Below, one piece after another: positions 1 to 64,000 of a stretch of 64,000 nucleotides of DNA. The stretch spans positions 1 through 64,000 of the forward strand of contig JARLHR010000041.1 in NCBI GenBank assembly GCA_031292145.1. Reading direction: 5' to 3'. The position numbers were made by a program, and so were the translations under genes. Under the pieces are notes generated by a model. It saw only the letters and a program-made list of their open reading frames with translations, searched no databases and had not been told where the DNA came from. How positions within the stretch are numbered: position 1 is the stretch's first letter; every line of letters begins with the position of its first letter. Source of the DNA: Clostridium sp. (lineage in GTDB: Bacteria > Bacillota > Clostridia > Clostridiales > Clostridiaceae).

Positions 1-284
1 ATGGAACATGGTACTACATGCAACCATCAGGAGAAATGAAAACAGGTTGGATAAATGATAATGGAACATGGTACTACATGCAACCATCAGGAGAAATGAA
101 AACAGGTTGGATAAATGATAATGGAACATGGTACTACATGGAATCATCAGGAGCAATGAAGACAGGTTGGATAAATGACAATGGAACATGGTATTACATG
201 GAATCATCAGGGGCAATGAAGACAGGTTGGATAAATGATAATGGAGCATGGTATTATATGGAATCGTCAGGAGCAATGCAAAAG
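1..284 (+). repeat. 60-bp in-frame tandem repeat in the wall-binding domain
   Basis: Bases 1-60 and 61-120 are identical. The following units (121-180, 181-240, 241-284) differ at only a few positions (for example CAACCATCA becoming GAATCATCA). Each unit encodes one 20-residue wall-binding repeat. Such near-identity suggests recent expansion or conversion by recombination or slippage. The array may be length-variable and continues to the left of the window. Confidence 0.9.
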
Positions 285-290
285 GTATAA
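1..290 (+). CDS. C-terminal fragment of a cell-wall-binding repeat protein (5' end outside window)
   Basis: The reading frame is open from the first bases, so only the last ~96 codons are seen; the stop is TAA at 288-290. The visible part is a run of 20-residue repeats of the type TGWINDNGTWYYMQPSGEMK. These are clostridial/streptococcal choline-binding or cell-wall-binding repeats (CW_binding family), each with paired aromatic residues that form the ligand pocket. In known family members such repeats hold secreted enzymes or adhesins to teichoic acid or other wall polymers. The catalytic or adhesive part would lie upstream, so its function cannot be told. Two more proteins of this class lie at 25095 and 27714. 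Confidence 0.85.
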   Translation, partial: GTWYYMQPSGEMKTGWINDNGTWYYMQPSGEMKTGWINDNGTWYYMESSGAMKTGWINDNGTWYYMESSGAMKTGWINDNGAWYYMESSGAMQKV

Positions 291-372
291 CGGGTATAAA
301 AGAAAGTGCATTAGCGCCACCAATTAGTGCATTTGTAATTGGAAAATAAGAACTTAAAAAGTAATTGCTTGG

Positions 373-412
373 CAAAGTGCTGCTGTATTATAATAAATAG
401 AGCAGCACTTTG
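373..412 (+). terminator. Hairpin after the wall-binding gene
   Basis: A 12-bp perfect stem (CAAAGTGCTGCT with AGCAGCACTTTG) encloses a 16-nt AT-rich loop. It lies between the stop at 290 and the next gene at 459. The U-tract is poor (TATACTATTA), so it may be a weak terminator or only an RNA-stabilising hairpin. Confidence 0.5.
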
Positions 413-458
413 TATACTATTACAAATAAAAAAGGTTTATTAACCGGAGGAAAGCATT

Positions 459-2051
459 ATGGAATTATTAAAGCTTGTAATTGTTGATGATGAACCAATT
501 ATTTTACGTGGATTACTAGAAACCTATGATTGGGAAGAGATGGGTTTCGTTATTGTAGGTTCTGTTGAAAATGGAGAGAAAGCAATAGATGTTATTAAAA
601 AGACAAAACCGCATCTTGTGCTTACAGATATTTGTATGAAACAAATGAGTGGATTAACGCTTATAGAAAAAGTAAAAGCATTTGATGATAGCATTTCATT
701 TATTGTAATTAGTGCATATAGAGATTTTGAATATGCTCAAAAAGCCTGTGAAATAGGTGCTTTTTCATATCTGCTAAAACCATTAGATGAAGATAAATTA
801 AAAGACACTATGAAAGCGATTCATGATTATTGTTTTGAGCAAATTCAAAATAAAACAAAACATGATAATTGGGAAAAACTTTTAATAGACAATGAAGAAA
901 ATTTTCAACAAGTTATAGTGCAAAAATATTTGGAAAATAGAATAGAAGAGACAAAAATAAAACAAGTGTTTTCAATGCTAAATCAAGAAATAAAGGAAGA
1001 AGATACATATATATGTGTTTGTGTAGATGTAGATATATCTTGCAAAATAACAAATGAGTTATCTTTTCAAGCAGACAGATTTACTTTATTTCAGCATTTA
1101 GAGAAAACTTTTGGTTCAGAATATACATATTGGAGTTTTGAAAAACAAAATGGCAACAGAATATTTCTCCTAAAAACCAATAATAATACTGGCATTAATA
1201 ATGTTAAGAAAATTATGGAGGAGACTAAAAACATATTAAACAGCCAAATTATATCTGCAATTTCTAGAGAATATAATGGTTTCATAGCGTTGCAAAAAAG
1301 TTATCAGCAGGCCACTTGTTTATTTCAAATGGCTAGTGAATCAGGAGCAAGTGCATTTACAACAGCAAAAGAATTAGTTGAAGAAATTGAAGGTAATATA
1401 TATTCTAGTGATGCAGAGATGATGGTTTTAAATTCTGTTCATAAGAATGATATAAATCAATTAGAAGCAGCTTTTGGTAGTTTTATTTATGCACTTTCTT
1501 CTAATAGGAATAGAAAAAAGTATATACATAAACTTGTAATAAAGGTAGAACTTTTATTACAAGATTCTTATGGTTTAGTAGAAGGTGTTGAAAATAGTTT
1601 TCAACATTTTTATTCTAATTTAAATAACATAAAGGAGTCAAAGGCTATTGATATATGTTATAAATTGTTGTGTAATGTAATTAATGAAAGAAAAGAATGC
1701 ACGGAAACACAAAATGTTCAATACTTTAGCGAGTATATATCAGTAGCTCTCGCTTATATTGAAGAAAATCTACATGATGAATCACTTACAATAGCATCAG
1801 TGGCTTCGCAGATATATTTAAACCCTGTTTATTTTGGGAGAGTGTTTAAGAATACAAAAAAAATATCTTTTAAACAATATGTATTAAAAAGAAGAATTGA
1901 GTTCGCTAAGAAATTAATATTAGAAGGAAAAGAGAGTATTTCTTTTATTTGTGGAAAAGTAGGTATGCCAAATCCTTCTTATTTTTCTAAGTTATTTAAA
2001 CAATATACAGGTTTTTTGCCAAGTGAGTATAAAAAGGAACATGACATATGA
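459..2051 (+). CDS. Response regulator, YesN/AraC type
   Basis: Cytoplasmic two-component regulator of 530 residues. An N-terminal receiver domain (about 1-120) has the acidic pocket VIVDDE and the phospho-acceptor D57 in LVLTDIC. A long middle region carries no motif I recognise. The C-terminal ~100 residues are an AraC-type double helix-turn-helix (YIEENLHDESLTIASVASQIYLNP onward, ending SYFSKLFKQYTGFLPSEYKK; shown in part). The start ATG has a good ribosome site (GGAGG at 446-450). The sensor kinase gene follows with an ATGA overlap, so the pair is co-translated. In Firmicutes this class usually controls carbohydrate uptake or degradation genes. The target is unknown, but the solute-binding gene behind the kinase is a likely partner. 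Confidence 0.92.
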   Translation: MELLKLVIVDDEPIILRGLLETYDWEEMGFVIVGSVENGEKAIDVIKKTKPHLVLTDICMKQMSGLTLIEKVKAFDDSISFIVISAYRDFEYAQKACEIGAFSYLLKPLDEDKLKDTMKAIHDYCFEQIQNKTKHDNWEKLLIDNEENFQQVIVQKYLENRIEETKIKQVFSMLNQEIKEEDTYICVCVDVDISCKITNELSFQADRFTLFQHLEKTFGSEYTYWSFEKQNGNRIFLLKTNNNTGINNVKKIMEETKNILNSQIISAISREYNGFIALQKSYQQATCLFQMASESGASAFTTAKELVEEIEGNIYSSDAEMMVLNSVHKNDINQLEAAFGSFIYALSSNRNRKKYIHKLVIKVELLLQDSYGLVEGVENSFQHFYSNLNNIKESKAIDICYKLLCNVINERKECTETQNVQYFSEYISVALAYIEENLHDESLTIASVASQIYLNPVYFGRVFKNTKKISFKQYVLKRRIEFAKKLILEGKESISFICGKVGMPNPSYFSKLFKQYTGFLPSEYKKEHDI

Positions 2052-3859
2052 GAAAATTAAAAATTAAAAAGTTTAACTTTTATGGTATTCAAAATCGTTT
2101 TTTAAAATATGTAATGATTATATTAGCAAGCTCATTTTTTTTATCAAGTATAGGCATAGGTGCTATAGTTAGTAGAAATATCAGACAATCTGTAATTGAA
2201 AAGTATGAATTTATAAATGAAAAAATAATGATTTCTTTAGAAAATCAATATGAAAAAAGTAATGATATTATGGAAAAATGCATTATTCATAATGATTTTC
2301 AGAAAAGCTTACTAAAACGTGAAACGACAATGTTAGAAAAAGAAGGTTTATATCGATGGCTATCGGATATTAACTTTACCAATCTAGAAGATTATGCATA
2401 TATTGATAATAAAGAAAATGTATATGTAAAGCCGTATCAAAAGCTAGATTATAAGACTTTTGAAGAAAGTGGATTTTCGAAATTATTAGGTAATGATTAT
2501 TCAAAGACAAAATGGATATGGAGAGAAGATACTTTATTTAATACACAACAAAAAGCATTATTTATCGGACGTTATATTCGCAATATGGATTTTTATCATA
2601 AGCCTGGGATGCTATTTTTAAAAATGAATAATAAATTTTTTGAAGAGATTCTAGAAACAGTTAATGAAAATGAAGGAACTTATTTTTTTATGGATAACTT
2701 GGGTAATATATGTTATGAAAAGTTACCAAATGGTTCTTATATATCAGATGAAAGTAAAGAAAAAATGGCTTCTATGATTCAGCTTAATATAAAAGAAGGT
2801 TTTTCAAATAAATCTTATAAAATAAATGATTTAAAAGAAGGCATCTATTTATATAATTATGATAATAAATCTGGATTTACAATAGCAACATTAATTCCTA
2901 ACAGTGTATTAAACCAAGTCACCAAAAGGATAATAGGTATTATGTTAGTTGGATATCTTATTGTGTTATTGTTTGTTTTTTATTGCAGTGTTTATTTTTC
3001 TAAACGTTTTACAAAACCAATCAAGGATATTAATAGTGCTATGGTAGATTTTGATGGAATAGATTTTTCAAAAACATTACATATTAATACTAATACGGAG
3101 TTAGATACTATAGGAAAATCTTATAACAAAATGTTACTGAACATGAGAAAGTTTGTAAATGAAATTAAGAAACAAGAGCAAGAATTGCGAAATAGTGAGT
3201 TACATTCATTGATTTATCAAATAAATCCTCATTTTTTATATAATACATTAGATACTATTTATATGCTAGCTAGAATTAGTAAAGAAGAATGTACGATGAA
3301 AATGATACAAGCTCTTTCAAAATTTTTAAAAGTTAGTTTAAGCAAAGGAAGCGATGTTATAAGTATTTCAGATGAAATTGAGCATGTGAAAAGCTATATG
3401 GATATACAGAAAATAAGAAATAATGATCTATTCACATATGAAATATATTGTGATCCAGAGATGCTGTATTGTAAGGTTTTAAAATTAATTTTACAACCAA
3501 TAGTTGAGAATGCAATTAAACATGGATTTTGTGATATATATGAGGGAGGTATTATTAAAATAAACATTTATATTGAAGAAGAGAATCTAGTTTTTATAAT
3601 CTATAATAATGGAAAGCAAATACAACAAGATATTAAAAATAAGATTAATAATATGATAAATATGAATTTGAATGAAATTAAAGAGAACTTCTCTAATAAA
3701 AACGGCGGATATGGAATTGGGAATGTTATAAGCCGTCTAAGATTAAAGTATGGAAATGCAGTGCAATTATGTTATGAAAACGAAGATGATGGTATAAAGT
3801 GTGCTATAAAAATACCTAAAGTCAATTTGAAAGAAGGTAGTGTATATGAATTTTATTAA
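2048..3859 (+). CDS. Sensor histidine kinase, YesM/LytS-like (His_kinase family)
   Basis: Membrane sensor of 603 residues, partner of the preceding response regulator. A transmembrane helix at about 21-41 and a second at about 296-319 bracket a ~250-residue extracellular sensing domain. A HAMP-like segment (SKRFTKPIKDINSAM) follows. The phospho-acceptor motif QINPHFLYNTLDTI has its histidine near residue 394. The C-terminal HATPase has an N box (PIVENAIKHG) and a GGYGIGNV glycine box. Histidine kinases of this type act on AraC-type regulators such as the one upstream, with which it overlaps by four bases. Its 3' end overlaps the start of the solute-binding gene, giving a kinase, regulator and binding-protein trio. 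Confidence 0.93.
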   Translation: MRKLKIKKFNFYGIQNRFLKYVMIILASSFFLSSIGIGAIVSRNIRQSVIEKYEFINEKIMISLENQYEKSNDIMEKCIIHNDFQKSLLKRETTMLEKEGLYRWLSDINFTNLEDYAYIDNKENVYVKPYQKLDYKTFEESGFSKLLGNDYSKTKWIWREDTLFNTQQKALFIGRYIRNMDFYHKPGMLFLKMNNKFFEEILETVNENEGTYFFMDNLGNICYEKLPNGSYISDESKEKMASMIQLNIKEGFSNKSYKINDLKEGIYLYNYDNKSGFTIATLIPNSVLNQVTKRIIGIMLVGYLIVLLFVFYCSVYFSKRFTKPIKDINSAMVDFDGIDFSKTLHINTNTELDTIGKSYNKMLLNMRKFVNEIKKQEQELRNSELHSLIYQINPHFLYNTLDTIYMLARISKEECTMKMIQALSKFLKVSLSKGSDVISISDEIEHVKSYMDIQKIRNNDLFTYEIYCDPEMLYCKVLKLILQPIVENAIKHGFCDIYEGGIIKINIYIEEENLVFIIYNNGKQIQQDIKNKINNMINMNLNEIKENFSNKNGGYGIGNVISRLRLKYGNAVQLCYENEDDGIKCAIKIPKVNLKEGSVYEFY

Positions 3860-5141
3860 GAGAATAGTTTTACTTCTTTCTATGTGCATTTTTTGTATAA
3901 TTTCTTTGAATGAGTGTAATTCCAAGACTGTAGATAAAACTGATTATAATGATGAATATAAAAAAGAAATTGTAATCCCCACTATTTTTTTAGTTGATGC
4001 AGCAACTAATATTAAGAATAATGAGGATTTAGTAAATGGTTTTAATGAAAAATATAAAGGAAAGTATAGAATTGAAGTAGAATGGATGACAGGCACTGCA
4101 AGTGATTATCGCTCTAGAATGAAAATGCTAAATGCGACAGATGAACTTCCAGCAATTATTACAGATGCAAGGTTTTCTCCAGAATTTTATCAACTTTTGT
4201 TAGATGGAAATAGATTATTAGACATTAGGCCTTATATTGAAAATGATATAGAATGGAAAAACAGTTTTGAACCACAAGTGTTAGATTCTTGTTTAGAAAA
4301 GGATGGATCAATGTACTTATCACCTATGAGCTCAAATTGTTTTTCTTATTCAGGAGTATTTTGGAATAAAAGGCTTTTTGCAAAGGCAGGTATATATTCT
4401 TTTCCTAAAACATGGGAGGACTTTTGGGCGTGTTGTGAAAAACTATCTAAACAAGGTATCACACCACTATCTCTTCATACAGCTGGAACAGCATGGGCAC
4501 CTATGTTGTTTAGCACTGCATCGCTTGGTGATTCTTTAGAAGGTAGAGAGTTTATGAAAGTAAGATTGCCAAAAGACTATAATAATGAGAGTGGAAGAGA
4601 ATTAGTCAAAAATCTAAAAAGATTATTTACATATACAACAGAAGATTCTGTAAATAGAGATTTTGATGTGGCGTTTGAACATTTTTCTAAAGGGGAAACT
4701 GCAATGTTACCAAATGGGTACTGGATGTTAGAACAAATGAACGAAGAATGGAAGGATACGATTGGGTTTGCCTCTTTTCCGGGAAATGTAACTGTAGCGT
4801 CTGCTGAAATGTCAGGTTGGTCTATAACAACTAGTTATAGTAAAGAAGTGCAAGAAGGCGCTCTGCTATTTTTAAAATATAGAACTCAAAAAAGTCAACA
4901 ACAAAAGCAAGATTTCTTATATTTAAATACTCAACTGAAAACTGCTTTGGAGCAGGATTATATAAATTTAGTAAAAAGTAATCCAATCATTGTACCTAAT
5001 TATCAGCTTCAATGGAATTCAATTTTACAACAAGAAGTTTTTGAATTTAAAATTCCGCAGTTAATAAATGGAATAATTACAGAAGAAGAATTTTTAAATT
5101 ATATGAATGAAAGTGTAACTGATTTTGAAAAAGAAAAATAA
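3846..5141 (+). CDS. Extracellular solute-binding protein (ABC sugar type, SBP family 1)
   Basis: A 431-residue exported protein that resembles carbohydrate ABC-transporter binding proteins (WNKRLFAKAGIYSFPKTWEDF, MLPNGYWMLEQM). The N-terminus is a signal peptide (MNFIKRIVLLLSMCIFCIISLNEC). The cysteine could be lipidated, although LNEC is a poor lipobox. I chose ATG 3846 over the in-frame GTG at 3840 because the GAAGG at 3833-3837 is correctly spaced only for the ATG. The gene overlaps the kinase gene by 14 bases, and no permease or ATPase follows. It may therefore act as a ligand-presenting co-sensor for the kinase instead of, or as well as, serving a transporter encoded elsewhere. Confidence 0.85.
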   Translation: MNFIKRIVLLLSMCIFCIISLNECNSKTVDKTDYNDEYKKEIVIPTIFLVDAATNIKNNEDLVNGFNEKYKGKYRIEVEWMTGTASDYRSRMKMLNATDELPAIITDARFSPEFYQLLLDGNRLLDIRPYIENDIEWKNSFEPQVLDSCLEKDGSMYLSPMSSNCFSYSGVFWNKRLFAKAGIYSFPKTWEDFWACCEKLSKQGITPLSLHTAGTAWAPMLFSTASLGDSLEGREFMKVRLPKDYNNESGRELVKNLKRLFTYTTEDSVNRDFDVAFEHFSKGETAMLPNGYWMLEQMNEEWKDTIGFASFPGNVTVASAEMSGWSITTSYSKEVQEGALLFLKYRTQKSQQQKQDFLYLNTQLKTALEQDYINLVKSNPIIVPNYQLQWNSILQQEVFEFKIPQLINGIITEEEFLNYMNESVTDFEKEK

Positions 5142-5250
5142 GGGAAGAATTATGATATTCATAATTATCGAGATGGTGTTCTTATTTTTATAAAGACAGA
5201 AATCCAATTATGATAAATAAATTTTTTTATAACTTATATATATAAAACTA

Positions 5251-5279
5251 TTGACTATCTAATAATAGAAGAATATACT
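5251..5279 (+). promoter_or_regulatory. Sigma-A type promoter of cysK
   Basis: TTGACT at 5251-5256 and TATACT at 5274-5279 are separated by 17 bases. They lie ~55 bases ahead of the cysK start, with no hairpin between them. Confidence 0.7.
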
Positions 5280-5333
5280 TATAACATAGTAAGCAGATAA
5301 GAATTATATGAGAAAGAATAAGGAGTGGTTGAT

Positions 5334-6269
5334 ATGTCAAAAATATATAAGAATTTATCAGAATTAGTAGGTAGAACACCATTATTAGAAGTTGCGAACT
5401 ATAGCAAAGGAAAGGACTTAAAAGGAACTGTAGTAGCAAAGTTAGAATATTTTAATCCAGCAGGAAGTGTTAAGGATAGAATTGCAAAAGCTATGATTGA
5501 AGATGCTGAAAATAATGGATTATTAAAACCTGGATCAGTAATAATTGAACCAACTAGTGGAAATACAGGAATCGGAATTGCATCTGTAGGAACTGCAAAG
5601 GGATATAAAGTTATAATTGTTATGCCAGAAACTATGAGTGTGGAAAGACGTAGTCTTATAAAAGCTTATGGAGCACAAATAGTATTAACTGAAGGAGCTA
5701 AAGGGATGAAGGGGGCAATTGCTAAGGCAGATGAACTAGCAGTTGAAACTCCAAACTCATTTATACCAGGACAATTTAGGAATCCAGCTAATCCAGAAAT
5801 ACACAAGAATACAACTGGACCTGAAATTTGGGAAGATACAGATGGAAAGGTTGATATATTTGTAGCTGGTGTTGGTACAGGTGGAACAGTTACAGGAGTT
5901 GGAGAATATTTAAAATCTAAAAATCCAGAGGTTAAAATTGTTGCAGTGGAACCAGCAGATTCGCCGGTATTATCAGAAGGTAAAACAGGCCCACATAAGA
6001 TTCAAGGAATTGGAGCGGGATTCGTTCCAGAGGTTTTAAATACTAAAATATATGATGAAATTATAAAGATTAAAACTGAAGAAGCTTTTGCTGGCGCTAG
6101 AGAATTATCAAAAACAGAAGGATTACTTGTTGGTATTTCATCAGGAGCGGCTATATATGCTGCAACAGAACTAGCAAAACGCCCAGAAAATGCAGGTAAA
6201 ACAATCGTAGCCCTATTACCAGATACAGGAGAACGTTATTTATCAACTGCATTATTCGAAGATAAATAA
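5334..6269 (+). CDS. cysK: Cysteine synthase (O-acetylserine sulfhydrylase)
   Basis: A PLP enzyme of 311 residues, the usual CysK length, that makes L-cysteine and acetate from O-acetylserine and sulfide in the cytoplasm. The PLP lysine is in NPAGSVKDR (about K47). The substrate-binding loop TSGNTG, the phosphate-binding [10 protein letters not shown] and the C-terminal VGISSGAA motif are all present. ATG 5334 is preferred over the in-frame GTG at 5325, because AGGAG at 5321-5325 is eight bases from the ATG. It appears to be a single-gene unit with its own promoter (5251) and terminator (6340). No cysE lies next to it in this window. Confidence 0.95.
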
Positions 6270-6339
6270 AATTAGAACAATCAATCATTCAGATTTCAAC
6301 TATTGATATGTAATAATAAATTTCTACAAAATAAACAAT

Positions 6340-6387
6340 GGTCATTCATAAATAGGTACACAGATTTATTTATGAATGGCTTTTACT
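6340..6387 (+). terminator. Rho-independent terminator of cysK
   Basis: A stem of GTCATTCATAAATA paired with TATTTATGAATGGC (one G-U pair) is followed by TTTTA. It begins ~70 bases after the cysK stop. Confidence 0.75.
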
Positions 6388-6429
6388 AATGCAAATAGAA
6401 TTATTAATATAAGTTTAAGTGAATTTTCT

Positions 6430-6626
6430 GCATTAGAAATAAGTAACATGTTGTGTGCAGCGTTTCATTAGGAATTTGGATGGCTGTGATTCTTAAACAG
6501 AAGTTGTTCCAAAAGGCTTGTTCAAATTACTTTTGAAGCAAGCCTTTTGGGTACAAATTCTGCTTTTAGAATCACCCATCTAAATTCCTTAGAAACCGAA
6601 ACACAGCATGTTACTTATTTCGGTAA
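6430..6626 (-). repeat. Family A hairpin element, copy A1
   Basis: An imperfect inverted repeat of ~195 bp filling the gap between cysK and the hemerythrin-like gene. Read on the minus strand it has the family foot ACCGAAAT, an internal loop of TTTCGGTTTCT facing CATT and AACGCTGCACA, and the near-apical module TTGTACCC, GGCTTGCTTC, short hairpin, GAACAAGCC, GGAACAA. The apical stem sequence differs from other copies but still pairs. The TATAGATATCC end seen on other copies is degenerate here (CTTACCGAAAT preceded by GATAT). Confidence 0.75.
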
Positions 6627-6645
6627 GATATCACCTAATTTTAGA

Positions 6646-7062
6646 TTACAACTTGTTTATCATTTTATATAATTCATTTTCTTCTTTATTTATTCTTATT
6701 TCTATTGATTTTAATATTTTCCTTGTTTCAGTAAGAAAGCTTTCAATACCTGCAGCTATAATTTTACTTTTTGTATTGAATTGATTTTTATAATCTGTAA
6801 ATATATCTGCAATCCCGCCCATTTCATCGATATAAGAATTTGCTAGATTTTTTAGAGTTTCGTTTGTTCCGTTAAGTAAATTAGGATACAAAAACTTATC
6901 TTCCGAACCTAAATGAATTTTTAATTTGCCAGCAAGTTTATTAATGTGGCTAGTTATATCTAAGAGATCTGCTTCAAGATTTTTTTCAGCTAATTTTACA
7001 TTTATATAATTAATTTCTTCAAAAATTCCTTTATGTTCTCTCATTAAGTTATCTATATTCAT
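6646..7062 (-). CDS. Hemerythrin/HHE-domain-like protein
   Basis: A 138-residue all-helical cytoplasmic protein matching the HHE cation-binding (hemerythrin) family. The first helix carries REHKGIFEE, the second H39 and the H-x3-E of IHLGSEDKFLYP, and the last EENELY. Hemerythrin-like proteins bind a di-iron centre used for O2, NO or iron handling. Two positions where the family normally has histidine look replaced (DEMGGIADIF in helix 3 and RINKEENELY in helix 4). Metal binding may thus be altered or lost. The ribosome site GAGGTG lies just ahead of the ATG. It is a single gene, divergent from the following alcohol dehydrogenase. Confidence 0.75.
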   Translation of the reverse strand: MNIDNLMREHKGIFEEINYINVKLAEKNLEADLLDITSHINKLAGKLKIHLGSEDKFLYPNLLNGTNETLKNLANSYIDEMGGIADIFTDYKNQFNTKSKIIAAGIESFLTETRKILKSIEIRINKEENELYKMINKL

Positions 7063-7306
7063 AAATTAACACCTCATTTTTATTATCTTTTGATTATAGT
7101 ATAAATGGTAATAATAAATAAGTACGTAACAATAGTTACAATGCTTAGTCATTCTAGAAAAATCAAGCATAAGTGATTTAATATGGATGAAGATTATATT
7201 ATATTTTGAAAGTTATCAAAATCAACTTCTTGAATTTGTTCAGTATGCACTAAAATATTGTTAGAAGGAAGCATAGAATATGGATTTTTAATATGGTACT
7301 ATTATT
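7063..7306. other. Divergent intergenic region, AT-rich
   Basis: The region between the hemerythrin-like gene and the alcohol dehydrogenase. It must hold the minus-strand promoter; TATACTATAAT-like sequence lies near 7098-7108 on the minus strand, but no good -35 is evident. I see no gene or repeat here. Confidence 0.4.
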
Positions 7307-7335
7307 TTGACAGAGATGTCTTTTTTTTTGATAAA
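7307..7335 (+). promoter_or_regulatory. Probable promoter of the iron alcohol dehydrogenase
   Basis: A consensus -35 TTGACA at 7307-7312 and GATAAA at 7330-7335 are separated by 17 bases. This gives a leader of ~75 bases. The -35 sits in a small dyad (GACAGAGATGTC). Confidence 0.55.
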
Positions 7336-7415
7336 GGCATTTTTATAGTTTCTAAGTAAAGTTATAAAAATGTTATAGAGTGATAATATTAAGTTGTTTT
7401 TAGGAGGAATTAAAA

Positions 7416-8546
7416 ATGAATTTTAATTATAATTTACCAGTAAACCTTTTGTTTGGACGAGGTAGAAGCGATGAAATAGGTGCAGAAGTAGCTAAGTATG
7501 GTAAAAAGGCACTTATTGTAACTGGAAGAAGTAGTACTAAGAAAAGTGGACTGCTTGATAAAACAATAAGCTTATTAAATGAAGCAAAAATCCAATATGA
7601 AATTTTTAATAAAGTAGAACAAAATCCACTCACTACAACTGTATATGAAGGGGTAGATGTTATAAAGGAAACAGGATGTGATGTTGTTTTAGGCCTTGGC
7701 GGTGGAAGTATTATGGATGCTGCAAAGAGTATAGCATTTTCAGCTAAAAATCCTGGGGATATTTCAGAATATATATTTGGAATAAAGCAAGGTAACGACG
7801 CGCTACCTATAGTTTTGGTACCAACAACATGTGGTACAGGAAGTGAAGGAAACTGTTTTTCAGTTCTTACTAATTCTGAAACTAAAGATAAAAAATCTCT
7901 TAGAACAAATGCAATTATTGCAAAAGCATCGATTATTGATCCAGAATTAATGACAACAATGCCAAAGAGCATACTTGCATCTGTTGGATTTGACGCACTA
8001 GCACATAATATGGAAGCTTATGTGTCTAAAATAGGACAACCATTAACTGATATGAAGGCTCTTTATGGAATAAAATTATTGGCTGAAAATTTAATTAAAG
8101 TATACGATGATCCTACTGATTTAGATGCATGGGAAAAGGTAACATTAGCAAGTACTTTAGGAGGTATGGTAATTGGGGTAGCGGGAGTAGCAGCGCCACA
8201 TGGACTTGAACATCCAGCAAGCGGTCTTTATGATATCGTTCATGGAAAAGGCCTTGCTGCGCTTACACCTATAATTGTTGAAAAATCATGGGAAAGTGAC
8301 ATTCAGAAATATGGTGATATATCAAAGATACTTGGAGGATCTGATGCAAAGGATTGTGCTGATGCTATAAGAAATTTTCTTGAAAAAATAGATCTAAAGG
8401 TAACTTTAGGAGAGCTTGGAGCTAAAGAAAAAGATATTGACTGGATGGCAGAGAACTGCATGAAAGTATCAAAGCCAAGTATAGCAAATCATCCAAAAGA
8501 ATTTACTTTAGAGGAAATTAAGGAAATTTATTATAGGGCATTATAG
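7416..8546 (+). CDS. Iron-containing alcohol dehydrogenase
   Basis: A 376-residue group III (Fe-ADH) NAD(P)H-dependent oxidoreductase, cytoplasmic. The dinucleotide-binding motif is GLGGGSIMDAAKS, followed by VPTTCGTGSE. Metal ligands are expected in IIDPELM (Asp), FDALAHNMEAYV (His), HGLEHPASGLYD (His) and IVHGKG (His); all are intact. Family members reduce butyraldehyde, propionaldehyde, succinate semialdehyde and others, so the substrate is not set by sequence. The nearby GABA-type aminotransferase makes a semialdehyde reductase role conceivable but unproven. The ribosome site is TAGGAGG at 7401-7407. A family B element follows the stop by 12 bases. Confidence 0.9.
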   Translation: MNFNYNLPVNLLFGRGRSDEIGAEVAKYGKKALIVTGRSSTKKSGLLDKTISLLNEAKIQYEIFNKVEQNPLTTTVYEGVDVIKETGCDVVLGLGGGSIMDAAKSIAFSAKNPGDISEYIFGIKQGNDALPIVLVPTTCGTGSEGNCFSVLTNSETKDKKSLRTNAIIAKASIIDPELMTTMPKSILASVGFDALAHNMEAYVSKIGQPLTDMKALYGIKLLAENLIKVYDDPTDLDAWEKVTLASTLGGMVIGVAGVAAPHGLEHPASGLYDIVHGKGLAALTPIIVEKSWESDIQKYGDISKILGGSDAKDCADAIRNFLEKIDLKVTLGELGAKEKDIDWMAENCMKVSKPSIANHPKEFTLEEIKEIYYRAL

Positions 8547-8558
8547 AATTAAGAATTT

Positions 8559-8800
8559 AGGCACAATCAAAAAAATAACAAGTCCATCTGCTAGAAAAGT
8601 TCTTATATGCAGAAAAGTTCCGTATTGCAGCATAGCTGCTCTTTTCATAAGTGCATAGCTGCTTTTTTCTAATGCGCCTATTTTCCATAATGCTACGTCA
8701 GCAGATTGACCTAATAGGCCCGCTATGAGGCCAATCTGATTCCTTGCCTTATGAAAAATAATCATAGCATTTTGGACTTGTTATTTTCTTTCATGTGCCT
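8559..8800. repeat. Family B inverted-repeat element, copy B1
   Basis: A 242-bp element bounded by ~27-bp terminal inverted repeats. The left end reads AGGCACAATC then AAATAACAAGTCC. The right end, reverse-complemented, reads AGGCACATGA then AAATAACAAGTCC; about 23 of 27 positions match. The interior holds GCATAGCTGCTCTTTT-like repeats, also found at 34955-35010 and in copy B2. No plausible coding content. Its hairpin-forming ends may act as the terminator for the dehydrogenase gene. Confidence 0.8.
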
Positions 8801-9080
8801 TATTTTGTGCACGATGCACTAAAATATTGTTATTAAAGATGATAGACTTATAAATCTTAATATGATAATATACATACAAGCAAATAAGTTATCGAAGTAA
8901 CAAGGAGAGTTTAGTGAAATAGATCTTAATTTTGAGAAATCAATGGTGAGGAAAAAATAAACTTAAGATTAAATATTATGCACACTGCACAAAAAAATGT
9001 TACTTATGGCATAGAAATTATAAAAGAATCATGATAATATTATTTTAAAATAAAACAAAATAATAATTTATATTGAATGC
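8801..9080. other. AT-rich intergenic stretch
   Basis: Beyond the B1 element I see no gene, RNA motif or strong promoter. It should hold the promoter for the ABC-transporter operon; several AT-rich -10-like hexamers exist, with none clearly paired to a -35. Confidence 0.35.
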
Positions 9081-9115
9081 AAAGGCGCACTGAAATTAAA
9101 ACAGTGCGCCTTTTT
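9081..9115 (+). terminator. Strong terminator-like hairpin just ahead of the ABC operon
   Basis: The stem AAAGGCGCACTG pairs with CAGTGCGCCTTT around a 9-nt loop and runs into TTTTT. It is only 28 bases before the ATG at 9144, so it lies in the leader of the operon. It may be an attenuator; no known riboswitch or T-box motif was recognised ahead of it. Confidence 0.8.
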
Positions 9116-9143
9116 ATATTACAGAGAAATTGGAGTTGAGAAT

Positions 9144-9869
9144 ATGTATAAAGTTTGCGAATTATCAAAAAAATATGGGGAACTAGAAGTATTAAAAAAC
9201 ATAAGCGTAGATGTAAAAGAGGGCGAAGTTGTATGCATTATAGGACCATCGGGCTCTGGAAAAAGTACATTTTTAAGATGCTTAAATTTATTTGAGATTC
9301 CAACAGGTGGAAAAATGTATTATAACGGAAAAAGCATTATGGATAAGGACTTAGATAGCAGATCTCTTAGAGAAGAAGTAGGAATGGTATTTCAAAAATA
9401 TAACCTGTTTCCATTACATACAGTAGTAGAAAATGTAATGCTCGCACCAGTGCTTACAAAAAAGAAAAATAGAAAGGAAGCAGAAGAAATAGCATTGGAA
9501 CTTCTTCAAAAGGTAGGATTAAAAGATAAAGCAGATGTATATCCAAAAACTTTATCAGGAGGACAACAACAAAGGGTTGCCATAGCAAGAGCATTAGCAA
9601 TGGAACCAAGAATGCTTTTATTTGATGAACCAACATCAGCTTTAGATCCAGAATTAGTTGGAGATGTATTGGATGTTATGAAACAATTAGCAAAAGACGG
9701 TATGACCATGGTAGTTGTAACTCATGAAATGGGATTTGCTAGAGATGTATCTGATAGAGTAATCTTTATGGACAAGGGTTATATAGTTGAAGAAGGCTCG
9801 CCAAAAGAGATTTTTACAAATCCTAAAAATGACAGAACGAAAGAATTTTTATCTAGAGTATTAAATTAA
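9144..9869 (+). CDS. Polar amino-acid ABC transporter, ATP-binding protein
   Basis: A 241-residue ATPase of the GlnQ/HisP class that powers amino-acid import. It has Walker [11 protein letters not shown]-loop [13 protein letters not shown] signature [15 protein letters not shown], Walker [15 protein letters not shown] and the switch histidine in VVTHEMG. It is first of three genes (ATPase, binding protein, permease) with a terminator-like hairpin in the leader. Only one permease gene is present, so the importer would use a permease homodimer. Substrate is unknown. Confidence 0.93.
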
Positions 9870-9984
9870 GATTTAGATATAAAGAAAACTTGGTTATTTA
9901 GAAAAATAGTAGGTTAATTAAAGGTTGTAAAAATAAGTATAAGCTTTAAATATAAAAAAATAATTATGAAAAGGGGAAATTAAT

Positions 9985-10869
9985 ATGAAGAAAGTATGGA
10001 AAAAATTATTAGTATCAGCAATGGTTGTAGTGAGTTGTGTTGGATTAATGGTAGGATGTGGCTCAGGAGGAGCTGGTGGCAGCTCAGCATCAACAGACAG
10101 CAGTAAGGCAAAAGATACTTTGGCGGCAGCAAAAGAAAAAGGGGTATTAACAGTTGCTTCATCAAATGATGCGCCATTTGCTTTTATGGATGCTAAGACA
10201 AATCAATTTACTGGAATCGATGCAGAAATTATTACAGAAGTTGCTAAGAGACTTGGTATTAATAAAGTTGAAATGAAGCAAATACCATTTGAAAATTTAT
10301 TAGTTGAATTAAACAATAATTCAGTAGATATGGTAACAGACGGAATGTATGTAAAAGACGAACGTAAAAAACAAGCTAAGTTTACTAATATATGGTACAA
10401 AGAAGGGGAAGCTATTGTTATTCCTAAAGATTCAAAAATTGCAAGTAAAGATGATTTGAAAAATGCAGTAATAGGTGGACAAAAAGGAACAGCTTTCTTA
10501 GAAACAGCTCAAAAATGGCAAAAAGATGGCATAGTAAAAGATGTTAAAATATTTGGAAGCCAATCTGAATTAATGTTAGCAGTAAATACGGGGAAAATAG
10601 ATGCTTGTATTACTGATGGAGCGGTTGCAGGATATACATTATCACAAGACAGCAGCCTTAGTTTAAAAATTTTATCACCATATAAAGCAGAAGCAGCTGG
10701 AATGATAGCAGCAGCGGTTAGAAAAAATGATACAGCTTTAGCAGATGCAATTAGCGAAAAAATTGATGAAATGAAAAAAGATGGGACAATTCTCAAACTT
10801 CTTAAGAAGTATGGAATGAATGAAGATAATTTTGTATCAATAGAGGATGGCAAAACTACAGACAAGTAA
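9985..10869 (+). CDS. Amino-acid ABC transporter substrate-binding lipoprotein
   Basis: A 294-residue exported lipoprotein. The signal peptide ends in the lipobox LMVGC, followed by a Gly/Ser-rich tether (GSGGAGGSS). The body is a family 3 periplasmic-type binding domain (bac_SBP_3), with GVLTVASSNDAPFAFMDAKT, FTGIDAEIITEVAKRLGI and DMVTDGMYVKDERKKQAKFT segments. It captures an amino acid outside the membrane and delivers it to the permease encoded 58 bases downstream. A perfect 32-bp palindrome lies in that gap and may raise its level above the permease. Confidence 0.93.
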   Translation: MKKVWKKLLVSAMVVVSCVGLMVGCGSGGAGGSSASTDSSKAKDTLAAAKEKGVLTVASSNDAPFAFMDAKTNQFTGIDAEIITEVAKRLGINKVEMKQIPFENLLVELNNNSVDMVTDGMYVKDERKKQAKFTNIWYKEGEAIVIPKDSKIASKDDLKNAVIGGQKGTAFLETAQKWQKDGIVKDVKIFGSQSELMLAVNTGKIDACITDGAVAGYTLSQDSSLSLKILSPYKAEAAGMIAAAVRKNDTALADAISEKIDEMKKDGTILKLLKKYGMNEDNFVSIEDGKTTDK

Positions 10870-10878
10870 TAAAACAAA

Positions 10879-10910
10879 CTAAAAAGAATCCATATATGGA
10901 TTCTTTTTAG
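10879..10910 (+). terminator. Perfect 32-bp palindrome between binding protein and permease genes
   Basis: CTAAAAAGAATCCATA is followed at once by its exact reverse complement, ending TTCTTTTTAG. It forms a 16-bp stem with almost no loop and a U-rich 3' arm. In this place it probably acts as a partial terminator or an mRNA 3' stabiliser for the binding-protein transcript. It is unlikely to be a full terminator, because the permease must be expressed. Confidence 0.7.
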
Positions 10911-10927
10911 AAAAGGAGGCAGTACAT

Positions 10928-11635
10928 ATGGACATTTTGTCTAACTTGGATTTTAGCACAGCATTTAAATATTTAGTACCTTCACTAGCAGATGGGCTTT
11001 GGATTGTAGTACAAGCAACAGTATTTGGATTCTTATTAGCAATAATATTAGGATTGTTTATTGCAATTGGGCGTATTAGTAAAATAAAGATTTTAAGAGG
11101 ATTTTTAGTTGTATTTTTAGAATTTATTCGAGGAACTCCCTTATTAGTTCAATTAGTATATATGTATTATGTAGTACCACTTTTAGTATCTGCTATTGTG
11201 CAAATTTGGAGCCCTGGATATCAATGTAAAATAAGTTCGTTAGTTGCAGGAACAATAGGACTTGGAATTAATTATGGTTGTTATATATCAGAGGTTATTC
11301 GTTCATCAATATTATCAATAGATGCTGGACAAACAGAAGCAGCGTTAGCGCTTGGTTTAACAAATAACCAAGTTTTATTTAGAATAATAATACCTCAAGC
11401 ACTAAGAAATGTAATACCTGTATTCGGAAACTACTTGGTAATGATGTTAAAGGATACATCACTGCTTGCATATGTATCAGTTAGTGAATTATTATTACGT
11501 ACTCAAAGTTACGCTTCACAATCATTTTTAACTATCGAATCATACACAATTTTAGCAGGGTTTTATTTAATATTAAGTTTACCACTTGCTCAGTTAGTAA
11601 AATTAGTAGAAAAGAAAATGTTAAAATTCAACTAG
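10928..11635 (+). CDS. Polar amino-acid ABC transporter permease
   Basis: A 235-residue integral membrane protein of the HisM/GlnP family with about five helices. It has the family motif RGTPLLVQLVYMYYVVP and the EAA loop (EAALALGLTNNQVLFRIIIPQAL) that contacts the ATPase. The ribosome site GGAGG is eight bases before the ATG at 10928. It is last in the transporter operon; a strong terminator follows at 11827. Confidence 0.93.
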   Translation: MDILSNLDFSTAFKYLVPSLADGLWIVVQATVFGFLLAIILGLFIAIGRISKIKILRGFLVVFLEFIRGTPLLVQLVYMYYVVPLLVSAIVQIWSPGYQCKISSLVAGTIGLGINYGCYISEVIRSSILSIDAGQTEAALALGLTNNQVLFRIIIPQALRNVIPVFGNYLVMMLKDTSLLAYVSVSELLLRTQSYASQSFLTIESYTILAGFYLILSLPLAQLVKLVEKKMLKFN

Positions 11636-11697
11636 ATTATTTAAGGGGTATGAGGAGATCAGTCAGTTAGGTATCATCTGATAAATTATTTTCTTTT

Positions 11698-11755
11698 AGG
11701 CACATGAAAAAAATAAACAAGCATGCTGGTCTATTAATTTCTTGAATGTATCTTA
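11698..11755. repeat. Degenerate family B fragment
   Basis: Begins AGGCACATGAAAAAAATAAACAA and ends CTTGAATGTATCTTA, matching the two B termini imperfectly with nearly all the interior missing. It looks like a deletion derivative. Confidence 0.5.
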
Positions 11756-11826
11756 GATACATTACTTTAAAAATATATATAACTAGAAATATATTATTTG
11801 AATATTGTTAGTTAAAATTTTTACAG

Positions 11827-11889
11827 GTTGTACTATTTTTACTTGTTTTATAGTTAATTGAAACAAGTAAAAGTGGTGCAATCTTTTTT
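11827..11889 (+). terminator. Terminator of the amino-acid ABC operon
   Basis: A long stem with a perfect 12-bp core (TTTTACTTGTTT with AAACAAGTAAAA), extended by GU pairs (GGTTGTAC with GTGCAATC), is followed by CTTTTTTT. Confidence 0.85.
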
Positions 11890-12050
11890 TCATTGTTAAT
11901 TAATAATGAAAATTTTATTAAATAACCGGGAAAGTATATAGAATGAAAGAAATTTTCGTATAAGTCACTCTTTTTTTATGAATGAATATATGATAAAAAT
12001 ATAATAAGCAAAAGTATTTTTTAAATAATTGAAGGATAAAGGTGGGGCTT

Positions 12051-13268
12051 ATGTCAATTTCGGTAAAAGATATACTTAAATTAGATTCCTTGAAAAAAAT
12101 AAAACTTGTAGGTGGAGAAGCAGGTTTAGAGAAGTATATAGAATGGATATATGTAGCGGAATGTTTTGAAAATCCATTAGAAGGAATTAAGTGGTTACAA
12201 GGCGGAGAAATAATTTTTATAACTGGTGTCGGAATTAAAGATAATGAAGAGATACTGTTAGAGTTAATAAGAGGAATAAATGAAAAAAATGGTTCAGGAC
12301 TTATAGTAAATGTTGGTCCATATATAAAAAGTATATCTGATGAAGCAATTAAACTAGCAGATAAGCTTGAAGTTCCATTATTCACACTGCCTTGGGAAGT
12401 AAAACTAGTTGAAGTTTCTAGAGATATTAGTAATGCTATAGTTTTATCACGTATAGAAGAAAATTCGCTTACTCACTTTTTAAGTAATATCTTATTTGGT
12501 GATGGAGAAATAGAAGGCGATGCGATACAAAAAGCAGCGTATTTTGGTTATAATTTAGCGGGGGATTGCTGTATATGCGTTATAGACATTGATGGCTTTG
12601 AAAGGTATTTAAAGCAAAAAAAATTAGAGGATGAAATGAGTATATCTAAGATTAAAATCACATTTAGAAAAATAGTGCAAGATATATTGGAAAAGCATGC
12701 ACTTAAAGTGCCTATAATCGATAAGGATGACGCAGTGATTTTTTTTATTAGATCAGAAGAAAATTGTATGAATAGATTAGACAAGGCATTAAAAGAAATT
12801 CAGGAAGTAATAAAAAAGCGTATGGATAGTCTTTCTGTTAGTGTGGGAATCGGAAATTCTTATAAGGATCTAAAGATGATGAAGCAGTCATTAAGCGAAG
12901 CAGAATTAGCGATTGATAGTGCAAAATGCCAAGGATTAGATGATACAATTACAAAGTATAAAGATATAGGTATTTATGGACTTCTTTTTAATGTAAAAAA
13001 TAGAACAGTGTTAGATAATTATTTAACAGAAGTTTTAGGACCAATAAGCAGCAGTGATAATAAAGATAATAATTTAATTGAAATATTAGAAATGTACTTA
13101 AATGAAAATTGTAATATTACAGTTACAGCAGAAAAACTATTTTTACATAGAAATACTCTTAAATATAAAATAAAAAAAATAGAGGAATTATTAAATTGTG
13201 ACTTACATAATTTTAATGATTGTATGAATGTAAAAATTGCATTGTATATTAATAAGGTTTTAAAATAA
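12051..13268 (+). CDS. PucR-family transcriptional regulator, copy 1
   Basis: A 405-residue DNA-binding regulator. The N-terminal PucR domain (about 1-130) starts MSISVKDILKLDSLKK. A middle GGDEF-like/CdaR region carries KRMDSLSVSVGIGNSYKDL. The C-terminal HTH_30 domain has LEMYLNENCNITVTAEKLFLHRNTLKYKIKKIEELL (shown in part; the HRNTLKYKIKKIE segment is typical). ATG 12051 is chosen over an upstream GTG at 12042; it follows AAAGGTGGGG and matches the start of the paralog at 13598. PucR-type proteins control purine or amino-acid catabolism in response to metabolites. Position between an amino-acid importer and a GABA-type aminotransferase suggests control of that pathway. Confidence 0.88.
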   Translation: MSISVKDILKLDSLKKIKLVGGEAGLEKYIEWIYVAECFENPLEGIKWLQGGEIIFITGVGIKDNEEILLELIRGINEKNGSGLIVNVGPYIKSISDEAIKLADKLEVPLFTLPWEVKLVEVSRDISNAIVLSRIEENSLTHFLSNILFGDGEIEGDAIQKAAYFGYNLAGDCCICVIDIDGFERYLKQKKLEDEMSISKIKITFRKIVQDILEKHALKVPIIDKDDAVIFFIRSEENCMNRLDKALKEIQEVIKKRMDSLSVSVGIGNSYKDLKMMKQSLSEAELAIDSAKCQGLDDTITKYKDIGIYGLLFNVKNRTVLDNYLTEVLGPISSSDNKDNNLIEILEMYLNENCNITVTAEKLFLHRNTLKYKIKKIEELLNCDLHNFNDCMNVKIALYINKVLK

Positions 13269-13271
13269 TAA

Positions 13272-13342
13272 ATGTGAACTTAGATTTAAGCAATAGCTTA
13301 CCAAAATAAGTAACATATTGTGTTCCGGTTTCTATTGTTTAA
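13272..13342 (+). repeat. Truncated family A element, copy A2
   Basis: Carries only the 5' half of the family: GTGAACTTAGATTTAAG, the foot TTACCAAAATAAGTAACA and the loop TTCCGGTTTCT. These match the reverse strand of copy A1. The pairing arm is missing, so it should not fold as a full element. Confidence 0.6.
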
Positions 13343-13452
13343 GTTTTGGAGGGCGTGAACAAAATTATTATAACCCTTGGACATATGAAATATAAAAAGA
13401 TTTTTATATAATATGTAAAAATAAGCAATTGAAAAATTCAATGGGCAGCGTT

Positions 13453-13489
13453 AGTCTATCACTTCTTAGTGATAGACTTTTGTTTTTTT
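13453..13489 (+). terminator. Terminator after the first PucR gene
   Basis: An 11-bp perfect stem (AGTCTATCACT with AGTGATAGACT) has a 4-nt loop, followed by TTTGTTTTTTT. It separates the two paralogous regulator genes transcriptionally. Confidence 0.88.
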
Positions 13490-13597
13490 AGACAATAATT
13501 TTGAATGGAGATATTTAATTATTCAAGAGCTGCCTAGTTATTAGACTTGAATGTTAACTGTTCACTTTTAACTGTTAACTGAATAAGGGGTGGTTAT

Positions 13598-14818
13598 ATG
13601 TCAATTTTAGTGAAGGATATTTTAAAATTAAAATCTCTAGAAGAAATGAAATTAGTAGGAGGAAATATAGGCTTAGAAAAATGCATCGAATGGATATATG
13701 TATCAGAATGCCTTGAGGATCCGCTAGAAGGTATAAAGTGGCTACAGGGTGGGGAGATAGTGATCATTACTGGAGTTGGAATAAAGAGCGATATTAGTGT
13801 TTTAACAAAGCTTATAGAGGGAATCAGCGAAAAAAATGGAGCTGCACTAATAGTAAATGTGGGCAAATATATAAAAGAAATTCCAGAGCAAGCTATTGAA
13901 ATAGCTGACAAATTACAGATAGCTTTATTTACATTACCCTGGGAAGTAAGATTAATAGAGGTTTCAAAAGAAATAAGTAATGCTATTATATTAGCTCGTA
14001 TTGAAGAAAAATTTATGAATGATTTTTTGAATAATATATTATTTGGTCAAATGGACTTAGGGGTAAATATTAAAGAAAAAGCAAACTATTTTGGCTACAA
14101 TTTGCATGGAAAGTGTTGTATATGTATTATAGAAATTAATGGATTTAAAGAATTTCCAAAAACAAAAAATTTGTATGATGAAATGAGTATATCTAAAATT
14201 AAACTTACATTAAGGAAACTTGTACAAGATACATTAGAGAAATATTCATTAAAAGTACCAATTATAAATAATGATGATGAAATTATTTTTTTAAATAGAG
14301 CAGAAGAAAATTCTATGAATAGGCTAAATAAAGCACTTAAAGAAATTCAAGAAATAATTGAAAAACGACTGAGTGGAATTTCAGTAAATGTGGGAATTGG
14401 GAATGGATATGAAGATTTAAACTTAATGAAAGAATCTTTCAACGAGGCTAAAATGGTTATCGAGAGTTTAAAGTGTGAGGGTGGTAATCAAGTAATTAAA
14501 AAATATACTGATATAGGAATATATAGCTTAATATTTAGTGTTGATAATAAAAAAATATTAGAAAATTATTGTAAGCAAGTAATTGGGCCAATTATAGAAA
14601 AAAATAAGAAAAGCAAAGAAGTCAGCTCTATTCAAATATTAGATATGTATTTAAATGAGAATTGCAATCTTACTTTAGCAGCAGAAAAATTGTATTTGCA
14701 TCGAAATACACTTACATATCGTATAAAGAAGATAGAGCAATTATTAAATTGCAATCTGCACAATTTTGAAGATTGTCTCAGAATAAAAATGGCGCTTTAT
14801 ATTAGCAAAACTTTATAG
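13598..14818 (+). CDS. PucR-family transcriptional regulator, copy 2
   Basis: A 406-residue paralog of the gene at 12051, alike over its entire length (MSILVKDILKLKSLEEMKLVGGN against MSISVKDILKLDSLKKIKLVGGE; both end in an HTH_30 domain with LHRNTL). The two probably arose by tandem duplication. The ribosome site GGGGTGG is at 13588-13594. The stop codon TAG at 14816-14818 lies inside the first bases of a family A element. The next gene is the GABA-type aminotransferase, its likely target. Whether the two regulators form heterodimers or respond to different ligands cannot be told. Confidence 0.88.
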   Translation: MSILVKDILKLKSLEEMKLVGGNIGLEKCIEWIYVSECLEDPLEGIKWLQGGEIVIITGVGIKSDISVLTKLIEGISEKNGAALIVNVGKYIKEIPEQAIEIADKLQIALFTLPWEVRLIEVSKEISNAIILARIEEKFMNDFLNNILFGQMDLGVNIKEKANYFGYNLHGKCCICIIEINGFKEFPKTKNLYDEMSISKIKLTLRKLVQDTLEKYSLKVPIINNDDEIIFLNRAEENSMNRLNKALKEIQEIIEKRLSGISVNVGIGNGYEDLNLMKESFNEAKMVIESLKCEGGNQVIKKYTDIGIYSLIFSVDNKKILENYCKQVIGPIIEKNKKSKEVSSIQILDMYLNENCNLTLAAEKLYLHRNTLTYRIKKIEQLLNCNLHNFEDCLRIKMALYISKTL

Positions 14819-15154
14819 ATATTCAAACATTGACTTAGATTTATGTGGTAGTCTACCGAAATTCCATACATTTTTGTTCCACAGGACTATGAAATTTTCA
14901 CTGGAAGGTTCTAAGCATAAGGTTGTGCCCATTTCTGCATGCTCCAAATATAAAATTTTGACAAGCAGTAAATGGTACAACCAATAGATGAAACTCGACT
15001 CACTACGTTCCCTGAGTAAGCGATTCACACCAAATCATAGATTTGGGTTCTCTGCTTAAGAACCTTCACAGCTCAATTTCAAATGCCTGTTTCACAAAAA
15101 TGTATGGAATTTCTAGTATGGAAACACCTTCTAATTATAAATTGGATATCTATA
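14814..15154 (+). repeat. Family A hairpin element, copy A3, with nested insertion
   Basis: Starts TATAGATATTCAAA over the pucR2 stop codon and ends TTGGATATCTATA at 15142-15154. Foot GTCTACCGAAATTCC pairs with GGAATTTCTAGTATGG. The near-apical module has TTGTGCCC, GCATGCTCC, a short hairpin, TTGACAAGC and GGTACAACC. Compared with copies A4 and A6 there is an extra ~72 bp at about 14982-15055, which itself contains CCAAATCATAGATTTGG. The insertion interrupts the descending arm between ACAACC and TAAGAACCTTC. Confidence 0.85.
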
Positions 15155-15339
15155 TGAAATTAAACAATGAACCCCCAATTTATACTAAAGAAAATTTACA
15201 ATCAACAACATTGTAAAGGCATATGGCTTTTGGTCAAAACATACAAAAAGTTTATGGCGTCTGGACATAGAAAAGCTATAGAGAAAGTATTATTATATAA
15301 ACAAGCTAACACATAGAAAACAATGATTTAGTAGACAAC
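15155..15339. other. Intergenic, no feature recognised
   Basis: AT-rich sequence between the A3 element and the terminator-like hairpin. No gene or conserved motif seen; a promoter for the gabT leader may lie here. Confidence 0.3.
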
Positions 15340-15378
15340 GGAGTCTTTCATGTATGGAAACATGATGACTCCATTTTT
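15340..15378 (+). terminator. Terminator-like hairpin upstream of gabT
   Basis: GGAGTC, then TTTCATGT, loop, ACATGA, then GACTCC form a two-part stem, followed by ATTTTTAATG. It may end transcription from pucR2 or act as an attenuator in the gabT leader. It lies 134 bases before the gabT start. Confidence 0.65.
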
Positions 15379-15399
15379 AATGTTTAGTAAAATATAGAC

Positions 15400-15495
15400 T
15401 TTTAAATGAATGATGAATAGTGAAAGATGAAGGAGGAAATTCCAAAGGAATTTCATCATTAATGATTAATTATTAATCATTCATTCTTCATCAAA
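15400..15495. repeat. Small dyad repeat (AATGATGAA/TTCATCATT type)
   Basis: Left arm AAATGAATGATGAATAG and right arm TTAATCATTCATTCTTCAT flank a GGAATTCC-like centre (GGAAATTCCAAAGGAATTTC). A related arrangement occurs at 45034-45168. It lies directly before the gabT ribosome site. Confidence 0.6.
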
Positions 15496-15512
15496 ATAGA
15501 GGGGGATTTAAA

Positions 15513-16853
15513 ATGATAGAAGAATCAAATGTAAAATTAGTAACATCAATACCAGGACCTAAATCAAAGGAAATTTTTGAAGAAAGAAAAAAATATGTAG
15601 CTAATGGAGTATCTGTATCAACAGATATTGCTATTGCAGAAGCAAAGGGTGCTTTGATTAAAGATGTCGATGGTAATGTATTTTTAGATTTTGCAGGAGC
15701 AATCGGTGTTCAAAATGTAGGACATTGCGATGATGAAATAGTAAAAGCAATACAAGAACAAACAGCGAAATATATTCATCCAGGATATAACGTAGTAACT
15801 TATGAATCATATGGAGCTTTAGCAAAGAAATTGACAGAAATAACTGTTGGAGATTTTGAAAAGAAAGTTATGTTTGCAAACAGTGGGGCAGAAGCAGTAG
15901 AAAATGCTATTAAAATAGCTAGAACTTATACTAAGAAAACAGGTATTCTTTCCGCTACAGGTTCTTTCCATGGACGTACAAATATGACTATGTCAATAAC
16001 AAGTAAATATAAACCATATAAAAATGGTTTTGGGCCATTTGCACCAGAAACTTATAAATTTGATTATCCATATTCATATAGAGCACCACTTGGAGTTTCA
16101 GAAGAGGAATATGCAGATGAATGTCTTAATAAGTTAAAAGCTATGCTTAAAACTACACTTTCTCCAGACATGATAGCATGTTTAATAATTGAACCACTGC
16201 AAGGTGAAGGTGGATTTGTAGTACCATCTGCAAAATATATGCAAGAATTACAAAAGCTTTGTAATGAAAATAATATACTTCTTATAGTTGATGAAATACA
16301 AGCTGGATTTGCAAGAACTGGTAAGATGTTTGCTCATGAACATTATGGCATTGAGCCGGATATCGTTACATTATCAAAATCAATAGCTGCAGGAGTTCCA
16401 TTAAGTGCAGTAGTTGCTAAGAAGGAAATAATGGATTCTGCATGTGTAGGAGGAATTGGAGGAACTTACGCTGGAAGCCCTCTTGGATGCATCGCGGCAC
16501 TTAAAGTTATAGAAAAAATTGAAAAAGAAGATTTATGTGGTAAGTCAGTAAAGCTTGGAGAATATATTACTGGAAGACTTAACGAAATGAAAGAAAAATA
16601 CGAGGTTATAGGTGAAGTAAGAGGTCTTGGTTCTATGATAGGAATAGAACTTGTAAAAGATAGAACTACAAAAGAGCCAGCAGCAGATTTAGTTAAAGCT
16701 ATAATTAAAAAATGTTATGAAAAAGGAGTTATATTCTTAAATGCTGGATTACTTAGTAACGTAATTCGTTTCTTACCACCATTAGTAATGACAGATGAAC
16801 AAGTTAAATATGGAATGGATGTATTAGAAGAATCAATTAAGGAATGCATATAG
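15513..16853 (+). CDS. gabT: 4-aminobutyrate-type aminotransferase (class III)
   Basis: A 446-residue PLP enzyme that would move the amino group of GABA, or a similar omega-amino acid, to 2-oxoglutarate, giving succinate semialdehyde. Class III landmarks are NSGAEAVENAIKIAR and SFHGRT (PLP phosphate and ring stacking), the active-site aspartate in LLIVDEIQAGFARTG and the Schiff-base lysine in TLSKSIAAG (about K288). Length and the GGIGGTYAGSPLGC segment fit GabT rather than ornithine aminotransferase, but exact substrate needs testing. Ribosome site GAGGGGG. Two PucR regulators lie upstream. The stop TAG at 16851-16853 is embedded in the next repeat element. Confidence 0.88.
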   Translation: MIEESNVKLVTSIPGPKSKEIFEERKKYVANGVSVSTDIAIAEAKGALIKDVDGNVFLDFAGAIGVQNVGHCDDEIVKAIQEQTAKYIHPGYNVVTYESYGALAKKLTEITVGDFEKKVMFANSGAEAVENAIKIARTYTKKTGILSATGSFHGRTNMTMSITSKYKPYKNGFGPFAPETYKFDYPYSYRAPLGVSEEEYADECLNKLKAMLKTTLSPDMIACLIIEPLQGEGGFVVPSAKYMQELQKLCNENNILLIVDEIQAGFARTGKMFAHEHYGIEPDIVTLSKSIAAGVPLSAVVAKKEIMDSACVGGIGGTYAGSPLGCIAALKVIEKIEKEDLCGKSVKLGEYITGRLNEMKEKYEVIGEVRGLGSMIGIELVKDRTTKEPAADLVKAIIKKCYEKGVIFLNAGLLSNVIRFLPPLVMTDEQVKYGMDVLEESIKECI

Positions 16854-17108
16854 ATATCAAAATGTGAACTTAGACTTAAGTGGTGTCCTACCGAAATTCC
16901 ATACATTTTTGTTCCACAGAGCTATGAAATTTTCACTGGAAGGTTCTAAGCGCAAGGTTGTGCCCATTTCTGCATGCTCCAAATATAAAATTTAGACAAG
17001 CAGTAAATGGTACAACCTTGCACTAAGAACCTTCGCAGCTCAATTTCAAATGTCTGTTTCACAAAAATGTATGGAATTTCTAGTATGGAAATACACTCAA
17101 ATTATAAG
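16849..17108 (+). repeat. Family A hairpin element, copy A4
   Basis: Begins TATAGATATCAAAATG on the gabT stop codon. Arms CCTACCGAAATTCCATACA and TGTATGGAATTTCTAGTATGG pair. The near-apical part is GCGCAAGGTTGTGCCC to GGTACAACCTTGCAC, with the GCATGCTCC and AGACAAGC motifs. The right terminal inverted repeat is lost (ends near AAATTATAAGTT). In copy A6 the same stem reads GCACAAGG with CCTTGTAC, a paired change. Confidence 0.85.
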
Positions 17109-17579
17109 TTAAACTTATATGTTGCTTATTTCTACTTGAGCAATTCATTAATAATTTGTTAATGATTAAAAAATATAATATTTAAGGCAGATAGACTTAT
17201 TATTTTTTGGATTGTGCCTAAACTTATGAATTAATTCATGGGATCTATTAATTATTTATTATAGTTTATAGATTTCATGAATTTTATTTTATATGCAAAT
17301 TACATTAATAAAATCCAATATGAGTGTCGTTAGAAAACATATAAGGCGTATGAAAGAAAATAATATGGCCAAAACCATGATTATTTTTTATCAGGAAAGG
17401 AAGCGGATTGGTCTCTCGGCGAAAGCGAAAATTTGAAAAAGTTCATATTGTTTGAGTGGATTAATTAATGATGCTATAATTATGTTAGATAATAATAATT
17501 TTTTTGTTGAATATTATTATAGATTAAAATCAGAAAGCAAAGTAACTATCTTATATTATAATTAGGAGAGACATAATTT
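17109..17579. other. Intergenic region with two family B terminal fragments
   Basis: 17197-17219 matches a B right end (GACTTATTATTTTTTGGATTGTGCCT begins just before; shown as positions only). 17344-17392 matches a B left end (AGGCGTATGAAAGAAAATAAT), followed by a CCATGATTATTTTTTATC arm that folds back on it. The rest is AT-rich. The promoter for the regulator at 17580 should lie in the last ~100 bases, but I could not fix its hexamers. Confidence 0.5.
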
Positions 17580-18704
17580 ATGATTAGAGCAATAATTGTA
17601 GATGATGAGTTACCAGCATTAAAAATGGCTGAAAGTGTTTTGCGGGAATTTGACGATGTATTAATATGTGGTACTTTTTCGGATCAGGACGAGCTATTGG
17701 AATGCATACCTACGGTAGAGGTGGACTTATTATTATTAGATATTAAAATGCCTGGCATGCACGGTCTCGAGTTGGCTGAACGTATTAATGAGATTAGATC
17801 TGATATATTCATTGTATTTGTAACTGCATATGACAGTTATGCTATTGAAGCATTTGAGACGGATGCACTTGATTATATTATGAAACCAATTACGGAAGAA
17901 CGAATGAAAAAAACGTTAGAAAGATATATAAAAAGGTGTGAACCTCAAAAGAAGAATGAAAAGTCAAGACGTATATATGTACGTTCCTTTGGTCGCTTTT
18001 CTGTGGAATCAGAAGATGGAGAGAAGATGAAATTCAGGACAGTTAAGACTGAGGAACTTTTTGCATTCTTAATTCATCACCAAGGAAACCCGGTATCCAA
18101 GGAGAAAATAATGGAAGAGTTATGGTATGATCGAGATATAGATAAGGCACAATCAATTCTATATACAACACTTTATCAATTAAGAAAAGACTTGGAAGGT
18201 TTCGGTTTAAATAATGTTATTGAGAATAGTCGGAAAGAAGGTGGAATCTGCCGCTTATTACGGTCTCCAGATTATTGGGATTGTGGGGAGTATATGGAGG
18301 TATACAAACAATATAAAGATGGAAAGTTAAGTGTCGAAGACGTAAAACGTGCAATAGAGATTCATCAAAATGGATATTTAATACATAATGGATATAGATG
18401 GGCAGTGGAAAAACAAGCAGAGTTAGAACTAAATTGTTCTGAATTGTTAGGCAGTATTGTTGATAATGAAGTGCAGAAACAGAGGTTTGAGTTTGCCTTG
18501 ATATACCTAAAAAAATGGGTAGAGATAAGTTCTTTTAATGAGAGTATTCATGCCAAAATAATTGCCATATACTTACTTATAAACAACAAGGAGGCTGCAA
18601 TTTTGCATTACCAAAAGATTAAAGAAATATTTGCAAAGGAAGCTGGACTATCAATTGAAATTAATATAGATACATTAATCTCAAATCCTTATTTAGCATT
18701 TTAA
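17580..18704 (+). CDS. Response regulator with winged-helix and BTAD (SARP-like) output
   Basis: A 374-residue cytoplasmic regulator. Receiver domain (1-120) with acidic pocket VDDE, phospho-acceptor D54 in LLLLDIKMPG, T in FVTAYD and K in IMKPI. Then an OmpR-type winged helix (about 145-210; FRTVKTEELFAFLIHHQG, ILYTTLYQLRKDLE). The C-terminal bacterial transcriptional activator domain (about 235-370) is helical and TPR-like. This order is known from clostridial SARP-type regulators paired with LytS-like kinases. The very large kinase gene 335 bases downstream is the natural partner, although a family A element now separates them. Target genes are unknown; the surface-protein genes that follow are candidates. 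Confidence 0.9.
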   Translation: MIRAIIVDDELPALKMAESVLREFDDVLICGTFSDQDELLECIPTVEVDLLLLDIKMPGMHGLELAERINEIRSDIFIVFVTAYDSYAIEAFETDALDYIMKPITEERMKKTLERYIKRCEPQKKNEKSRRIYVRSFGRFSVESEDGEKMKFRTVKTEELFAFLIHHQGNPVSKEKIMEELWYDRDIDKAQSILYTTLYQLRKDLEGFGLNNVIENSRKEGGICRLLRSPDYWDCGEYMEVYKQYKDGKLSVEDVKRAIEIHQNGYLIHNGYRWAVEKQAELELNCSELLGSIVDNEVQKQRFEFALIYLKKWVEISSFNESIHAKIIAIYLLINNKEAAILHYQKIKEIFAKEAGLSIEINIDTLISNPYLAF

Positions 18705-18710
18705 AGATGC

Positions 18711-18998
18711 TATAGATATCCAAACTAAGATTTAGACTTATGTGGTAACTCACCGAAAGGACAGGTACTCTGTTGTTTCGGTTACTGAGAATAAGTTGAG
18801 GATTTCTACCATCAGAAGTTGCACCATTTCAGCATGCTCCCGAGGCAAGCTCGTGACAAGCAATAAATGGAACAACTTCTGATGAAGAAATACCTGCAAC
18901 ATATTCTCTAATGTAACGCTGCACAAAAGAGTACCTGTCCTTTCTGGTATGGAATATATTTCAAAGTATAAATCTAATCTATAATTTGGATATCTATA
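18711..18998 (+). repeat. Family A hairpin element, copy A5 (complete termini)
   Basis: 288 bp with clean 14-bp ends: TATAGATATCCAAA at 18711 and TTTGGATATCTATA to 18998. Long stem: AAAGGACAGGTACTCT with AGAGTACCTGTCCTTT. Loop TTTCGGTTACT faces AACGCTGCACA and CATTAG. Near the tip lie CATCAGAAGTTG, CACC, GCATGCTCC, the hairpin CGAG-CTCG, TGACAAGC and AACAACTTCTGATG. It sits between the response regulator and its kinase gene. AGATG occurs on both outer sides and might be a target duplication. Confidence 0.88.
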
Positions 18999-19039
18999 GA
19001 TGTAATATAATTTAATTTAATATGCGGAGGTTATCATTA

Positions 19040-22000
19040 ATGGATACAATCCATATACAGGGTTATGAAAATATAGAAACATTATACGAAAGTAGAGATG
19101 CCATTGTCTGTCGTGCACGAAATAAGCAAGGTGAAATCTCTATTTTGAAAACAATGAAAGATAATTACCCATCAGAGGAACAATTAGCACAACTGGAATA
19201 TGAATACAATATGTTAAATCAATTAGATGGTCGAGGAATCATTCACGTACGTGAATTGATTAAACATTATAAAGGACATATTATCGTTATGGAAAATATT
19301 GAGGGAATGTCTCCTTTAAATGTTCCAGTGTTTGAAAGTATACGAAATGGGAATAAGCAACTCTCTACGCATAAGTTAATGTTAATATTAAAGATATTCA
19401 TTAAAATGACAGAAGTTATAGAAAAGCTTCATGACAAAAATTTAATACATAAAGAAATTAATCCTGGAATATTCCTGGTTAAGTCAGATTTTAGTCAGGT
19501 AAGGATACTAGATTTGGGATTGACTAAAAAAATCAATAATTCCAGAAGAGAATTCTATAATAGTGATGGAATTGAAGTATTGATGCCTTATATTTCTCCT
19601 GAGCAGACAGGAAGAACGGGCAGATTCATCGATTATCGCACAGATTTCTATTCTCTTGGCGTATCAATGTATGAATTAATAGCAGGAAGACGGCCATTTA
19701 CTACTAATAATATGCTGGAGATGATCCATAGTCATATTGCCAAAACACCTATAGCACCTCATATTGTAAATCCAGATATACCGAAGCCAGTTTCAGCAAT
19801 CATAATGAAACTAATGGCAAAGGAATCAGAGCAGCGCTATCAAACTGCTCAAGGTATTGTGTATGACTTTAGGAAATGTTTAGAAGCATTGGGTTCATCA
19901 GGTATTGTGGGAGATTTTGAAGTCGGTATGAATGATATATCAAATAAATTTCAAATTCCTCAAAAACTTTATGGCAGAGATAAAGAAAGAGAGACCCTTA
20001 AGCAGATCTATGAGCAGGTGGCTAAAGGTGGGTCACATATGTTATTGGTAGGTGGATATTCTGGTGTGGGAAAAACGTCCATTATTCAAGAAATTTATCG
20101 CCCGGTTGCGGAACTAGGTGGTTTTTTTGCAAGTGGTAAGGCAGAACAGCTTCAAATAAATACACCTTACTTTGTTTTTACTCAGGTTGCTAAAGAATTA
20201 ATTCGAATTCTTTTACAAGAGCCAGATTTAATCTTGGAACAGTGGAAGGGACGTTTGTTAAAAGCACTGAATGATAATGGTCGATTAATTATGGATTTAG
20301 TTCCAGAACTTGGAGCTATCATTGGAATTCAACCTAAGGTGGAAGAACTTGAACCAACAGAAAATAGAAACCGTTTTTTAAATACTTTTGGGAACTTTTT
20401 TAAAGTTTTTGCAGATAAAACACATCCGCTAACGGTATTTTTAGATGATTTACAATGGTGCGATCTAGCTTCCATTAAGTTCATGGAGTACCTGCTGGCT
20501 CTTGAGGATATGGAAAGCTTTATAGTAGTTGGCTGCTACAGGGATAATGAAGTTATGGAAGAACATCCGTTGTATAATTCCCTTAATGAATTTCGAAAAT
20601 CGGATAAGGCTACAACATTTACTGTGAAGCCGCTAGAGGAGAATAATGTTGCCGATATCCTTGTGGACACAGTACATTGCCATGAAGTTAAGGCTCAGTC
20701 TCTAGCTAAGATAATTTACAAAAAAACTCAGGGAAATCCATTCTTTGTAAGGAGTTTGCTTCTTCATCTATATACTAGTGATTTCATTAGGTATAGTGAG
20801 GAAATGCATCAGTGGGAATGGGATGATAATGAAATAAAAAATATAGCAATTAGCGATAATATTGTTGATTTTATGATTAATAAAATTTTAAAATTACCAC
20901 CGAAGACTCAGAATCTGCTTAAAGTGGCAGCTTTAGTGGGTACCACATTTAATCTAGAGATATTAGCTGATGTTGAAAATATTGATGCTTTAGAGGCAGC
21001 AGTTGGGCTTAAGGAAGCCGTTGATAGCGAAATTATCATACCAGAAAGTGATTATTATGATATAGCCTCAGAGATTAGGCTCAATGACGTTAATATAGAT
21101 TTTAAATTTACCCATGATCGCGTGCAGCAAGCATGTGCTGCGTTAATTCAAGAAGAGGCTCAAAAGCAGCTGCATTTGAAAATAGGTAAGAGCATGAAGC
21201 AGAATATACCAGTAAATATGCTGAAAGATCACGCTATGAATATAGTGTGCCATTTGAATGAAGGGCTTGATGAGATCGAGAGTTTAGAGGAACGCTTTGA
21301 GACATCAAGGTTAAATCTATGGGCTTGCCAGAAGGCAAAAGCAGCTTCCTCATTTAAGCTATCACTGAAATATGTTTCAAATGGTATACAAGTGTTACCT
21401 GACAATGCTTGGAAGCAAGATTATGAATTTACTTTTGAAATTACGAAGATATATGCAGAATGTGCATATCTAAATAATGAATATGCTTTAGCTGAGAAGC
21501 AGATAGAGATTTTGATGGAGTACGCTAAAACCTCAATAGATCAGGCAGAAATACGGTTAATGCAAAGTATCATATATAGATTTTTAGGGCAATTTGATAA
21601 GGTTATAGAATACGGAACCCTTGGTTTGCGACTTCTTGGAACACGTATGTCATCTAAACCAGGCTGGCATTATATAATTAAAGAAATGATAATTGTTAAA
21701 ATGAGATTGTGGAAAAAAGATACAGAAATCCTTCTAAATGCACCACCTATAAAGAATGATAAAATAAAGTTGGCAATACGAATCATGGGTGAATTAAATA
21801 GTATCTCTTATAATGCAGGGAATATTAACTTATTTCTTTTATCGACCTTAAAGAGTTTGAATCTGACTCTTAGTTATGGAAATAGCCGTGAAGCAGCTTC
21901 AATTTATTGTGGATACGCTGTTCTATTGTCAGTATTGGGGGACCTACAGGGTTCGTATAAATTTAATAAATTAGCACTTAAGCTCGTTGAATCTGAAGAA

Positions 22001-24838
22001 CGTGCTCAATATAGGGCAAGTATATTATTTGCTTATGGATTCATGGGACATGCATGGAACGAGTCATGGCAGAATTTAAATCAATGGTTTGAAAAAACCA
22101 TGGAAGAGGCAATAAAATATGGAGATCATTATCAAATTGGTTTAGCTGGTACCTTCATGTACGCTTTTAAAGCTGATATGAATTTGAAGTTACTAATAGA
22201 AAAAACTATGAAACAAGTTCCTTTAATTATTCAGACAAATAACAAATATGGATATTATATGTTATTTTTATTTATTCATAGGTGGCTCAATTATATTGGT
22301 CTTACTGATGAACAGTTTACTATAAATGTATCACAAGAAACCTATGAGTTAAATGGCAGTATTGGAGTTGTATGCAGTGAGGAAGAATGCTTAGAGTATA
22401 TGCAACAAATTAACTCTTTATCTGGAATAGGCGTCTACTACAAGGAAAAGATGTATATTCATTATATTTATGATGATTATGCAGGAGCAATGAAATATTT
22501 AAAAGAGTCGGATAAATATATGAAGCAGCATTCAGGTACTCCATATATAGTAGAATGTAGGATATGTAATTTTTTGGTTTTAGCTGCAAACATACCAGAA
22601 ATGGGAGCGAAAGAAGCTAGCAAGGCCCTTCGAAGATTAAAGAGAGAATATAAATATGTAAAATCTTGGGCAAAGCATTGCCCGATTAATTTCTTGCATT
22701 TACAATATATGCTAGAGGCTGAGCTTAAACGTATTGACGGAAAAACATATATGGCAGCCGAATTGTATGAATTGGCTACACAAACTGCCAGGAGGAATGG
22801 ATTTATTCGGGATGAAGCTCTAGCTAATGAGTTGGCAGCCAAAATGTTTTTAGCTGCTGGTATGAATAAACAAGCTGGATTTTATATGAGGGAACCTTTC
22901 AAGGGATACAAAGTGTGGGGAGCAGATGCTAAGATAAGCCATATGTCAGAGAAATATGGATATTTGCTTAAGACTTCAGAAGGTAGCGGGAAAGCATTGA
23001 AAGCTGATGGAATGGTTGGATTAAAAGATATAGACTTGATGTCTATAATGAATGCCTACCGTGCTGTATCTAAGGAAGTGCAGCTTACTGATCTATTACC
23101 GCAGATAATGAAAATAGTGGTGGAAAATTCGGGAGCACAGAAAGCATATATACTTTTGAAATATGAACATGGGTGGAATATAGAAGCAGAGTGGTTACAA
23201 GGAGAAAGTGAAATTAAAGTACTACACTCTGTATCTTTGGAAGAAGCACAGGGGTTATTGGCGGCTTCTATTATAAATTTTTGTATACGCACTGGAGAAT
23301 ATGTTGTGCTAGGTGATGCTGCAAGACAAGGTAACTTTTGCAAAGATCCATATATTCAGAAAAATCAAACTAAGTCTTTGTTATGTATGCCAATTACAAA
23401 TCAAGGTGTGTTGATTGGGATTTTATATATAGAAAATAATTTATCAGCGGATGTTTTTACTGATAATCATGTTGAGGTGCTGCAATTGCTGACAGCTCAA
23501 TTTTCAATTTCAATTAAAAATGTTCAATTATTCTCGAACCTGCTTGACACTACAGAGGAACTACATCGTTCTATGGAGGAATCCTTACGTTCTGAGATTG
23601 CTTTTTTACAAGCTCAGATTAAGCCTCATTTTCTTTACAATGCCATAAATACTATATCAGCTTTTTCATTAGATGATCCTAAGATGACGAGGGAGTTACT
23701 AGCAAATCTTAGCCAGTACTTGAGGGGCAGCTTTGATTTTAAAAACAGAGATAAGCTTGTAACTTTGAATAAAGAGCTAGAATTGGTGGAAGCTTATTTG
23801 TTTATTGAGAAAGCACGATTTGGAAAAAGACTGCAGATTGTTTATGATATTGAAGATAATATAAATTGCATGCTGCCACCACTTGTTATTCAACCATTAG
23901 TGGAAAATTCGGTACAACATGGACTAGCAGGTCGAAAACATGGTGGAACAGTAAAAATTATTGTTTACAGTGAAAAAAGTTTTATTGTACTAAGTGTTGA
24001 AGATGATGGTGTAGGGATTCCAGAATCCCTTTATGGAAAGTTGCTATCTGACAGAGAAAGTAAGAGTGTTGCTTTGAAAAATATAAATCAGAGACTGATA
24101 AAGATATATGGTCATGGTCTGGAAATAGGAGGAAGAGCAGGTGGAGGAACTAAAATGACAATACGTATTCCAACGGAAAACACAGTTATACCTCCAGAGC
24201 CTACTATTTCACTGGAAAATGTATATTTATATAATAACCTTAAGGAATTAGTTGATGGAAGAACACTTGAACTTAGAGAAGAAATTAACGAACGTAAAAA
24301 AGCGGAGAATTTATTATCAGAAATGGCTAACCAGGATCACCTTACAAATCTCCCAAACAGAAGAAGGTTAGAGGGTATACTTGAACAGTCTATTATAACG
24401 GCTAAGGAGAATAAAAACAAAATATGTGTATTATTTGTCGACTTGGATGGATTCAAGGCAATCAATGATAAATATGGTCATGATAAGGGAGATGTTGTTT
24501 TAGTTGCTGTCGCTAAAAGACTTTCAGAAGCTGTAAGAAGCTGTGATACGGTTTCAAGAATGGGCGGGGATGAATTTGTAATGATTTTGAAAAATGTTAC
24601 CAGTATATCTGAAATAGAAGAAATTTGCCACGAAATTATTACAGCAGTAGGAAAACCAATCTTACTTGATGAAAAGAAAACTGAAGGAACAGTTACAACC
24701 AGTATAGGTATATCAATAGCACCATATGATGGTGAAACTTCTGCGGAATTAATAAGTAATGCAGATAAAGCAATGTATGTTGCAAAAAAGAATGGTAAAA
24801 ATCAGTTTGTTTTTTACTCTGGGAAATACAATTTATAA
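19040..24838 (+). CDS. Giant multidomain sensor: kinase-like, AAA ATPase, GAF, histidine kinase, GGDEF
   Basis: 1932 residues, cytoplasmic, no membrane segment seen. Domain order: eukaryotic-type Ser/Thr kinase-like domain (about 1-270); AAA/STAND ATPase (about 300-600) with Walker A GYSGVGKTS near 337 and Walker B LTVFLDDLQW near 467; a helical repeat region to ~1300; GAF (about 1345-1490); LytS-type histidine kinase with QIKPHFLYNAINTI near 1524 and N box PLVENSVQHG near 1622; a short coiled linker; and GGDEF (from ~1765) with intact MGGDEF and an inhibitory RSCD site five residues before it. The catalytic loop reads IHKEINPGIF instead of HxDxxxxN and the metal motif is DLG, so kinase activity is doubtful. 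ATG 19040 follows CGGAGG; the upstream in-frame ATG 19022 overlaps that site. The kinase-ATPase-histidine kinase fusion is a known architecture; the added GGDEF is less usual. Confidence 0.92.
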   Translation: MDTIHIQGYENIETLYESRDAIVCRARNKQGEISILKTMKDNYPSEEQLAQLEYEYNMLNQLDGRGIIHVRELIKHYKGHIIVMENIEGMSPLNVPVFESIRNGNKQLSTHKLMLILKIFIKMTEVIEKLHDKNLIHKEINPGIFLVKSDFSQVRILDLGLTKKINNSRREFYNSDGIEVLMPYISPEQTGRTGRFIDYRTDFYSLGVSMYELIAGRRPFTTNNMLEMIHSHIAKTPIAPHIVNPDIPKPVSAIIMKLMAKESEQRYQTAQGIVYDFRKCLEALGSSGIVGDFEVGMNDISNKFQIPQKLYGRDKERETLKQIYEQVAKGGSHMLLVGGYSGVGKTSIIQEIYRPVAELGGFFASGKAEQLQINTPYFVFTQVAKELIRILLQEPDLILEQWKGRLLKALNDNGRLIMDLVPELGAIIGIQPKVEELEPTENRNRFLNTFGNFFKVFADKTHPLTVFLDDLQWCDLASIKFMEYLLALEDMESFIVVGCYRDNEVMEEHPLYNSLNEFRKSDKATTFTVKPLEENNVADILVDTVHCHEVKAQSLAKIIYKKTQGNPFFVRSLLLHLYTSDFIRYSEEMHQWEWDDNEIKNIAISDNIVDFMINKILKLPPKTQNLLKVAALVGTTFNLEILADVENIDALEAAVGLKEAVDSEIIIPESDYYDIASEIRLNDVNIDFKFTHDRVQQACAALIQEEAQKQLHLKIGKSMKQNIPVNMLKDHAMNIVCHLNEGLDEIESLEERFETSRLNLWACQKAKAASSFKLSLKYVSNGIQVLPDNAWKQDYEFTFEITKIYAECAYLNNEYALAEKQIEILMEYAKTSIDQAEIRLMQSIIYRFLGQFDKVIEYGTLGLRLLGTRMSSKPGWHYIIKEMIIVKMRLWKKDTEILLNAPPIKNDKIKLAIRIMGELNSISYNAGNINLFLLSTLKSLNLTLSYGNSREAASIYCGYAVLLSVLGDLQGSYKFNKLALKLVESEERAQYRASILFAYGFMGHAWNESWQNLNQWFEKTMEEAIKYGDHYQIGLAGTFMYAFKADMNLKLLIEKTMKQVPLIIQTNNKYGYYMLFLFIHRWLNYIGLTDEQFTINVSQETYELNGSIGVVCSEEECLEYMQQINSLSGIGVYYKEKMYIHYIYDDYAGAMKYLKESDKYMKQHSGTPYIVECRICNFLVLAANIPEMGAKEASKALRRLKREYKYVKSWAKHCPINFLHLQYMLEAELKRIDGKTYMAAELYELATQTARRNGFIRDEALANELAAKMFLAAGMNKQAGFYMREPFKGYKVWGADAKISHMSEKYGYLLKTSEGSGKALKADGMVGLKDIDLMSIMNAYRAVSKEVQLTDLLPQIMKIVVENSGAQKAYILLKYEHGWNIEAEWLQGESEIKVLHSVSLEEAQGLLAASIINFCIRTGEYVVLGDAARQGNFCKDPYIQKNQTKSLLCMPITNQGVLIGILYIENNLSADVFTDNHVEVLQLLTAQFSISIKNVQLFSNLLDTTEELHRSMEESLRSEIAFLQAQIKPHFLYNAINTISAFSLDDPKMTRELLANLSQYLRGSFDFKNRDKLVTLNKELELVEAYLFIEKARFGKRLQIVYDIEDNINCMLPPLVIQPLVENSVQHGLAGRKHGGTVKIIVYSEKSFIVLSVEDDGVGIPESLYGKLLSDRESKSVALKNINQRLIKIYGHGLEIGGRAGGGTKMTIRIPTENTVIPPEPTISLENVYLYNNLKELVDGRTLELREEINERKKAENLLSEMANQDHLTNLPNRRRLEGILEQSIITAKENKNKICVLFVDLDGFKAINDKYGHDKGDVVLVAVAKRLSEAVRSCDTVSRMGGDEFVMILKNVTSISEIEEICHEIITAVGKPILLDEKKTEGTVTTSIGISIAPYDGETSAELISNADKAMYVAKKNGKNQFVFYSGKYNL

Positions 24839-25000
24839 AAAATTTTTTATTTGGATTAAGAGACTATCAAAAGAAAGGCTTGTAAATTTGGCGAAAACGC
24901 TGAATTTACAAGCCTTTTAGATATTTTTGGAATTTTTTGCCTAATGCCTTTTGTTCAAATTCGGTTCAGATTCGATGTTTATAATAATAGATAGGGGGTG
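24839..25000 (+). repeat. Surface-gene flanking element, copy E1
   Basis: First of three ~165-bp near copies (others at 27391 and 30331). Order within each: an A/T run, a terminator hairpin (24877-24918 here), a TTTTGCCTAATGCCTTTTGTTCAAATTCGG-like stretch, then GGTTCAGATTCGATGTTTATAAT and a G run. This copy ends the giant-kinase transcript and precedes the first surface-protein gene, so it is probably terminator plus promoter/operator. Confidence 0.85.
24877..24918 (+). terminator. Terminator within element E1
   Basis: GGCTTGTAAATT pairs with AATTTACAAGCC, with an inner GCG-AAAA-CGC hairpin, then TTTT. It lies 39 bases after the kinase stop codon. Confidence 0.88.
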
Positions 25001-25094
25001 AAAGAATATTAATTATGTATATTGAATAAGGGGAAATGTATTATAGGTGATCATAAAAAAATGAAGAAAATCTAAGGAAGTAGAAGGTGATTGG

Positions 25095-27380
25095 ATGAAA
25101 GGATATTTAAGAAAAGGAAGTTCTATTTTTATTGCATTTATGTTAATGGTAGCGCAGTTTATAGCATTGCCACAGGTGGCGTTTGCGTCAACAAATTTGA
25201 CATGGACGGACATTACTGGTTCTGGAAACTTTAGAGATGTGACGGGAGTTACAGTGGATAGTTCAGGCAATGCGTATGTGACAGATTCCAACCATGAAAG
25301 CATCCAGAAACTATCAGGTGGAACATGGACGGATATAACGGGTGGTGCAAGCTTCTTAGGGCTGAACGGAGTTGCAGTAGATAATTCAGGTAATGTATAT
25401 GTGATTGATAATGGAAATAGTGCTGAGATTTGGGAGTTATCTAATAGTGGGACTTGGACAGATATAACGGGTTCTGTAACTTTCGGTGAGCTAAATGGAA
25501 TTGCAGTGGACAAGAATGGCGATGTATATGTTACAGATTCTAATGATGGAAAAGTATGGATGAAGGATAGAAATGGGTGGATTGACATAACAAATGGTCA
25601 CACATTCAACTATCTAGGTGGAATTGCAGTAGCCGACAATTTTGATGTGTATGTAACAGATATATCAGGTAATAGTATATGGAAATTGTCTAATGGTGGA
25701 GGAGGATGGACCAATATAACTGGTTCGGAAATTTTCAAAGGTCCTAAAGGAATCGAGGTAGACAGTTATAGCAATTTGTATGTGACAGATATGTTTGACG
25801 GCAAAATCAAGGAATTACCGGATGGTGAGACGGTTTGGGTTGATATAACTGGAACGGAAAGTTTCAACTACCCAGTTGGAATTGCAGTAGACAGTTCCTA
25901 TAATATATATGTGGCGGATTCTGGAGAATGCCCTCAAAGGATTATGAAAGGTGCTTTACCAATAAACTTAACAGCAGACAGAACTACTGTATCATCTGGA
26001 GAATCGGTTACATTTACCTCAGATTCATTTCCAGGTGAGTTAGTAGCCTGCTTCAAGGATGGGATATATATGGGCGCAGGACCTTTAGCGGCTCTTACAA
26101 GTGCACCAGTGCCATGGAGTTTTATAGGTAACAGTATAACATCTGATGCAACTGTAACTTTTAGAATGTATGATGATTCAGTAATAGCTGCAATAACAGG
26201 TGGAGCAGCCCCTAATTGGAATACACCATATTTAACAGAAGTTAATGTGGTTTTCAAAGCACTTACATCATCAGAAACAACACCATCAGCAGTAACTGTA
26301 GAAAGTGTAAATTCATTAGATGATATAACTGTAGCCAATGGAACAAATAAAAGTAATATAGGATTACCAGAAACAATAGATGTAACATTAAGTAATGAGT
26401 CAACAACAAGTGCAGCAGTAACATGGGATAATGGAAATCCAGCATATGATGGAGATACTGCAGGAACATATACATTTACAGGAACTTTAACATTACCAGA
26501 TGGAGTAGCAAATCCAAATAATTATAAAGCAAGTGTAAAAGTAATTGTACAAGCAGGTAATAATAATGAAACAACACCAGCAGCAGTAACAATTGAAGGA
26601 ACACCAAAAGTTGGAGATACTTTAACAGCACAGCTTAAAGATGCAACTGGAAATAATTATACTACAAGTGCAGCAGTAACATACGAATGGTATAGATTAG
26701 ATAATTCAGATTCTGAATTTGTTAATGAAATAGGAACAGGTAAAACATATAAATTAACTGGAAGTGATTTGAATAAATATATAGGTGTACGTGTTACATG
26801 TGGTAAATATTCTTTTGAATATGTTATTGGAAGAATCTTACCATTGAGCAGTGGTTCAAGTTCATCAAGCAGCAGTTCAAGTCATCATAATGATTCAAGT
26901 ACAACAGATACTTCAACTAATACTGATACAAACAAGAATGATAATAACAACAGCACTAAAATAGGATGGACGCAAGATACAACTGGTACGTGGTATTATG
27001 TAAAAGATAGAGGAACTAAGACAACAGGTTGGAAACTAATAGATAATAAGTGGTATTTCTTTAATGATAATACTGGTGCGATGGTAAGAGGCTGGTACAA
27101 ATCAGAAGCTGGAGATTGGACTTATGACCAAAAAGATACATTAGGACAATGGTTCCACTTAGATGCTGATGGAAAGTTAACAACAGGTTGGTATAAGGAT
27201 ACAGACGGTAATTGGTATTATCTATGTGATGGAAGTGACTATGGCGCTCTAGGAGTTATGGAAACAGGATGGAAATATATAAATAGCAACTGGTACTACT
27301 TCAACGATAATGGAGCTATGGCAAGTAACACAGTAGTTGATGGTTATACTTTAGGAAGCGATGGAGCATTAGTTGAGTAA
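25095..27380 (+). CDS. Secreted NHL-repeat protein with Ig-like and cell-wall-binding domains
   Basis: A 761-residue exported surface protein. Signal peptide about 1-32 (ending QVAFAS). Residues ~35-290 are six repeats of ~43 residues of the type WTDITGSxxFxxLxGIAVDxxGNVYVTDS, an NHL/SMP-30-like beta-propeller. Then Ig-like modules (TADRTTVSSGESVTF; bacterial Ig-like SVNSLDDITVANGT), a VGDTLTAQLKDATG module, a Ser/Thr/Asn-rich linker and C-terminal cell-wall-binding repeats (WYYVKDRG, WYFFNDN, WFHLDADGK, WYYLCDG). It is expected to sit on the cell wall and bind a protein or glycan with the propeller; no catalytic motif was found. From the Ig modules to the end it closely resembles the next gene. 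Ribosome site GAAGGTG. Confidence 0.88.
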   Translation: MKGYLRKGSSIFIAFMLMVAQFIALPQVAFASTNLTWTDITGSGNFRDVTGVTVDSSGNAYVTDSNHESIQKLSGGTWTDITGGASFLGLNGVAVDNSGNVYVIDNGNSAEIWELSNSGTWTDITGSVTFGELNGIAVDKNGDVYVTDSNDGKVWMKDRNGWIDITNGHTFNYLGGIAVADNFDVYVTDISGNSIWKLSNGGGGWTNITGSEIFKGPKGIEVDSYSNLYVTDMFDGKIKELPDGETVWVDITGTESFNYPVGIAVDSSYNIYVADSGECPQRIMKGALPINLTADRTTVSSGESVTFTSDSFPGELVACFKDGIYMGAGPLAALTSAPVPWSFIGNSITSDATVTFRMYDDSVIAAITGGAAPNWNTPYLTEVNVVFKALTSSETTPSAVTVESVNSLDDITVANGTNKSNIGLPETIDVTLSNESTTSAAVTWDNGNPAYDGDTAGTYTFTGTLTLPDGVANPNNYKASVKVIVQAGNNNETTPAAVTIEGTPKVGDTLTAQLKDATGNNYTTSAAVTYEWYRLDNSDSEFVNEIGTGKTYKLTGSDLNKYIGVRVTCGKYSFEYVIGRILPLSSGSSSSSSSSSHHNDSSTTDTSTNTDTNKNDNNNSTKIGWTQDTTGTWYYVKDRGTKTTGWKLIDNKWYFFNDNTGAMVRGWYKSEAGDWTYDQKDTLGQWFHLDADGKLTTGWYKDTDGNWYYLCDGSDYGALGVMETGWKYINSNWYYFNDNGAMASNTVVDGYTLGSDGALVE

Positions 27381-27390
27381 TAAGAAAAAT

Positions 27391-27560
27391 TTATAAAAAA
27401 ATTTTTTTGTTTGAATTAAGAGAATGTTAAAAGAAAAGCTTGTAAATTTGGTGGAAATGCTGAATTTACAAGCCTTTTGGCTGTTTTTGGCATTTTGCCC
27501 AATGTCTTTTGTTCAAATTCGGTTCAGATTCGATGTTTATAATTATATATGGGGGGGATA
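27391..27560 (+). repeat. Surface-gene flanking element, copy E2
   Basis: Near copy of 24839-25000, including the terminator (27437-27478) and the ATTCGGTTCAGATTCGATG-TTTATAAT stretch, followed by GGGGGGG. It separates the two surface-protein genes. Confidence 0.85.
27437..27478 (+). terminator. Terminator within element E2
   Basis: AGCTTGTAAATT pairs with AATTTACAAGCC, with a small inner stem, followed by TTTTGG. Confidence 0.8.
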
Positions 27561-27713
27561 TAAAAAAACAAATTGAAATTTTATAGAATTTAGTTTTATA
27601 TCATTTCTATTTCTGGCATTTATGTTGAGACTGCATAAGAATTTTATAATGTTGAATGCCTAAGAGTACTTATACGAATTAATAATTTTTAAATTTGAAT
27701 GGAAGGTGATTGA

Positions 27714-30329
27714 ATGAAAAGGATTTTTAGAAAAGGAATTTCAATGTTAGTTATGTTATTAATGATTACTTCACAGTTTGTGATGCTTCCACAGGTGGCA
27801 CATGCATCAACTGTAGCAACAATTGATGATGTTAGTGCAGGGGACTATGTGAAATATGGGGGCTACACATGGAGGATGCTTGATCCAAGTTCACGATATA
27901 TGATAACAACAAGTGCTGTTGACTCAAGACAGTGGAAGAGTGTACTAATTGGATTTACTGGTACACTAGATTGGGGGAGCAGTGATATTGTCACCTGGTT
28001 AAATGGGACTTTCTTCAACGGTTTATCCAATAATAGTTGGGTAACAAATTATTCATGGGATGGAGGAGTGTGGACAGGTAATGTGGCATTACTGTCTCCA
28101 GCTGAAGTTTCAAGTTATGAGAGCTACATTCAAAACTATTCAGATGCTAGCTGGACTCGATCGTCTCAATCTCCGTTTGCACTAAGCTTTGGTTATGCAA
28201 GGAATAATCGTCTATCAACCCCTAATGCATATTACGATATTTACCCAGCCTTGCACATGAATTCCGGACTTACTGTGTATAGAGGATCTGGAACGGAGGC
28301 AGATCCATATAACTTGGTGAATGAAATATTCACAGCAAATGCAAGCAACAACAGTTTCAGTGTAGATCCTAATAGTATATCATTAGGTGATTCAGTAACT
28401 ATAACTGCAGAAGGAGACAGGCAGTCAGCCTACAGCAGTATAGTTGGAAATGTGACCGGAGATGAATGCTACATTCCGACAATATGGTCCTCTGATGATG
28501 GCGCAACAGCAAGCTTCACTCTAAGCGGAAGTAGCTACACCGCTCAATATACCCCGTCGACAGCTGGAAACCATATTATCACGGCAACCTATGAATTATA
28601 TAGATGGAATAGCGGTAATGGGCTATGGGAAGATGCAGAATCAACAAATACAAAGACAGCTAGCTTGACAGTGAATACAGCAGCACCAACAGTAACAGCA
28701 GTAAGTCCAGCAAGTGGAATTATAACAGGAGGAAATACAGTAACAATAACTGGAACAGGATTTACAGGTGCAACAGCAGTAAACTTTGGCAGCACAGCAG
28801 CAACAAGTTTTAATGTAGTTTCAGATACAGAAATAACTGCAACAGTACCGGCTGGTTCAGCAGGAGCAGTTGATATAACTGTTACAACTGCAAGTGGGAC
28901 AAGTTCTACAAGTTCAGCAGATAAGTATACTTATGCTGCAATTTATATTAATGCAGACAGAACTACTGTATCATCAGGAGAGTCTGTTACATTTACCACA
29001 AATGCACCTTCAGGTCAGTTAGGAGCAGCATTCCTGAATGGGGTGTATATGGGTGGAGGACCTGTAGGGGCTAGTACAAACGTACCAACACCATGGAGTT
29101 ATATAGGTAGCAGCATAACATCTGATGCAACATTAACTTTAAGAATATATGATGCTCAAGCTGCAAGTGCAACACCTCCTGACTGGAATACACCATATTT
29201 AACAGAAGTTAATGTGGTTTTCAAAGCACTTACATCATCATCAGTAACTGTTGACAGTGTAAATTCATTAGATAATATAACAGTATCAAATGGAACAGAT
29301 GAAAGTGATATAGGATTACCAGCAACGGTTGATGTAGAATTAAGTAATGGGGCAACAACAAGTGCAGCAGTAACGTGGGACAATGGAAGTCCAGCATATG
29401 ATGGAAATACTGCAGGTACATATACATTTACAGGAACTTTGGTATTACCAGATGGAGTAACAAATCCAAATAATTATACAGCAAGTGTAAGAGTAATTGT
29501 ACAAGCAGCGAGTAATGAAACACCAGGGAATAATGAAACAACACCAGCAGCAGTAAGAATTGAAGGAACTACAAAAGTTGGAGACACTCTAACAGCACAG
29601 CTTAAAGATGCAGATGGAAATAATTATACTACAAGTGCAGCAGTAACATATGAATGGTATAGATTAGATAATGCAGATTCCGAATTTAGTGATGAAATAG
29701 GAACAGGTGCAGCTTATAAATTAACTGGAAGTGATTTGAGTAAATATATAGGTGTACGTGTTACATTTGATGGACATTCTTTTGAATATGTTATTGGAAG
29801 GGTTTTATCATCAAGCAGTAGTTTAAGTCATCATAATTCAAGTACAACAGATACTTCAACTAATACCGATACAAACAAGAATAATAATAACAACAGCAGC
29901 AGCAATAAAATAGGATGGTCACAAGAGACAAATGATACATGGTACTATGTAAAAGATGATGGAAGCAAGGCAACAGGCTGGAAACTAATAGATAATAAGT
30001 GGTACTTCTTTAATGATAATAATGGAGCTATGGTAAGAGGCTGGTACAAGTCAGAAGCTGGAGACTGGACTTACGATAAAACAGATACAGTAGGACAATG
30101 GTTCCACTTAGATGCTGATGGAAAGTTAACAACAGGTTGGTATAAGGATACAGACGGTAATTGGTATTACCTATGTGATGGAAGTGACTATGGAGCTCTA
30201 GGAGTTATGGAAACAGGATGGAAATATATAAATAGAAACTGGTATTACTTCAACGCTAATGGGGCGATGGCAAGCAACACAGAAGTTGATGGTTATACTT
30301 TAGGAAGCTATGGAGCATTGGTTGAGTAA
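27714..30329 (+). CDS. Secreted surface protein with DUF6273-like, IPT/TIG, Ig-like and cell-wall-binding domains
   Basis: An 871-residue exported protein. Signal peptide about 1-32 (QVAHAS). Residues ~40-200 (YVKYGGYTWRMLDP, IVTWLNGTFFNGL, VALLSPAEVSSYE) resemble the DUF6273 surface domain, by eye only. Then a region with NSFSVDPNSISLGDSVTITAEG. An IPT/TIG fold follows (VTAVSPASGIITGGNTVTITGTGF). After it come the same TTVSSGESVTF, SVNSLDNITVSNGT and VGDTLTAQLKDADG modules, Ser/Asn linker and wall-binding repeats as in the preceding gene. So the C-terminal halves were duplicated and the N-terminal halves replaced. Ribosome site GAAGGTG. Ligand or partner is unknown. Confidence 0.87.
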   Translation: MKRIFRKGISMLVMLLMITSQFVMLPQVAHASTVATIDDVSAGDYVKYGGYTWRMLDPSSRYMITTSAVDSRQWKSVLIGFTGTLDWGSSDIVTWLNGTFFNGLSNNSWVTNYSWDGGVWTGNVALLSPAEVSSYESYIQNYSDASWTRSSQSPFALSFGYARNNRLSTPNAYYDIYPALHMNSGLTVYRGSGTEADPYNLVNEIFTANASNNSFSVDPNSISLGDSVTITAEGDRQSAYSSIVGNVTGDECYIPTIWSSDDGATASFTLSGSSYTAQYTPSTAGNHIITATYELYRWNSGNGLWEDAESTNTKTASLTVNTAAPTVTAVSPASGIITGGNTVTITGTGFTGATAVNFGSTAATSFNVVSDTEITATVPAGSAGAVDITVTTASGTSSTSSADKYTYAAIYINADRTTVSSGESVTFTTNAPSGQLGAAFLNGVYMGGGPVGASTNVPTPWSYIGSSITSDATLTLRIYDAQAASATPPDWNTPYLTEVNVVFKALTSSSVTVDSVNSLDNITVSNGTDESDIGLPATVDVELSNGATTSAAVTWDNGSPAYDGNTAGTYTFTGTLVLPDGVTNPNNYTASVRVIVQAASNETPGNNETTPAAVRIEGTTKVGDTLTAQLKDADGNNYTTSAAVTYEWYRLDNADSEFSDEIGTGAAYKLTGSDLSKYIGVRVTFDGHSFEYVIGRVLSSSSSLSHHNSSTTDTSTNTDTNKNNNNNSSSNKIGWSQETNDTWYYVKDDGSKATGWKLIDNKWYFFNDNNGAMVRGWYKSEAGDWTYDKTDTVGQWFHLDADGKLTTGWYKDTDGNWYYLCDGSDYGALGVMETGWKYINRNWYYFNANGAMASNTEVDGYTLGSYGALVE

Positions 30330-30330
30330 T

Positions 30331-30500
30331 AAATAAAATTTTAAAAAAAATTTTTTTGTTTAAATCAAGAGAATGTTAAAAGAAAAGCTTGTAAATTTGG
30401 TGGAAACGCTGAATTTACAAGATTTTTAGCTATTTATGACCTTTTTGCCTAATACCTTTTGTTCAAATTCGGTTTAGATTAGATGTTTATAATTATGTAA
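30331..30500 (+). repeat. Surface-gene flanking element, copy E3
   Basis: Third near copy. The hairpin arm ends CAAGATTTTTAG rather than CAAGCC, so the stem is shorter. The TTCGGTTTAGATTAGATG-TTTATAAT stretch has diverged at a few bases and the G run is lost. It precedes no surface-protein gene; the next possible reading frame is a 25-codon peptide at 30581. Confidence 0.82.
30387..30427 (+). terminator. Terminator within element E3
   Basis: CTTGTAAATT pairs with AATTTACAAG with an inner GGAAAC loop, followed by ATTTTTAG. It ends the second surface-protein transcript. Confidence 0.75.
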
Positions 30501-30580
30501 TATACAAAATATGATAAATATTTTAGAGAGACATTTTTTAATTAGGAAATTAAATTTATATCAGAAAGTTGGTAGAATAC

Positions 30581-30658
30581 ATGATTATAGTTACAGTTTA
30601 TTGTTCACTAGTACTAATGATGTTATGTTTTTTTCATGGGGCACATAAGAAATGGTAA
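30581..30658 (+). CDS. Possible 25-residue hydrophobic peptide
   Basis: ATG to TAA encoding a peptide that starts MIIVTVYCSLVLMM, continues LCFFHG and ends AHKKW. It has one predicted membrane helix and a short basic tail. It lies between element E3, which may carry a promoter, and a good terminator 18 bases after the stop. Size and composition recall type I toxin peptides or small membrane proteins. However, the ribosome site is poor (AAGTTGG at 30566-30572) and no antisense RNA can be proven. It could equally be a chance frame. Confidence 0.3.
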   Translation: MIIVTVYCSLVLMMLCFFHGAHKKW

Positions 30659-30675
30659 TTAAAAATTTTGAATTT

Positions 30676-30712
30676 TGCACTAAATGATTAATTTAGTGTG
30701 ATTTTTTGTTTT
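30676..30712 (+). terminator. Terminator after the small peptide frame
   Basis: GCACTAAAT, GATTA loop, ATTTAGTG, then TGATTTTTTGTTTT. Its presence suggests that some short transcript ends here. Confidence 0.8.
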
Positions 30713-30800
30713 AAGGAAATAATTTATAGGCTATTATATTAATAAAGGGAATACTAGAGATAAATATATAATAAAAACAAAAAACAGGATGTGAATAAAT

Positions 30801-31240
30801 TTGGCAAGAAAGCATGACTTTGATGCTGCGTGGAAATCGATATTATAGGCACGATACAGAGCTTAAAGTCAGAAATAGTAGGAGCCGCAATATATACATA
30901 TAAGGGGCAACGAGGGAAAGACCAAAGGTATGTATATAAACTGCCAGAGATAGAAGTTTATATAATTGTATACAACTTTAAAACTATAGATATAGAGAAA
31001 ATAGATTTAGACAAAATAAGTGATGATAATCCAATAAATTAGGTTTTTAAAATGGCAAAAACTTTACTGGAAATAAAACCAAGAGATGAAGATATATATG
31101 AAGCAAAAATACAATTAGCGGAAGAGATTGTGAGTTATGATAAAGTTAAAGGTAATGAGCAAATAAAAGCATTAGTAGATTTTTTAGAATATTTGTTTTT
31201 GATTCAAGATTTACAATTGGAAAGAAATATGCACCTATAA
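30801..31240 (+). pseudogene. Remnant of an Rpn-type (PD-(D/E)XK) transposase/nuclease gene
   Basis: Three pieces in different frames fit one protein family. From TTG 30801 the translation is LARKHDFDAAWKSIL then stop. From 30830 in another frame comes a ~70-residue piece ending NFKTIDIEKIDLDKI. From 31052 comes AKTLLEIKPRDEDIYEAKIQLAEEIVSYDKVKG, then ALVDFLEYLFLIQDLQLE. The opening ARKHDFDAAWK and the closing EEI-DFLEYLFLI are typical of Rpn family recombination-promoting nuclease/putative transposase proteins, as I recall them. Most of the normal ~300 residues are gone and frames are shifted, so it is a dead gene. Confidence 0.6.
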
Positions 31241-31368
31241 AAAGAGTGCGATAGCACAATGCGGAACTTAAAAAAAGAAAAATATGAATTAAATTTGTTT
31301 GAGTAATAAGCGGAATCAGCATCTAAAGTAATTGACAACAAAATTTTCAAGTAGTAATATTAAATAAA

Positions 31369-31407
31369 GGCAAAGAAGCTCATGAATTGAGATCTTTGCT
31401 TATTTTT
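31369..31407 (+). terminator. Terminator-like hairpin after the Rpn remnant
   Basis: GGCAAAGA with CTC, loop ATGAATT, GAG, then TCTTTGC, followed by TTATTTTTAT. The stretch 31241-31551 otherwise holds only a weak B-end-like sequence near 31461 (AAGCATATGAAAGAAAATA) and the ribosome site of the next gene. Confidence 0.7.
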
Positions 31408-31551
31408 ATATAATGAAAATAGGTAAGAAGAAAATTTTTTTACAATATAAATTATATATCTAAGCATATGAAAGAAAATATGCTAGCATTATGATTTGTT
31501 ATTTTTTATATACATTAATAAAATACTATAAGATAAACATAGGGAGGCATT

Positions 31552-32487
31552 ATGGTAGAGACGGTGGTATCTTTAGGGTTAGCGGTAGATGAAAATTTAA
31601 TAATTAAGAAAAACAGGCTTGCCCCAATTAATTTAAAAGAAGGACAAAAAAGAATATGCATTGTTACAGGTCTTCATGGGGATGAACTTGAAGGGCAATA
31701 CGTATGCTACAAATTAATAAAAGAAATACAAGAAAATATTGAATGTTTACAGGGGATAGTTGATGTATATCCATCACTTAATCCACTTGGAATAGATACA
31801 GTACATAGGGGTATCCCAACATTTGATTTGGATATGAATAGAATATTTCCAGGGTCAGAAAATGGTGCTATGGCAGAACATGTTGCAGCAAAAATTATGG
31901 AGGATATAGATGGTGCTGATATGTGCATTGATTTACATGCAAGTAACATATTTTTAAGAGAAGTTCCTCAAGTCAGAATAAGTGAAAATATGAAAGATGG
32001 GTTAGTACCTTATGCAAAGTTATTAAATATGGATTTTATATGGGTACATCCAGAATCAACTGTTTTGGAATCAACTCTTACTTATAATTTAAATAATAAA
32101 AATATACCAACTTTACTCGTGGAAATGGGAGTTGGAATGAGAATTACAAAAGAATATGGTGATCAATTAGTAGATGGGATATTTAATTTAATGAAGAAAT
32201 TAAATATATGGTCAGGGGAAGTCGCTGCAGTTAGGGAGCCAATCATATCTGCTGAAAAAGAAGTGAATTTTATAAATGCTAATGCATCAGGTGTATTTAT
32301 GCCATGTGTAAAACATTTAGCTGAAATAAAAGAGGGAGAAGAAATTGGAGAGATTTTTAATTCTTTAACTGGCGAAATAGATGAAAAGGTTGTTTCTCCT
32401 TGTGACGGAGTAATATTTACATTAAGAGAATATCCTGTAGTTTATGAGGGATCTCTTATTGCAAGAGTACTTGGAGGTGCAAAATGA
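31552..32487 (+). CDS. Succinylglutamate desuccinylase/aspartoacylase family protein
   Basis: A 311-residue M14-like zinc amidohydrolase. The zinc-binding HGDELEGQ (His and Glu) and the later DLHAS (His) are intact. NPLGIDTVHRG and DMNRIFPG are substrate-binding segments known in the AstE/AspA superfamily. A C-terminal beta-barrel-like portion (VVSPCDGVIFTLREYPVVYEGSLIARV) is also typical. Such enzymes cleave an N-acyl amino acid or a similar amide; the actual substrate is unknown. Ribosome site AGGGAGG. The stop overlaps the ATG of a paralog (ATGA), so the two are translationally coupled. Confidence 0.88.
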   Translation: MVETVVSLGLAVDENLIIKKNRLAPINLKEGQKRICIVTGLHGDELEGQYVCYKLIKEIQENIECLQGIVDVYPSLNPLGIDTVHRGIPTFDLDMNRIFPGSENGAMAEHVAAKIMEDIDGADMCIDLHASNIFLREVPQVRISENMKDGLVPYAKLLNMDFIWVHPESTVLESTLTYNLNNKNIPTLLVEMGVGMRITKEYGDQLVDGIFNLMKKLNIWSGEVAAVREPIISAEKEVNFINANASGVFMPCVKHLAEIKEGEEIGEIFNSLTGEIDEKVVSPCDGVIFTLREYPVVYEGSLIARVLGGAK

Positions 32488-33419
32488 AAAAAGAAGTATT
32501 ATATACATTAAAGTCACCCCATAGGGATGATATGAGGATTACAGGATACAAGTTTGGAAAAGGTGAAAAAACAGCATGTATAGTAGGAGCCATTAGAGGT
32601 AATGAAATACAACAATTATATACCTGCTCTCAATTAATTAGAACCTTGATCAAGTTAGAGCAAAGAGGAGCAATTTCAAAGGATCGTGAAATTCTTGTGA
32701 TTCCATGTGTAAATCCGCAGTCTATGAATATAGGAAAAAGGTTTTGGACAATGGATAACACTGATATAAACAGGATGTTTCCTGGAGAAAAAAATGGTGA
32801 AACAACTCAAAGAATCGCTAATGGAGTTTTTGAGCAGGTAAAAGATTATCCTTTTGGAATTCAATTTACTAGTTTTTATATGCCAGGAGATTTTATTCCT
32901 CATATAAGAATGATGGAAACTGGATATCAAAGCCCAAGTCTTGCAAATTTATTTGGTCTTCAATATGTGCTAATTCGTAAGCCAAAGCCATATGATACAA
33001 TGACATTAAATTACAATTGGCAGATGTGGGAAGCTAGCGCTTTCTCATTGTACACAAATGCTACAGACCAAATCGATGAAGTTTCAGCAAAACATGCAGT
33101 TGTTGCTGTTTTAAGATTTTTAACAAGGATGGGAGTAATAAAATATAATAGCCATAGCGGATATATAGCAAGTGTACTAAAGGAAGATGATTTACGTTCA
33201 GTTAAAACGACAGCTGGGGGAATATATAGAAGACTGAAGAATCCTGGTGATGGTGTTGAAAGAGGAGATGTTCTTGGAGAAATAATTCATCCTTATGAAG
33301 GAACTGTTATAGAACAAATCATATCTCCAACGGATGGAATAATATTTTTTGCGCATAAGTCTCCACTAGTCATGGAAGATGTAGTTGCATATAAAATAAT
33401 TAGAAGGCTTCATGAATAA
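32484..33419 (+). CDS. Paralog of the preceding AstE-like protein, zinc ligands missing
   Basis: A 311-residue protein of the same length and fold as its neighbour (NPQSMNIGKRFW, DINRMFPGEKNGE, and a C-terminal ISPTDGIIFFAHKSPLVMEDVVAYKI). The zinc site has decayed: HGDE is RGNE (GAIRGNEIQQ) and the DLH motif is QFTSF. It is therefore probably not a hydrolase. Translational coupling to an intact homolog points to a partner or regulatory subunit, for instance a heterodimer. Absence of frame damage argues that it is kept by selection. I know of no function assigned to such a pair. Confidence 0.82.
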   Translation: MKKEVLYTLKSPHRDDMRITGYKFGKGEKTACIVGAIRGNEIQQLYTCSQLIRTLIKLEQRGAISKDREILVIPCVNPQSMNIGKRFWTMDNTDINRMFPGEKNGETTQRIANGVFEQVKDYPFGIQFTSFYMPGDFIPHIRMMETGYQSPSLANLFGLQYVLIRKPKPYDTMTLNYNWQMWEASAFSLYTNATDQIDEVSAKHAVVAVLRFLTRMGVIKYNSHSGYIASVLKEDDLRSVKTTAGGIYRRLKNPGDGVERGDVLGEIIHPYEGTVIEQIISPTDGIIFFAHKSPLVMEDVVAYKIIRRLHE

Positions 33420-33429
33420 GTTAAAGTAC

Positions 33430-33498
33430 AATAAGCATTGTATAGTAGATATCAGGTTATAAAGAAATATAACTGTTATCTATTAGGCAATGCTTATT
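33430..33498 (+). terminator. Long hairpin after the AstE-like pair
   Basis: AATAAGCATTG pairs with CAATGCTTATT, with further inner pairing (TAGTAGATA with TATCTATTA; GGTTATA with TATAACT). The U-tract is weak (ATCTTTG), so it may be a 3' stability hairpin. From 33499 to 33809 I see no gene; TATAAT at 33723 may be a -10 for the lipoprotein gene. Confidence 0.5.
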
Positions 33499-33809
33499 AT
33501 CTTTGCAAAGAAATGTGAAAGGATGAAAAAGATTATTTTTCTTATTTAATATCGTGTAGAATTTGCAGAAAGAAGGATGTGTAACAAAGATGGGAAGGCT
33601 ATAAGCTAGTTGAAATTTAATTTGGGAATTGTTTAATATAAGAGTGATTATCTATGAAAACTTAAGTGAAATTTAAGGTTAATTTAATATTTATACTAGT
33701 GTTTCTTAATGAAAAAAGCATGTATAATAAAAATATGCTAACAAGTAAATTATTAGTATATATTGTATATTTATCATAGTTAGTAAGTATTGACAAGGGG
33801 GAAAGAAAA

Positions 33810-34793
33810 ATGAAAATGAAAAAAACTTTAGCATTTATTATGACAGCAGCTTTAACTGTTGGAACAATGGCTGGATGTAGCCAAGCTACAATTAATTATT
33901 CACAAGAGATTTCCAATACAGCTAAATGGGAAGCATCAACATCAAATATCCAAGGCACAATTAATATTGATGTAAAAGGTGTGAAAGAACAAATAAATAT
34001 ATCTGCTGATGGATACAAGGCAAATGATAATTCTTATGTAGATATGACATTTACAGATCCAACAGGTAAGGTTAATATTCCAGAACTCAAGGCATATTCC
34101 GATGGAACAACGAATTATATAAACAAAGGTTTTTATCAAGGAATATACGCTTTAACTGGACAAACTGCTCCAGCAGCATTAGCTAACATAAAAGAAGACT
34201 ATATAGGAATTAATACTGCATCTACAGGCATTGATGTAAATAAATTAAAGGCATTAGCAACTCAACCAGATTCAATGGTTGAACTAGGTAAATTGATATT
34301 TGGAGAAAATACTGATTTTGATATACCTTTTGTTCAAAATGGAAGAGAATATACAGTAAATCTTGATGCAGATCAAACTGTAGAGTTAGGAGCAAAGGCT
34401 TTAAAAGCAGCAGGTAACAATTTAGATAATATTAATAATACTTTCAAATTAGGATTACCAGCTGAAAGTATTACTCAAATGAAAGCAACAGTTAATAGTG
34501 CAGATTTTGATAAAGGATTAGCTGATGCTAAGACAGCATTAACTGGAACAACTATTACTTCAAAAGAAGTGTTTACAGATACTAGCTATACTGCAGATTT
34601 CAATATGAATTTAAAAATTAAAGATGCTGGAAGTATTTTATTAACTATGAAAACAACAGATACTAAAAGTGAGGTTAAAGAAATAACTTTTCCAACTAGC
34701 ACGCTTAAAGTTACACAAGAAGAATTCAATAAAATGTTAGTTCCAACAGATACAACTGTATCATCAACTACTACAAATGTTATAGCTAAATAA
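33810..34793 (+). CDS. Lipoprotein of unknown function
   Basis: 327 residues. The signal peptide MKMKKTLAFIMTAALTVGTMAGC ends in a classic lipobox (MAGC), so the mature protein should be anchored on the outer face of the membrane. The body is rich in Thr, Asp, Asn and short beta-like segments (IQGTINIDVKG, YVDMTFTDPTG, SILLTMKTTDTK). No catalytic motif or family I can name was seen; the layout vaguely recalls LolA/LppX-like lipid-binding folds but that is only an impression. It has its own gap and terminator, so it is a single-gene unit. Ribosome site AGGGGGAAAG. Confidence 0.7.
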   Translation: MKMKKTLAFIMTAALTVGTMAGCSQATINYSQEISNTAKWEASTSNIQGTINIDVKGVKEQINISADGYKANDNSYVDMTFTDPTGKVNIPELKAYSDGTTNYINKGFYQGIYALTGQTAPAALANIKEDYIGINTASTGIDVNKLKALATQPDSMVELGKLIFGENTDFDIPFVQNGREYTVNLDADQTVELGAKALKAAGNNLDNINNTFKLGLPAESITQMKATVNSADFDKGLADAKTALTGTTITSKEVFTDTSYTADFNMNLKIKDAGSILLTMKTTDTKSEVKEITFPTSTLKVTQEEFNKMLVPTDTTVSSTTTNVIAK

Positions 34794-34826
34794 TATATAA
34801 TTAAATTTAACTTTTTGATTGTGTCT

Positions 34827-34870
34827 AAGCTGAATCAAGTAATTCTTAAATTATTTGGTTCAGCTTTTTT
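34827..34870 (+). terminator. Terminator of the lipoprotein gene
   Basis: AAGCTGAATCAA pairs with TTTGGTTCAGCTT (one G-U pair), followed by TTTTT. Confidence 0.82.
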
Positions 34871-34949
34871 GTGATATAAGAAATTATTAGGAACTAGAAA
34901 GAAAATAACAGGTCAAAGATGCTATGAGATGTTTTTATATGCATAAAAG

Positions 34950-35015
34950 TTCCGTATTGAAGCATAGCTACTCTTTTTAGTAGTGCATAGCTGCTCTTTT
35001 TTAATGTGTATATTT
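34950..35015. repeat. Family B interior fragment
   Basis: AAAAGTTCCGTATTGAAGCATAGCT and AGTGCATAGCTGCTCTTTT-like sequence closely match the interior of B1 (8597-8670). The terminal repeats are absent, so it is a remnant. The bases on either side (34871-35077) hold nothing else recognised. Confidence 0.6.
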
Positions 35016-35077
35016 TGAATTAATAGACTGCTGAATATGGCTATGAAATATATTTTTAGATATAGGTAATTTTTTAT

Positions 35078-35136
35078 ATGAACATATTGTCATGAACAAT
35101 GAAAGGTGTTAATATAAAAATGTTCATAAAATGAAC
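35078..35136 (+). promoter_or_regulatory. Clustered ATGAAC/GTTCAT boxes ahead of the phosphonate genes
   Basis: ATGAAC occurs at 35078-35083 and 35092-35097, and the perfect dyad GTTCATAAAATGAAC at 35122-35136. A TTGTCA (35087) with TTAATATAAA (35109-35118) could be the promoter. The spacing is not ideal. The arrangement resembles a repressor operator around a promoter, 20 bases before the first gene. Confidence 0.45.
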
Positions 35137-35155
35137 GTAAAAGGAGGGGGAAGTA

Positions 35156-35962
35156 ATGAGGAGCGTAAAGACAGCTGTGATCTTAGCAGCGGGAATGGGA
35201 ACAAGATTGCAAGATATAACTAAGGATATGCTTCCAAAAGGCCTTATAAAGATAAATGGTAAGAGTTTAATTGAAAGGTCTATTGAAAAATTAAGAAGTT
35301 TAGGGATAGAGAAAATTTATATAGTCACAGGTCACTTACATGAATTTTATGATGAATTAGCAAAAGAAAAAAATTATATTGAAACAAGAAGAAATAGAAA
35401 ATATAAGGCTACAGGTAGTATGACATCACTTTCAATATTAGAGGATGAATTAAAGGAAGATTTTTTATTACTTGAAAGTGACTTGATATATGAAGTTTAT
35501 GGATTAATAAAAGTTATGAACTATGAAGAAGAGGATTGCGTTCTATTAAGTGGAAAAACAAATTCAGGTGATGAATGTTATGTGGAAGTTAAAGATGATA
35601 ACTTATATAAGATATCTAAAGATAGGGATGAAATAGACGCTGTGTATGGAGAATTGGTTGGGATATCTAAGATATCATTTGATTTATATAAAGAAATGCT
35701 AAAACAATATAAAAGTTTTATTTGTACCATTAATGAATATGAAAATGAAGATGGCTTCTTTGGAAGCGGAAATAGAGCAACTAAAAAATATGATTATGAG
35801 AATGCGATATTTGATGCAGCAAAAAAAAGAAGGGTCGGCTATTTTAAAATTGAAAATTTAATATGGGGAGAAGTAGATGATGAAAATCATCTTAAAAGAA
35901 TAAAGGAAATAATACTTCCTAAGTTAGAAAAAAATACAGAAGAGAAAATTTGCAATATGTAA
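35156..35962 (+). CDS. Sugar/phosphonate nucleotidyltransferase (probable CTP:AEP or phosphocholine cytidylyltransferase type)
   Basis: A 268-residue cytoplasmic NTP_transferase. The nucleotide-binding signature AVILAAGMGTRL with KDMLPKGLIKINGKSLI is followed by a catalytic Asp candidate in LLLESDLIYE. It resembles LicC phosphocholine cytidylyltransferases and the N-terminal domain of PntC, which makes CMP-2-aminoethylphosphonate. It heads the phosphonate cluster, so activating AEP with CTP for transfer to a surface glycan is the best guess. Ribosome site AAAGGAGGGGG. The stop TAA (35960-35962) is fused to a truncated family B end. Confidence 0.8.
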   Translation: MRSVKTAVILAAGMGTRLQDITKDMLPKGLIKINGKSLIERSIEKLRSLGIEKIYIVTGHLHEFYDELAKEKNYIETRRNRKYKATGSMTSLSILEDELKEDFLLLESDLIYEVYGLIKVMNYEEEDCVLLSGKTNSGDECYVEVKDDNLYKISKDRDEIDAVYGELVGISKISFDLYKEMLKQYKSFICTINEYENEDGFFGSGNRATKKYDYENAIFDAAKKRRVGYFKIENLIWGEVDDENHLKRIKEIILPKLEKNTEEKICNM

Positions 35963-36005
35963 GGCACAATCAAGAAAATAATAAATTATAGGCTTTATTT
36001 GCCTT
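35962..36005. repeat. Truncated family B element on a stop codon
   Basis: AGGCACAATCAAGAAAATAATAAA runs straight out of the stop codon TAA. A short TTTATTTGCCTTAT right end follows, with the interior deleted. It lies between the nucleotidyltransferase and PEP mutase genes. Confidence 0.65.
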
Positions 36006-36048
36006 ATATAACTATCAAAAATAAAAAGTTTAGGAGAGTGTTAATAAT

Positions 36049-37347
36049 ATGAAAAAGGTTTATGTAGCTATGAGTGCAGATATAATACATCAAGGACATT
36101 TAAATGTGTTGAATAAAGCAAGAAAGCTTGGAGATATAATAGTGGGTTTACACACAGATGATGTTATTAGAGGGTATTGGAGAAATCCAGTAATGAAATA
36201 TGAAGAAAGAAAGGAAGTTGTTGGTAATATTAAAGGAGTTGAATTAGTAATTCCTCAAGATAGTTTAGATCAAGTTGAAAATCTTAAAAAACTTAAACCA
36301 GACTATGTTCTTCATGGAGATGACTGGAAAGAAGGCGCTCAAAAAGAACTTAGAGAAAAAGTTATTAGTGCAATAAAGGAATGGGGAGGGGAACTTGTAG
36401 AAGTACCATATACTAAAGGTGTCTCAATTTCAAAATTGGATGAAGAACTAGCGCAAATAGGCATAACTCCTCAAATGAGAATGAAAAGTCTAAAGGAATT
36501 AATTTATTCTAAAAAACCGGTTAGAATACTTGAAGCTCACAATGGATTAACGGGATTAATTGTTGAAAAAACTAAAGTAGAGAAAGAAGGAAAAATAAAA
36601 GAATTTGATGGTATGTGGATAAGCTCTTTATGCGATTCAACTGCAAAAGGGAAACCAGATATTGAGTTAGTTGATTTGACATCAAGATTAAATACAATTA
36701 ATGATATTTTAGAAGTTACTACAAAGCCAATAATTGTTGATGGGGATACTGGTGGACAAATTGAGCATTTTGTTTATACAGTTAAAACATTAGAAAGATT
36801 AGGTGTATCGGCAATTATTATAGAGGATAAAACTGGACTTAAGAAAAATTCATTGTTTGGAACAGATGTTATTCAAACGCAAGATACCATAGAACATTTT
36901 AGGGATAAGATAAGAGCTGGAAGAGAAGCTAGAGTTACCAGTGATTTTATGATAATTTCAAGAATTGAAAGTTTAATTGCTGGAGCAGGAATGGATGATG
37001 CAATAAATAGAACAAAGGCTTATATTGAGGCTGGAACGGATGGAATAATGATTCATAGCAAAGAAAAAGATGGACAAGAAATAGTTGAATTTTGTAGGAG
37101 ATATAATGAATTTGAAAATAGAGTGCCACTAATAGTAGTGCCAACTTCATATAATTTCATGAAAGAAGAAGAACTAGTTGACCTAGGGATTAATGTTATT
37201 ATTTATGCAAATCATTTAATAAGAAGTGCATATCCTGCAATGGTAAATACTGCAAAAAGTATTTTAGAGAATGGAAGATCAAAAGAAGCATCGACTAATT
37301 GCATGCCAATTAAGGAAATACTCACTTTAATTCCGGGTGGAATGTAG
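36049..37347 (+). CDS. aepX: PEP mutase with N-terminal cytidylyltransferase-like domain
   Basis: A 432-residue bifunctional-looking protein. Residues 1-135 are a cytidylyltransferase fold (MSADIIHQGHLNVLNKARKLGDIIVGLHTDD, with the nucleotide-binding HQGH; shown in part). Residues ~150-432 are phosphoenolpyruvate mutase, which turns PEP into phosphonopyruvate, forming the C-P bond. The catalytic EDKTGLKKNSLFG matches the PepM signature EDKxxxKxNS, with the Mg-binding DGDTGG upstream. Fusions of this kind are known in phosphonolipid and phosphonoglycan clusters. Ribosome site TAGGAGAG. The next gene consumes its unstable product, but a family A element now lies between them. Confidence 0.93.
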   Translation: MKKVYVAMSADIIHQGHLNVLNKARKLGDIIVGLHTDDVIRGYWRNPVMKYEERKEVVGNIKGVELVIPQDSLDQVENLKKLKPDYVLHGDDWKEGAQKELREKVISAIKEWGGELVEVPYTKGVSISKLDEELAQIGITPQMRMKSLKELIYSKKPVRILEAHNGLTGLIVEKTKVEKEGKIKEFDGMWISSLCDSTAKGKPDIELVDLTSRLNTINDILEVTTKPIIVDGDTGGQIEHFVYTVKTLERLGVSAIIIEDKTGLKKNSLFGTDVIQTQDTIEHFRDKIRAGREARVTSDFMIISRIESLIAGAGMDDAINRTKAYIEAGTDGIMIHSKEKDGQEIVEFCRRYNEFENRVPLIVVPTSYNFMKEEELVDLGINVIIYANHLIRSAYPAMVNTAKSILENGRSKEASTNCMPIKEILTLIPGGM

Positions 37348-37373
37348 GTCAGTTAACATTTGGGTATCTATAT

Positions 37374-37659
37374 TATAGATATCCAATTTAATAAATAGAT
37401 TTATAATTAGTAGGTGTTTCCATATTGGAAATTTCATACATTTTTGTGAAACAGGCATTTGAAATTGAGCTGTGAAGGTTCTTAGTACAAGGTTGTACCA
37501 TTTACTGCTTGTCAAAATTTTATATTTGGATCATGCAGAAATGGGCACAACCTTGTGCTTAGAACCTTCCAGTGAAAATTTCATAGTCCTGTGGAACAAA
37601 AATGTATGGAATTTCGATAGATTACCACATAAGTCTAAGTTCATGCTTGGATATCTATA
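37374..37659 (-). repeat. Family A hairpin element, copy A6 (complete, inside an operon)
   Basis: 286 bp with ends TATAGATATCCAA (37374) and TTGGATATCTATA (to 37659). In reverse orientation it closely matches A3/A4: TCTATCGAAATTCCATACA foot, TTGTGCCCATTTCTGC, GATCC, a small hairpin, TTGACAAGC and GGTACAACC. It separates aepX from the decarboxylase gene by 332 bases where no terminator is expected. A reading frame inside it is only the repeat's translation. Confidence 0.88.
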
Positions 37660-37679
37660 TTTTATAGGAGTTGAAGTAA

Positions 37680-38813
37680 ATGATTGATGTTAAAGAATTT
37701 TATGATGAATTATTAAATAATGAAATAGATTTTTTTGCAGGAGTTCCAGATTCTTTGTTAAAGTCTTTTTGCGCATATATCAAGGATAATGTGAGTAATG
37801 AAAAAAATATAATTGCTGCTAATGAAGGTAATGCTATAGGGTTAGCAAGCGGATATTATTTAGCAACAAAAAAAATTCCTTTAGTATATATGCAAAATTC
37901 AGGTTTGGGAAATGCATTAAATCCACTTGCTTCCCTTGCTGATAAATTAGTATACAGCATACCAATGCTTTTAATTATAGGATGGAGAGGGGAGCCGAAT
38001 AAAAAAGATGAACCTCAACATAAAAAGCAAGGACTAATAACTACTGAAACCTTAGATATGCTAGGAATTAAGTATAAGATTTTAGATGAATCTACAAGTG
38101 ATTATGAGATGAAGAAAGAAGTGAAAAAATCTTATATATATATGAAGGAAAAAAATGAACCTTATGCTTTGGTAATCAAAAAAGATACTTTTAGTGAATA
38201 TAAATTAAAGAATAAACTTGATTCTAATTTTGAAATGACAAGGGAAGAGGCTATAGAAATTTTAATATCTAAGATAAAAGAGGATTCTTTAATAGTATCT
38301 ACTACAGGAATGGCATCTAGAGAACTTTTTGAAATAAGAGAAAAATATAAGCAAGATCATAGCAGAGATTTTTTGACAGTAGGTTCTATGGGGCATGCAT
38401 CTCAAATTGCTTTGACTATTGCTTTAAATAAGAAGGATAAAGAAGTTTATTGCATTGATGGAGATGGGGCTTTACTGATGCATCTTGGAGGTCTGGCAAT
38501 AATAGGAAGCCTGGAGCCTAATAATTTTAGACATATTTTAATTAATAATGGAGCTCATGATTCAGTTGGAGGACAGGATACTGTTGGCTTTAAGGTAGAT
38601 ATGATCGCTATAACAAAAGCTTGCGGTTATAAAAACTGCTATTCATGTAGTTCAAGGGAAGAACTGATAGACTTATTGGAAAAAATAAATGATGTAGAAG
38701 GGCCAGTGTTTTTAGAAATTAAGGTAAAAAAAGGTGCACGAAAAGATTTAGGAAGGCCTACAACAACACCAGTTGAAAATAAGAATGCTTTTATGAAGTT
38801 TATAAATTCTTAA
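37680..38813 (+). CDS. aepY: Phosphonopyruvate decarboxylase
   Basis: A 377-residue thiamine-diphosphate enzyme that decarboxylates phosphonopyruvate to phosphonoacetaldehyde, pulling the unfavourable PEP mutase step forward. It has N-terminal FFAGVPDSLLKSF, the catalytic glutamate context AANEGNAIGLASGYY, and the ThDP/Mg motif GDGALLMHLGGLAIIGS ... NNGAHDSVGGQ. Length fits known Ppd proteins. ATG 37680 follows TAGGAG. The transaminase gene follows closely. Confidence 0.94.
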   Translation: MIDVKEFYDELLNNEIDFFAGVPDSLLKSFCAYIKDNVSNEKNIIAANEGNAIGLASGYYLATKKIPLVYMQNSGLGNALNPLASLADKLVYSIPMLLIIGWRGEPNKKDEPQHKKQGLITTETLDMLGIKYKILDESTSDYEMKKEVKKSYIYMKEKNEPYALVIKKDTFSEYKLKNKLDSNFEMTREEAIEILISKIKEDSLIVSTTGMASRELFEIREKYKQDHSRDFLTVGSMGHASQIALTIALNKKDKEVYCIDGDGALLMHLGGLAIIGSLEPNNFRHILINNGAHDSVGGQDTVGFKVDMIAITKACGYKNCYSCSSREELIDLLEKINDVEGPVFLEIKVKKGARKDLGRPTTTPVENKNAFMKFINS

Positions 38814-38842
38814 ATTTTATTATGCACATTTGGAGGTTTAAA

Positions 38843-39979
38843 ATGGATATTAAAAGAAATATATTGTTAAATCCAGGTCCTGCAACAACTGCAGATACAG
38901 TAAAATTTGCTCAAGTAGTACCTGATATTTGCCCAAGAGAAAAGGAATTTGGAGATGTGATGGAGTTTGTATCAAAAGAGCTTACTAATTTTGTGGGTTA
39001 TAATGATAAATATACCACCATATTGTTTGGCGGGTCAGGAACGGCTGCAGTTGAAGCAATTTTAAGTTCAGTAGTAGATAATCAAATCATTTTAATAATT
39101 AATAATGGGGCTTATGGCAAGAGGATGTGTGAGATAGCAGAGATATATAACTTAAATTATATAGAATTTAAAAGTTCTCCAATAGAAGCAATAAATTTAA
39201 ATGATTTAGAAGAAGTAATTAAAAAACATAATAATGAAGAAAGTAAAATAAGTAATTGCGGAGTTATAAGTCATTTAGCAATAGTTCATCATGAAACAAC
39301 AACAGGTATATTAAATAATATAAAATTAATAGGAGAAATTTGCGATAGATATAGGATAGAGATGATAGTTGATGCAATGAGCTCATTTGCAGGAATGCCA
39401 ATAGATATGCATGATATGAATATAAAATACTTAGCTTCAAGTTCAAATAAATGTATACAAGGAATGGCAGGAATAAGTTTTGCAATAGCAAATAAAGAAT
39501 CTTTACAAAAAACTAAGGATATTAAACCAAGAAATCTTTATCTTAATTTATATAAGCAATATATATATTTCAAAGAAAATTACCAGATGAGATTTACTCC
39601 ACCAGTGCAGGTTCTTTATGCTTTAAAGCAAGCTATTATAGAAGCTAAAGAGGAAACAATCGAAAAAAGACATGCGCGATATAAAGATTGCTGTAAAGTT
39701 TTATGGGATGGTTTAGAACAACTAAAATTAAAAAAATTAGTTGAAGATGAAGCAGCATCCATGCTTTTGACTTCAATTATCGAGCCACAGGTTGAAAAAT
39801 ATAGCTTTAATGATATGCATGATTTTTTATATAATAAAGGGTTTACAATATATCCTGGTAAAGTTTCTTCTGAAAATACATTTAGAGTAGCAAACATAGG
39901 AGAAATTTATCCAGAAAATATGATTAAATTTATAGAATTATTGAAGGAATATTTTATAAGTATTGAGCACATAAAATAA
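38843..39979 (+). CDS. phnW: 2-aminoethylphosphonate-pyruvate transaminase
   Basis: A 378-residue PLP aminotransferase (class V). In this cluster it would run toward synthesis, turning phosphonoacetaldehyde into 2-aminoethylphosphonate. Motifs are LLNPGPATTADTVK at the N-terminus, FGGSGTAAVEA (PLP phosphate), VDAMSSFAGMP (PLP aspartate) and the Schiff-base lysine in ASSSNKCIQGMAG. ATG 38843 is six bases after GGAGG; the ATG at 38822 lies upstream of that site and is rejected. The stop codon TAA is the first element of a family B copy (TAAGGCAC). Confidence 0.93.
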   Translation: MDIKRNILLNPGPATTADTVKFAQVVPDICPREKEFGDVMEFVSKELTNFVGYNDKYTTILFGGSGTAAVEAILSSVVDNQIILIINNGAYGKRMCEIAEIYNLNYIEFKSSPIEAINLNDLEEVIKKHNNEESKISNCGVISHLAIVHHETTTGILNNIKLIGEICDRYRIEMIVDAMSSFAGMPIDMHDMNIKYLASSSNKCIQGMAGISFAIANKESLQKTKDIKPRNLYLNLYKQYIYFKENYQMRFTPPVQVLYALKQAIIEAKEETIEKRHARYKDCCKVLWDGLEQLKLKKLVEDEAASMLLTSIIEPQVEKYSFNDMHDFLYNKGFTIYPGKVSSENTFRVANIGEIYPENMIKFIELLKEYFISIEHIK

Positions 39980-40126
39980 GGCACAATCAAAAAAATAACA
40001 AGTCCATCTATGAGAACAAGCTGTTTCCTTGCTTGATGAAAAATAAACACCTTTAAAAAGAGCAGCTATGCTGCATATAGGAACATTCCATGGCATTTTG
40101 GATTTGTTATTTTCTTTCATGTGCCT
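39979..40126. repeat. Family B inverted-repeat element, copy B2
   Basis: 148 bp. The left end AGGCACAATC...AATAACAAGTCC is identical to B1's left end, and the right end is GGATTTGTTATTTTC...ATGTGCCT. The interior has AAAGAGCAGCTATGCTGC, shared with B1. It fills the gap between the convergent phnW and zinc-transporter genes and may act as a bidirectional terminator. Confidence 0.82.
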
Positions 40127-40143
40127 TATTCAAATTTTAATTT

Positions 40144-40941
40144 CTAATTAGTAGCTGCTAACTTTTTAAATACTAGGGTTAATATAAGTACTAGAACTGA
40201 TGTTAATGCGATTGTACCACCTGGCGCACTGTTAATGTAATATGAAAGCACAAGCCCTAGCATAACGTCTAAAAATCCAAATATTATTGCAAAAATCAGG
40301 GTTTTAGTAAATCCTTTTTTTAATTGCATAGCTGTTGCTACAGGGACAACTATTATTGAAGAAACCACAAGGATACCCATAACTCTTATGGAAAGAGAGA
40401 TTGTAGCACCAACAAGTAATGTGAAAATGTAGTTTATTAGCTTAACATTAATGCCGGATGTCTTTGCACCGCTTTCATCAAAGGTTACATAGATTAATTT
40501 GTTATAAAGAAATAAAAGCGTTATAAGGCAAATTCCACCGACAATTGAAATTAATATTATATCAGATTGGGTAACTGTGAGGATGCTGCCAAATAAGAAG
40601 GAATCAACTTTTGCAGATGCCTTACCACTACTAATTAAAATAATTGCTATACCTAAACTTAAGGTTAAAACAATTGACATTACAAGTTCGCTATATTTTT
40701 TATAATAAGTTCTTAAAAATTCTATAGATACAGCACAAACACTAGTAAATACGAATGCAGTTAAAATGGGATTAGTACCTGTAATCAATCCAATTGCAAC
40801 ACCAGCAAAAGAAGAATGAGATAAGGTATCTCCAATCATTGAATAACGTTTAAGAACTATAAAAAGTCCGATAAATGGACAAAGAATAGAAACAATAAAA
40901 CCTGCCATAAATGCATTTTGCATAAAACCTAATTGAAACAT
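40144..40941 (-). CDS. znuB: Metal (zinc/manganese-type) ABC transporter permease
   Basis: A 265-residue membrane protein of the ABC-3 family with about eight helices (for example FIVSILCPFIGLFIVLKRYSMIGDTLSHSSFAGVAIG, shown in part, a hallmark of ZnuB/MntB). It forms the channel for Zn or Mn import with the ATPase encoded just upstream (gap 14 bases). The operator ahead of the ATPase gene suggests zinc. No metal-binding lipoprotein gene is adjacent, so that subunit must be elsewhere. Ribosome site GGAAGG. Confidence 0.88.
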   Translation of the reverse strand: MFQLGFMQNAFMAGFIVSILCPFIGLFIVLKRYSMIGDTLSHSSFAGVAIGLITGTNPILTAFVFTSVCAVSIEFLRTYYKKYSELVMSIVLTLSLGIAIILISSGKASAKVDSFLFGSILTVTQSDIILISIVGGICLITLLFLYNKLIYVTFDESGAKTSGINVKLINYIFTLLVGATISLSIRVMGILVVSSIIVVPVATAMQLKKGFTKTLIFAIIFGFLDVMLGLVLSYYINSAPGGTIALTSVLVLILTLVFKKLAATN

Positions 40942-40955
40942 AAATTATTACCTTC

Positions 40956-41627
40956 CTATACTATGTTAGAGAATGGATCATCAGATTCTAAAGATTTCAG
41001 AAAGCATTCTTTAGAATATAAATTAATGTTGGCATTTTCTACTTTTAAAATATGTGTGGAATATTTTAATGCTATTTTAGTGTTATGTTCAACAGAAATA
41101 ATAGTTTTTCCATAATCTTTATTTAAACTTTGAAGTAAAGGATAAATTTCACCTTGACTTTTCTCATCTATTCCAGTTGATGGTTCATCTAATATTATTA
41201 AATCAGGGTCACCCATAAGGGCTCTCGCTATAAAAATTCTTTGCTGCTGCCCGCCTGAAAGATTTCCAATTAAATTATTAGAAAACTCAAACATATTAAC
41301 TTTTTTTAGAGAATCAAGAATGCAATTTGGATTTTTTATGCCAATAGTTTTAGCATGACAAGATAGTAACTCTCTAACTGTTATTGGAAAGTCAGCATTA
41401 AAATTATCTAGCCTTTGCGGAACATAAGAAATTTTATTGGAATCCAAAGTGATTAGTCCATTATCAGGTTTTAAGAGGCCTAGTATAAGTTTAATCAATG
41501 TACTCTTGCAGCTGCCATTTTCTCCGAGTATGGACAAGTAAATTCCGTTAGGGATTTTAAGATTAATGTTCTTTAATAAATTATTTCCTTTTGTATATGA
41601 AAAAGAAAGATTTTTAATAGTAATCAA
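40956..41627 (-). CDS. znuC: Metal (zinc-type) ABC transporter ATPase, TTG start
   Basis: A 223-residue ATPase of the ZnuC/MntA class. Walker A is LGENGSCKSTL, with Cys where most have Gly before the lysine. Signature [15 protein letters not shown], Walker B DLIILDEPSTGID and switch SVEHN are intact. The frame can be extended to a TTG at 41636, but AAGGAG ends directly before it. The second TTG at 41627 has the correct nine-base spacing and is chosen. First gene of a two-gene unit under a Fur-family-like operator. Confidence 0.87.
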   Translation of the reverse strand: MITIKNLSFSYTKGNNLLKNINLKIPNGIYLSILGENGSCKSTLIKLILGLLKPDNGLITLDSNKISYVPQRLDNFNADFPITVRELLSCHAKTIGIKNPNCILDSLKKVNMFEFSNNLIGNLSGGQQQRIFIARALMGDPDLIILDEPSTGIDEKSQGEIYPLLQSLNKDYGKTIISVEHNTKIALKYSTHILKVENANINLYSKECFLKSLESDDPFSNIV

Positions 41628-41655
41628 AATAATCAACTCCTTAAAGCATCATTCT

Positions 41656-41686
41656 ATTATACACTTTATTGCAAATCATTTGCAAT
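41656..41686 (-). promoter_or_regulatory. Promoter with Fur/Zur-type operator for the metal transporter
   Basis: Minus strand: TTGCAA at 41685-41680, an 18-base spacer and a consensus TATAAT at 41661-41656. The perfect dyad ATTGCAAATCATTTGCAAT (41668-41686) overlaps the -35 and spacer. Its 7-1-7 core TGCAAAT-C-ATTTGCA has the geometry of Fur-family boxes. Given the zinc-type transporter, Zur is the likely repressor. Confidence 0.78.
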
Positions 41687-41694
41687 AGAAACTT

Positions 41695-41752
41695 AGGGAC
41701 ATGAAATAAAATAGGCTTGGCAGATTGACTTGTTATTTTATTGAATGTCCAT
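41695..41752. repeat. Short family B derivative
   Basis: 58 bp: AGGGACATGAAATAAAATA ... GACTTGTTATTTTATTGAATGTCC. Both ends have changed together (GGACAT with ATGTCC) relative to AGGCAC-type copies, so it still folds. Confidence 0.55.
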
Positions 41753-41769
41753 TAGGTAGGATATATGTG

Positions 41770-41798
41770 TTGAATTATACTTGGACTTATTATAGAAT
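41770..41798 (+). promoter_or_regulatory. Possible dltA promoter
   Basis: TTGAAT at 41770-41775 and TAGAAT at 41793-41798 with a 17-base spacer. This would give a ~215-base leader containing the hairpin at 41864. Confidence 0.45.
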
Positions 41799-41863
41799 AA
41801 AATAGAAGTTTGTGGAGAAAAAGTGAACACAAAATTAAGAAATATACTGTATCATAATATTTC

Positions 41864-41927
41864 CTATTTTTATATGAATAATAACAATTATTAGCTAAAA
41901 TAACTGTTATTATTCATATAAAAATAG
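41864..41927 (+). other. Perfect 23-bp inverted repeat in the dltA leader
   Basis: CTATTTTTATATGAATAATA plus ACA pairs exactly with its reverse complement at 41905-41927 around an 18-nt loop. No U-tract follows, so it is not a simple terminator. It lies 93 bases before the dltA start and could be a regulatory or stabilising RNA hairpin, or an operator. Confidence 0.7.
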
Positions 41928-42020
41928 AAGTATTAATTAGAAACTAAAGGTTTAAGAATATATTTCAAACATTTAATGAGATATGATTTGTATATAATCA
42001 ATTTTAAAGGAGATATGAAA

Positions 42021-43535
42021 ATGAAGATTTTAGAAGGTATAAAAAAATATTCTCAAAGTGACAGAATTGCACTAAAGTGTGATGGGAATTTCATGACCTA
42101 CAAAGAATTAGATGACATATCAGAATGCGTTGCAGCATTTTTATTAAAGGAATTAGGCGATGATAGAACACCAATCATTATATATGGGAATAAAGAAAAT
42201 TTAATGATGGCAGTTATGATGGCTGCATTGAAATCAGGGCGAGCGTATATTCCAATTGATATTAGTTATCCAAAGGAGAGAGTAGAAGCCATTATTGGAG
42301 AGGTTAATCCTAAGATACTTATAGATTTCAGCAAAGGAAATAATTTTGAAAATATACGTGTTTTAAGAGAAAAGGAACTTAATGAAATACAACAAGAGTA
42401 TGCAGATATTAAAGTTGAAAAAATAAATTGGGTAAAAGAAGATGAAAACGCTTATATTTTATTTACTTCAGGAAGCACAGGAAAACCAAAAGGAGTACAA
42501 ATAAGCAGCAATAATTTAGATAATTTTGTTGAATGGATAGCTGAATACTTACATTTGGATGAAAAAGAAGAAGTATTTATGAATCAAGCTGCATATTCTT
42601 TTGATTTATCAGTAACTTCAATTTATCCAGGTTTATGCTATGGAAAGACTTTACATGGATATTCAAAAGAAACTCTTTCAAATCTAAAAAAAATGTTTGA
42701 TGACATGAAGGAATCAGGAATTGATATTTGGGTATCAACACCATCTTTTGCAGGCATGTGCATTGTAGAGGAAGATTTCAATTCAGAAATGTTACCAAAT
42801 TTAAAGGCCATGATATTTGTAGGAGAAGTGCTTCCAAAACCATTATGTGAAGAACTGTTAAATAGGTTTAAAGAAACAAGAATTATTAATGGCTATGGTC
42901 CAACAGAAGCAACAGTAGCAGTAAGTGCAAATGATATGAATAGAGAAGTATTGGCAGAAGAAGGCAGTTTACCTATTGGCTATCCAATGAAAACATCAGT
43001 TGTGAAGATTGTTGATGAAGAAGGTAATGTAGTAAGTGATGGAGAAAAAGGTGAAATCATAATTGTGGGGCCTAGCGTAAGTAAAGGATATTTCAATAAT
43101 AAAGAAATGACGGATAAAGCATTCTACTATGATGAGTATAATGGATCTAAGAGTGGAGCATATAGAACTGGTGATTTAGGATACTATGTAAATGGAAATC
43201 TATATTATTGCGGTAGAAAAGACTTCCAAATAAAACTTAATGGATATAGAATTGAAATAGAAGATATAGAAAACAATTTAGTAAAGGTTAGTAATATCAG
43301 GAATGCAGCAGTAGTTCCAGTTAATAAAGATGGGAAAGTTGCATATTTAACAGCTTTTGTTGAACTAAAAGAAGATAATGGACTAAGTGGATTAAAAAAT
43401 GGAATAATTATAAAAAAAGAATTAGGTGAGTTAGTACCAGCATACATGGTTCCAAGAAATGTAAAAATTGTTCAACAATTTCCTACTAATGTAAATGGAA
43501 AAATTGATAGAAAAAAATTATTAGAGCAACTATAA
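42021..43535 (+). CDS. dltA: D-alanine--D-alanyl carrier protein ligase
   Basis: A 504-residue adenylating enzyme that activates D-alanine and loads it onto the carrier protein DltC for esterification of teichoic acids. Core motifs: ILFTSGSTGKPKGV (A3), FDLSVTSIYP, NGYGPTEATVA (A5), YRTGDLGYY (A7), GRKDFQIKLNGYRIE (A8) and the C-terminal lysine in NVNGKIDRKKL (A10). The NxYGPTE and LSVTSIYP segments favour DltA over peptide-synthetase domains. ATG 42021 is eight bases after AAAGGAG; earlier ATGs (42015, 41976) are badly spaced. dltC follows, but a family B element lies between and dltB/dltD are absent. Confidence 0.9.
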   Translation: MKILEGIKKYSQSDRIALKCDGNFMTYKELDDISECVAAFLLKELGDDRTPIIIYGNKENLMMAVMMAALKSGRAYIPIDISYPKERVEAIIGEVNPKILIDFSKGNNFENIRVLREKELNEIQQEYADIKVEKINWVKEDENAYILFTSGSTGKPKGVQISSNNLDNFVEWIAEYLHLDEKEEVFMNQAAYSFDLSVTSIYPGLCYGKTLHGYSKETLSNLKKMFDDMKESGIDIWVSTPSFAGMCIVEEDFNSEMLPNLKAMIFVGEVLPKPLCEELLNRFKETRIINGYGPTEATVAVSANDMNREVLAEEGSLPIGYPMKTSVVKIVDEEGNVVSDGEKGEIIIVGPSVSKGYFNNKEMTDKAFYYDEYNGSKSGAYRTGDLGYYVNGNLYYCGRKDFQIKLNGYRIEIEDIENNLVKVSNIRNAAVVPVNKDGKVAYLTAFVELKEDNGLSGLKNGIIIKKELGELVPAYMVPRNVKIVQQFPTNVNGKIDRKKLLEQL

Positions 43536-43542
43536 TTAAATT

Positions 43543-43701
43543 AGGCATATGAAAGAAAATAATGAGTCCATGATGCAATGTATATTTCTTGTCAGACGAG
43601 GAAGCATGTTTGCCTCATAGTGGGCTATTAGGGAAACATACTGACGAAGTATGACGAGAAATAGACTAGCATGCTGACTTATTATTTTTTTGAATATGCC
43701 T
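43543..43701. repeat. Family B element, copy B3, between dltA and dltC
   Basis: 159 bp with ends AGGCATATGAAAGAAAATAA and TTATTTTTTTGAATATGCCT. Interior: GCAATGTATATTTCTTGTCAG ... CATACTGACGAAGTATGACG, partly palindromic and unlike the B1/B2 interior but similar in layout to B4. It starts eight bases after the dltA stop. Confidence 0.82.
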
Positions 43702-43726
43702 TATATAAAGATTAAAGGAGTATGTT

Positions 43727-43963
43727 ATGATTATGAAAGAACAAGTACTAGAAATATTTATCGAAGTTACAGGAAATGATGAAATTGCAGAAGATTTAGA
43801 TTTAGATCTTTTTGATGCAGGACTTTTAGATTCATTGGCAATAATAGAAGTATTGATAAAATTAGAAGAAAACTTAGGTATAAAACTACAACCTACAGAC
43901 TTAGAAAGAGAAGATATGTCAACAGTTAATAAATTAACTGCATTTTTAGAAAATAGAAAATAA
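43727..43963 (+). CDS. dltC: D-alanyl carrier protein
   Basis: A 78-residue acidic helical carrier. The phosphopantetheine attachment serine is in DAGLLDSLAIIEVL (DSL motif), with the DltC-like ending (NLGIKLQPTDLEREDMSTVNKLTAFLENRK, shown in part). It receives D-alanine from DltA. ATG 43727 is six bases after AAAGGAG. No membrane acyltransferase (DltB) or DltD follows; instead two family A elements do. Either those genes lie elsewhere, or this pair serves another acceptor. Confidence 0.9.
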   Translation: MIMKEQVLEIFIEVTGNDEIAEDLDLDLFDAGLLDSLAIIEVLIKLEENLGIKLQPTDLEREDMSTVNKLTAFLENRK

Positions 43964-43966
43964 ACT

Positions 43967-44197
43967 TATAGTTATGAATATAACTCACCGAAAGGGAAGG
44001 TACTCTGTTGTTTCGGTTACTGAGAATAAGTTTAGGATTTCTACCATCAGAAGTTGCACCATTTCTGCATGCCCCCCAGACAAGCTGGTGACAAGCAAAA
44101 ATGGAACAACTTCTGATGAAGAAATACCTGAAACTTATTCTCTGATGTAACACTGCACAAAAGAGTACCTTCCCTTTCTGGTATGACATATATTTAC
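43967..44197 (+). repeat. Family A hairpin element, copy A7
   Basis: Closest to A5. Stem AAAGGGAAGGTACTCT with AGAGTACCTTCCCTTT, where A5 has AAAGGACAGG with CCTGTCCTTT: two compensated changes. Tip hairpin CCAG-CTGG replaces CGAG-CTCG. Shared loops: TTTCGGTTACT, AACACTGCACA, GCACC, GCATGCCCC, TGACAAGC. The left terminus (TATAGTTATGAATA) is degenerate and the right one abuts copy A8. Confidence 0.85.
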
Positions 44198-44431
44198 ACT
44201 AGAAATCAAATACATTTGTGTGTAGCAGGCATTTGAAAATTTCGATGCTAAAAGCACTTAATTGGAGCTTGTTCAACATTAGCTTGTCACACTAAAAGTG
44301 GGAGCAAGCTAATGTTGATACAAGCTCCCATTTAGTGCTTTCAGCGAAATTTTCATAGTCCTGCGTAACACAAATGTATTTGATTTCGGCAGACTATCGC
44401 ATAAGTCTAGAATATGCTTTGGTTATCTATA
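44198..44431 (-). repeat. Family A hairpin element, copy A8, adjoining A7
   Basis: Right end TTTGGTTATCTATA (to 44431). In minus orientation: ATCAAATACATTTGTG arms, CAGGACTATGAAAATTT facing GCATTTGAAAATTT, then AGCTTGTATCAACATTAGCTTGCTCC with the CACT-AGTG tip hairpin, TGACAAGCTAATGTTGAACAAGCT. The helices differ wholly from A3-A7 but the loop motifs are the same. Confidence 0.85.
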
Positions 44432-44452
44432 CAAAAATGCCTGTAAAGTTTG

Positions 44453-44863
44453 CTAATCAGAGAGGATAAATTTTTCAAAAATCCAATGCTGATTACTATC
44501 CTTTTTGAAGCTGCCCTTAATATAAGTACTTTTATGAGGAGCTTTTTTAGAAAGACCAGAAGCCTCTACAATTGCAGTGTCTTCATCACAATAAACCAAA
44601 GACATTTTTTGAACTCTTAGTAGTTTATTTTCGGATGAAAACCCAGATGTGAAATTATATTCAACAGCAAATCCAAGATTTTTAGAGTTAGTATATACAT
44701 ACATATTATTAGATATAAAAAATGAAGTGATAATTATAAGTCCTAAGGAAATTGTTAAAGATAACATAAAATTACGTTTTGATTTTGCTATAATTCGCCT
44801 ATGAAGCTTTCGTTTCTTTTTATAGACAAAAGAGCCTAGTTCGATGGTGGCATTGTTTATCAT
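44453..44863 (-). CDS. Small membrane-anchored protein of unknown function
   Basis: 136 residues. A basic N-terminal segment (KKKRKLHRRIIAKSKR), one transmembrane helix at about 33-52 (LSLTISLGLIIITSFFI) and a ~80-residue probably extracytoplasmic domain ending WIFEKFILSD. The start ATG at 44863 is preceded by AAAGGAG on the minus strand, so the ten-residue longer frame starting at 44893 is rejected. No family recognised; the ectodomain has NTF2/YpeB-like mixed alpha-beta character only by impression. It stands alone, convergent with the plus-strand dlt genes. Confidence 0.65.
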   Translation of the reverse strand: MINNATIELGSFVYKKKRKLHRRIIAKSKRNFMLSLTISLGLIIITSFFISNNMYVYTNSKNLGFAVEYNFTSGFSSENKLLRVQKMSLVYCDEDTAIVEASGLSKKAPHKSTYIKGSFKKDSNQHWIFEKFILSD

Positions 44864-45304
44864 AAATGTAAATCTCCTTTTCTTAATATTCAAATTCTAT
44901 TCTACAAGGATCAATTTATAAAAGAATATTACCATAATTTAACAAGTTGTTAAATGAAAAAAGTATGACAAAGTAAAGGTAAAACCATGATAATATGAGT
45001 AAATTCTAATTTAGTGAAAGTACTAGAATATAGATTAATGATGAAGAATGAATAATGAAAGATTAAGGTGGAAGTTCTTTTAGAATTTCTATAATAAATA
45101 TAAAGATTACGAAATTATGAGGTAATTTCAACCTAAATCGTTCATCATTCACCATTAATTATTTATTAAAAGTGGGATAATCACTTTTCTATGGTTATAA
45201 AATGTCTTTTTTGATATAATAATAGTTATAAAATAAATAATTTCCAATTGAGGAAAGTTATTTGCTAAGAATTTAAATATAATATAATTGAAATTTGTTA
45301 AAAC
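44864..45304. other. Intergenic region with a dyad repeat
   Basis: 45034-45168 holds ATTAATGATGAAGAATGAATAA and the facing TTCATCATTCACCATTAAT, similar to the dyad before gabT (15400-15495), with a central GGTGGAAGTTC...GGTAATTTCAACC. No gene is supported here; possible short frames on both strands are AT-rich and lack ribosome sites. Confidence 0.5.
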
Positions 45305-45614
45305 TATAGATAAGCAATTTGAACATATGACTTGTCTGCAAAATATGTATATAAATTTACTAGACTTTAATGTGGTATCTCTACTAGAAATTAGAAGTAT
45401 TTTTGTGAAGAAAGCATTTGAAAATGAGCTGTTAAAGGTTCTTAGTTGTAGGTTGTTCCAATTTAGCTTGTCAAACTGAAAGTTGGAGCAAGCTAAATTG
45501 GACACAACCTGCAACTTAGAACCTTCAGCGATATTTTCATAGTCTTTTGGAATAAAAATATTTCTAATTTCTTAGACTACTACATAAGTCTAAGTTCACA
45601 TTTGGGTATCTATA
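45305..45614 (-). repeat. Family A hairpin element, copy A9
   Basis: Possible left end TATAGATAAGCAA at 45305; right end TTTGGGTATCTATA to 45614. In minus orientation it has GCAGGTTGTGTCC, AATTTAGCTTGCTCC, tip hairpin AACT-AGTT, TGACAAGCTAAATT, GGAACAACCT. Arms carry GACTATGAAAATAT facing GCATTTGAAAATGAG. Related to A8 in the lower stem, with different upper helices. Confidence 0.82.
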
Positions 45615-45642
45615 ATATCAAAATTAATAGGATGGTGTATTT

Positions 45643-46044
45643 ATGGATTTTTCAAGTTTAGTATTAATAGAAAAAGATAAAGAAACAGGATTTATAAAAA
45701 AAGAATTAGGAAGTTTTGAAGTTAATGATGGAGCAGTGTTTGTAAAAAAACTTTATGTATTAGACGAATTTGTATATTTGTATTTTGATACAAATAAAGA
45801 TGTAGAAGAATGGGAATACTCTGCTATATATGATTTGTTTAATACAGAGGCTTTTATAGAAAAAGGATATGAAATAGAAGAAGATGATGAGGAATATAAT
45901 CCTACATTTATAATAAAATTTGAATATAAGGATGATTATGATTTAATGAAAGAAAAAATACAACAAGTTGTATCAATAATAGAAAAAGAAATGAATTCAG
46001 TGTTTGAAGCTATACAAGGGAAGGAAGCTGAATACGCAGAATAG
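45643..46044 (+). CDS. Small acidic cytoplasmic protein, DUF6762-like
   Basis: 133 residues, strongly acidic, no signal or membrane segment. It starts MDFSSLVLIEKDKETGFIKKELG and has a beta-rich first half (GAVFVKKLYVLDEFVYLYFDTN) and a helical C-terminus (DLMKEKIQQVVSIIEKEMN). It resembles the clostridial DUF6762 family as I remember it; no function is known. It lies 121 bases before pepF and could share its transcript. Ribosome site AGGATGGTG. The 1-kb stretch just upstream holds only repeats. Confidence 0.65.
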   Translation: MDFSSLVLIEKDKETGFIKKELGSFEVNDGAVFVKKLYVLDEFVYLYFDTNKDVEEWEYSAIYDLFNTEAFIEKGYEIEEDDEEYNPTFIIKFEYKDDYDLMKEKIQQVVSIIEKEMNSVFEAIQGKEAEYAE

Positions 46045-46165
46045 TCTTTTTTATAGTGACAAATGACAAATTATAAGTTTGTTACTATTGTTAACAATAT
46101 AAAATAAAAAAACAGTTAATTCTTAATTGGTAAGTGTTAACTAAAGAGAGGGTTGGTGTTTTAAG

Positions 46166-47950
46166 ATGAGTGAATTAAAGAAAAGAGAAGAAATTGATGA
46201 TAAGTCTAAATGGAAAGTAGATAAAATATATACCAATATACAAGAATGGGAAAAAGATTTTGAAAATTTAAAAGTTGAAGCTGTAAAATTAAAAGATTAT
46301 TCTGGGAAGCTCACAAATGGAGAGGAAATCTTAGAATATTTTAAAATTAATGAAAAAATATCCAGAAAAGCAGAAAATTTATTTATTTATGCACATTTAA
46401 AATCTGATGAAGATACTTCAAATACTACTTACCAAGGCTTAATGAGTAAAATAGATATATACATGGCTGAATTTTCAAGTTATACAGCTTTTTTCGTTCC
46501 AGAAATTTTAAGTTTAGATGATAAATTCATTGAGGAAGAAGTAAACCGATTAGATGAATTAAAAAAGTATAAATTTTTAATTGAAGATATTTTAAAGGAA
46601 AAACCACACATATTATCAAAGGAAATGGAGGAATTGTTAGCAGCAGCGTCAGATTGTTTAGATGCACCTTCAGCAATACACAATATTTTGACTAATGCAG
46701 ATATGACCTTTGGTAAAATAGAAGATGAAGAGGGAAAGGAAGTAGAACTGACAGAAGGAAATTATTCTTCATTTATTAGAAGTAAGAATAGAACTGTAAG
46801 AAAAGCTGCATTTGAAAGATTATTTGGAGAATATGATAAGCTTAAAAATACTTTAGCAACTTCTTTAACTGCTTCAATAAAAACTTTTAATTTTAGCAGC
46901 AGAGTAAGGAAATATAACAGTGCGTTAGAAGCTTCATTAAAGCCTAATAATATTCCATTAGAGGTTTATAAAAATGCTATAAAGGTTATAAATGATAACT
47001 TGAACTCTCTTCATAGATATGTACAAATTAAGAAAAAATTATTAGGATTAGATGAAATTCATATGTATGATTTATATGTTCCTGTTATTGAAATTCCAAA
47101 AGAAAAAATAGAATTCAATACAGGGGTAGATATAGTTTTAGATGCATTAAAGCCATTAGGAACTGAGTATTTAGATATATTTAAAAGTGGAATTAAGGAT
47201 GGCTGGATAGATATATATGAAAACAAAGGTAAAAAAGGTGGAGCATATTCATGGGGTGGATATGATACTATGCCTTATGTTCTTTTAAATTATAATAATG
47301 ATTTACAAGATGTATCAACATTAGCTCATGAAATGGGCCATTCAATTCATTCTTATTATTCAAGAAAAGAACAGTCGTATTATTATGCAAACTACACACT
47401 ATTTTGTGCAGAAGTTGCCTCTACAACAAATGAATCTTTACTTATTCATTACTTAATTGAAAATGAAAAGGATGAAAAGAAAAAACTTTACTTAATTAAT
47501 CAAGAATTAGAGCAAATAAGAACCACAGTATTCAGACAATTGATGTTTGCAGAATTTGAACTTTATACTCATGAAACTTTAGAAAAAGGAATTCCGTTAA
47601 CAGCAGAAGATTATAATAAGGCGTGGCATGATTTGAATGCAAAATATTTTGGAGATGAAATGATAATAGACAAAGAAATAGATGTAGAATGGTCAAGAAT
47701 TCCTCATTTTTATTCAGATTTTTATGTATATCAATATGCAACAGGTTATGCAGCAGCATCAGCTTTTTCTAAATCAATCTTAGAAGGAAAAGAAGGTTCA
47801 GTTGAGAAATATAAAGGCTTCTTAAAAGCTGGTGGCAGTGACTATCCAATAAATATTTTGAAAAATGCAGGCGTAGATATGACAACAAATGCACCAATAG
47901 AAGCTACAATAAAGAGATTTAATGAACTTTTAGATATGATAGGTAAGTAA
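46166..47950 (+). CDS. pepF: Oligoendopeptidase F (M3 family)
   Basis: A 594-residue cytoplasmic zinc metallopeptidase that degrades peptides of roughly 7-17 residues. The zinc motif HEMGH is in TLAHEMGHSIHSYYS, and the third ligand is expected in FCAEVASTTNE. The length is standard. The C-terminal substrate-binding tyrosine region (YQYATGYAAASAF) is present. Ribosome site GAGGGTTGG. The rhomboid gene starts two bases after its stop, so the two are one operon. Confidence 0.95.
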   Translation: MSELKKREEIDDKSKWKVDKIYTNIQEWEKDFENLKVEAVKLKDYSGKLTNGEEILEYFKINEKISRKAENLFIYAHLKSDEDTSNTTYQGLMSKIDIYMAEFSSYTAFFVPEILSLDDKFIEEEVNRLDELKKYKFLIEDILKEKPHILSKEMEELLAAASDCLDAPSAIHNILTNADMTFGKIEDEEGKEVELTEGNYSSFIRSKNRTVRKAAFERLFGEYDKLKNTLATSLTASIKTFNFSSRVRKYNSALEASLKPNNIPLEVYKNAIKVINDNLNSLHRYVQIKKKLLGLDEIHMYDLYVPVIEIPKEKIEFNTGVDIVLDALKPLGTEYLDIFKSGIKDGWIDIYENKGKKGGAYSWGGYDTMPYVLLNYNNDLQDVSTLAHEMGHSIHSYYSRKEQSYYYANYTLFCAEVASTTNESLLIHYLIENEKDEKKKLYLINQELEQIRTTVFRQLMFAEFELYTHETLEKGIPLTAEDYNKAWHDLNAKYFGDEMIIDKEIDVEWSRIPHFYSDFYVYQYATGYAAASAFSKSILEGKEGSVEKYKGFLKAGGSDYPINILKNAGVDMTTNAPIEATIKRFNELLDMIGK

Positions 47951-47952
47951 GA

Positions 47953-48951
47953 ATGAAAAACCTTGAAGAGGAGTTTTACAAAACGCTATTAAATAAAGAA
48001 AATTTCTATATGAAGCAATACTATAGCAATTTCCATACAAAAGAAATATTCATTGCAATCAGAGAACTAAAGGAAGGGGTATATTGCGTTTTAATAACTA
48101 ATGAAGAAAATGAAAAAATAGATTCATTAGAAGCATTTGAATATATAAAAACTTTAGATAAACCATTTTCATTTAATATGATAATTTTATCAAATGAAGA
48201 ATATATATATACAAATCATACCAGCTCATTTAATAAGCTTATTATAAATAAAAATAATTATAATGTTATAGCATGTGATACCCCTTGTTTGCCATTAAAA
48301 CAGATCTTTGAAAATATTATTCAAGAAAATTTAACAAAACCTAATAATTTAAAAGGAGATTTTCTTAAGGATAATTTACTTACATACGCATTAATAGGAG
48401 TTAATATAATAATATTTTTAATCACAGCATTTTTGTCTGGAAGTATATTTGATATTGATATAAATGTTTTGGTGGCTTTCGGAGCAAAATACAATGCATT
48501 AATAGATCAAGGTGAGATTTGGAGATTATTAACTTGTGCTTTTTTACATTCAGGATTATTACACATAGCGTGTAATATGTATTCCCTTTATATAATAGGG
48601 CCTCAGATTGAACAAATTTATGGTACTACAAAGTATTTGATTATTTATATAGTATCATGCATAACATCATCATTGTTGAGTTACTTAATGGGCCCTAATA
48701 GTGTGTCAGTGGGAGCATCAGGTGGTATATTTGGTCTTATGGGAGCTTTATTAGCATTTGCAATTATAGAAAGGCATAAAATACAGAAAAAATATATGTC
48801 AAGTTTAATTCAAATAATAATAATAAATTTATTTATAGGATTAAGTATAAAAAATATTGATAATTTTGCTCACGTTGGAGGATTAATAGGTGGCATAACT
48901 ATAGGATATGTTAGTTATAAAATATTAAACAAAAATAGAGGCGAAATATAA
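47953..48951 (+). CDS. Rhomboid family intramembrane serine protease
   Basis: A 332-residue membrane protein. An N-terminal ~140-residue cytoplasmic domain of unknown role (LEEEFYKTLLNKENFYMKQYY) is followed by six to seven helices. The catalytic serine is in GASGGIFGLMGALL and the histidine in NFAHVGGLIGG. The family motif EIWRLLTCAFLHSGLLHIACNM is also present. It cleaves transmembrane substrates within the membrane; substrates unknown. Tightly coupled to pepF. The extra N-terminal domain resembles that of B. subtilis GluP-type rhomboids in position, but I cannot confirm homology. Confidence 0.92.
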   Translation: MKNLEEEFYKTLLNKENFYMKQYYSNFHTKEIFIAIRELKEGVYCVLITNEENEKIDSLEAFEYIKTLDKPFSFNMIILSNEEYIYTNHTSSFNKLIINKNNYNVIACDTPCLPLKQIFENIIQENLTKPNNLKGDFLKDNLLTYALIGVNIIIFLITAFLSGSIFDIDINVLVAFGAKYNALIDQGEIWRLLTCAFLHSGLLHIACNMYSLYIIGPQIEQIYGTTKYLIIYIVSCITSSLLSYLMGPNSVSVGASGGIFGLMGALLAFAIIERHKIQKKYMSSLIQIIIINLFIGLSIKNIDNFAHVGGLIGGITIGYVSYKILNKNRGEI

Positions 48952-49100
48952 TTGTTATATATTAATATTAATTTTATCTTAAGAAAAATAGACTTGATTT
49001 TTTATTTTTATTGAAATATTATTAAATAGGTATAGTACGATGATAAGTATGTAAAATAATAAATGGGAAGAGGTCTCATTAAATATTAGGAGTGAATGTA

Positions 49101-50489
49101 ATGGGGAATTATATTTTAACCATAACAGCTATATTTCAAATATTTGTATTTGCAATAACATGCTACTATTTATTTTTAGGAGTTATAGGTCTTTTCAGAA
49201 GAACTGAAAAAAAAGATTATACACCTAAAAATAAATTTGCGCTTTTAATTGCAGCACATAATGAAGAAGTTGTTATCGGTAGCCTTATAGAGAGTATGCT
49301 AAAATTAGACTACCCGAGAGAAATGTATGATATTTTTGTTATTGCAGATAATTGTACAGATGATACGGCTAAAATAGCTAAAGACTATGGGGTAAATGTT
49401 TGTGAAAGATTTTCAAAGGATAAAAGGGGTAAAGGCTATGCTTTGGAATGGATGTTTGCAAAATTATTTGCTATGGAAAAGAACTATGATGGAGTAGCTA
49501 TATTTGATGCAGATAATCTTGTACATAAAAATTTCTTAAAAGAAATAAATTCTAAAATGAAAGAAGGCTACAAGGTTGTACAAGGGTATATAGATAGCAA
49601 AAATCCAGAAGATTCATGGATTGCTGCAAGTTATTCTATAGCTTTTTGGACTCAAAATAGAATGTTCCAATTAGCTAGAGCTAATGTAGGGTTTTCTAAT
49701 CAAATTGGTGGAACAGGATTTGTAGTAGAGACTAATACTTTGAAAAAATTAGGCTGGGGTGCTACTTGTTTGACAGAAGATTTAGAGTTCACTTGTAAAC
49801 TTGTATTAAATGGAGAAAAAGTTGGATGGGCTCACGATGCTATTATATATGATGAAAAACCACTAAAGCTTAGACAGTCATGGACACAAAGAAAAAGATG
49901 GATGCAAGGTTTTTCAGATGTAGCTTCAAGATATTTCTTTAAATTGGTAAAGAAATCAATTATAGAAAGAAAGTTTTATATGTTTGATTGCGCATTATAT
50001 GTATTGCAACCCTATGTAACATTGTTAATAGGAATTTCAGCAGTATTGACAATAGCACAATCTAATAGACCGCTTAATATATTTCTGCTAAATTATATGT
50101 TGGGTGATGTAGGTATTAAAATATTTGCAGTTATTCAGTTTTTAATTACACCATTAATATTAGCAATTGATAAAAAAATTACGAAGCCATTTTTAACAAT
50201 AATGGCATTATATTCAAGTAATGTTTTTGTAGTTCCTTATTTAGCTACGACATATACAGAAAATTGGATTATTGCCTGGGCAATAGGTATAGGTTATAAC
50301 ATAGTATTCTTAGTATTAACAGGAATATTATTAGGAAAAAAAGAATTGATTTTGTTCTTTAGATTTTGGTTATATGCGTTCTATACATTAACATGGATAC
50401 CAATCACAATTCAAGGTATTTTAAATAAGAACAATAAAGAATGGAGTCATACTAAGCATGTTAGAAAAATAGAAATATGCGATGTATAG
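49101..50489 (+). CDS. Membrane glycosyltransferase, family 2 (polysaccharide synthase-like)
   Basis: A 462-residue processive-type GT2. One N-terminal helix; catalytic domain with AAHNEEVVI, DNCTDDT, the DADN metal motif, TEDLEFT and the acceptor motif QRKRW (D,D,D,QxxRW); four or so C-terminal helices. It resembles N-acetylglucosaminyltransferases of the PgaC/NodC/hyaluronan synthase group. It may make an exopolysaccharide or modify a lipid-linked sugar, but no other polysaccharide genes adjoin. ATG 49101 is chosen over the in-frame GTG at 49092, since AGGAG (49088-49092) runs into the GTG. Confidence 0.9.
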   Translation: MGNYILTITAIFQIFVFAITCYYLFLGVIGLFRRTEKKDYTPKNKFALLIAAHNEEVVIGSLIESMLKLDYPREMYDIFVIADNCTDDTAKIAKDYGVNVCERFSKDKRGKGYALEWMFAKLFAMEKNYDGVAIFDADNLVHKNFLKEINSKMKEGYKVVQGYIDSKNPEDSWIAASYSIAFWTQNRMFQLARANVGFSNQIGGTGFVVETNTLKKLGWGATCLTEDLEFTCKLVLNGEKVGWAHDAIIYDEKPLKLRQSWTQRKRWMQGFSDVASRYFFKLVKKSIIERKFYMFDCALYVLQPYVTLLIGISAVLTIAQSNRPLNIFLLNYMLGDVGIKIFAVIQFLITPLILAIDKKITKPFLTIMALYSSNVFVVPYLATTYTENWIIAWAIGIGYNIVFLVLTGILLGKKELILFFRFWLYAFYTLTWIPITIQGILNKNNKEWSHTKHVRKIEICDV

Positions 50490-50523
50490 ATTTTAAGTAA
50501 TTAAGTATATTATTATAAGAGAG

Positions 50524-50558
50524 AGAGTGTATTATTGTTTAATAGTGCACTCTTTATT
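50524..50558 (+). terminator. Terminator after the GT2 gene
   Basis: AGAGTG(T)ATTA, loop, TAATAGTG, CACTCT, then TTATTAATT: an imperfect stem with a weak U-tract. Confidence 0.5.
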
Positions 50559-50577
50559 AATTGGAATTTAATTTTTT

Positions 50578-50606
50578 TTGACATTATACGATAAAGGAAG
50601 TATATT
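50578..50606 (+). promoter_or_regulatory. Sigma-A type promoter of parE
   Basis: Consensus TTGACA at 50578-50583, a 17-base spacer and TATATT at 50601-50606; the start codon is 56 bases downstream. Confidence 0.8.
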
Positions 50607-50662
50607 TTATAGAGTAAGTTTATTAAGAAAAATAAGAACTGGTGTTCAAACGGAGGAGTTTT

Positions 50663-52612
50663 ATGGAATTAAAAAATACTACTACTTATGATGTGACGGA
50701 TTTAACATCATTAGAAAAATTAGAACCTGTAAGGATAAGACCAGGGATGTATATAGGTTCTACTGGAAGCAAGGGATTGCATCATTGTATATGGGAGATA
50801 GTTGATAATGCCATAGATGAAATAGCTAATGGATATGGAAATAAAGTAACAATAATCTTAAATGAAGATAAGAGCGTTACAATCATTGATAATGGAAGAG
50901 GCATTCCTACAGGAATTCACCCAGTTAAAAAGAAATCCGGCGTTGAAATGGTATTTACTGAACTGCATACTGGCGGTAAATTTGATAATAAAAACTATAA
51001 AACTTCTGGAGGACTTCATGGAGTTGGAGCGGCAGTTGTAAATGCTTTATCAAAATGGCTGGAAGTTGAGGTATATCAAAATGGTAATATACATAGGCAA
51101 AGATTTGAATATGCTTATGATAAAGAATTAAAAAGAGATATGCCGGGAACAGCTGTTGGAAGTTTGAAGATAATAGGAAAAACAGATAAGGTTGGAACTA
51201 AAATTACGTTTAAGCCAGATCATGAAGTTTTTTCAACAATTGATTTTAAATTTGACATAATAGATAGTAGATTACAAGAATTGGCATTCCAAAATAAAGG
51301 TATAACTTTAGAATTAATTGATAAGAGAAAAGGACAAGAAAATACTAAAGAATATTATTCAGAAAATGGTCTTTTGGATTTTATAAACTACCTAAATGAA
51401 AGTAAAACACCAATTCATGAAATACCTATAATTTTTGACGGTGATAGAACAGTTGGAAATATTCAAATGTATGGAGAAATCTGCATTCAATTTACAGACT
51501 CTACAACTGAGTATATTGCAAGTTATGTAAATAATATTCCAACAACAGAAGCGGGAACTCATGAAACTGGATTTAAAACTGGAATGACAAGAGCTTTCAA
51601 GGAATGGGCAAAGAAATTAGGTTTGGTTAAAGAAAAGGATAAAGAATTTGAAGGTGATGACTTAAGGGAGGGTATGACAGCAATTGTAAGAATTAAAATT
51701 ACAAATCCTATATTTGAAGGTCAAACTAAAACTAAACTTGGTAATACTGAAGCATATACTATGATGAATGATTTAGTTTATACTAAATTCTCTGAATGGA
51801 TTGAAGATAATAAAACCCTAGCAACAAGCATAATTAATAATGCATTAGAAGCAGCAAAAAGAAGAGATAAAATTAAAAAAATTAATGAAGCAGAAAAAAA
51901 GAAGGTAGGTAAAGGAACAGCACCGCTTGCGGGTAAGGTGGCAGTATGTACATTAAAGGATAAAACTGTAAATGAATTTATAGTTGTGGAAGGAGATTCA
52001 GCAGGAGGTTCTGCAAAGCAAGCTAGAGATAGAAGGTTTCAAACTATAATGCCTTCTAAGGGTAAAATAATGAATACAGAAAAACAAAAGCTTGAAAATG
52101 TATTAGCTTCAGAAGAATTGAAAATATTTAATACTGCAATTGGAACAGGAACCTTGGATAATTATAAAGAAGAAGATTTGAAATATGACAAGATAATAAT
52201 TATGAGTGATGCAGATGTAGATGGATATCATATTAGAACCCTTTGGATGACTTATATTTATAGATATATGAGACCATTAATAGCAAATGGTCATTTATAC
52301 TTGGCGCAACCTCCTTTATATAAGGTATATAAAGAGTCAAAAGGTAAGGGTATAGTTAAATATGCATATAGCGATGATGAGTTAGAAAGTACTAAAAAGC
52401 AAGTGGGGAAAGGTGCATTAATTCAAAGATACAAAGGTCTTGGAGAAATGAATCCAGATCAATTATGGGATACAACATTAAATCCAGAAAGTAGAACTTT
52501 GCTTAAAGTTACTATAGAAGATGCAGCAAAAGCGGAAAAGATGGTATCGCTCCTTATGGGAGATATTGTAGAGCCAAGAAAAAATTACATGTATAAATAC
52601 GGAGAATTTTAG
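50663..52612 (+). CDS. parE: DNA topoisomerase IV subunit B
   Basis: A 649-residue ATPase subunit of topoisomerase IV, which separates linked daughter chromosomes. GHKL ATPase motifs EIVDNAIDEI, DNGRGIPTGIHP and GGLHGVGAAVVNALS; Toprim motif EGDSAGGSAKQARDR and the SDADVDGYHIRTL metal site; ending in the usual QRYKGLGEMNP region. Pairing with parC (and a length near 650) favours ParE over GyrB, which in clostridia normally sits near the origin. ATG 50663 follows CGGAGGAG; the in-frame GTG at 50642 lies before that site and is rejected. Confidence 0.92.
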   Translation: MELKNTTTYDVTDLTSLEKLEPVRIRPGMYIGSTGSKGLHHCIWEIVDNAIDEIANGYGNKVTIILNEDKSVTIIDNGRGIPTGIHPVKKKSGVEMVFTELHTGGKFDNKNYKTSGGLHGVGAAVVNALSKWLEVEVYQNGNIHRQRFEYAYDKELKRDMPGTAVGSLKIIGKTDKVGTKITFKPDHEVFSTIDFKFDIIDSRLQELAFQNKGITLELIDKRKGQENTKEYYSENGLLDFINYLNESKTPIHEIPIIFDGDRTVGNIQMYGEICIQFTDSTTEYIASYVNNIPTTEAGTHETGFKTGMTRAFKEWAKKLGLVKEKDKEFEGDDLREGMTAIVRIKITNPIFEGQTKTKLGNTEAYTMMNDLVYTKFSEWIEDNKTLATSIINNALEAAKRRDKIKKINEAEKKKVGKGTAPLAGKVAVCTLKDKTVNEFIVVEGDSAGGSAKQARDRRFQTIMPSKGKIMNTEKQKLENVLASEELKIFNTAIGTGTLDNYKEEDLKYDKIIIMSDADVDGYHIRTLWMTYIYRYMRPLIANGHLYLAQPPLYKVYKESKGKGIVKYAYSDDELESTKKQVGKGALIQRYKGLGEMNPDQLWDTTLNPESRTLLKVTIEDAAKAEKMVSLLMGDIVEPRKNYMYKYGEF

Positions 52613-52862
52613 TCAGTTAAGAATTAAGAACTAAGAGTTAAGAACTAAGATTTAAGAGTTAAGGATGAAAAGCCTTAGGCTTTTCTAAAAATATATAATT
52701 AGAAATCACGTAGGGAAAAGTGAGAATCCAAATTTTACATTTGGATACTTGAACTTCCACAGCGAGTGAATACGAGTCGTGTTTCCTCTTATTTTGATTA
52801 TTCGAACTTTCTCTTTGAGCTTTATCCTCAACTCTTAACTCTTAACTGAACCGAAGGGAGAA
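52613..52862. repeat. Heptad-flanked dyad between parE and parC (family D, copy 1)
   Basis: Starts directly after the parE stop with TTAAGAA/CTAAGAG heptads (to ~52669), and ends with the facing CTCTTAACT-type heptads (52828-52850). The interior includes TTATTCGAACTTTCTC and GAGCTTTATC. Reverse-complemented, this is shared with the element before murG at 58750-58815. The 253-base gap has no gene. Confidence 0.75.
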
Positions 52863-52865
52863 GTT

Positions 52866-55784
52866 ATGGCAAAGAAAAATGAGAATATTATACCTAAAGA
52901 TAATAATATAATCGGCATTCCCATAGAAGAGGCGATGCCAGAAAATTATTTACCTTATGCAATAGAAGTAGCGAAAGATAGAGCTCTTCCTGATGTTAGA
53001 GACGGATTGAAGCCTGTACATAGGAGGATTTTATATGGTTCATACATGCTTAAGGCGTTTCCGGATAGACCTTATTATAAATCAGCTAGAATAGTTGGAG
53101 ATATTTTAGGTAAATATCACCCGCATGGAGATACATCTGTATATGAATCTATGGTAATTTTAGCACAAGAGTTTTCAACCAGGGCGCCGCTTATCGAAGG
53201 GCATGGAAACTGGGGATCAATAGATGGAGATGGCGCGGCTGCAATGAGGTATACGGAAGCAAGATTATCACCTATTGCGATGGAAATGTTACAAGATATT
53301 GAAAAGGATACTGTAGATATGATTCCTAACTATTCTGATAGTGAAATGGAACCTAAAGTATTACCAAGTAGATATCCTAACCTTTTGGTAAATGGTGCAT
53401 TTGGTATAGCTGTTGGTCTTGCAACCAATATACCACCACATAACTTAGGTGAAGTTACCGATGGAGTGTTAGCGTATATAGATAATAATGAGATAACAAC
53501 TTCTCAGCTTATGGAGTACATAAAAGGGCCAGACTTACCTACAGGTGGAATACTAATTGGGGAAAAATCAATTTTATCCGCTTATGAAACAGGAGAAGGT
53601 AAAGTTGCATATAGAGCTAAAACTAATATTGAAAAGTTAGAAAATGGACGATTGGGAATAGTGATAACGGAGTTTCCATATAGAAGGAATAAGTCTAGAA
53701 TCCTTCAAACAATATCTGAAATGACTGGTGATAAAAGACATGCCAAAGCATTAGAATCTATAACAGATATTAGAGATGAATCCGATAGAAATGGTATTAG
53801 AGCAGTAATTGAATTTAAAAAAAATGTAGATGAGGATGTAGTAGACAAAGTTCTAAAATATTTGTTTAAGAAAACTGATTTACAATGTAATATAAGCTTT
53901 AACATGGTTGCACTTGCTAATGGTAAGCCTGAAACTATGAGTCTGAAAGCTATAATAAAATATTATGTTGAGCATCAAAAAGAAATAATAACAAGAAGAA
54001 CTAAAAAAGAACTTGATGTGGCAAAAAAGAGACATCACATTGTTGAAGGTTTTATTAAAGCTATAAGCATACTTGATGAGGTAATCGCAACAATCAGAAG
54101 CTCAAAATCAAAAAAAGATGCTTCTGAAAACTTAATTAGTAAATTTGAATTTTCAGAAGCTCAAGCACAGGCTATATTAGAACTTATGTTATATAGATTA
54201 ACAGGTCTTGAAATAGAGATATTTGAAAAAGAATATGCACAGCTTGAGAAGTTAATTAAGAAATTAGAAAAAATACTATCTAGTGAGAATGAACTTTTGA
54301 AAGTAATTAAAAGTGAATTGAAAGAAATTAGTGATAAATATGGAAATGAAAGAAGAACTGATATTGTACATGATGATAGTGAAAGTAAAATTGAACTTGA
54401 AGAATTAATTGTAGTGGAAGATGTTGTGATTACAATATCGAAAGATGGGTTTGCTAAAAGGATGCCTCTTAAAAATTATAATCGATCAAGTTCTAATCCA
54501 GAAGATATTGAATACAGAGAAGGTGATTCGTTAAATTTCCTAATAAATTCAAATACTAAAGATACGTTACTCGTATTTACTGATAAAGGATTTATGTATC
54601 AAACCAAGGGAATTAATATTCCAGAGCTTAAATGGAAAGAAAAAGGAGAAAGATTAGATGGCATTATTAGAACTTTAAATCTTGATAATGAAAAAATAGT
54701 GGCAGCTGTATCTTTAGATAATTTTGATCCAAGTAAGGCGTTTAGGTTTATAACTAAGATGGGTGGAATTAAGCTGAGTTCATTAGATAAATTTCAAACT
54801 TCATATGCTAAACTTCAAGCATTAAAACTTAGAGATGAAGATGAATTGATGAATGTATGCATTAGAAAGTTGGAAGAAGAACATAAATTCCTAAGAGTTA
54901 AAAGTAAGCAAGGTTTAGAATTTACTCTTGAAGTTAAAAATCCAGAAGATACTTCTAGAAATATACTTCCAACTCAGTTGTTTAACTTCCCACAAGAGGA
55001 TCAAATTGTTGAAATTGAAGATAGTGACGAACTTGAATATTTTGAACTGAATCTTGGAATTATAGAAAAAAATAAGCTAAAAGCTTATGACAGGATAAAA
55101 GAAGATTCTTTAAAGGTTAAAACTAACTCTTTAAGAGAAATATTAATGTTTAGTAATAAAGGATATGTTTATAAAGTTCCAGCATTTCTAATGAAAAATG
55201 TCTTGAAGGAGGAAATTCCGTTAGAAGCATTTTTAGGAAAAATGGAAAAGGGAGAAAAAATAATTGGGTTATCTTCCGTAGAGTCATATGATAATGAAGA
55301 ATTGGGAGTATATGCATTTACTAAAAGAGGAATGGTAAAGAAAACTTCATTAAAAGAATTTGAAGGAGATTTCTTTAAGCAAGTATGTTACAAATTTAAA
55401 TTTGAAGATGATGAAATGATTGGAGCAGAGATAAAACAATTAAAGTTTGGTCATTTAATCATGTTAACAAAAAAAGGAATGGCAATAAAATTCCCTGTTG
55501 AAAATGTAAATACTATGGGAAAAGTAGCTTCGGGAGTTACAGGAATAAGTTTAAGAGATGAAGATGAAGTTATTTTTGGAAAGTATCATAGTAATTATAT
55601 AAGTGGGGAAGGAAACAGCGTAGTTTTATCTAAAAGTGATATGGAAGTAGTACTAACTTCTAAATCCAAGGAAAAATCAGTAGTTAAAATAAATGATATT
55701 AAATTACAAAATAGAGCTGGACGTGGAACCAATATAATGGTCATTGTACTTGATGATGAAATTAAAGATGCAATTTTAAAATAA
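52866..55784 (+). CDS. parC: DNA topoisomerase IV subunit A
   Basis: A 972-residue DNA-cleaving subunit. Quinolone-pocket helix [14 protein letters not shown], catalytic tyrosine in [11 protein letters not shown] (about Y121), coiled-coil arm ~360-500, and a C-terminal DNA-wrapping beta-pinwheel built of GxxxR/K-type repeats ([58 protein letters not shown]). At 972 residues it is longer than most ParC proteins (about 750-850), mostly from the C-terminal repeats. Ribosome site AAGGGAG overlaps the end of the preceding repeat. Confidence 0.93.
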
Positions 55785-55803
55785 CGATAAGGTATAATGT
55801 TTT

Positions 55804-55826
55804 AGTGGCAAGTGTCACTTGTCACT
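55804..55826. repeat. AAGTGAC-type mini hairpin
   Basis: AGTGGCAAGTG-T-CACTTGTCACT, an 11-bp dyad built from the same heptamer that forms the long array at 56687. It lies 20 bases after the parC stop. Confidence 0.7.
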
Positions 55827-55890
55827 CATAATGGTATGGTTTTTATTAAGTAATTGAGTTATAATTGAAATATAAATAAGAAATTGTAGA

Positions 55891-55930
55891 ATGAGGATGT
55901 TCTAAAGTAAATTAGAATATCCTCATTTTT
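55891..55930 (+). terminator. Terminator after parC
   Basis: ATGAGGATGTTCTAA pairs with TTAGAATATCCTCAT (one G-U pair), followed by TTTTT. The family B copy B4 begins at the next base. Confidence 0.88.
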
Positions 55931-56070
55931 AGGCATATAAAGTGAATAACAAGTCTATGATGCGATGTTTATTTCCAGCTAGAGGCGTATTTAAGGCTGC
56001 TAGGTAAAATGCATACTCAGTATGGTTAGGGAAAGACTCGTATGTTGATTCGTTATTTTTCGAATGTGCC
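55931..56070. repeat. Family B element, copy B4
   Basis: 140 bp with ends AGGCATATAAAGTGAATAAC and GTTATTTTTCGAATGTGCC. The interior TGATGCGATGTTTATTTCC...GCATACTCAGTATGG resembles B3. It abuts the parC terminator. Confidence 0.8.
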
Positions 56071-56095
56071 ATAATAAATTAAGGAGGAATTTATT

Positions 56096-56647
56096 ATGAA
56101 GAAAGTATGTGTATTATTAGCAGAAGGATTTGAAGAAATCGAAGCATTAACGGTGTCAGATATAATGAGAAGAGCAGATGTAGCTTGTGATTTGGTATCA
56201 ATGCAAGGGGAAATGGTTGAATCAAGCCATGGATTATCAGTAAAGGCAGACAAATTATTTAATGAGGATATGAAATATGACTTAGTAGTAATTCCTGGTG
56301 GCATCCCAGGTGCTACTAATTTAAGAGATGATGAAAGGGTAATTAAGTTTATAAGAAACCAAAATAAGGAAGGTAAATTAATAGGGGCAATTTGTGCAGG
56401 GCCAATAGTTCTTGGAAGGGCTGGACTTACTGAGGGATTGAATATGACATCATATCCAGGATATGAAGATGAATTACCTAATTGCGAGTATTTAGAAGAA
56501 GAAGTGGTAGTTGATAGAAATATAATAACTAGTAGAGGACCAGCAACTGCAATGACATTTGCTTATAAATTATTAGAAATGCTAGGATACGGCCAAAAGG
56601 TTGAAGGTATATCATCTGGCATGTTATATAAAATGTTTATAGGATAA
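56096..56647 (+). CDS. DJ-1/PfpI family protein (YajL-like)
   Basis: A 183-residue cytoplasmic protein. The nucleophile elbow cysteine is in LIGAICAGPIVLGRAG, with the conserved N-terminal glutamate in LAEGFEEIEA and the GGIPGATNL loop. Members are stress-response proteins with reported glyoxalase or deglycase activity, still debated. Ribosome site AAGGAGG. Probably monocistronic, between parC and recJ; a heptamer array follows. Confidence 0.9.
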   Translation: MKKVCVLLAEGFEEIEALTVSDIMRRADVACDLVSMQGEMVESSHGLSVKADKLFNEDMKYDLVVIPGGIPGATNLRDDERVIKFIRNQNKEGKLIGAICAGPIVLGRAGLTEGLNMTSYPGYEDELPNCEYLEEEVVVDRNIITSRGPATAMTFAYKLLEMLGYGQKVEGISSGMLYKMFIG

Positions 56648-56686
56648 AATATGTTTGAATTATTGAAAACTACAGTTATAATCGGT

Positions 56687-56775
56687 AAGTGACAAGTGAC
56701 AAGTGACAAGTGACAAGTGACAAGTGACAAGTGACAAGTGACAAGTGACAAGTGACAAGTGACAAGTGACAAGTG
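56687..56775. repeat. AAGTGAC heptanucleotide tandem array
   Basis: Twelve exact copies of AAGTGAC from 56687 to 56770 plus AAGTG. The unit length of seven gives a frame that codes nonsense on either strand. A short GCCACTTATA nearby could pair with it. It is not a CRISPR (no spacers). Copy number should vary between strains. The rest of the 235-base gap has only the recJ ribosome site. Confidence 0.95.
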
Positions 56776-56882
56776 GGGAGGAGTTCTGCCCGGATTTGTC
56801 GTTTGCCACTTATAAATTATATATTAGTAGCGATAATTTTAAAAAATTTGCATTTGAATGAGATGCAACAAGAGGAGAAACG

Positions 56883-58649
56883 ATGGCGGAGAAATGGTTT
56901 ATTAAGAATATTAAGGCTGATTATAAGCTAATATCTAAAAAATATGCACTTTCAGAATTAGTAAGCAGACTTATAATCAATAGAAATATTATAAATGATG
57001 AAGTAATAAGAAGTTATATTAATCCGGACTTTGATAAATTTCATAATTCTAGAGAAATGAAAGATTTAGAAAAGGCTGTAAATATACTTCGAGAAAAAAT
57101 AAATCAAAATAAAAATATAAGAATTGTTGGAGATTACGATGTAGATGGTGTAATAAGTACATACATACTATATACAGCGTTAAAAAAATGCAATGCAAAT
57201 GTTGATTATGAAATTCCAGATAGAATCAAAGATGGATACGGGATAAATGTTGGAATAATAAGAAAAGCTAAAGAAGATGGCGTAGATACAATTTTAACTT
57301 GCGACAATGGAATTTCGGCTATAGATGCTATTGAGTACGCCAAAGATTTGGAAATGACTGTTATAGTTACAGATCATCATGATATTCCTTTTATTGAAGA
57401 TGAAAACGAGGTTAGAAAATTCATAAGTTCAGAAGCAGATGCTATAGTTAACCCGAAACAAGGAGATTGTAATTATAAATTTAAGCAATTATGTGGGGCA
57501 GGAGTAGCATTTAAACTTGTGGAGGTACTTTATGAAGAATTTAATATAGATAAAGAAGAATGCTATAAGTTAATAGAATTCCTAGCGATTGCAACAGTTT
57601 GTGACGTTGTGGATTTAGTCGATGAGAATAGAATATTTGTAAAAAAAGGATTAGAATTTATAAATAATACTACTAATTTAGGATTGCAAGAACTAATTAG
57701 AGAATGTGAATTAAATGAAAAGAAATTATCAGTATATCATTTGGGATTTATCATAGGTCCTGCTATAAATGCATCAGGTAGGCTAGATACGGCTAAAAAA
57801 GGATTAAAATTACTGCTTTCACAAGATGAAGATGATGCAGTTGCCCTTGCTAAAGAATTGGTTAAATTGAATGAAGAAAGAAAAGATATGACCATGGAAG
57901 GCGTAGAAACTGCTATAGAAATTGTAGAAAAGAATGGAATGGTAAATGACAAAGTGCTTATTATTTATATACCAGATGTTCATGAAAGTTTAGCTGGGAT
58001 AATAGCAGGTAGAGTAAGGGAAAAATACAATGCACCAACTTTAGTAATAACGAAATCAGAAAAAGGGGTAAAGGGATCGGGTAGATCGATAGAAGAATAT
58101 AATATGTATGAGGAGCTTGTAAAATGTAAAGATTTGCTTGATAATTTTGGAGGTCATCCTATGGCAGCAGGTTTTTCATTGCAAGAGAAAAATATAGATG
58201 AGTTTAGAAGAAGGTTAAATGAAAATACTGAATTAAAGGATGAGGATTTGCTTAGAAAAGTCACTATAGATTGTGTTCTTCCTCTTGATTCTATAAATTA
58301 TGAATTGATTAATGATATTGAAAAGTTAGAGCCTTATGGAAAGGCGAATTCTAAGCCTCTGTTTGCAGAAAAAAATGTCAACTTATTAAAAGCTGTAATA
58401 TTGGGCAAGAATGGGAATGTATTGAAATTTAAAGTTAAGACTAAATTAAATAAAGTAATAGATGCAATATATTTTGGCGATATTCATGAATTTGAGGAAG
58501 AAATAACAAATAAATATGGAAAAGAAGAACTACAAAAACTCTACGAGGGAGTATATAATGGAGTAATGGTAGATTTAGTGTTTTATCCATCTATTAATGA
58601 ATATAATGGTAATACTAGCATTCAAATTGTAATACAAAACTATAGATAA
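56883..58649 (+). CDS. recJ: Single-stranded-DNA exonuclease RecJ
   Basis: A 588-residue 5'-3' ssDNA exonuclease of recombination and mismatch repair. DHH phosphoesterase motifs: VGDYDVDGVIS (motif I), LTCDNGIS (II), VTDHHDIP (III), the ATVCDVVDLV segment (IV). DHHA1 motif: GSGRSIEEYNMYEEL and FGGHPMAAGFSL. A C-terminal OB-like domain follows. Length matches other RecJ proteins. ATG 56883 follows AGAGGAG. Confidence 0.92.
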   Translation: MAEKWFIKNIKADYKLISKKYALSELVSRLIINRNIINDEVIRSYINPDFDKFHNSREMKDLEKAVNILREKINQNKNIRIVGDYDVDGVISTYILYTALKKCNANVDYEIPDRIKDGYGINVGIIRKAKEDGVDTILTCDNGISAIDAIEYAKDLEMTVIVTDHHDIPFIEDENEVRKFISSEADAIVNPKQGDCNYKFKQLCGAGVAFKLVEVLYEEFNIDKEECYKLIEFLAIATVCDVVDLVDENRIFVKKGLEFINNTTNLGLQELIRECELNEKKLSVYHLGFIIGPAINASGRLDTAKKGLKLLLSQDEDDAVALAKELVKLNEERKDMTMEGVETAIEIVEKNGMVNDKVLIIYIPDVHESLAGIIAGRVREKYNAPTLVITKSEKGVKGSGRSIEEYNMYEELVKCKDLLDNFGGHPMAAGFSLQEKNIDEFRRRLNENTELKDEDLLRKVTIDCVLPLDSINYELINDIEKLEPYGKANSKPLFAEKNVNLLKAVILGKNGNVLKFKVKTKLNKVIDAIYFGDIHEFEEEITNKYGKEELQKLYEGVYNGVMVDLVFYPSINEYNGNTSIQIVIQNYR

Positions 58650-58654
58650 TAAAC

Positions 58655-58885
58655 TCAGTTAAGAGCTAAGAGCTAAGAGCTAAGAGCTAAGAGCTAAGAG
58701 CTAAGAGTTAAGAGTTAAGAGTTAAGAGTTAAGAATTAAGAGTTAAGAATTAGAGGAACAAAACCCACAGAAAAAGTTCGAGAACTCGAATATGAAAGCT
58801 CCAAGGAGAAAGTTCGAATAACGAAATGTAAAAATATAAAATTAAAGAAATCCTGAAGGGATTTCGTCCATAACTGTTAACTGAT
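58655..58885. repeat. GAGCTAA/GAGTTAA heptad array and dyad (family D, copy 2)
   Basis: About fourteen heptads (first GAGCTAA, then GAGTTAA, then GAATTAA variants) at 58658-58752 are followed by AAAGCTCCAAGGAGAAAGTTCG-like sequence to ~58815 and the facing AACTGTTAACTGATTA near 58870. It is the reverse-oriented relative of the parE-parC element. Confidence 0.8.
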
Positions 58886-58901
58886 TAGAAAGGGTGATTT
58901 T

Positions 58902-59975
58902 TTGTCTAGATATAAAATAATAATGACTGGAGGAGGAACAGCTGGGCATGTTACTCCTAATTTGGCGTTAATACCTAAGTTAAAAGAAAAGGGATTTGAA
59001 ATAAAGTATATTGGCAGTCGTGATGGGATTGAAAAGGAAATAATAGCAAACAACAATATTCCTTTTTTTGGAATAAGTTGCGGTAAATTAAGAAGATATT
59101 TTGATTTGAAAAATTTTACAGATCCATTTAAAATTTTAAAGGGAATTGCAGAGGCTGTGAGAATAATATCAAAAGAAAAACCGGATATTATTTTTTCAAA
59201 AGGTGGCTTTGTAGCTGTACCAGTAGTTATTGCAGCATCTATGAAAAAAATACCTGTAGTGGCTCATGAGTCTGACATTACACCAGGCCTTGCAAATAAA
59301 TTATCAGCACCCTTTTGTGATAAACTATGTGTAACCTTTAGGGAAAGTTTGAATTATGTAAAAGGAAATAAGGGCGTGCTTACAGGAAGTCCTATAAGAG
59401 AAGAAATGCTTCACGGAGATAAGATTAAAGGGAAAAGAATATGTAATTTTACAGATGATAAAGAGGTTTTGCTTATAATGGGAGGCAGTCTTGGGTCAAA
59501 ATTAATAAATGAAGAAATTAGAAAAAATTTAGGTGAACTTTTAAATGAATTTAATATAATTCATATTTGTGGGAAAGGAAATCTTGAAGGAAATCTTAAG
59601 AATAAAGCTGGATACAAACAATTCGAATATGTGAGTGAAGAATTACCAGATCTTATGAATGCTGCTGATTATATAGTTTCCAGGGCAGGTGCTAATTCTA
59701 TATTTGAGTTTTTGGCTTTGAAAAAGCCAACATTATTGATACCTCTTTCAAAAAAAGCAAGTAGAGGAGATCAGATATTAAATTCCAAATCCTTTGAAAA
59801 AGAGGGTTATTCGTTAATGATAGAAGAAGAAGAAATTAAAGAACAAATATTATATAAAAAAATTATAGAACTGAAAAGAAGAAAAAGAGAATTAATAGAA
59901 AATATGGAGAAAAGCCAAGTAAAAAATGGCGTAGAAGCAATAATAGGTGTATTATTAAAGAGTATTAAAAAGTAG
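58902..59975 (+). CDS. murG: MurG transferase, TTG start
   Basis: A 357-residue peripheral membrane GT28 enzyme that adds GlcNAc to lipid I, giving lipid II for peptidoglycan. The N-terminal G-loop is [13 protein letters not shown]; other family segments are [26 protein letters not shown], the UDP-GlcNAc pocket [12 protein letters not shown], and [13 protein letters not shown]. The frame begins TTGTCTAGATAT at 58902, with AGGGTG eight bases before; no ATG gives a complete G-loop. It stands away from the dcw cluster, as often in clostridia. Confidence 0.93.
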
Positions 59976-60029
59976 ATTGCTAAAATATATAAATATTACT
60001 TAAAAAAATACAAATTATATAATCAAATC

Positions 60030-60057
60030 TTGCAAAAAAAAATATGTGAGATATAAT
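60030..60057 (+). promoter_or_regulatory. Promoter ahead of the flavodoxin gene
   Basis: TTGCAA at 60030-60035, a 16-base spacer, consensus TATAAT at 60052-60057; ~70 bases before the ATG. Confidence 0.65.
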
Positions 60058-60126
60058 AAAAGAGTAAGTTTATTTTAGTGAAAAGGATAAGTTAATTATT
60101 TAACGAAAAGATGAGGTGCTGTTTCA

Positions 60127-60558
60127 ATGAAGAAAGTTTCAATTATTTATTGGAGTTGTGGTGGAAATATTGAAGTTCTAGCTAATAAGATAGCGGATGG
60201 AGCTAGGGAGCAAGGTGCAAAGGTTAATTTAAAGCATGTTGCAGATGCTACAATAGAAGATGTTTTGGAAGCAGATTGCATTGCTTTTGGAAGTCCGGCA
60301 GTTGATGCCACTAAAATAGAACAAGAGGAAATGAAACCATTTCTAGAACAATTGGAATCTTTTAAGGAGCAAAATAAAAATAAAAATTGCATTTTATTTG
60401 CAACCTATGGATGGATTGAGAATGCTTTCATGAAAATATGGAAAGATGAAATGATATCCTATGGTTTTAATGTAATTGGGGATTTAGCAGTTAAGGATTC
60501 ACCAACTAAAAAACACTCAAATCTTATTATAAATTTGGGAAAAGAATTAGCAAAATAG
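60127..60558 (+). CDS. Flavodoxin
   Basis: A 143-residue short-chain FMN protein. The fold is clear (MKKVSIIYWSCGGNIEVLANKIADG phosphate loop, IAFGSPAVDA and FATYGW around the flavin). The usual TGNT loop reads SCGGN, as in clostridial flavodoxins. It carries low-potential electrons and can replace ferredoxin. The next gene is pyruvate:ferredoxin (flavodoxin) oxidoreductase, a plausible electron donor. The gap between them (104 bases) contains AGTCTTTAAGACT, a short dyad, and TATAAT at 60608. Confidence 0.9.
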   Translation: MKKVSIIYWSCGGNIEVLANKIADGAREQGAKVNLKHVADATIEDVLEADCIAFGSPAVDATKIEQEEMKPFLEQLESFKEQNKNKNCILFATYGWIENAFMKIWKDEMISYGFNVIGDLAVKDSPTKKHSNLIINLGKELAK

Positions 60559-60662
60559 AATGGTACCAGTTAATATGTTTATTTAGGTAGTCTTTAAGAC
60601 TAACTTATATAATAAATTTACTCTAAATTTAATTTTTAAATTTTGAAAGAGGGGTCAACGCG

Positions 60663-63600
60663 ATGAGAAAAATGAAAACTATGGATGGTAATACTGCAGC
60701 AGCTCATATATCTTATGCATTTACAGAAGTTTCTGCAATATTCCCAATTACACCATCATCACCAATGGCAGAACATGTAGATGAATGGGTAGCACAAGGA
60801 AGAAAGAATATATTTGGACAACCTGTAAAAGTTATGGAAATGCAATCAGAAGCTGGAGCAGCTGGTGCAGTTCACGGATCTTTACAAGCTGGAGCTTTAA
60901 CAACTACTTATACAGCTTCACAAGGTTTATTATTAATGATACCAAATATGTACAAAATTTCTGGTGAAATGTTACCAGGAGTATTCCACGTATCAGCTAG
61001 AGCATTAGCTACTTCTGCATTAAACATATTTGGAGATCACCAAGATGTTATGGCAGCAAGACAAACTGGTTTTGCAATGCTTGCAGAAGGATCAGTTCAA
61101 GAAGTAATGGATTTAGCAGCAGTAGCACATTTAACTGCTATTAAAACAAGAATTCCATTCTTAAACTTCTTTGATGGATTCAGAACTTCTCATGAAGTAC
61201 AAAAAATTGAAGTTTTAGAATATGATGAATTAGCAAACTTACTTGATTGGGATTCGGTTAAAGCTTTCAGAGAAAGAGCATTAAACCCAAATCATCCTGT
61301 AACTAGAGGAACTGCTCAAAATGCAGATATCTATTTCCAAGAAAGAGAATCTGTTAACAAATTCTACGATGAATTACCAGAGACAGTTGAAAATTACATG
61401 GCTGAAATCACTAAATTAACAGGTAGAGAATATCACTGTTTCGATTACTATGGAGCACCAGATGCTGATAGAGTAATAGTTGCTATGGGTTCTGCTACAG
61501 ACGTTTGTGAAGAAACTATAGATTACTTAAATGCTAACGGACAAAAAGTTGGTGTTGTTAAAGTAAGATTATACAGACCATTCTCAAATGAAAGATTAAT
61601 AGCTGCTATTCCAAAGACAGTTAAGAAAATTGCTGTTTTAGATAGAACTAAAGAACCAGGATCAACTGGAGAACCATTATACTTAGATATCAGAAATGCA
61701 TTCTATGGGCAAGCTGATGCACCACTTATTGTTGGTGGAAGATTCGGTTTGGGTTCAAAAGATCCAAATCCAGGACATATTGCTGCAGTTTATGCTAACT
61801 TAGCACAAGATGCACCAAAGAATGGATTTACAATAGGAATCAATGATGACGTTACAAATACTTCATTAGAAGTAACTGAAGATATAGATGCTACTCCAGA
61901 AGGAACTACATCTTGTAAGTTCTGGGGATTAGGATCAGATGGTACTGTTGGAGCAAACAAGAGTGCAATCAAGATCATTGGAGATAATACAGATATGTAT
62001 GCCCAAGCATACTTCTTCTATGATTCAAAGAAATCAGGAGGAATTACAGTATCTCACTTAAGATTTGGTAAGAAAGCAATTAAGTCACCATACTTAATAA
62101 ACAAAGCAGACTTTGTTTCATGTTCTAACCAATCATACATCCACAAATACAATGTACTTGATGGATTAAAGCCAGGTTCTACTTTCTTATTAAATACTAT
62201 CTGGACTCCAGAAGATTTAGAAGAAAAATTACCTGCTGCATATAAGAGATTCTTGGCAAATAATAACATTAAGTTCTACACTTTAAATGCTGTAGGTATT
62301 GCTCAAGAAATCGGTCTTGGTGGAAGAATCAACATGATAATGCAATCAGCTTTCTTTAAGTTAGCTAACATTATTCCAGTTGAAGATGCTATTAAGCACT
62401 TAAAAGCTGCAGTTGTAACTTCTTATGGTAAGAAGGGTGAAAAAGTTGTTAACATGAATAATGCCGCTATAGATAGAGGTGTTGAATCAATCGTTGAAAT
62501 AAAGATTCCAGAAGCTTGGAAGACAGCTCAAGATGAAGAAGCAGTAGAAATTAAGCATGCTACTAAATTCGTAAAAGATATAGTTATCCCAATGAACAGA
62601 CAAGAAGGAGATCAACTTCCAGTTTCAGCATTTGCAGGTATGGAAGATGGTACTTTTGAAAATGGTACTGCAGCTTTCGAAAAGAGAGGAATTGCAGTAA
62701 ATGTTCCTGAATGGGATTCAGAAAAATGTATTCAATGTAACCAATGTTCAATGGTATGTCCACATGCTTCTATAAGACCATTCTTATTAACTGATGCAGA
62801 AAAGAATGCTGCACCAAGTGCAAATAAGGCTGTAGCTGCTAAGGGATTAAAGACTGAAGAGCCATTATTCTATACAATGGGTGTAACACCACTTGACTGT
62901 TCAGGTTGTGGAAACTGTGCTCAAATATGTCCAGCACCAGGAAAAGCATTAGTTATGAAACCACAAGAATCTCAACATGATCAAATGGAAGCTTGGGATT
63001 ACTTAACACATGATATTTCAGCTAAGAAGAACCCAATGAACAAGAATACAGTTAAGGGTAGCCAATTTGAGCAACCATTACTTGAATTCTCAGGAGCTTG
63101 TGCAGGTTGTGGAGAAACTCCATATGTTAAAGCTATAACTCAATTAGTTGGTGATAGAATGATGGTTGCTAATGCAACTGGATGTACATCAATCTGGGGA
63201 GGATCTGCTCCTTCAACTCCATATACTAAGAATAAGAATGGACACGGTCCAGCTTGGGCTAACTCATTATTCGAAGATAATGCTGAATATGGATTAGGTA
63301 TGTTCTTAGGAGTTAAAGCTATAAGAGAAAGAATTGCAGAAAAAGCTGAAGCTGCTATAGCTGCAAATGATCCAGCAAAAGCTGAATTACAAGAATGGTT
63401 AGATAACGTAAATGAAGGTGAAGGAACTAGAGAAAGAGCTGATAAATTAACAGCTGCTTTAGAAGCATCTAACACTGAACTTGCTAAAGAAATATTAGCT
63501 GAACAAGACTACTTCGTTAAGAGATCACAATGGATCTTCGGAGGAGACGGATGGGCTTACGATATCGGATACGGTGGAGTTGACCATGTATTAGCTTCAG

Positions 63601-64000
63601 GAGAAGATGTAAATATATTAGTAGTAGATACAGAAGTTTACTCAAATACTGGTGGTCAATCATCTAAATCTACTCCAACAGCTGCAATCGCTAAGTTTGC
63701 TGCAAGTGGTAAGAAGACTAAGAAGAAAGACCTTGGAATGATGGCTATGAGTTATGGTTATGTATATGTAGCTCAAATTAACATGGGTGCTGATAAGAAC
63801 CAAGTTATGAAAGCTCTTGCAGAAGCAGAAGCTTACAAGGGACCATCATTAATAATAGCTTATGCACCATGTATTAATCACGGATTAAGAATTGGTATGG
63901 GTAACAGCCAAGAAGAAGCTAAGAGAGCTACTGCATGTGGATATTGGCAAATGTACAGATTCAACCCAGAATTAAAAGAAGCTGGAAAGAATCCATTTAC
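60663..64000 (+). CDS. nifJ: Pyruvate:ferredoxin (flavodoxin) oxidoreductase, 3' end outside window
   Basis: The frame is open from ATG 60663 to the window end, 1112 residues of about 1170. It converts pyruvate and CoA to acetyl-CoA, CO2 and reduced ferredoxin, the central step of clostridial fermentation. Domains in order: pyruvate-binding I (FPITPSSPMAEHVDEW), transketolase-C-like II, gamma domain III (GSDGTVGANKSAIK), a 2x[4Fe-4S] ferredoxin domain (CIQCNQCSMVCP near 685 and CSGCGNCAQICP near 745) and the ThDP domain with the proximal cluster cysteines in CAGCGETP and FGGDGWAYDIGYGG. Codons are noticeably more biased than in neighbours (many CCA, GGA, AAC, AGA), as expected for a highly expressed gene. 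Ribosome site AGAGGGG. Confidence 0.97.
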   Translation, partial: MRKMKTMDGNTAAAHISYAFTEVSAIFPITPSSPMAEHVDEWVAQGRKNIFGQPVKVMEMQSEAGAAGAVHGSLQAGALTTTYTASQGLLLMIPNMYKISGEMLPGVFHVSARALATSALNIFGDHQDVMAARQTGFAMLAEGSVQEVMDLAAVAHLTAIKTRIPFLNFFDGFRTSHEVQKIEVLEYDELANLLDWDSVKAFRERALNPNHPVTRGTAQNADIYFQERESVNKFYDELPETVENYMAEITKLTGREYHCFDYYGAPDADRVIVAMGSATDVCEETIDYLNANGQKVGVVKVRLYRPFSNERLIAAIPKTVKKIAVLDRTKEPGSTGEPLYLDIRNAFYGQADAPLIVGGRFGLGSKDPNPGHIAAVYANLAQDAPKNGFTIGINDDVTNTSLEVTEDIDATPEGTTSCKFWGLGSDGTVGANKSAIKIIGDNTDMYAQAYFFYDSKKSGGITVSHLRFGKKAIKSPYLINKADFVSCSNQSYIHKYNVLDGLKPGSTFLLNTIWTPEDLEEKLPAAYKRFLANNNIKFYTLNAVGIAQEIGLGGRINMIMQSAFFKLANIIPVEDAIKHLKAAVVTSYGKKGEKVVNMNNAAIDRGVESIVEIKIPEAWKTAQDEEAVEIKHATKFVKDIVIPMNRQEGDQLPVSAFAGMEDGTFENGTAAFEKRGIAVNVPEWDSEKCIQCNQCSMVCPHASIRPFLLTDAEKNAAPSANKAVAAKGLKTEEPLFYTMGVTPLDCSGCGNCAQICPAPGKALVMKPQESQHDQMEAWDYLTHDISAKKNPMNKNTVKGSQFEQPLLEFSGACAGCGETPYVKAITQLVGDRMMVANATGCTSIWGGSAPSTPYTKNKNGHGPAWANSLFEDNAEYGLGMFLGVKAIRERIAEKAEAAIAANDPAKAELQEWLDNVNEGEGTRERADKLTAALEASNTELAKEILAEQDYFVKRSQWIFGGDGWAYDIGYGGVDHVLASGEDVNILVVDTEVYSNTGGQSSKSTPTAAIAKFAASGKKTKKKDLGMMAMSYGYVYVAQINMGADKNQVMKALAEAEAYKGPSLIIAYAPCINHGLRIGMGNSQEEAKRATACGYWQMYRFNPELKEAGKNPF

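Follow-up and report, generated by a model that had tools for sequence, protein, structure and literature searches.

Analysis of a 64-kb stretch of Clostridium DNA (the window) and of other Clostridium genomes revealed a dispersed, non-coding, MITE-like repeat that bears a long hairpin whose stems change in sequence and still pair. The whole element measures about 290 bp, and at least 150 copies of the family are present in the window's own genome (G000). The changes in its stems fit folded DNA better than RNA. As the best explanation, to which we give about an even chance, we propose a MITE-like element of about 290 bp carrying a hairpin that works as folded DNA, with recognition in trans and exchange of hairpin cores by recombination.

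The element, its copies and their position at gene ends

A sequence-only reading of the window had described eight nearly complete copies and one truncated copy of a hairpin; all nine were recovered at their positions and represent the inner part of the element. The complete unit has inverted ends, TATAGATAYCCAAA and TTTGGATATCTATA, both of which were recognised in 38 of 86 copies when up to 3 mismatches in 13 positions were tolerated, and the hairpin core of about 185–190 nt lies within these terminal inverted repeats (TIRs). The architecture proposed in that reading, a GAAA.../...TTTC foot followed by the same series of internal loops, appeared in 8/8 duplex drawings, and its tip stems (AAAT, CGAG, CCAG, CACT and AACT) were all found. 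In copy 6430 the tip is longer (TTCAAA/TTTGAA) and the near-apical module accordingly reads CTTC/GAA, and in copy 43967 CCCC replaces CTCC. The TIRs, and hence the full size, had been missed, as had the genome-wide copy number and the placement at gene 3' ends.

Four copies are complete. The element at 14814–15154 (plus strand, 341 bp) runs from TIR to TIR, owes its extra length to a secondary insert near 14983–15056, and its TIR provides the TAG stop codon of the PucR-family gene upstream. The 288-bp element at 18711–18998 (plus strand), likewise TIR to TIR, begins 6 bp after the stop codon of a response-regulator gene. On the minus strand, a TIR search delimited a 286-bp element at 37374–37659, which separates two co-directional genes with PEP mutase and TPP-enzyme domains and is oriented opposite to both, and a 310-bp element at 45305–45614 runs from TIR to TIR. 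The copy at 16849–17119 (plus strand; hairpin core 16893–17080) has a 5' TIR, which supplies the stop codon of an aminotransferase gene upstream; its 3' TIR was not recognised and its 3' end is approximate. Two adjoining copies lie in opposite orientations, one with partial, approximate ends at 43967–44195 (plus strand; core 43990–44178) and the other, the reading's copy 44198, with an approximate low end at 44196–44431 (minus strand; core 44202–44387). The core of copy 6430 occupies 6436–6621 on the minus strand within a decayed shell whose TIRs were not recognised; among the matches listed (40 candidates scored), its type was found at 40 places in its own genome, itself included, all in the same orientation and with 79–100% identity. 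The truncated copy at 13261–13334 (plus strand) retains no more than the 5' flank and a portion of the 5' arm and is 76% identical to the 6430 type.

Across copies, the element lies a median of 2 bp from the neighbouring gene's stop codon. Intergenic gaps holding an element were tandem in 52 cases, convergent in 43 and divergent in none, compared with 76, 14 and 14, respectively, for gaps without one. A link to one gene family was rejected, as the genes adjoining the window copies belong to unrelated families (27 window proteins scanned). Between co-directional genes, 51 of 70 copies are oriented in the gene's sense; this bias towards the upstream gene is equally expected from a function in mRNA and to that extent speaks against a folded-DNA reading.

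For the own-genome copy set, 157 of 208 BLAST pieces were kept. The family was detected in 11 of 36 Clostridium genomes, in none of 23 genomes outside the genus, and in 1 of 222 genera in a sample of the class; in some Clostridium genomes the copies number from dozens to over 100. A search of the window against Rfam 15 gave no match at the gathering score, which bears out, as far as Rfam goes, the earlier statement that this is not a named RNA class. No described clostridial counterpart was found in the open-licence literature among the matches listed, at the level of titles and abstract openings.

Covarying stems, conserved unpaired bases and wobble counts

To assess the pairing, the apical part of 53 own-genome copies was aligned by sequence with MAFFT (alignment A1). 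The motif and fold filters were passed by 104 copies, of which 60 were left after removal of near-duplicates; A1 comprises 52 of these and window positions 44245–44346, and its rows had thus been chosen for folding. Eight rows with inserts or with broken or odd arms (L023, L029, L031, L032, L058, L082, L117 and window copy 14904) were left out. The proportion of paired cells in A1 is 96.0%; shuffling lowers it to 76.9%, and sliding the partner by 1–3 columns to 31–47%. The covariation score was 0.512, against 0.164 for shuffled alignments, and none of 500 shuffles scored as high. Double changes occur in 21 of the 30 apical pairs. When 108 distinct apices were placed on the A1 columns with no filter for folding, 2969 of 3209 cells (92.5%) were Watson-Crick and 20 of the 30 pairs showed at least two Watson-Crick types. 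For the other genomes of the genus, 150 of 210 matches were used (alignment A2), leaving 102 places after removal of weaker overlaps; among the 77 distinct rows, in an alignment fitted to the model, the figure was 23 of 30 pairs. Maintained pairing with conserved loops is therefore supported, as the sequence-only reading had held; neither of the outcomes it had named as speaking against it, a lack of covariation or an unmistakable hit to a known element, was seen.

Approximately half of the doubly changed cells (171 of 319) are of transversion type, which also speaks against a structured RNA. Such double changes without a wobble step are what one-step templated correction would give, so that the hairpin could be a passive palindrome, its arms copied onto each other by replication or mismatch repair (quasipalindrome correction) with no recogniser. 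Correction should, however, also remove single mismatches, yet an A·A mismatch between the variable helices is kept in nearly all copies: A was found in 52 of 53 A1 copies and, at the two positions, in 106 and 104 of the 108 unfiltered copies. The mismatch, together with a CTCC-like/GA apical loop, recurs with other helices in other species (genomes G005, G021 and G022). We therefore regard a purely passive palindrome as distinctly improbable. G005 and G022 have a changed loop 5, a point against the folded-DNA reading.

Covariation and conserved internal loops, together with a location just after stop codons and mostly in the gene's sense, are also what a structured RNA would show, either a 3' UTR hairpin affecting mRNA stability or RNase III processing or a separate small RNA, perhaps transcribed from the opposite strand. 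The tolerance of G·U over A·C that marks structured RNA was not found on the strand as read, usually the gene-sense strand: the rare cells of four subfamily alignments held 76 G·T and 87 A·C. As a control, tRNA stems of the same genome gave 33 G·T and 2 A·C (30 of 48 tRNA matches fetched; 27 distinct tRNAs; 442 cells, i.e., 17 per tRNA with 26 counted), a highly significant difference (76:87 against 33:2, Fisher p = 4e-8).

Read from the opposite strand, A·C cells become wobble pairs, and they exceed G·T by 105 to 35 in the unfiltered apices (68 to 35 when one pair is omitted) and by 72 to 30 in the other genomes. Some columns show an A·C excess, which makes the case against RNA from this strand less firm. 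Most of the apical excess sits in six columns, and outside these the counts are even: columns in which fewer than 4 rows are of this kind hold 31 G·T and 24 A·C; over the 108 apices, G·T and A·C each occur in 19 columns. The opposite-strand reading also differs from the tRNA stems, but with a weaker contrast (87:76, p = 2e-6; 72:30 in the other genomes, p = 0.005; 105:35 unfiltered, p = 0.01). With the lack of an Rfam match in the window, these counts leave structured RNA an unlikely reading. The sequence-only reading had offered structured RNA and a structure-recognised DNA hairpin as alternatives; the DNA half stands as the better fit and the RNA half is disfavoured.

Hairpin cores and their shells

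In most types, cores are more alike than the shells that surround them. In the window's own genome, 494 pairs with cores 85–94% alike had flank values of 0.65 and 0.64–0.68, against 0.65 and 0.63 for random copy pairs; this comparison covers the 128 of 157 copies with a recognised core, and its pairs are not independent. In the element-rich genome G008 (20 of 21 copies used, core lengths 184–191 nt), cores were at least 95% alike in 93 of 190 pairs, with flank values of 0.74 and 0.83 against 0.66 and 0.64, and the 3' flank partly tracks the core (up to 0.99). Among rows with core lengths of 186–191, identity changed in a clear step at the foot only in the 6430 type, and the 18711 type showed almost no such step. 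One and the same gene 3' end bears different hairpin types in the window's own genome and in two others. The flank comparison yielded no clean empty site; one near-empty site was found in G008, with altered surroundings.

Since cores are mostly more alike than shells and one gene end carries different cores across species, hairpin cores seem to have been exchanged between copies. Faster evolution of the flanks around a constrained core could produce the same contrast, although the stems differ between types.

An ordinary MITE would be mobilised by a DDE transposase reading the TIRs only, with the hairpin as ballast and the hairpin types as bursts of transposition. The TIRs agree with this, as does the TATA that neighbouring copies have in common at their TA-rich junctions, where TA or TATA is only suggestive of a target duplication. 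The 16849 type matches over almost the entire element (90–94%), and in the 16849 and 37374 type the flanks are alike too (0.75–0.88 in many pairs), as ordinary transposition would give; here they track the cores better than in other types. Elsewhere the flanks track the cores only partly or not at all, and cores remain well paired even inside shells with decayed TIRs, as in window copy 6430. No DDE_3 (IS630-type) transposase, the DDE family that was searched, was found in the window's own genome, and an IS630-type mobiliser there was rejected. A small probability remains for the ordinary MITE as the full account.

Under the preferred reading, the hairpin would fold as DNA, either when single-stranded at the replication fork or by extrusion from the duplex. 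By analogy with known systems, a trans-acting protein might then read its unpaired bases, namely the A·A mismatch, the CTCC/TGA loop and the TTGT-nn-CC/GG-n-ACAA module. Extruded hairpins would trigger recombination between copies, through which whole cores would be replaced within old insertion shells, and hairpin types could consequently spread across a genome as paired units. Elements would persist where their hairpins harm least, directly after stop codons. In a different arrangement, which we consider quite unlikely, the core itself would be the mobile unit: a folded single-stranded DNA cassette of about 185–190 nt would home to older hairpin sites and displace the hairpin already there, a putative recombinase that reads unpaired bases would cut and join it at its foot, and the TIR shells would be mere landing places.

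Candidate mobilisers, known systems and significance

Searches for DDE_3, Y1 and integron integrase revealed no protein that could be linked to recognition of the hairpin, which counts against the proposed recognition in trans. Y1 had no match in three element-rich genomes (G008, G021 and G034), which led us to reject a RAYT or IS200-type mobiliser, and the window's own genome holds only a broken 42-residue fragment. Y1 matches were obtained in 8 of 11 element-bearing genomes, this fragment included, and in 10 of the 18 element-free genomes searched. An integron integrase was rejected as well, as none of 9 genomes scored above the cut-off (the best reached 91 of 265 bits). TIR sites were located by pattern in the window's own genome and five relatives, and a subset was retrieved and inspected for hairpins and spacing; no parental transposon between TIRs was recognised in the retrieved loci (open frames listed for 18).

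Fungal mitochondrial double-hairpin elements are mobile DNA hairpins with conserved loops and variable stems; in these loops and stems they resemble the clostridial element, from which they differ in size, genome and host. Conserved unpaired bases and variable stems also characterise integron attC sites. The literature describes these sites as hairpins of folded DNA that a recombinase recognises (PMC11641012, PMC3053210). The likeness lies in the folded hairpin; in contrast to integrons, the surroundings of the clostridial copies showed no cassette arrays, and no integrase exceeded the cut-off in the nine genomes searched.

REP/BIME elements occur in high copy number near genes, with termini that supply TAG stop codons (PMC3733652), and the E. 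coli TnpA-REP (RAYT) requires a conserved unpaired bulge in folded single-stranded DNA (PMC8266576). The clostridial family is similar in copy number, position and stop-supplying termini, and would be so as folded single-stranded DNA with conserved unpaired bases. However, REPs measure 20–40 bp and carry a GTAG or CGTC tag, whereas the clostridial hairpin is far longer and lies inside a TIR element, and Y1 matches are absent or broken in the four genomes named above. Bacterial MITEs such as RUP, NEMIS and Nezha are described in the same paper as REP/BIME elements as dispersed, non-coding, TIR-bearing sequences of 70–300 bp with strong secondary structure (PMC3733652). The clostridial element is likewise short, TIR-bearing, non-coding, dispersed and folded; it differs in its conserved internal loops and covarying stems and in cores that are decoupled from the TIR shell in most types.

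The element's hosts are relatives of C. beijerinckii among the clostridia. The wobble counts also serve as a warning that strong covariation by itself is no proof of a structured RNA, for this family would come out of a covariance screen as a new RNA class. Each carrier genome offers dozens to at least 150 natural replicates of a single structured DNA whose conserved unpaired bases are known. With this family, the maintenance, exchange and recognition of long palindromes can be tested directly, in genomes of which some have no evident RAYT and of which the nine tested have no integron integrase.

Element architecture, distribution and placement

The nine copies of a hairpin family claimed by the sequence-only reading are real, and all lie at the places it named. 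Read in one orientation, the near-complete copies form a hairpin of ~185–190 nt on a GAAA/TTTC foot, usually preceded by ACC and followed by TAG. The loops above the foot, a series that varies somewhat from copy to copy, begin near TTGT or TGT and continue with CTA opposite AATG, a mismatch TTCT-A/A-AGAA, a 2x1 loop TTGT-nn-CC/GG-n-ACAA and, below the short tip, CTTG-CTCC/TGA-CAAG. This hairpin core is enclosed in a shell with inverted ends (TIRs), TATAGATAYCCAAA and TTTGGATATCTATA, both recognized in 38 of the 86 copies examined; 36 of these 38 elements measure 274–341 bp, the other two 359 and 400 bp. TATA at the junction is often common to adjoining elements, making TA the likely target.

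A DNA search limited to the best 40 candidates for each query, with the 6430, 16849 and 18711 core types (named after window copies) as queries, recovered dozens of relatives in the element's own genome (GCA_031292145.1). A covariance model built on the apical 97 positions gave at least 150 matches there, all at E 7.5e-9 or better. Several contigs, such as C46, C153, C250, C276, C138 and C140, terminate within or at a hairpin, and the copy number is therefore probably underestimated. Under stricter filters, which lose weak matches, the family was present in 11 of 59 genomes (11/36 Clostridium, 0/23 others; two of the 11 with merely one or two matches) and, in a class-level sample, in 5 of 391 genomes and 1 of 222 genera. 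When named genomes were scanned by pattern, the matches listed included Clostridium chromiireducens, C. beijerinckii HUN142 and Clostridium sp. LS as well as a Bacillota MAG; eight isolated matches in other genomes look like chance. No Rfam match was found within the window. The family is real and abundant and, as far as sampled, restricted to one genus.

Placement numbers are approximate, being based on simple open-frame gene calls. Among 157 copies, 70 lie between co-directional genes, 53 between convergent and 2 between divergent ones, with 8 within frames of at least 100 aa and 24 at locus edges. Element-holding gaps were tandem in 52 cases, convergent in 43 and divergent in none, compared with 76, 14 and 14 for element-free gaps in the same loci. 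Genes ending at the element do so at a median of 2 bp from stop codon to element (176 gene ends, 102 of them within 30 bp or overlapping), and gene starts stand at a median distance of 161.5 (n = 74). The TIR's own TAG is the stop codon for 13 of 69 gene ends near a recognized 5′ element end, including the window genes at 13598–14818 and 15513–16853; none of the 28 gene ends near the 3′ element end uses the TIR stop. TAG stops are likewise provided by the ends of REPs (PMC3733652). Within co-directional gaps, 51 of 70 copies are oriented with the genes (p = 1.7e-4).

Covariation and wobble pairs in the hairpin

An alignment of 53 apices (the upper part of the hairpin), made by sequence alone with rows pre-filtered for folding, yielded 30 pairs in RNAalifold, 21 of them changed on both sides, with 96.0% of 1590 cells paired. 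Its covariation score was 0.512, versus 0.164 when shuffled (0 of 500 shuffles reached 0.512) and at most 0.123 with the partner slid. When all 108 distinct apices were placed unfiltered onto these columns, 2969 of 3209 cells (92.5%) were Watson–Crick, and 20 of the 30 pairs had at least two Watson–Crick types, each in at least two copies. In other genomes, 23 of 30 pairs had at least two Watson–Crick types (77 distinct rows, alignment fitted to the model). In three other genomes, G005, G021 and G022, different helices surround the loop-4 A/A mismatch and an apical loop that is CTCC-like/GA; the 2x1 loop is retained in G021 and changed in G005 and G022. The A·A mismatch carries A on each side in 52 of the 53 aligned rows, and in 106 and 104 of the 108 unfiltered apices on its two sides.

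An RNA helix is expected to tolerate G·U far above A·C. Rare cells in four subfamily alignments (44, 38, 21 and 47 copies), with pairs predicted under disallowed wobble, numbered 76 for G·T and 87 for A·C, alongside 605 alternative Watson–Crick cells and 128 other mismatches; the 53 apices gave 16 G·T versus 31 A·C, or 16 versus 21 without one ill-aligned pair. The stems of 26 own-genome tRNAs, used at fixed positions as a control, gave 33 G·U and 2 A·C, from which 76:87 differs at Fisher p = 4e-8. An excess of A·C in other genomes (30 G·T, 72 A·C) and in the unfiltered apices (35 G·T, 105 A·C; 68 A·C without the ill-aligned pair) counts against the DNA reading. On the opposite strand, where A·C becomes the wobble, the comparison with tRNA gives p = 2e-6 (87:76), 0.005 (72:30) and 0.01 (105:35). 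The apical excess lies in six columns, each having four or more A·C rows, the ill-aligned pair included; G·T and A·C each occur in 19 columns, and the columns in which such rows number three or fewer hold 31 G·T and 24 A·C cells. Doubly changed cells are of the transversion type, for which a wobble step is impossible, in 171 of 319 cases. From these double changes and the wobble counts, pairing therefore seems to be maintained at the DNA level, with RNA of the strand as read firmly disfavoured and RNA of the opposite strand less firmly. The observed pairing changes would also result if one arm were corrected on the template of the other, yet this should erase the A·A mismatch, which is retained.

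Relation of cores to shells

For 494 own-genome copy pairs with cores 85–94% alike, flank similarity stays at the level of random pairs. In the 102 pairs with cores at least 94% alike, the flanks reach 0.77 and 0.74 versus 0.65 and 0.63; many of these belong to the 16849/37374 type, whose flanks, at 0.75–0.88 in many pairs, track the core better. In G008, another element-bearing genome, cores are at least 95% alike in 93 of 190 pairs, with flanks of 0.74 and 0.83. For comparison, the values are 0.66 and 0.64 in 83 pairs with cores below 80%, and shuffled 5′ flanks give 0.55. Some pairs have a 3′ flank that tracks the core, reaching 0.99. The alignment places the core/shell change near the hairpin foot. 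On the 5′ side of the own-genome 6430 type (42 copies), mean identity is 0.95 in the core's first 10 nt and 0.78 then 0.54 in two 5-nt bins outward, and on the 3′ side it falls from 0.81 to 0.64 and 0.54 beyond the core. This step is weaker in the 16849/37374 and 45305 types and almost absent in the 18711 type.

The own genome has one gene 3′ end in common with C. chromiireducens and the Bacillota MAG. In each of the three, an element comes after the same stop codon (loci L013, L177, L169); the own-genome hairpin is of the 6430 type, that of the other two genomes of a different type. Two independent insertions there are a slim possibility. Mixed copies also occur, with the lower stem of one type and the apex of another (L069) or arms from two types (L117). 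These observations agree better with hairpin exchange between copies than with slow decay alone.

Derivatives, neighbouring repeats and candidate mobilizers

Several hairpins carry, in one arm or the other, a secondary insert of ~70–80 bp, GAAACTCGACTCAC...CTTA, that includes two small inverted repeats (window 14983–15056; also loci L031, L032, L058, L082 and L177). The insert lies at or next to the A·A mismatch loop, as if this loop were its target. Short TIR-to-TIR derivatives lack the apex or the entire hairpin (L035:1908–2026, L085:1327–1450, L116:2078–2203, L236:2164–2292, L243:2326–2479); such products are what palindrome-driven deletion would be expected to leave.

Other features of the window include a second inverted-repeat element (8554–8805 and 39975–40130; ends like AATAAGGCACAATCAAAAAAATAACAAGTCCA / TGGAYTTGTTATTTTCTTTCATGTGCCTTATT), intergenic arrays of 7-bp units (AGTTAAG, AGTGACA) with a reported spacing of 14 bp (52601–52672, 56660–56778, 58657–58770), a tandem repeat of a 60-bp unit at its start (1–300), and an open frame of 327 aa (33810–34793) without a match in Pfam or NCBIfam. 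One ~165-bp stretch recurs behind three long genes (24834–24998, 27394–27556, 30343–30506), two of which carry choline-binding repeats.

The own genome yielded no DDE_3 transposase, and a scan of 27 window proteins gave no mobilizer or binder candidate. Of 29 genomes, 8 of the 11 with the element and 10 of the 18 without it had Y1 transposase matches; there was none in G008, G021 or G034, and the own genome has a broken fragment only. Nine genomes yielded no integron integrase above cut-off. On the tests applied here, the family belongs to neither the REP/RAYT nor the integron systems.

The E. coli TnpA-REP requires an unpaired bulge in REPs, and restoring a regular stem abolished activity (PMC8266576); mismatches conserved in a stem are therefore a known mark of folded-DNA recognition. 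By analogy, we hypothesize that a putative protein would recognize the hairpin in its folded-DNA form. The family is best read as a variant of the MITE/REP kind, a structured DNA with apparently exchangeable cores.
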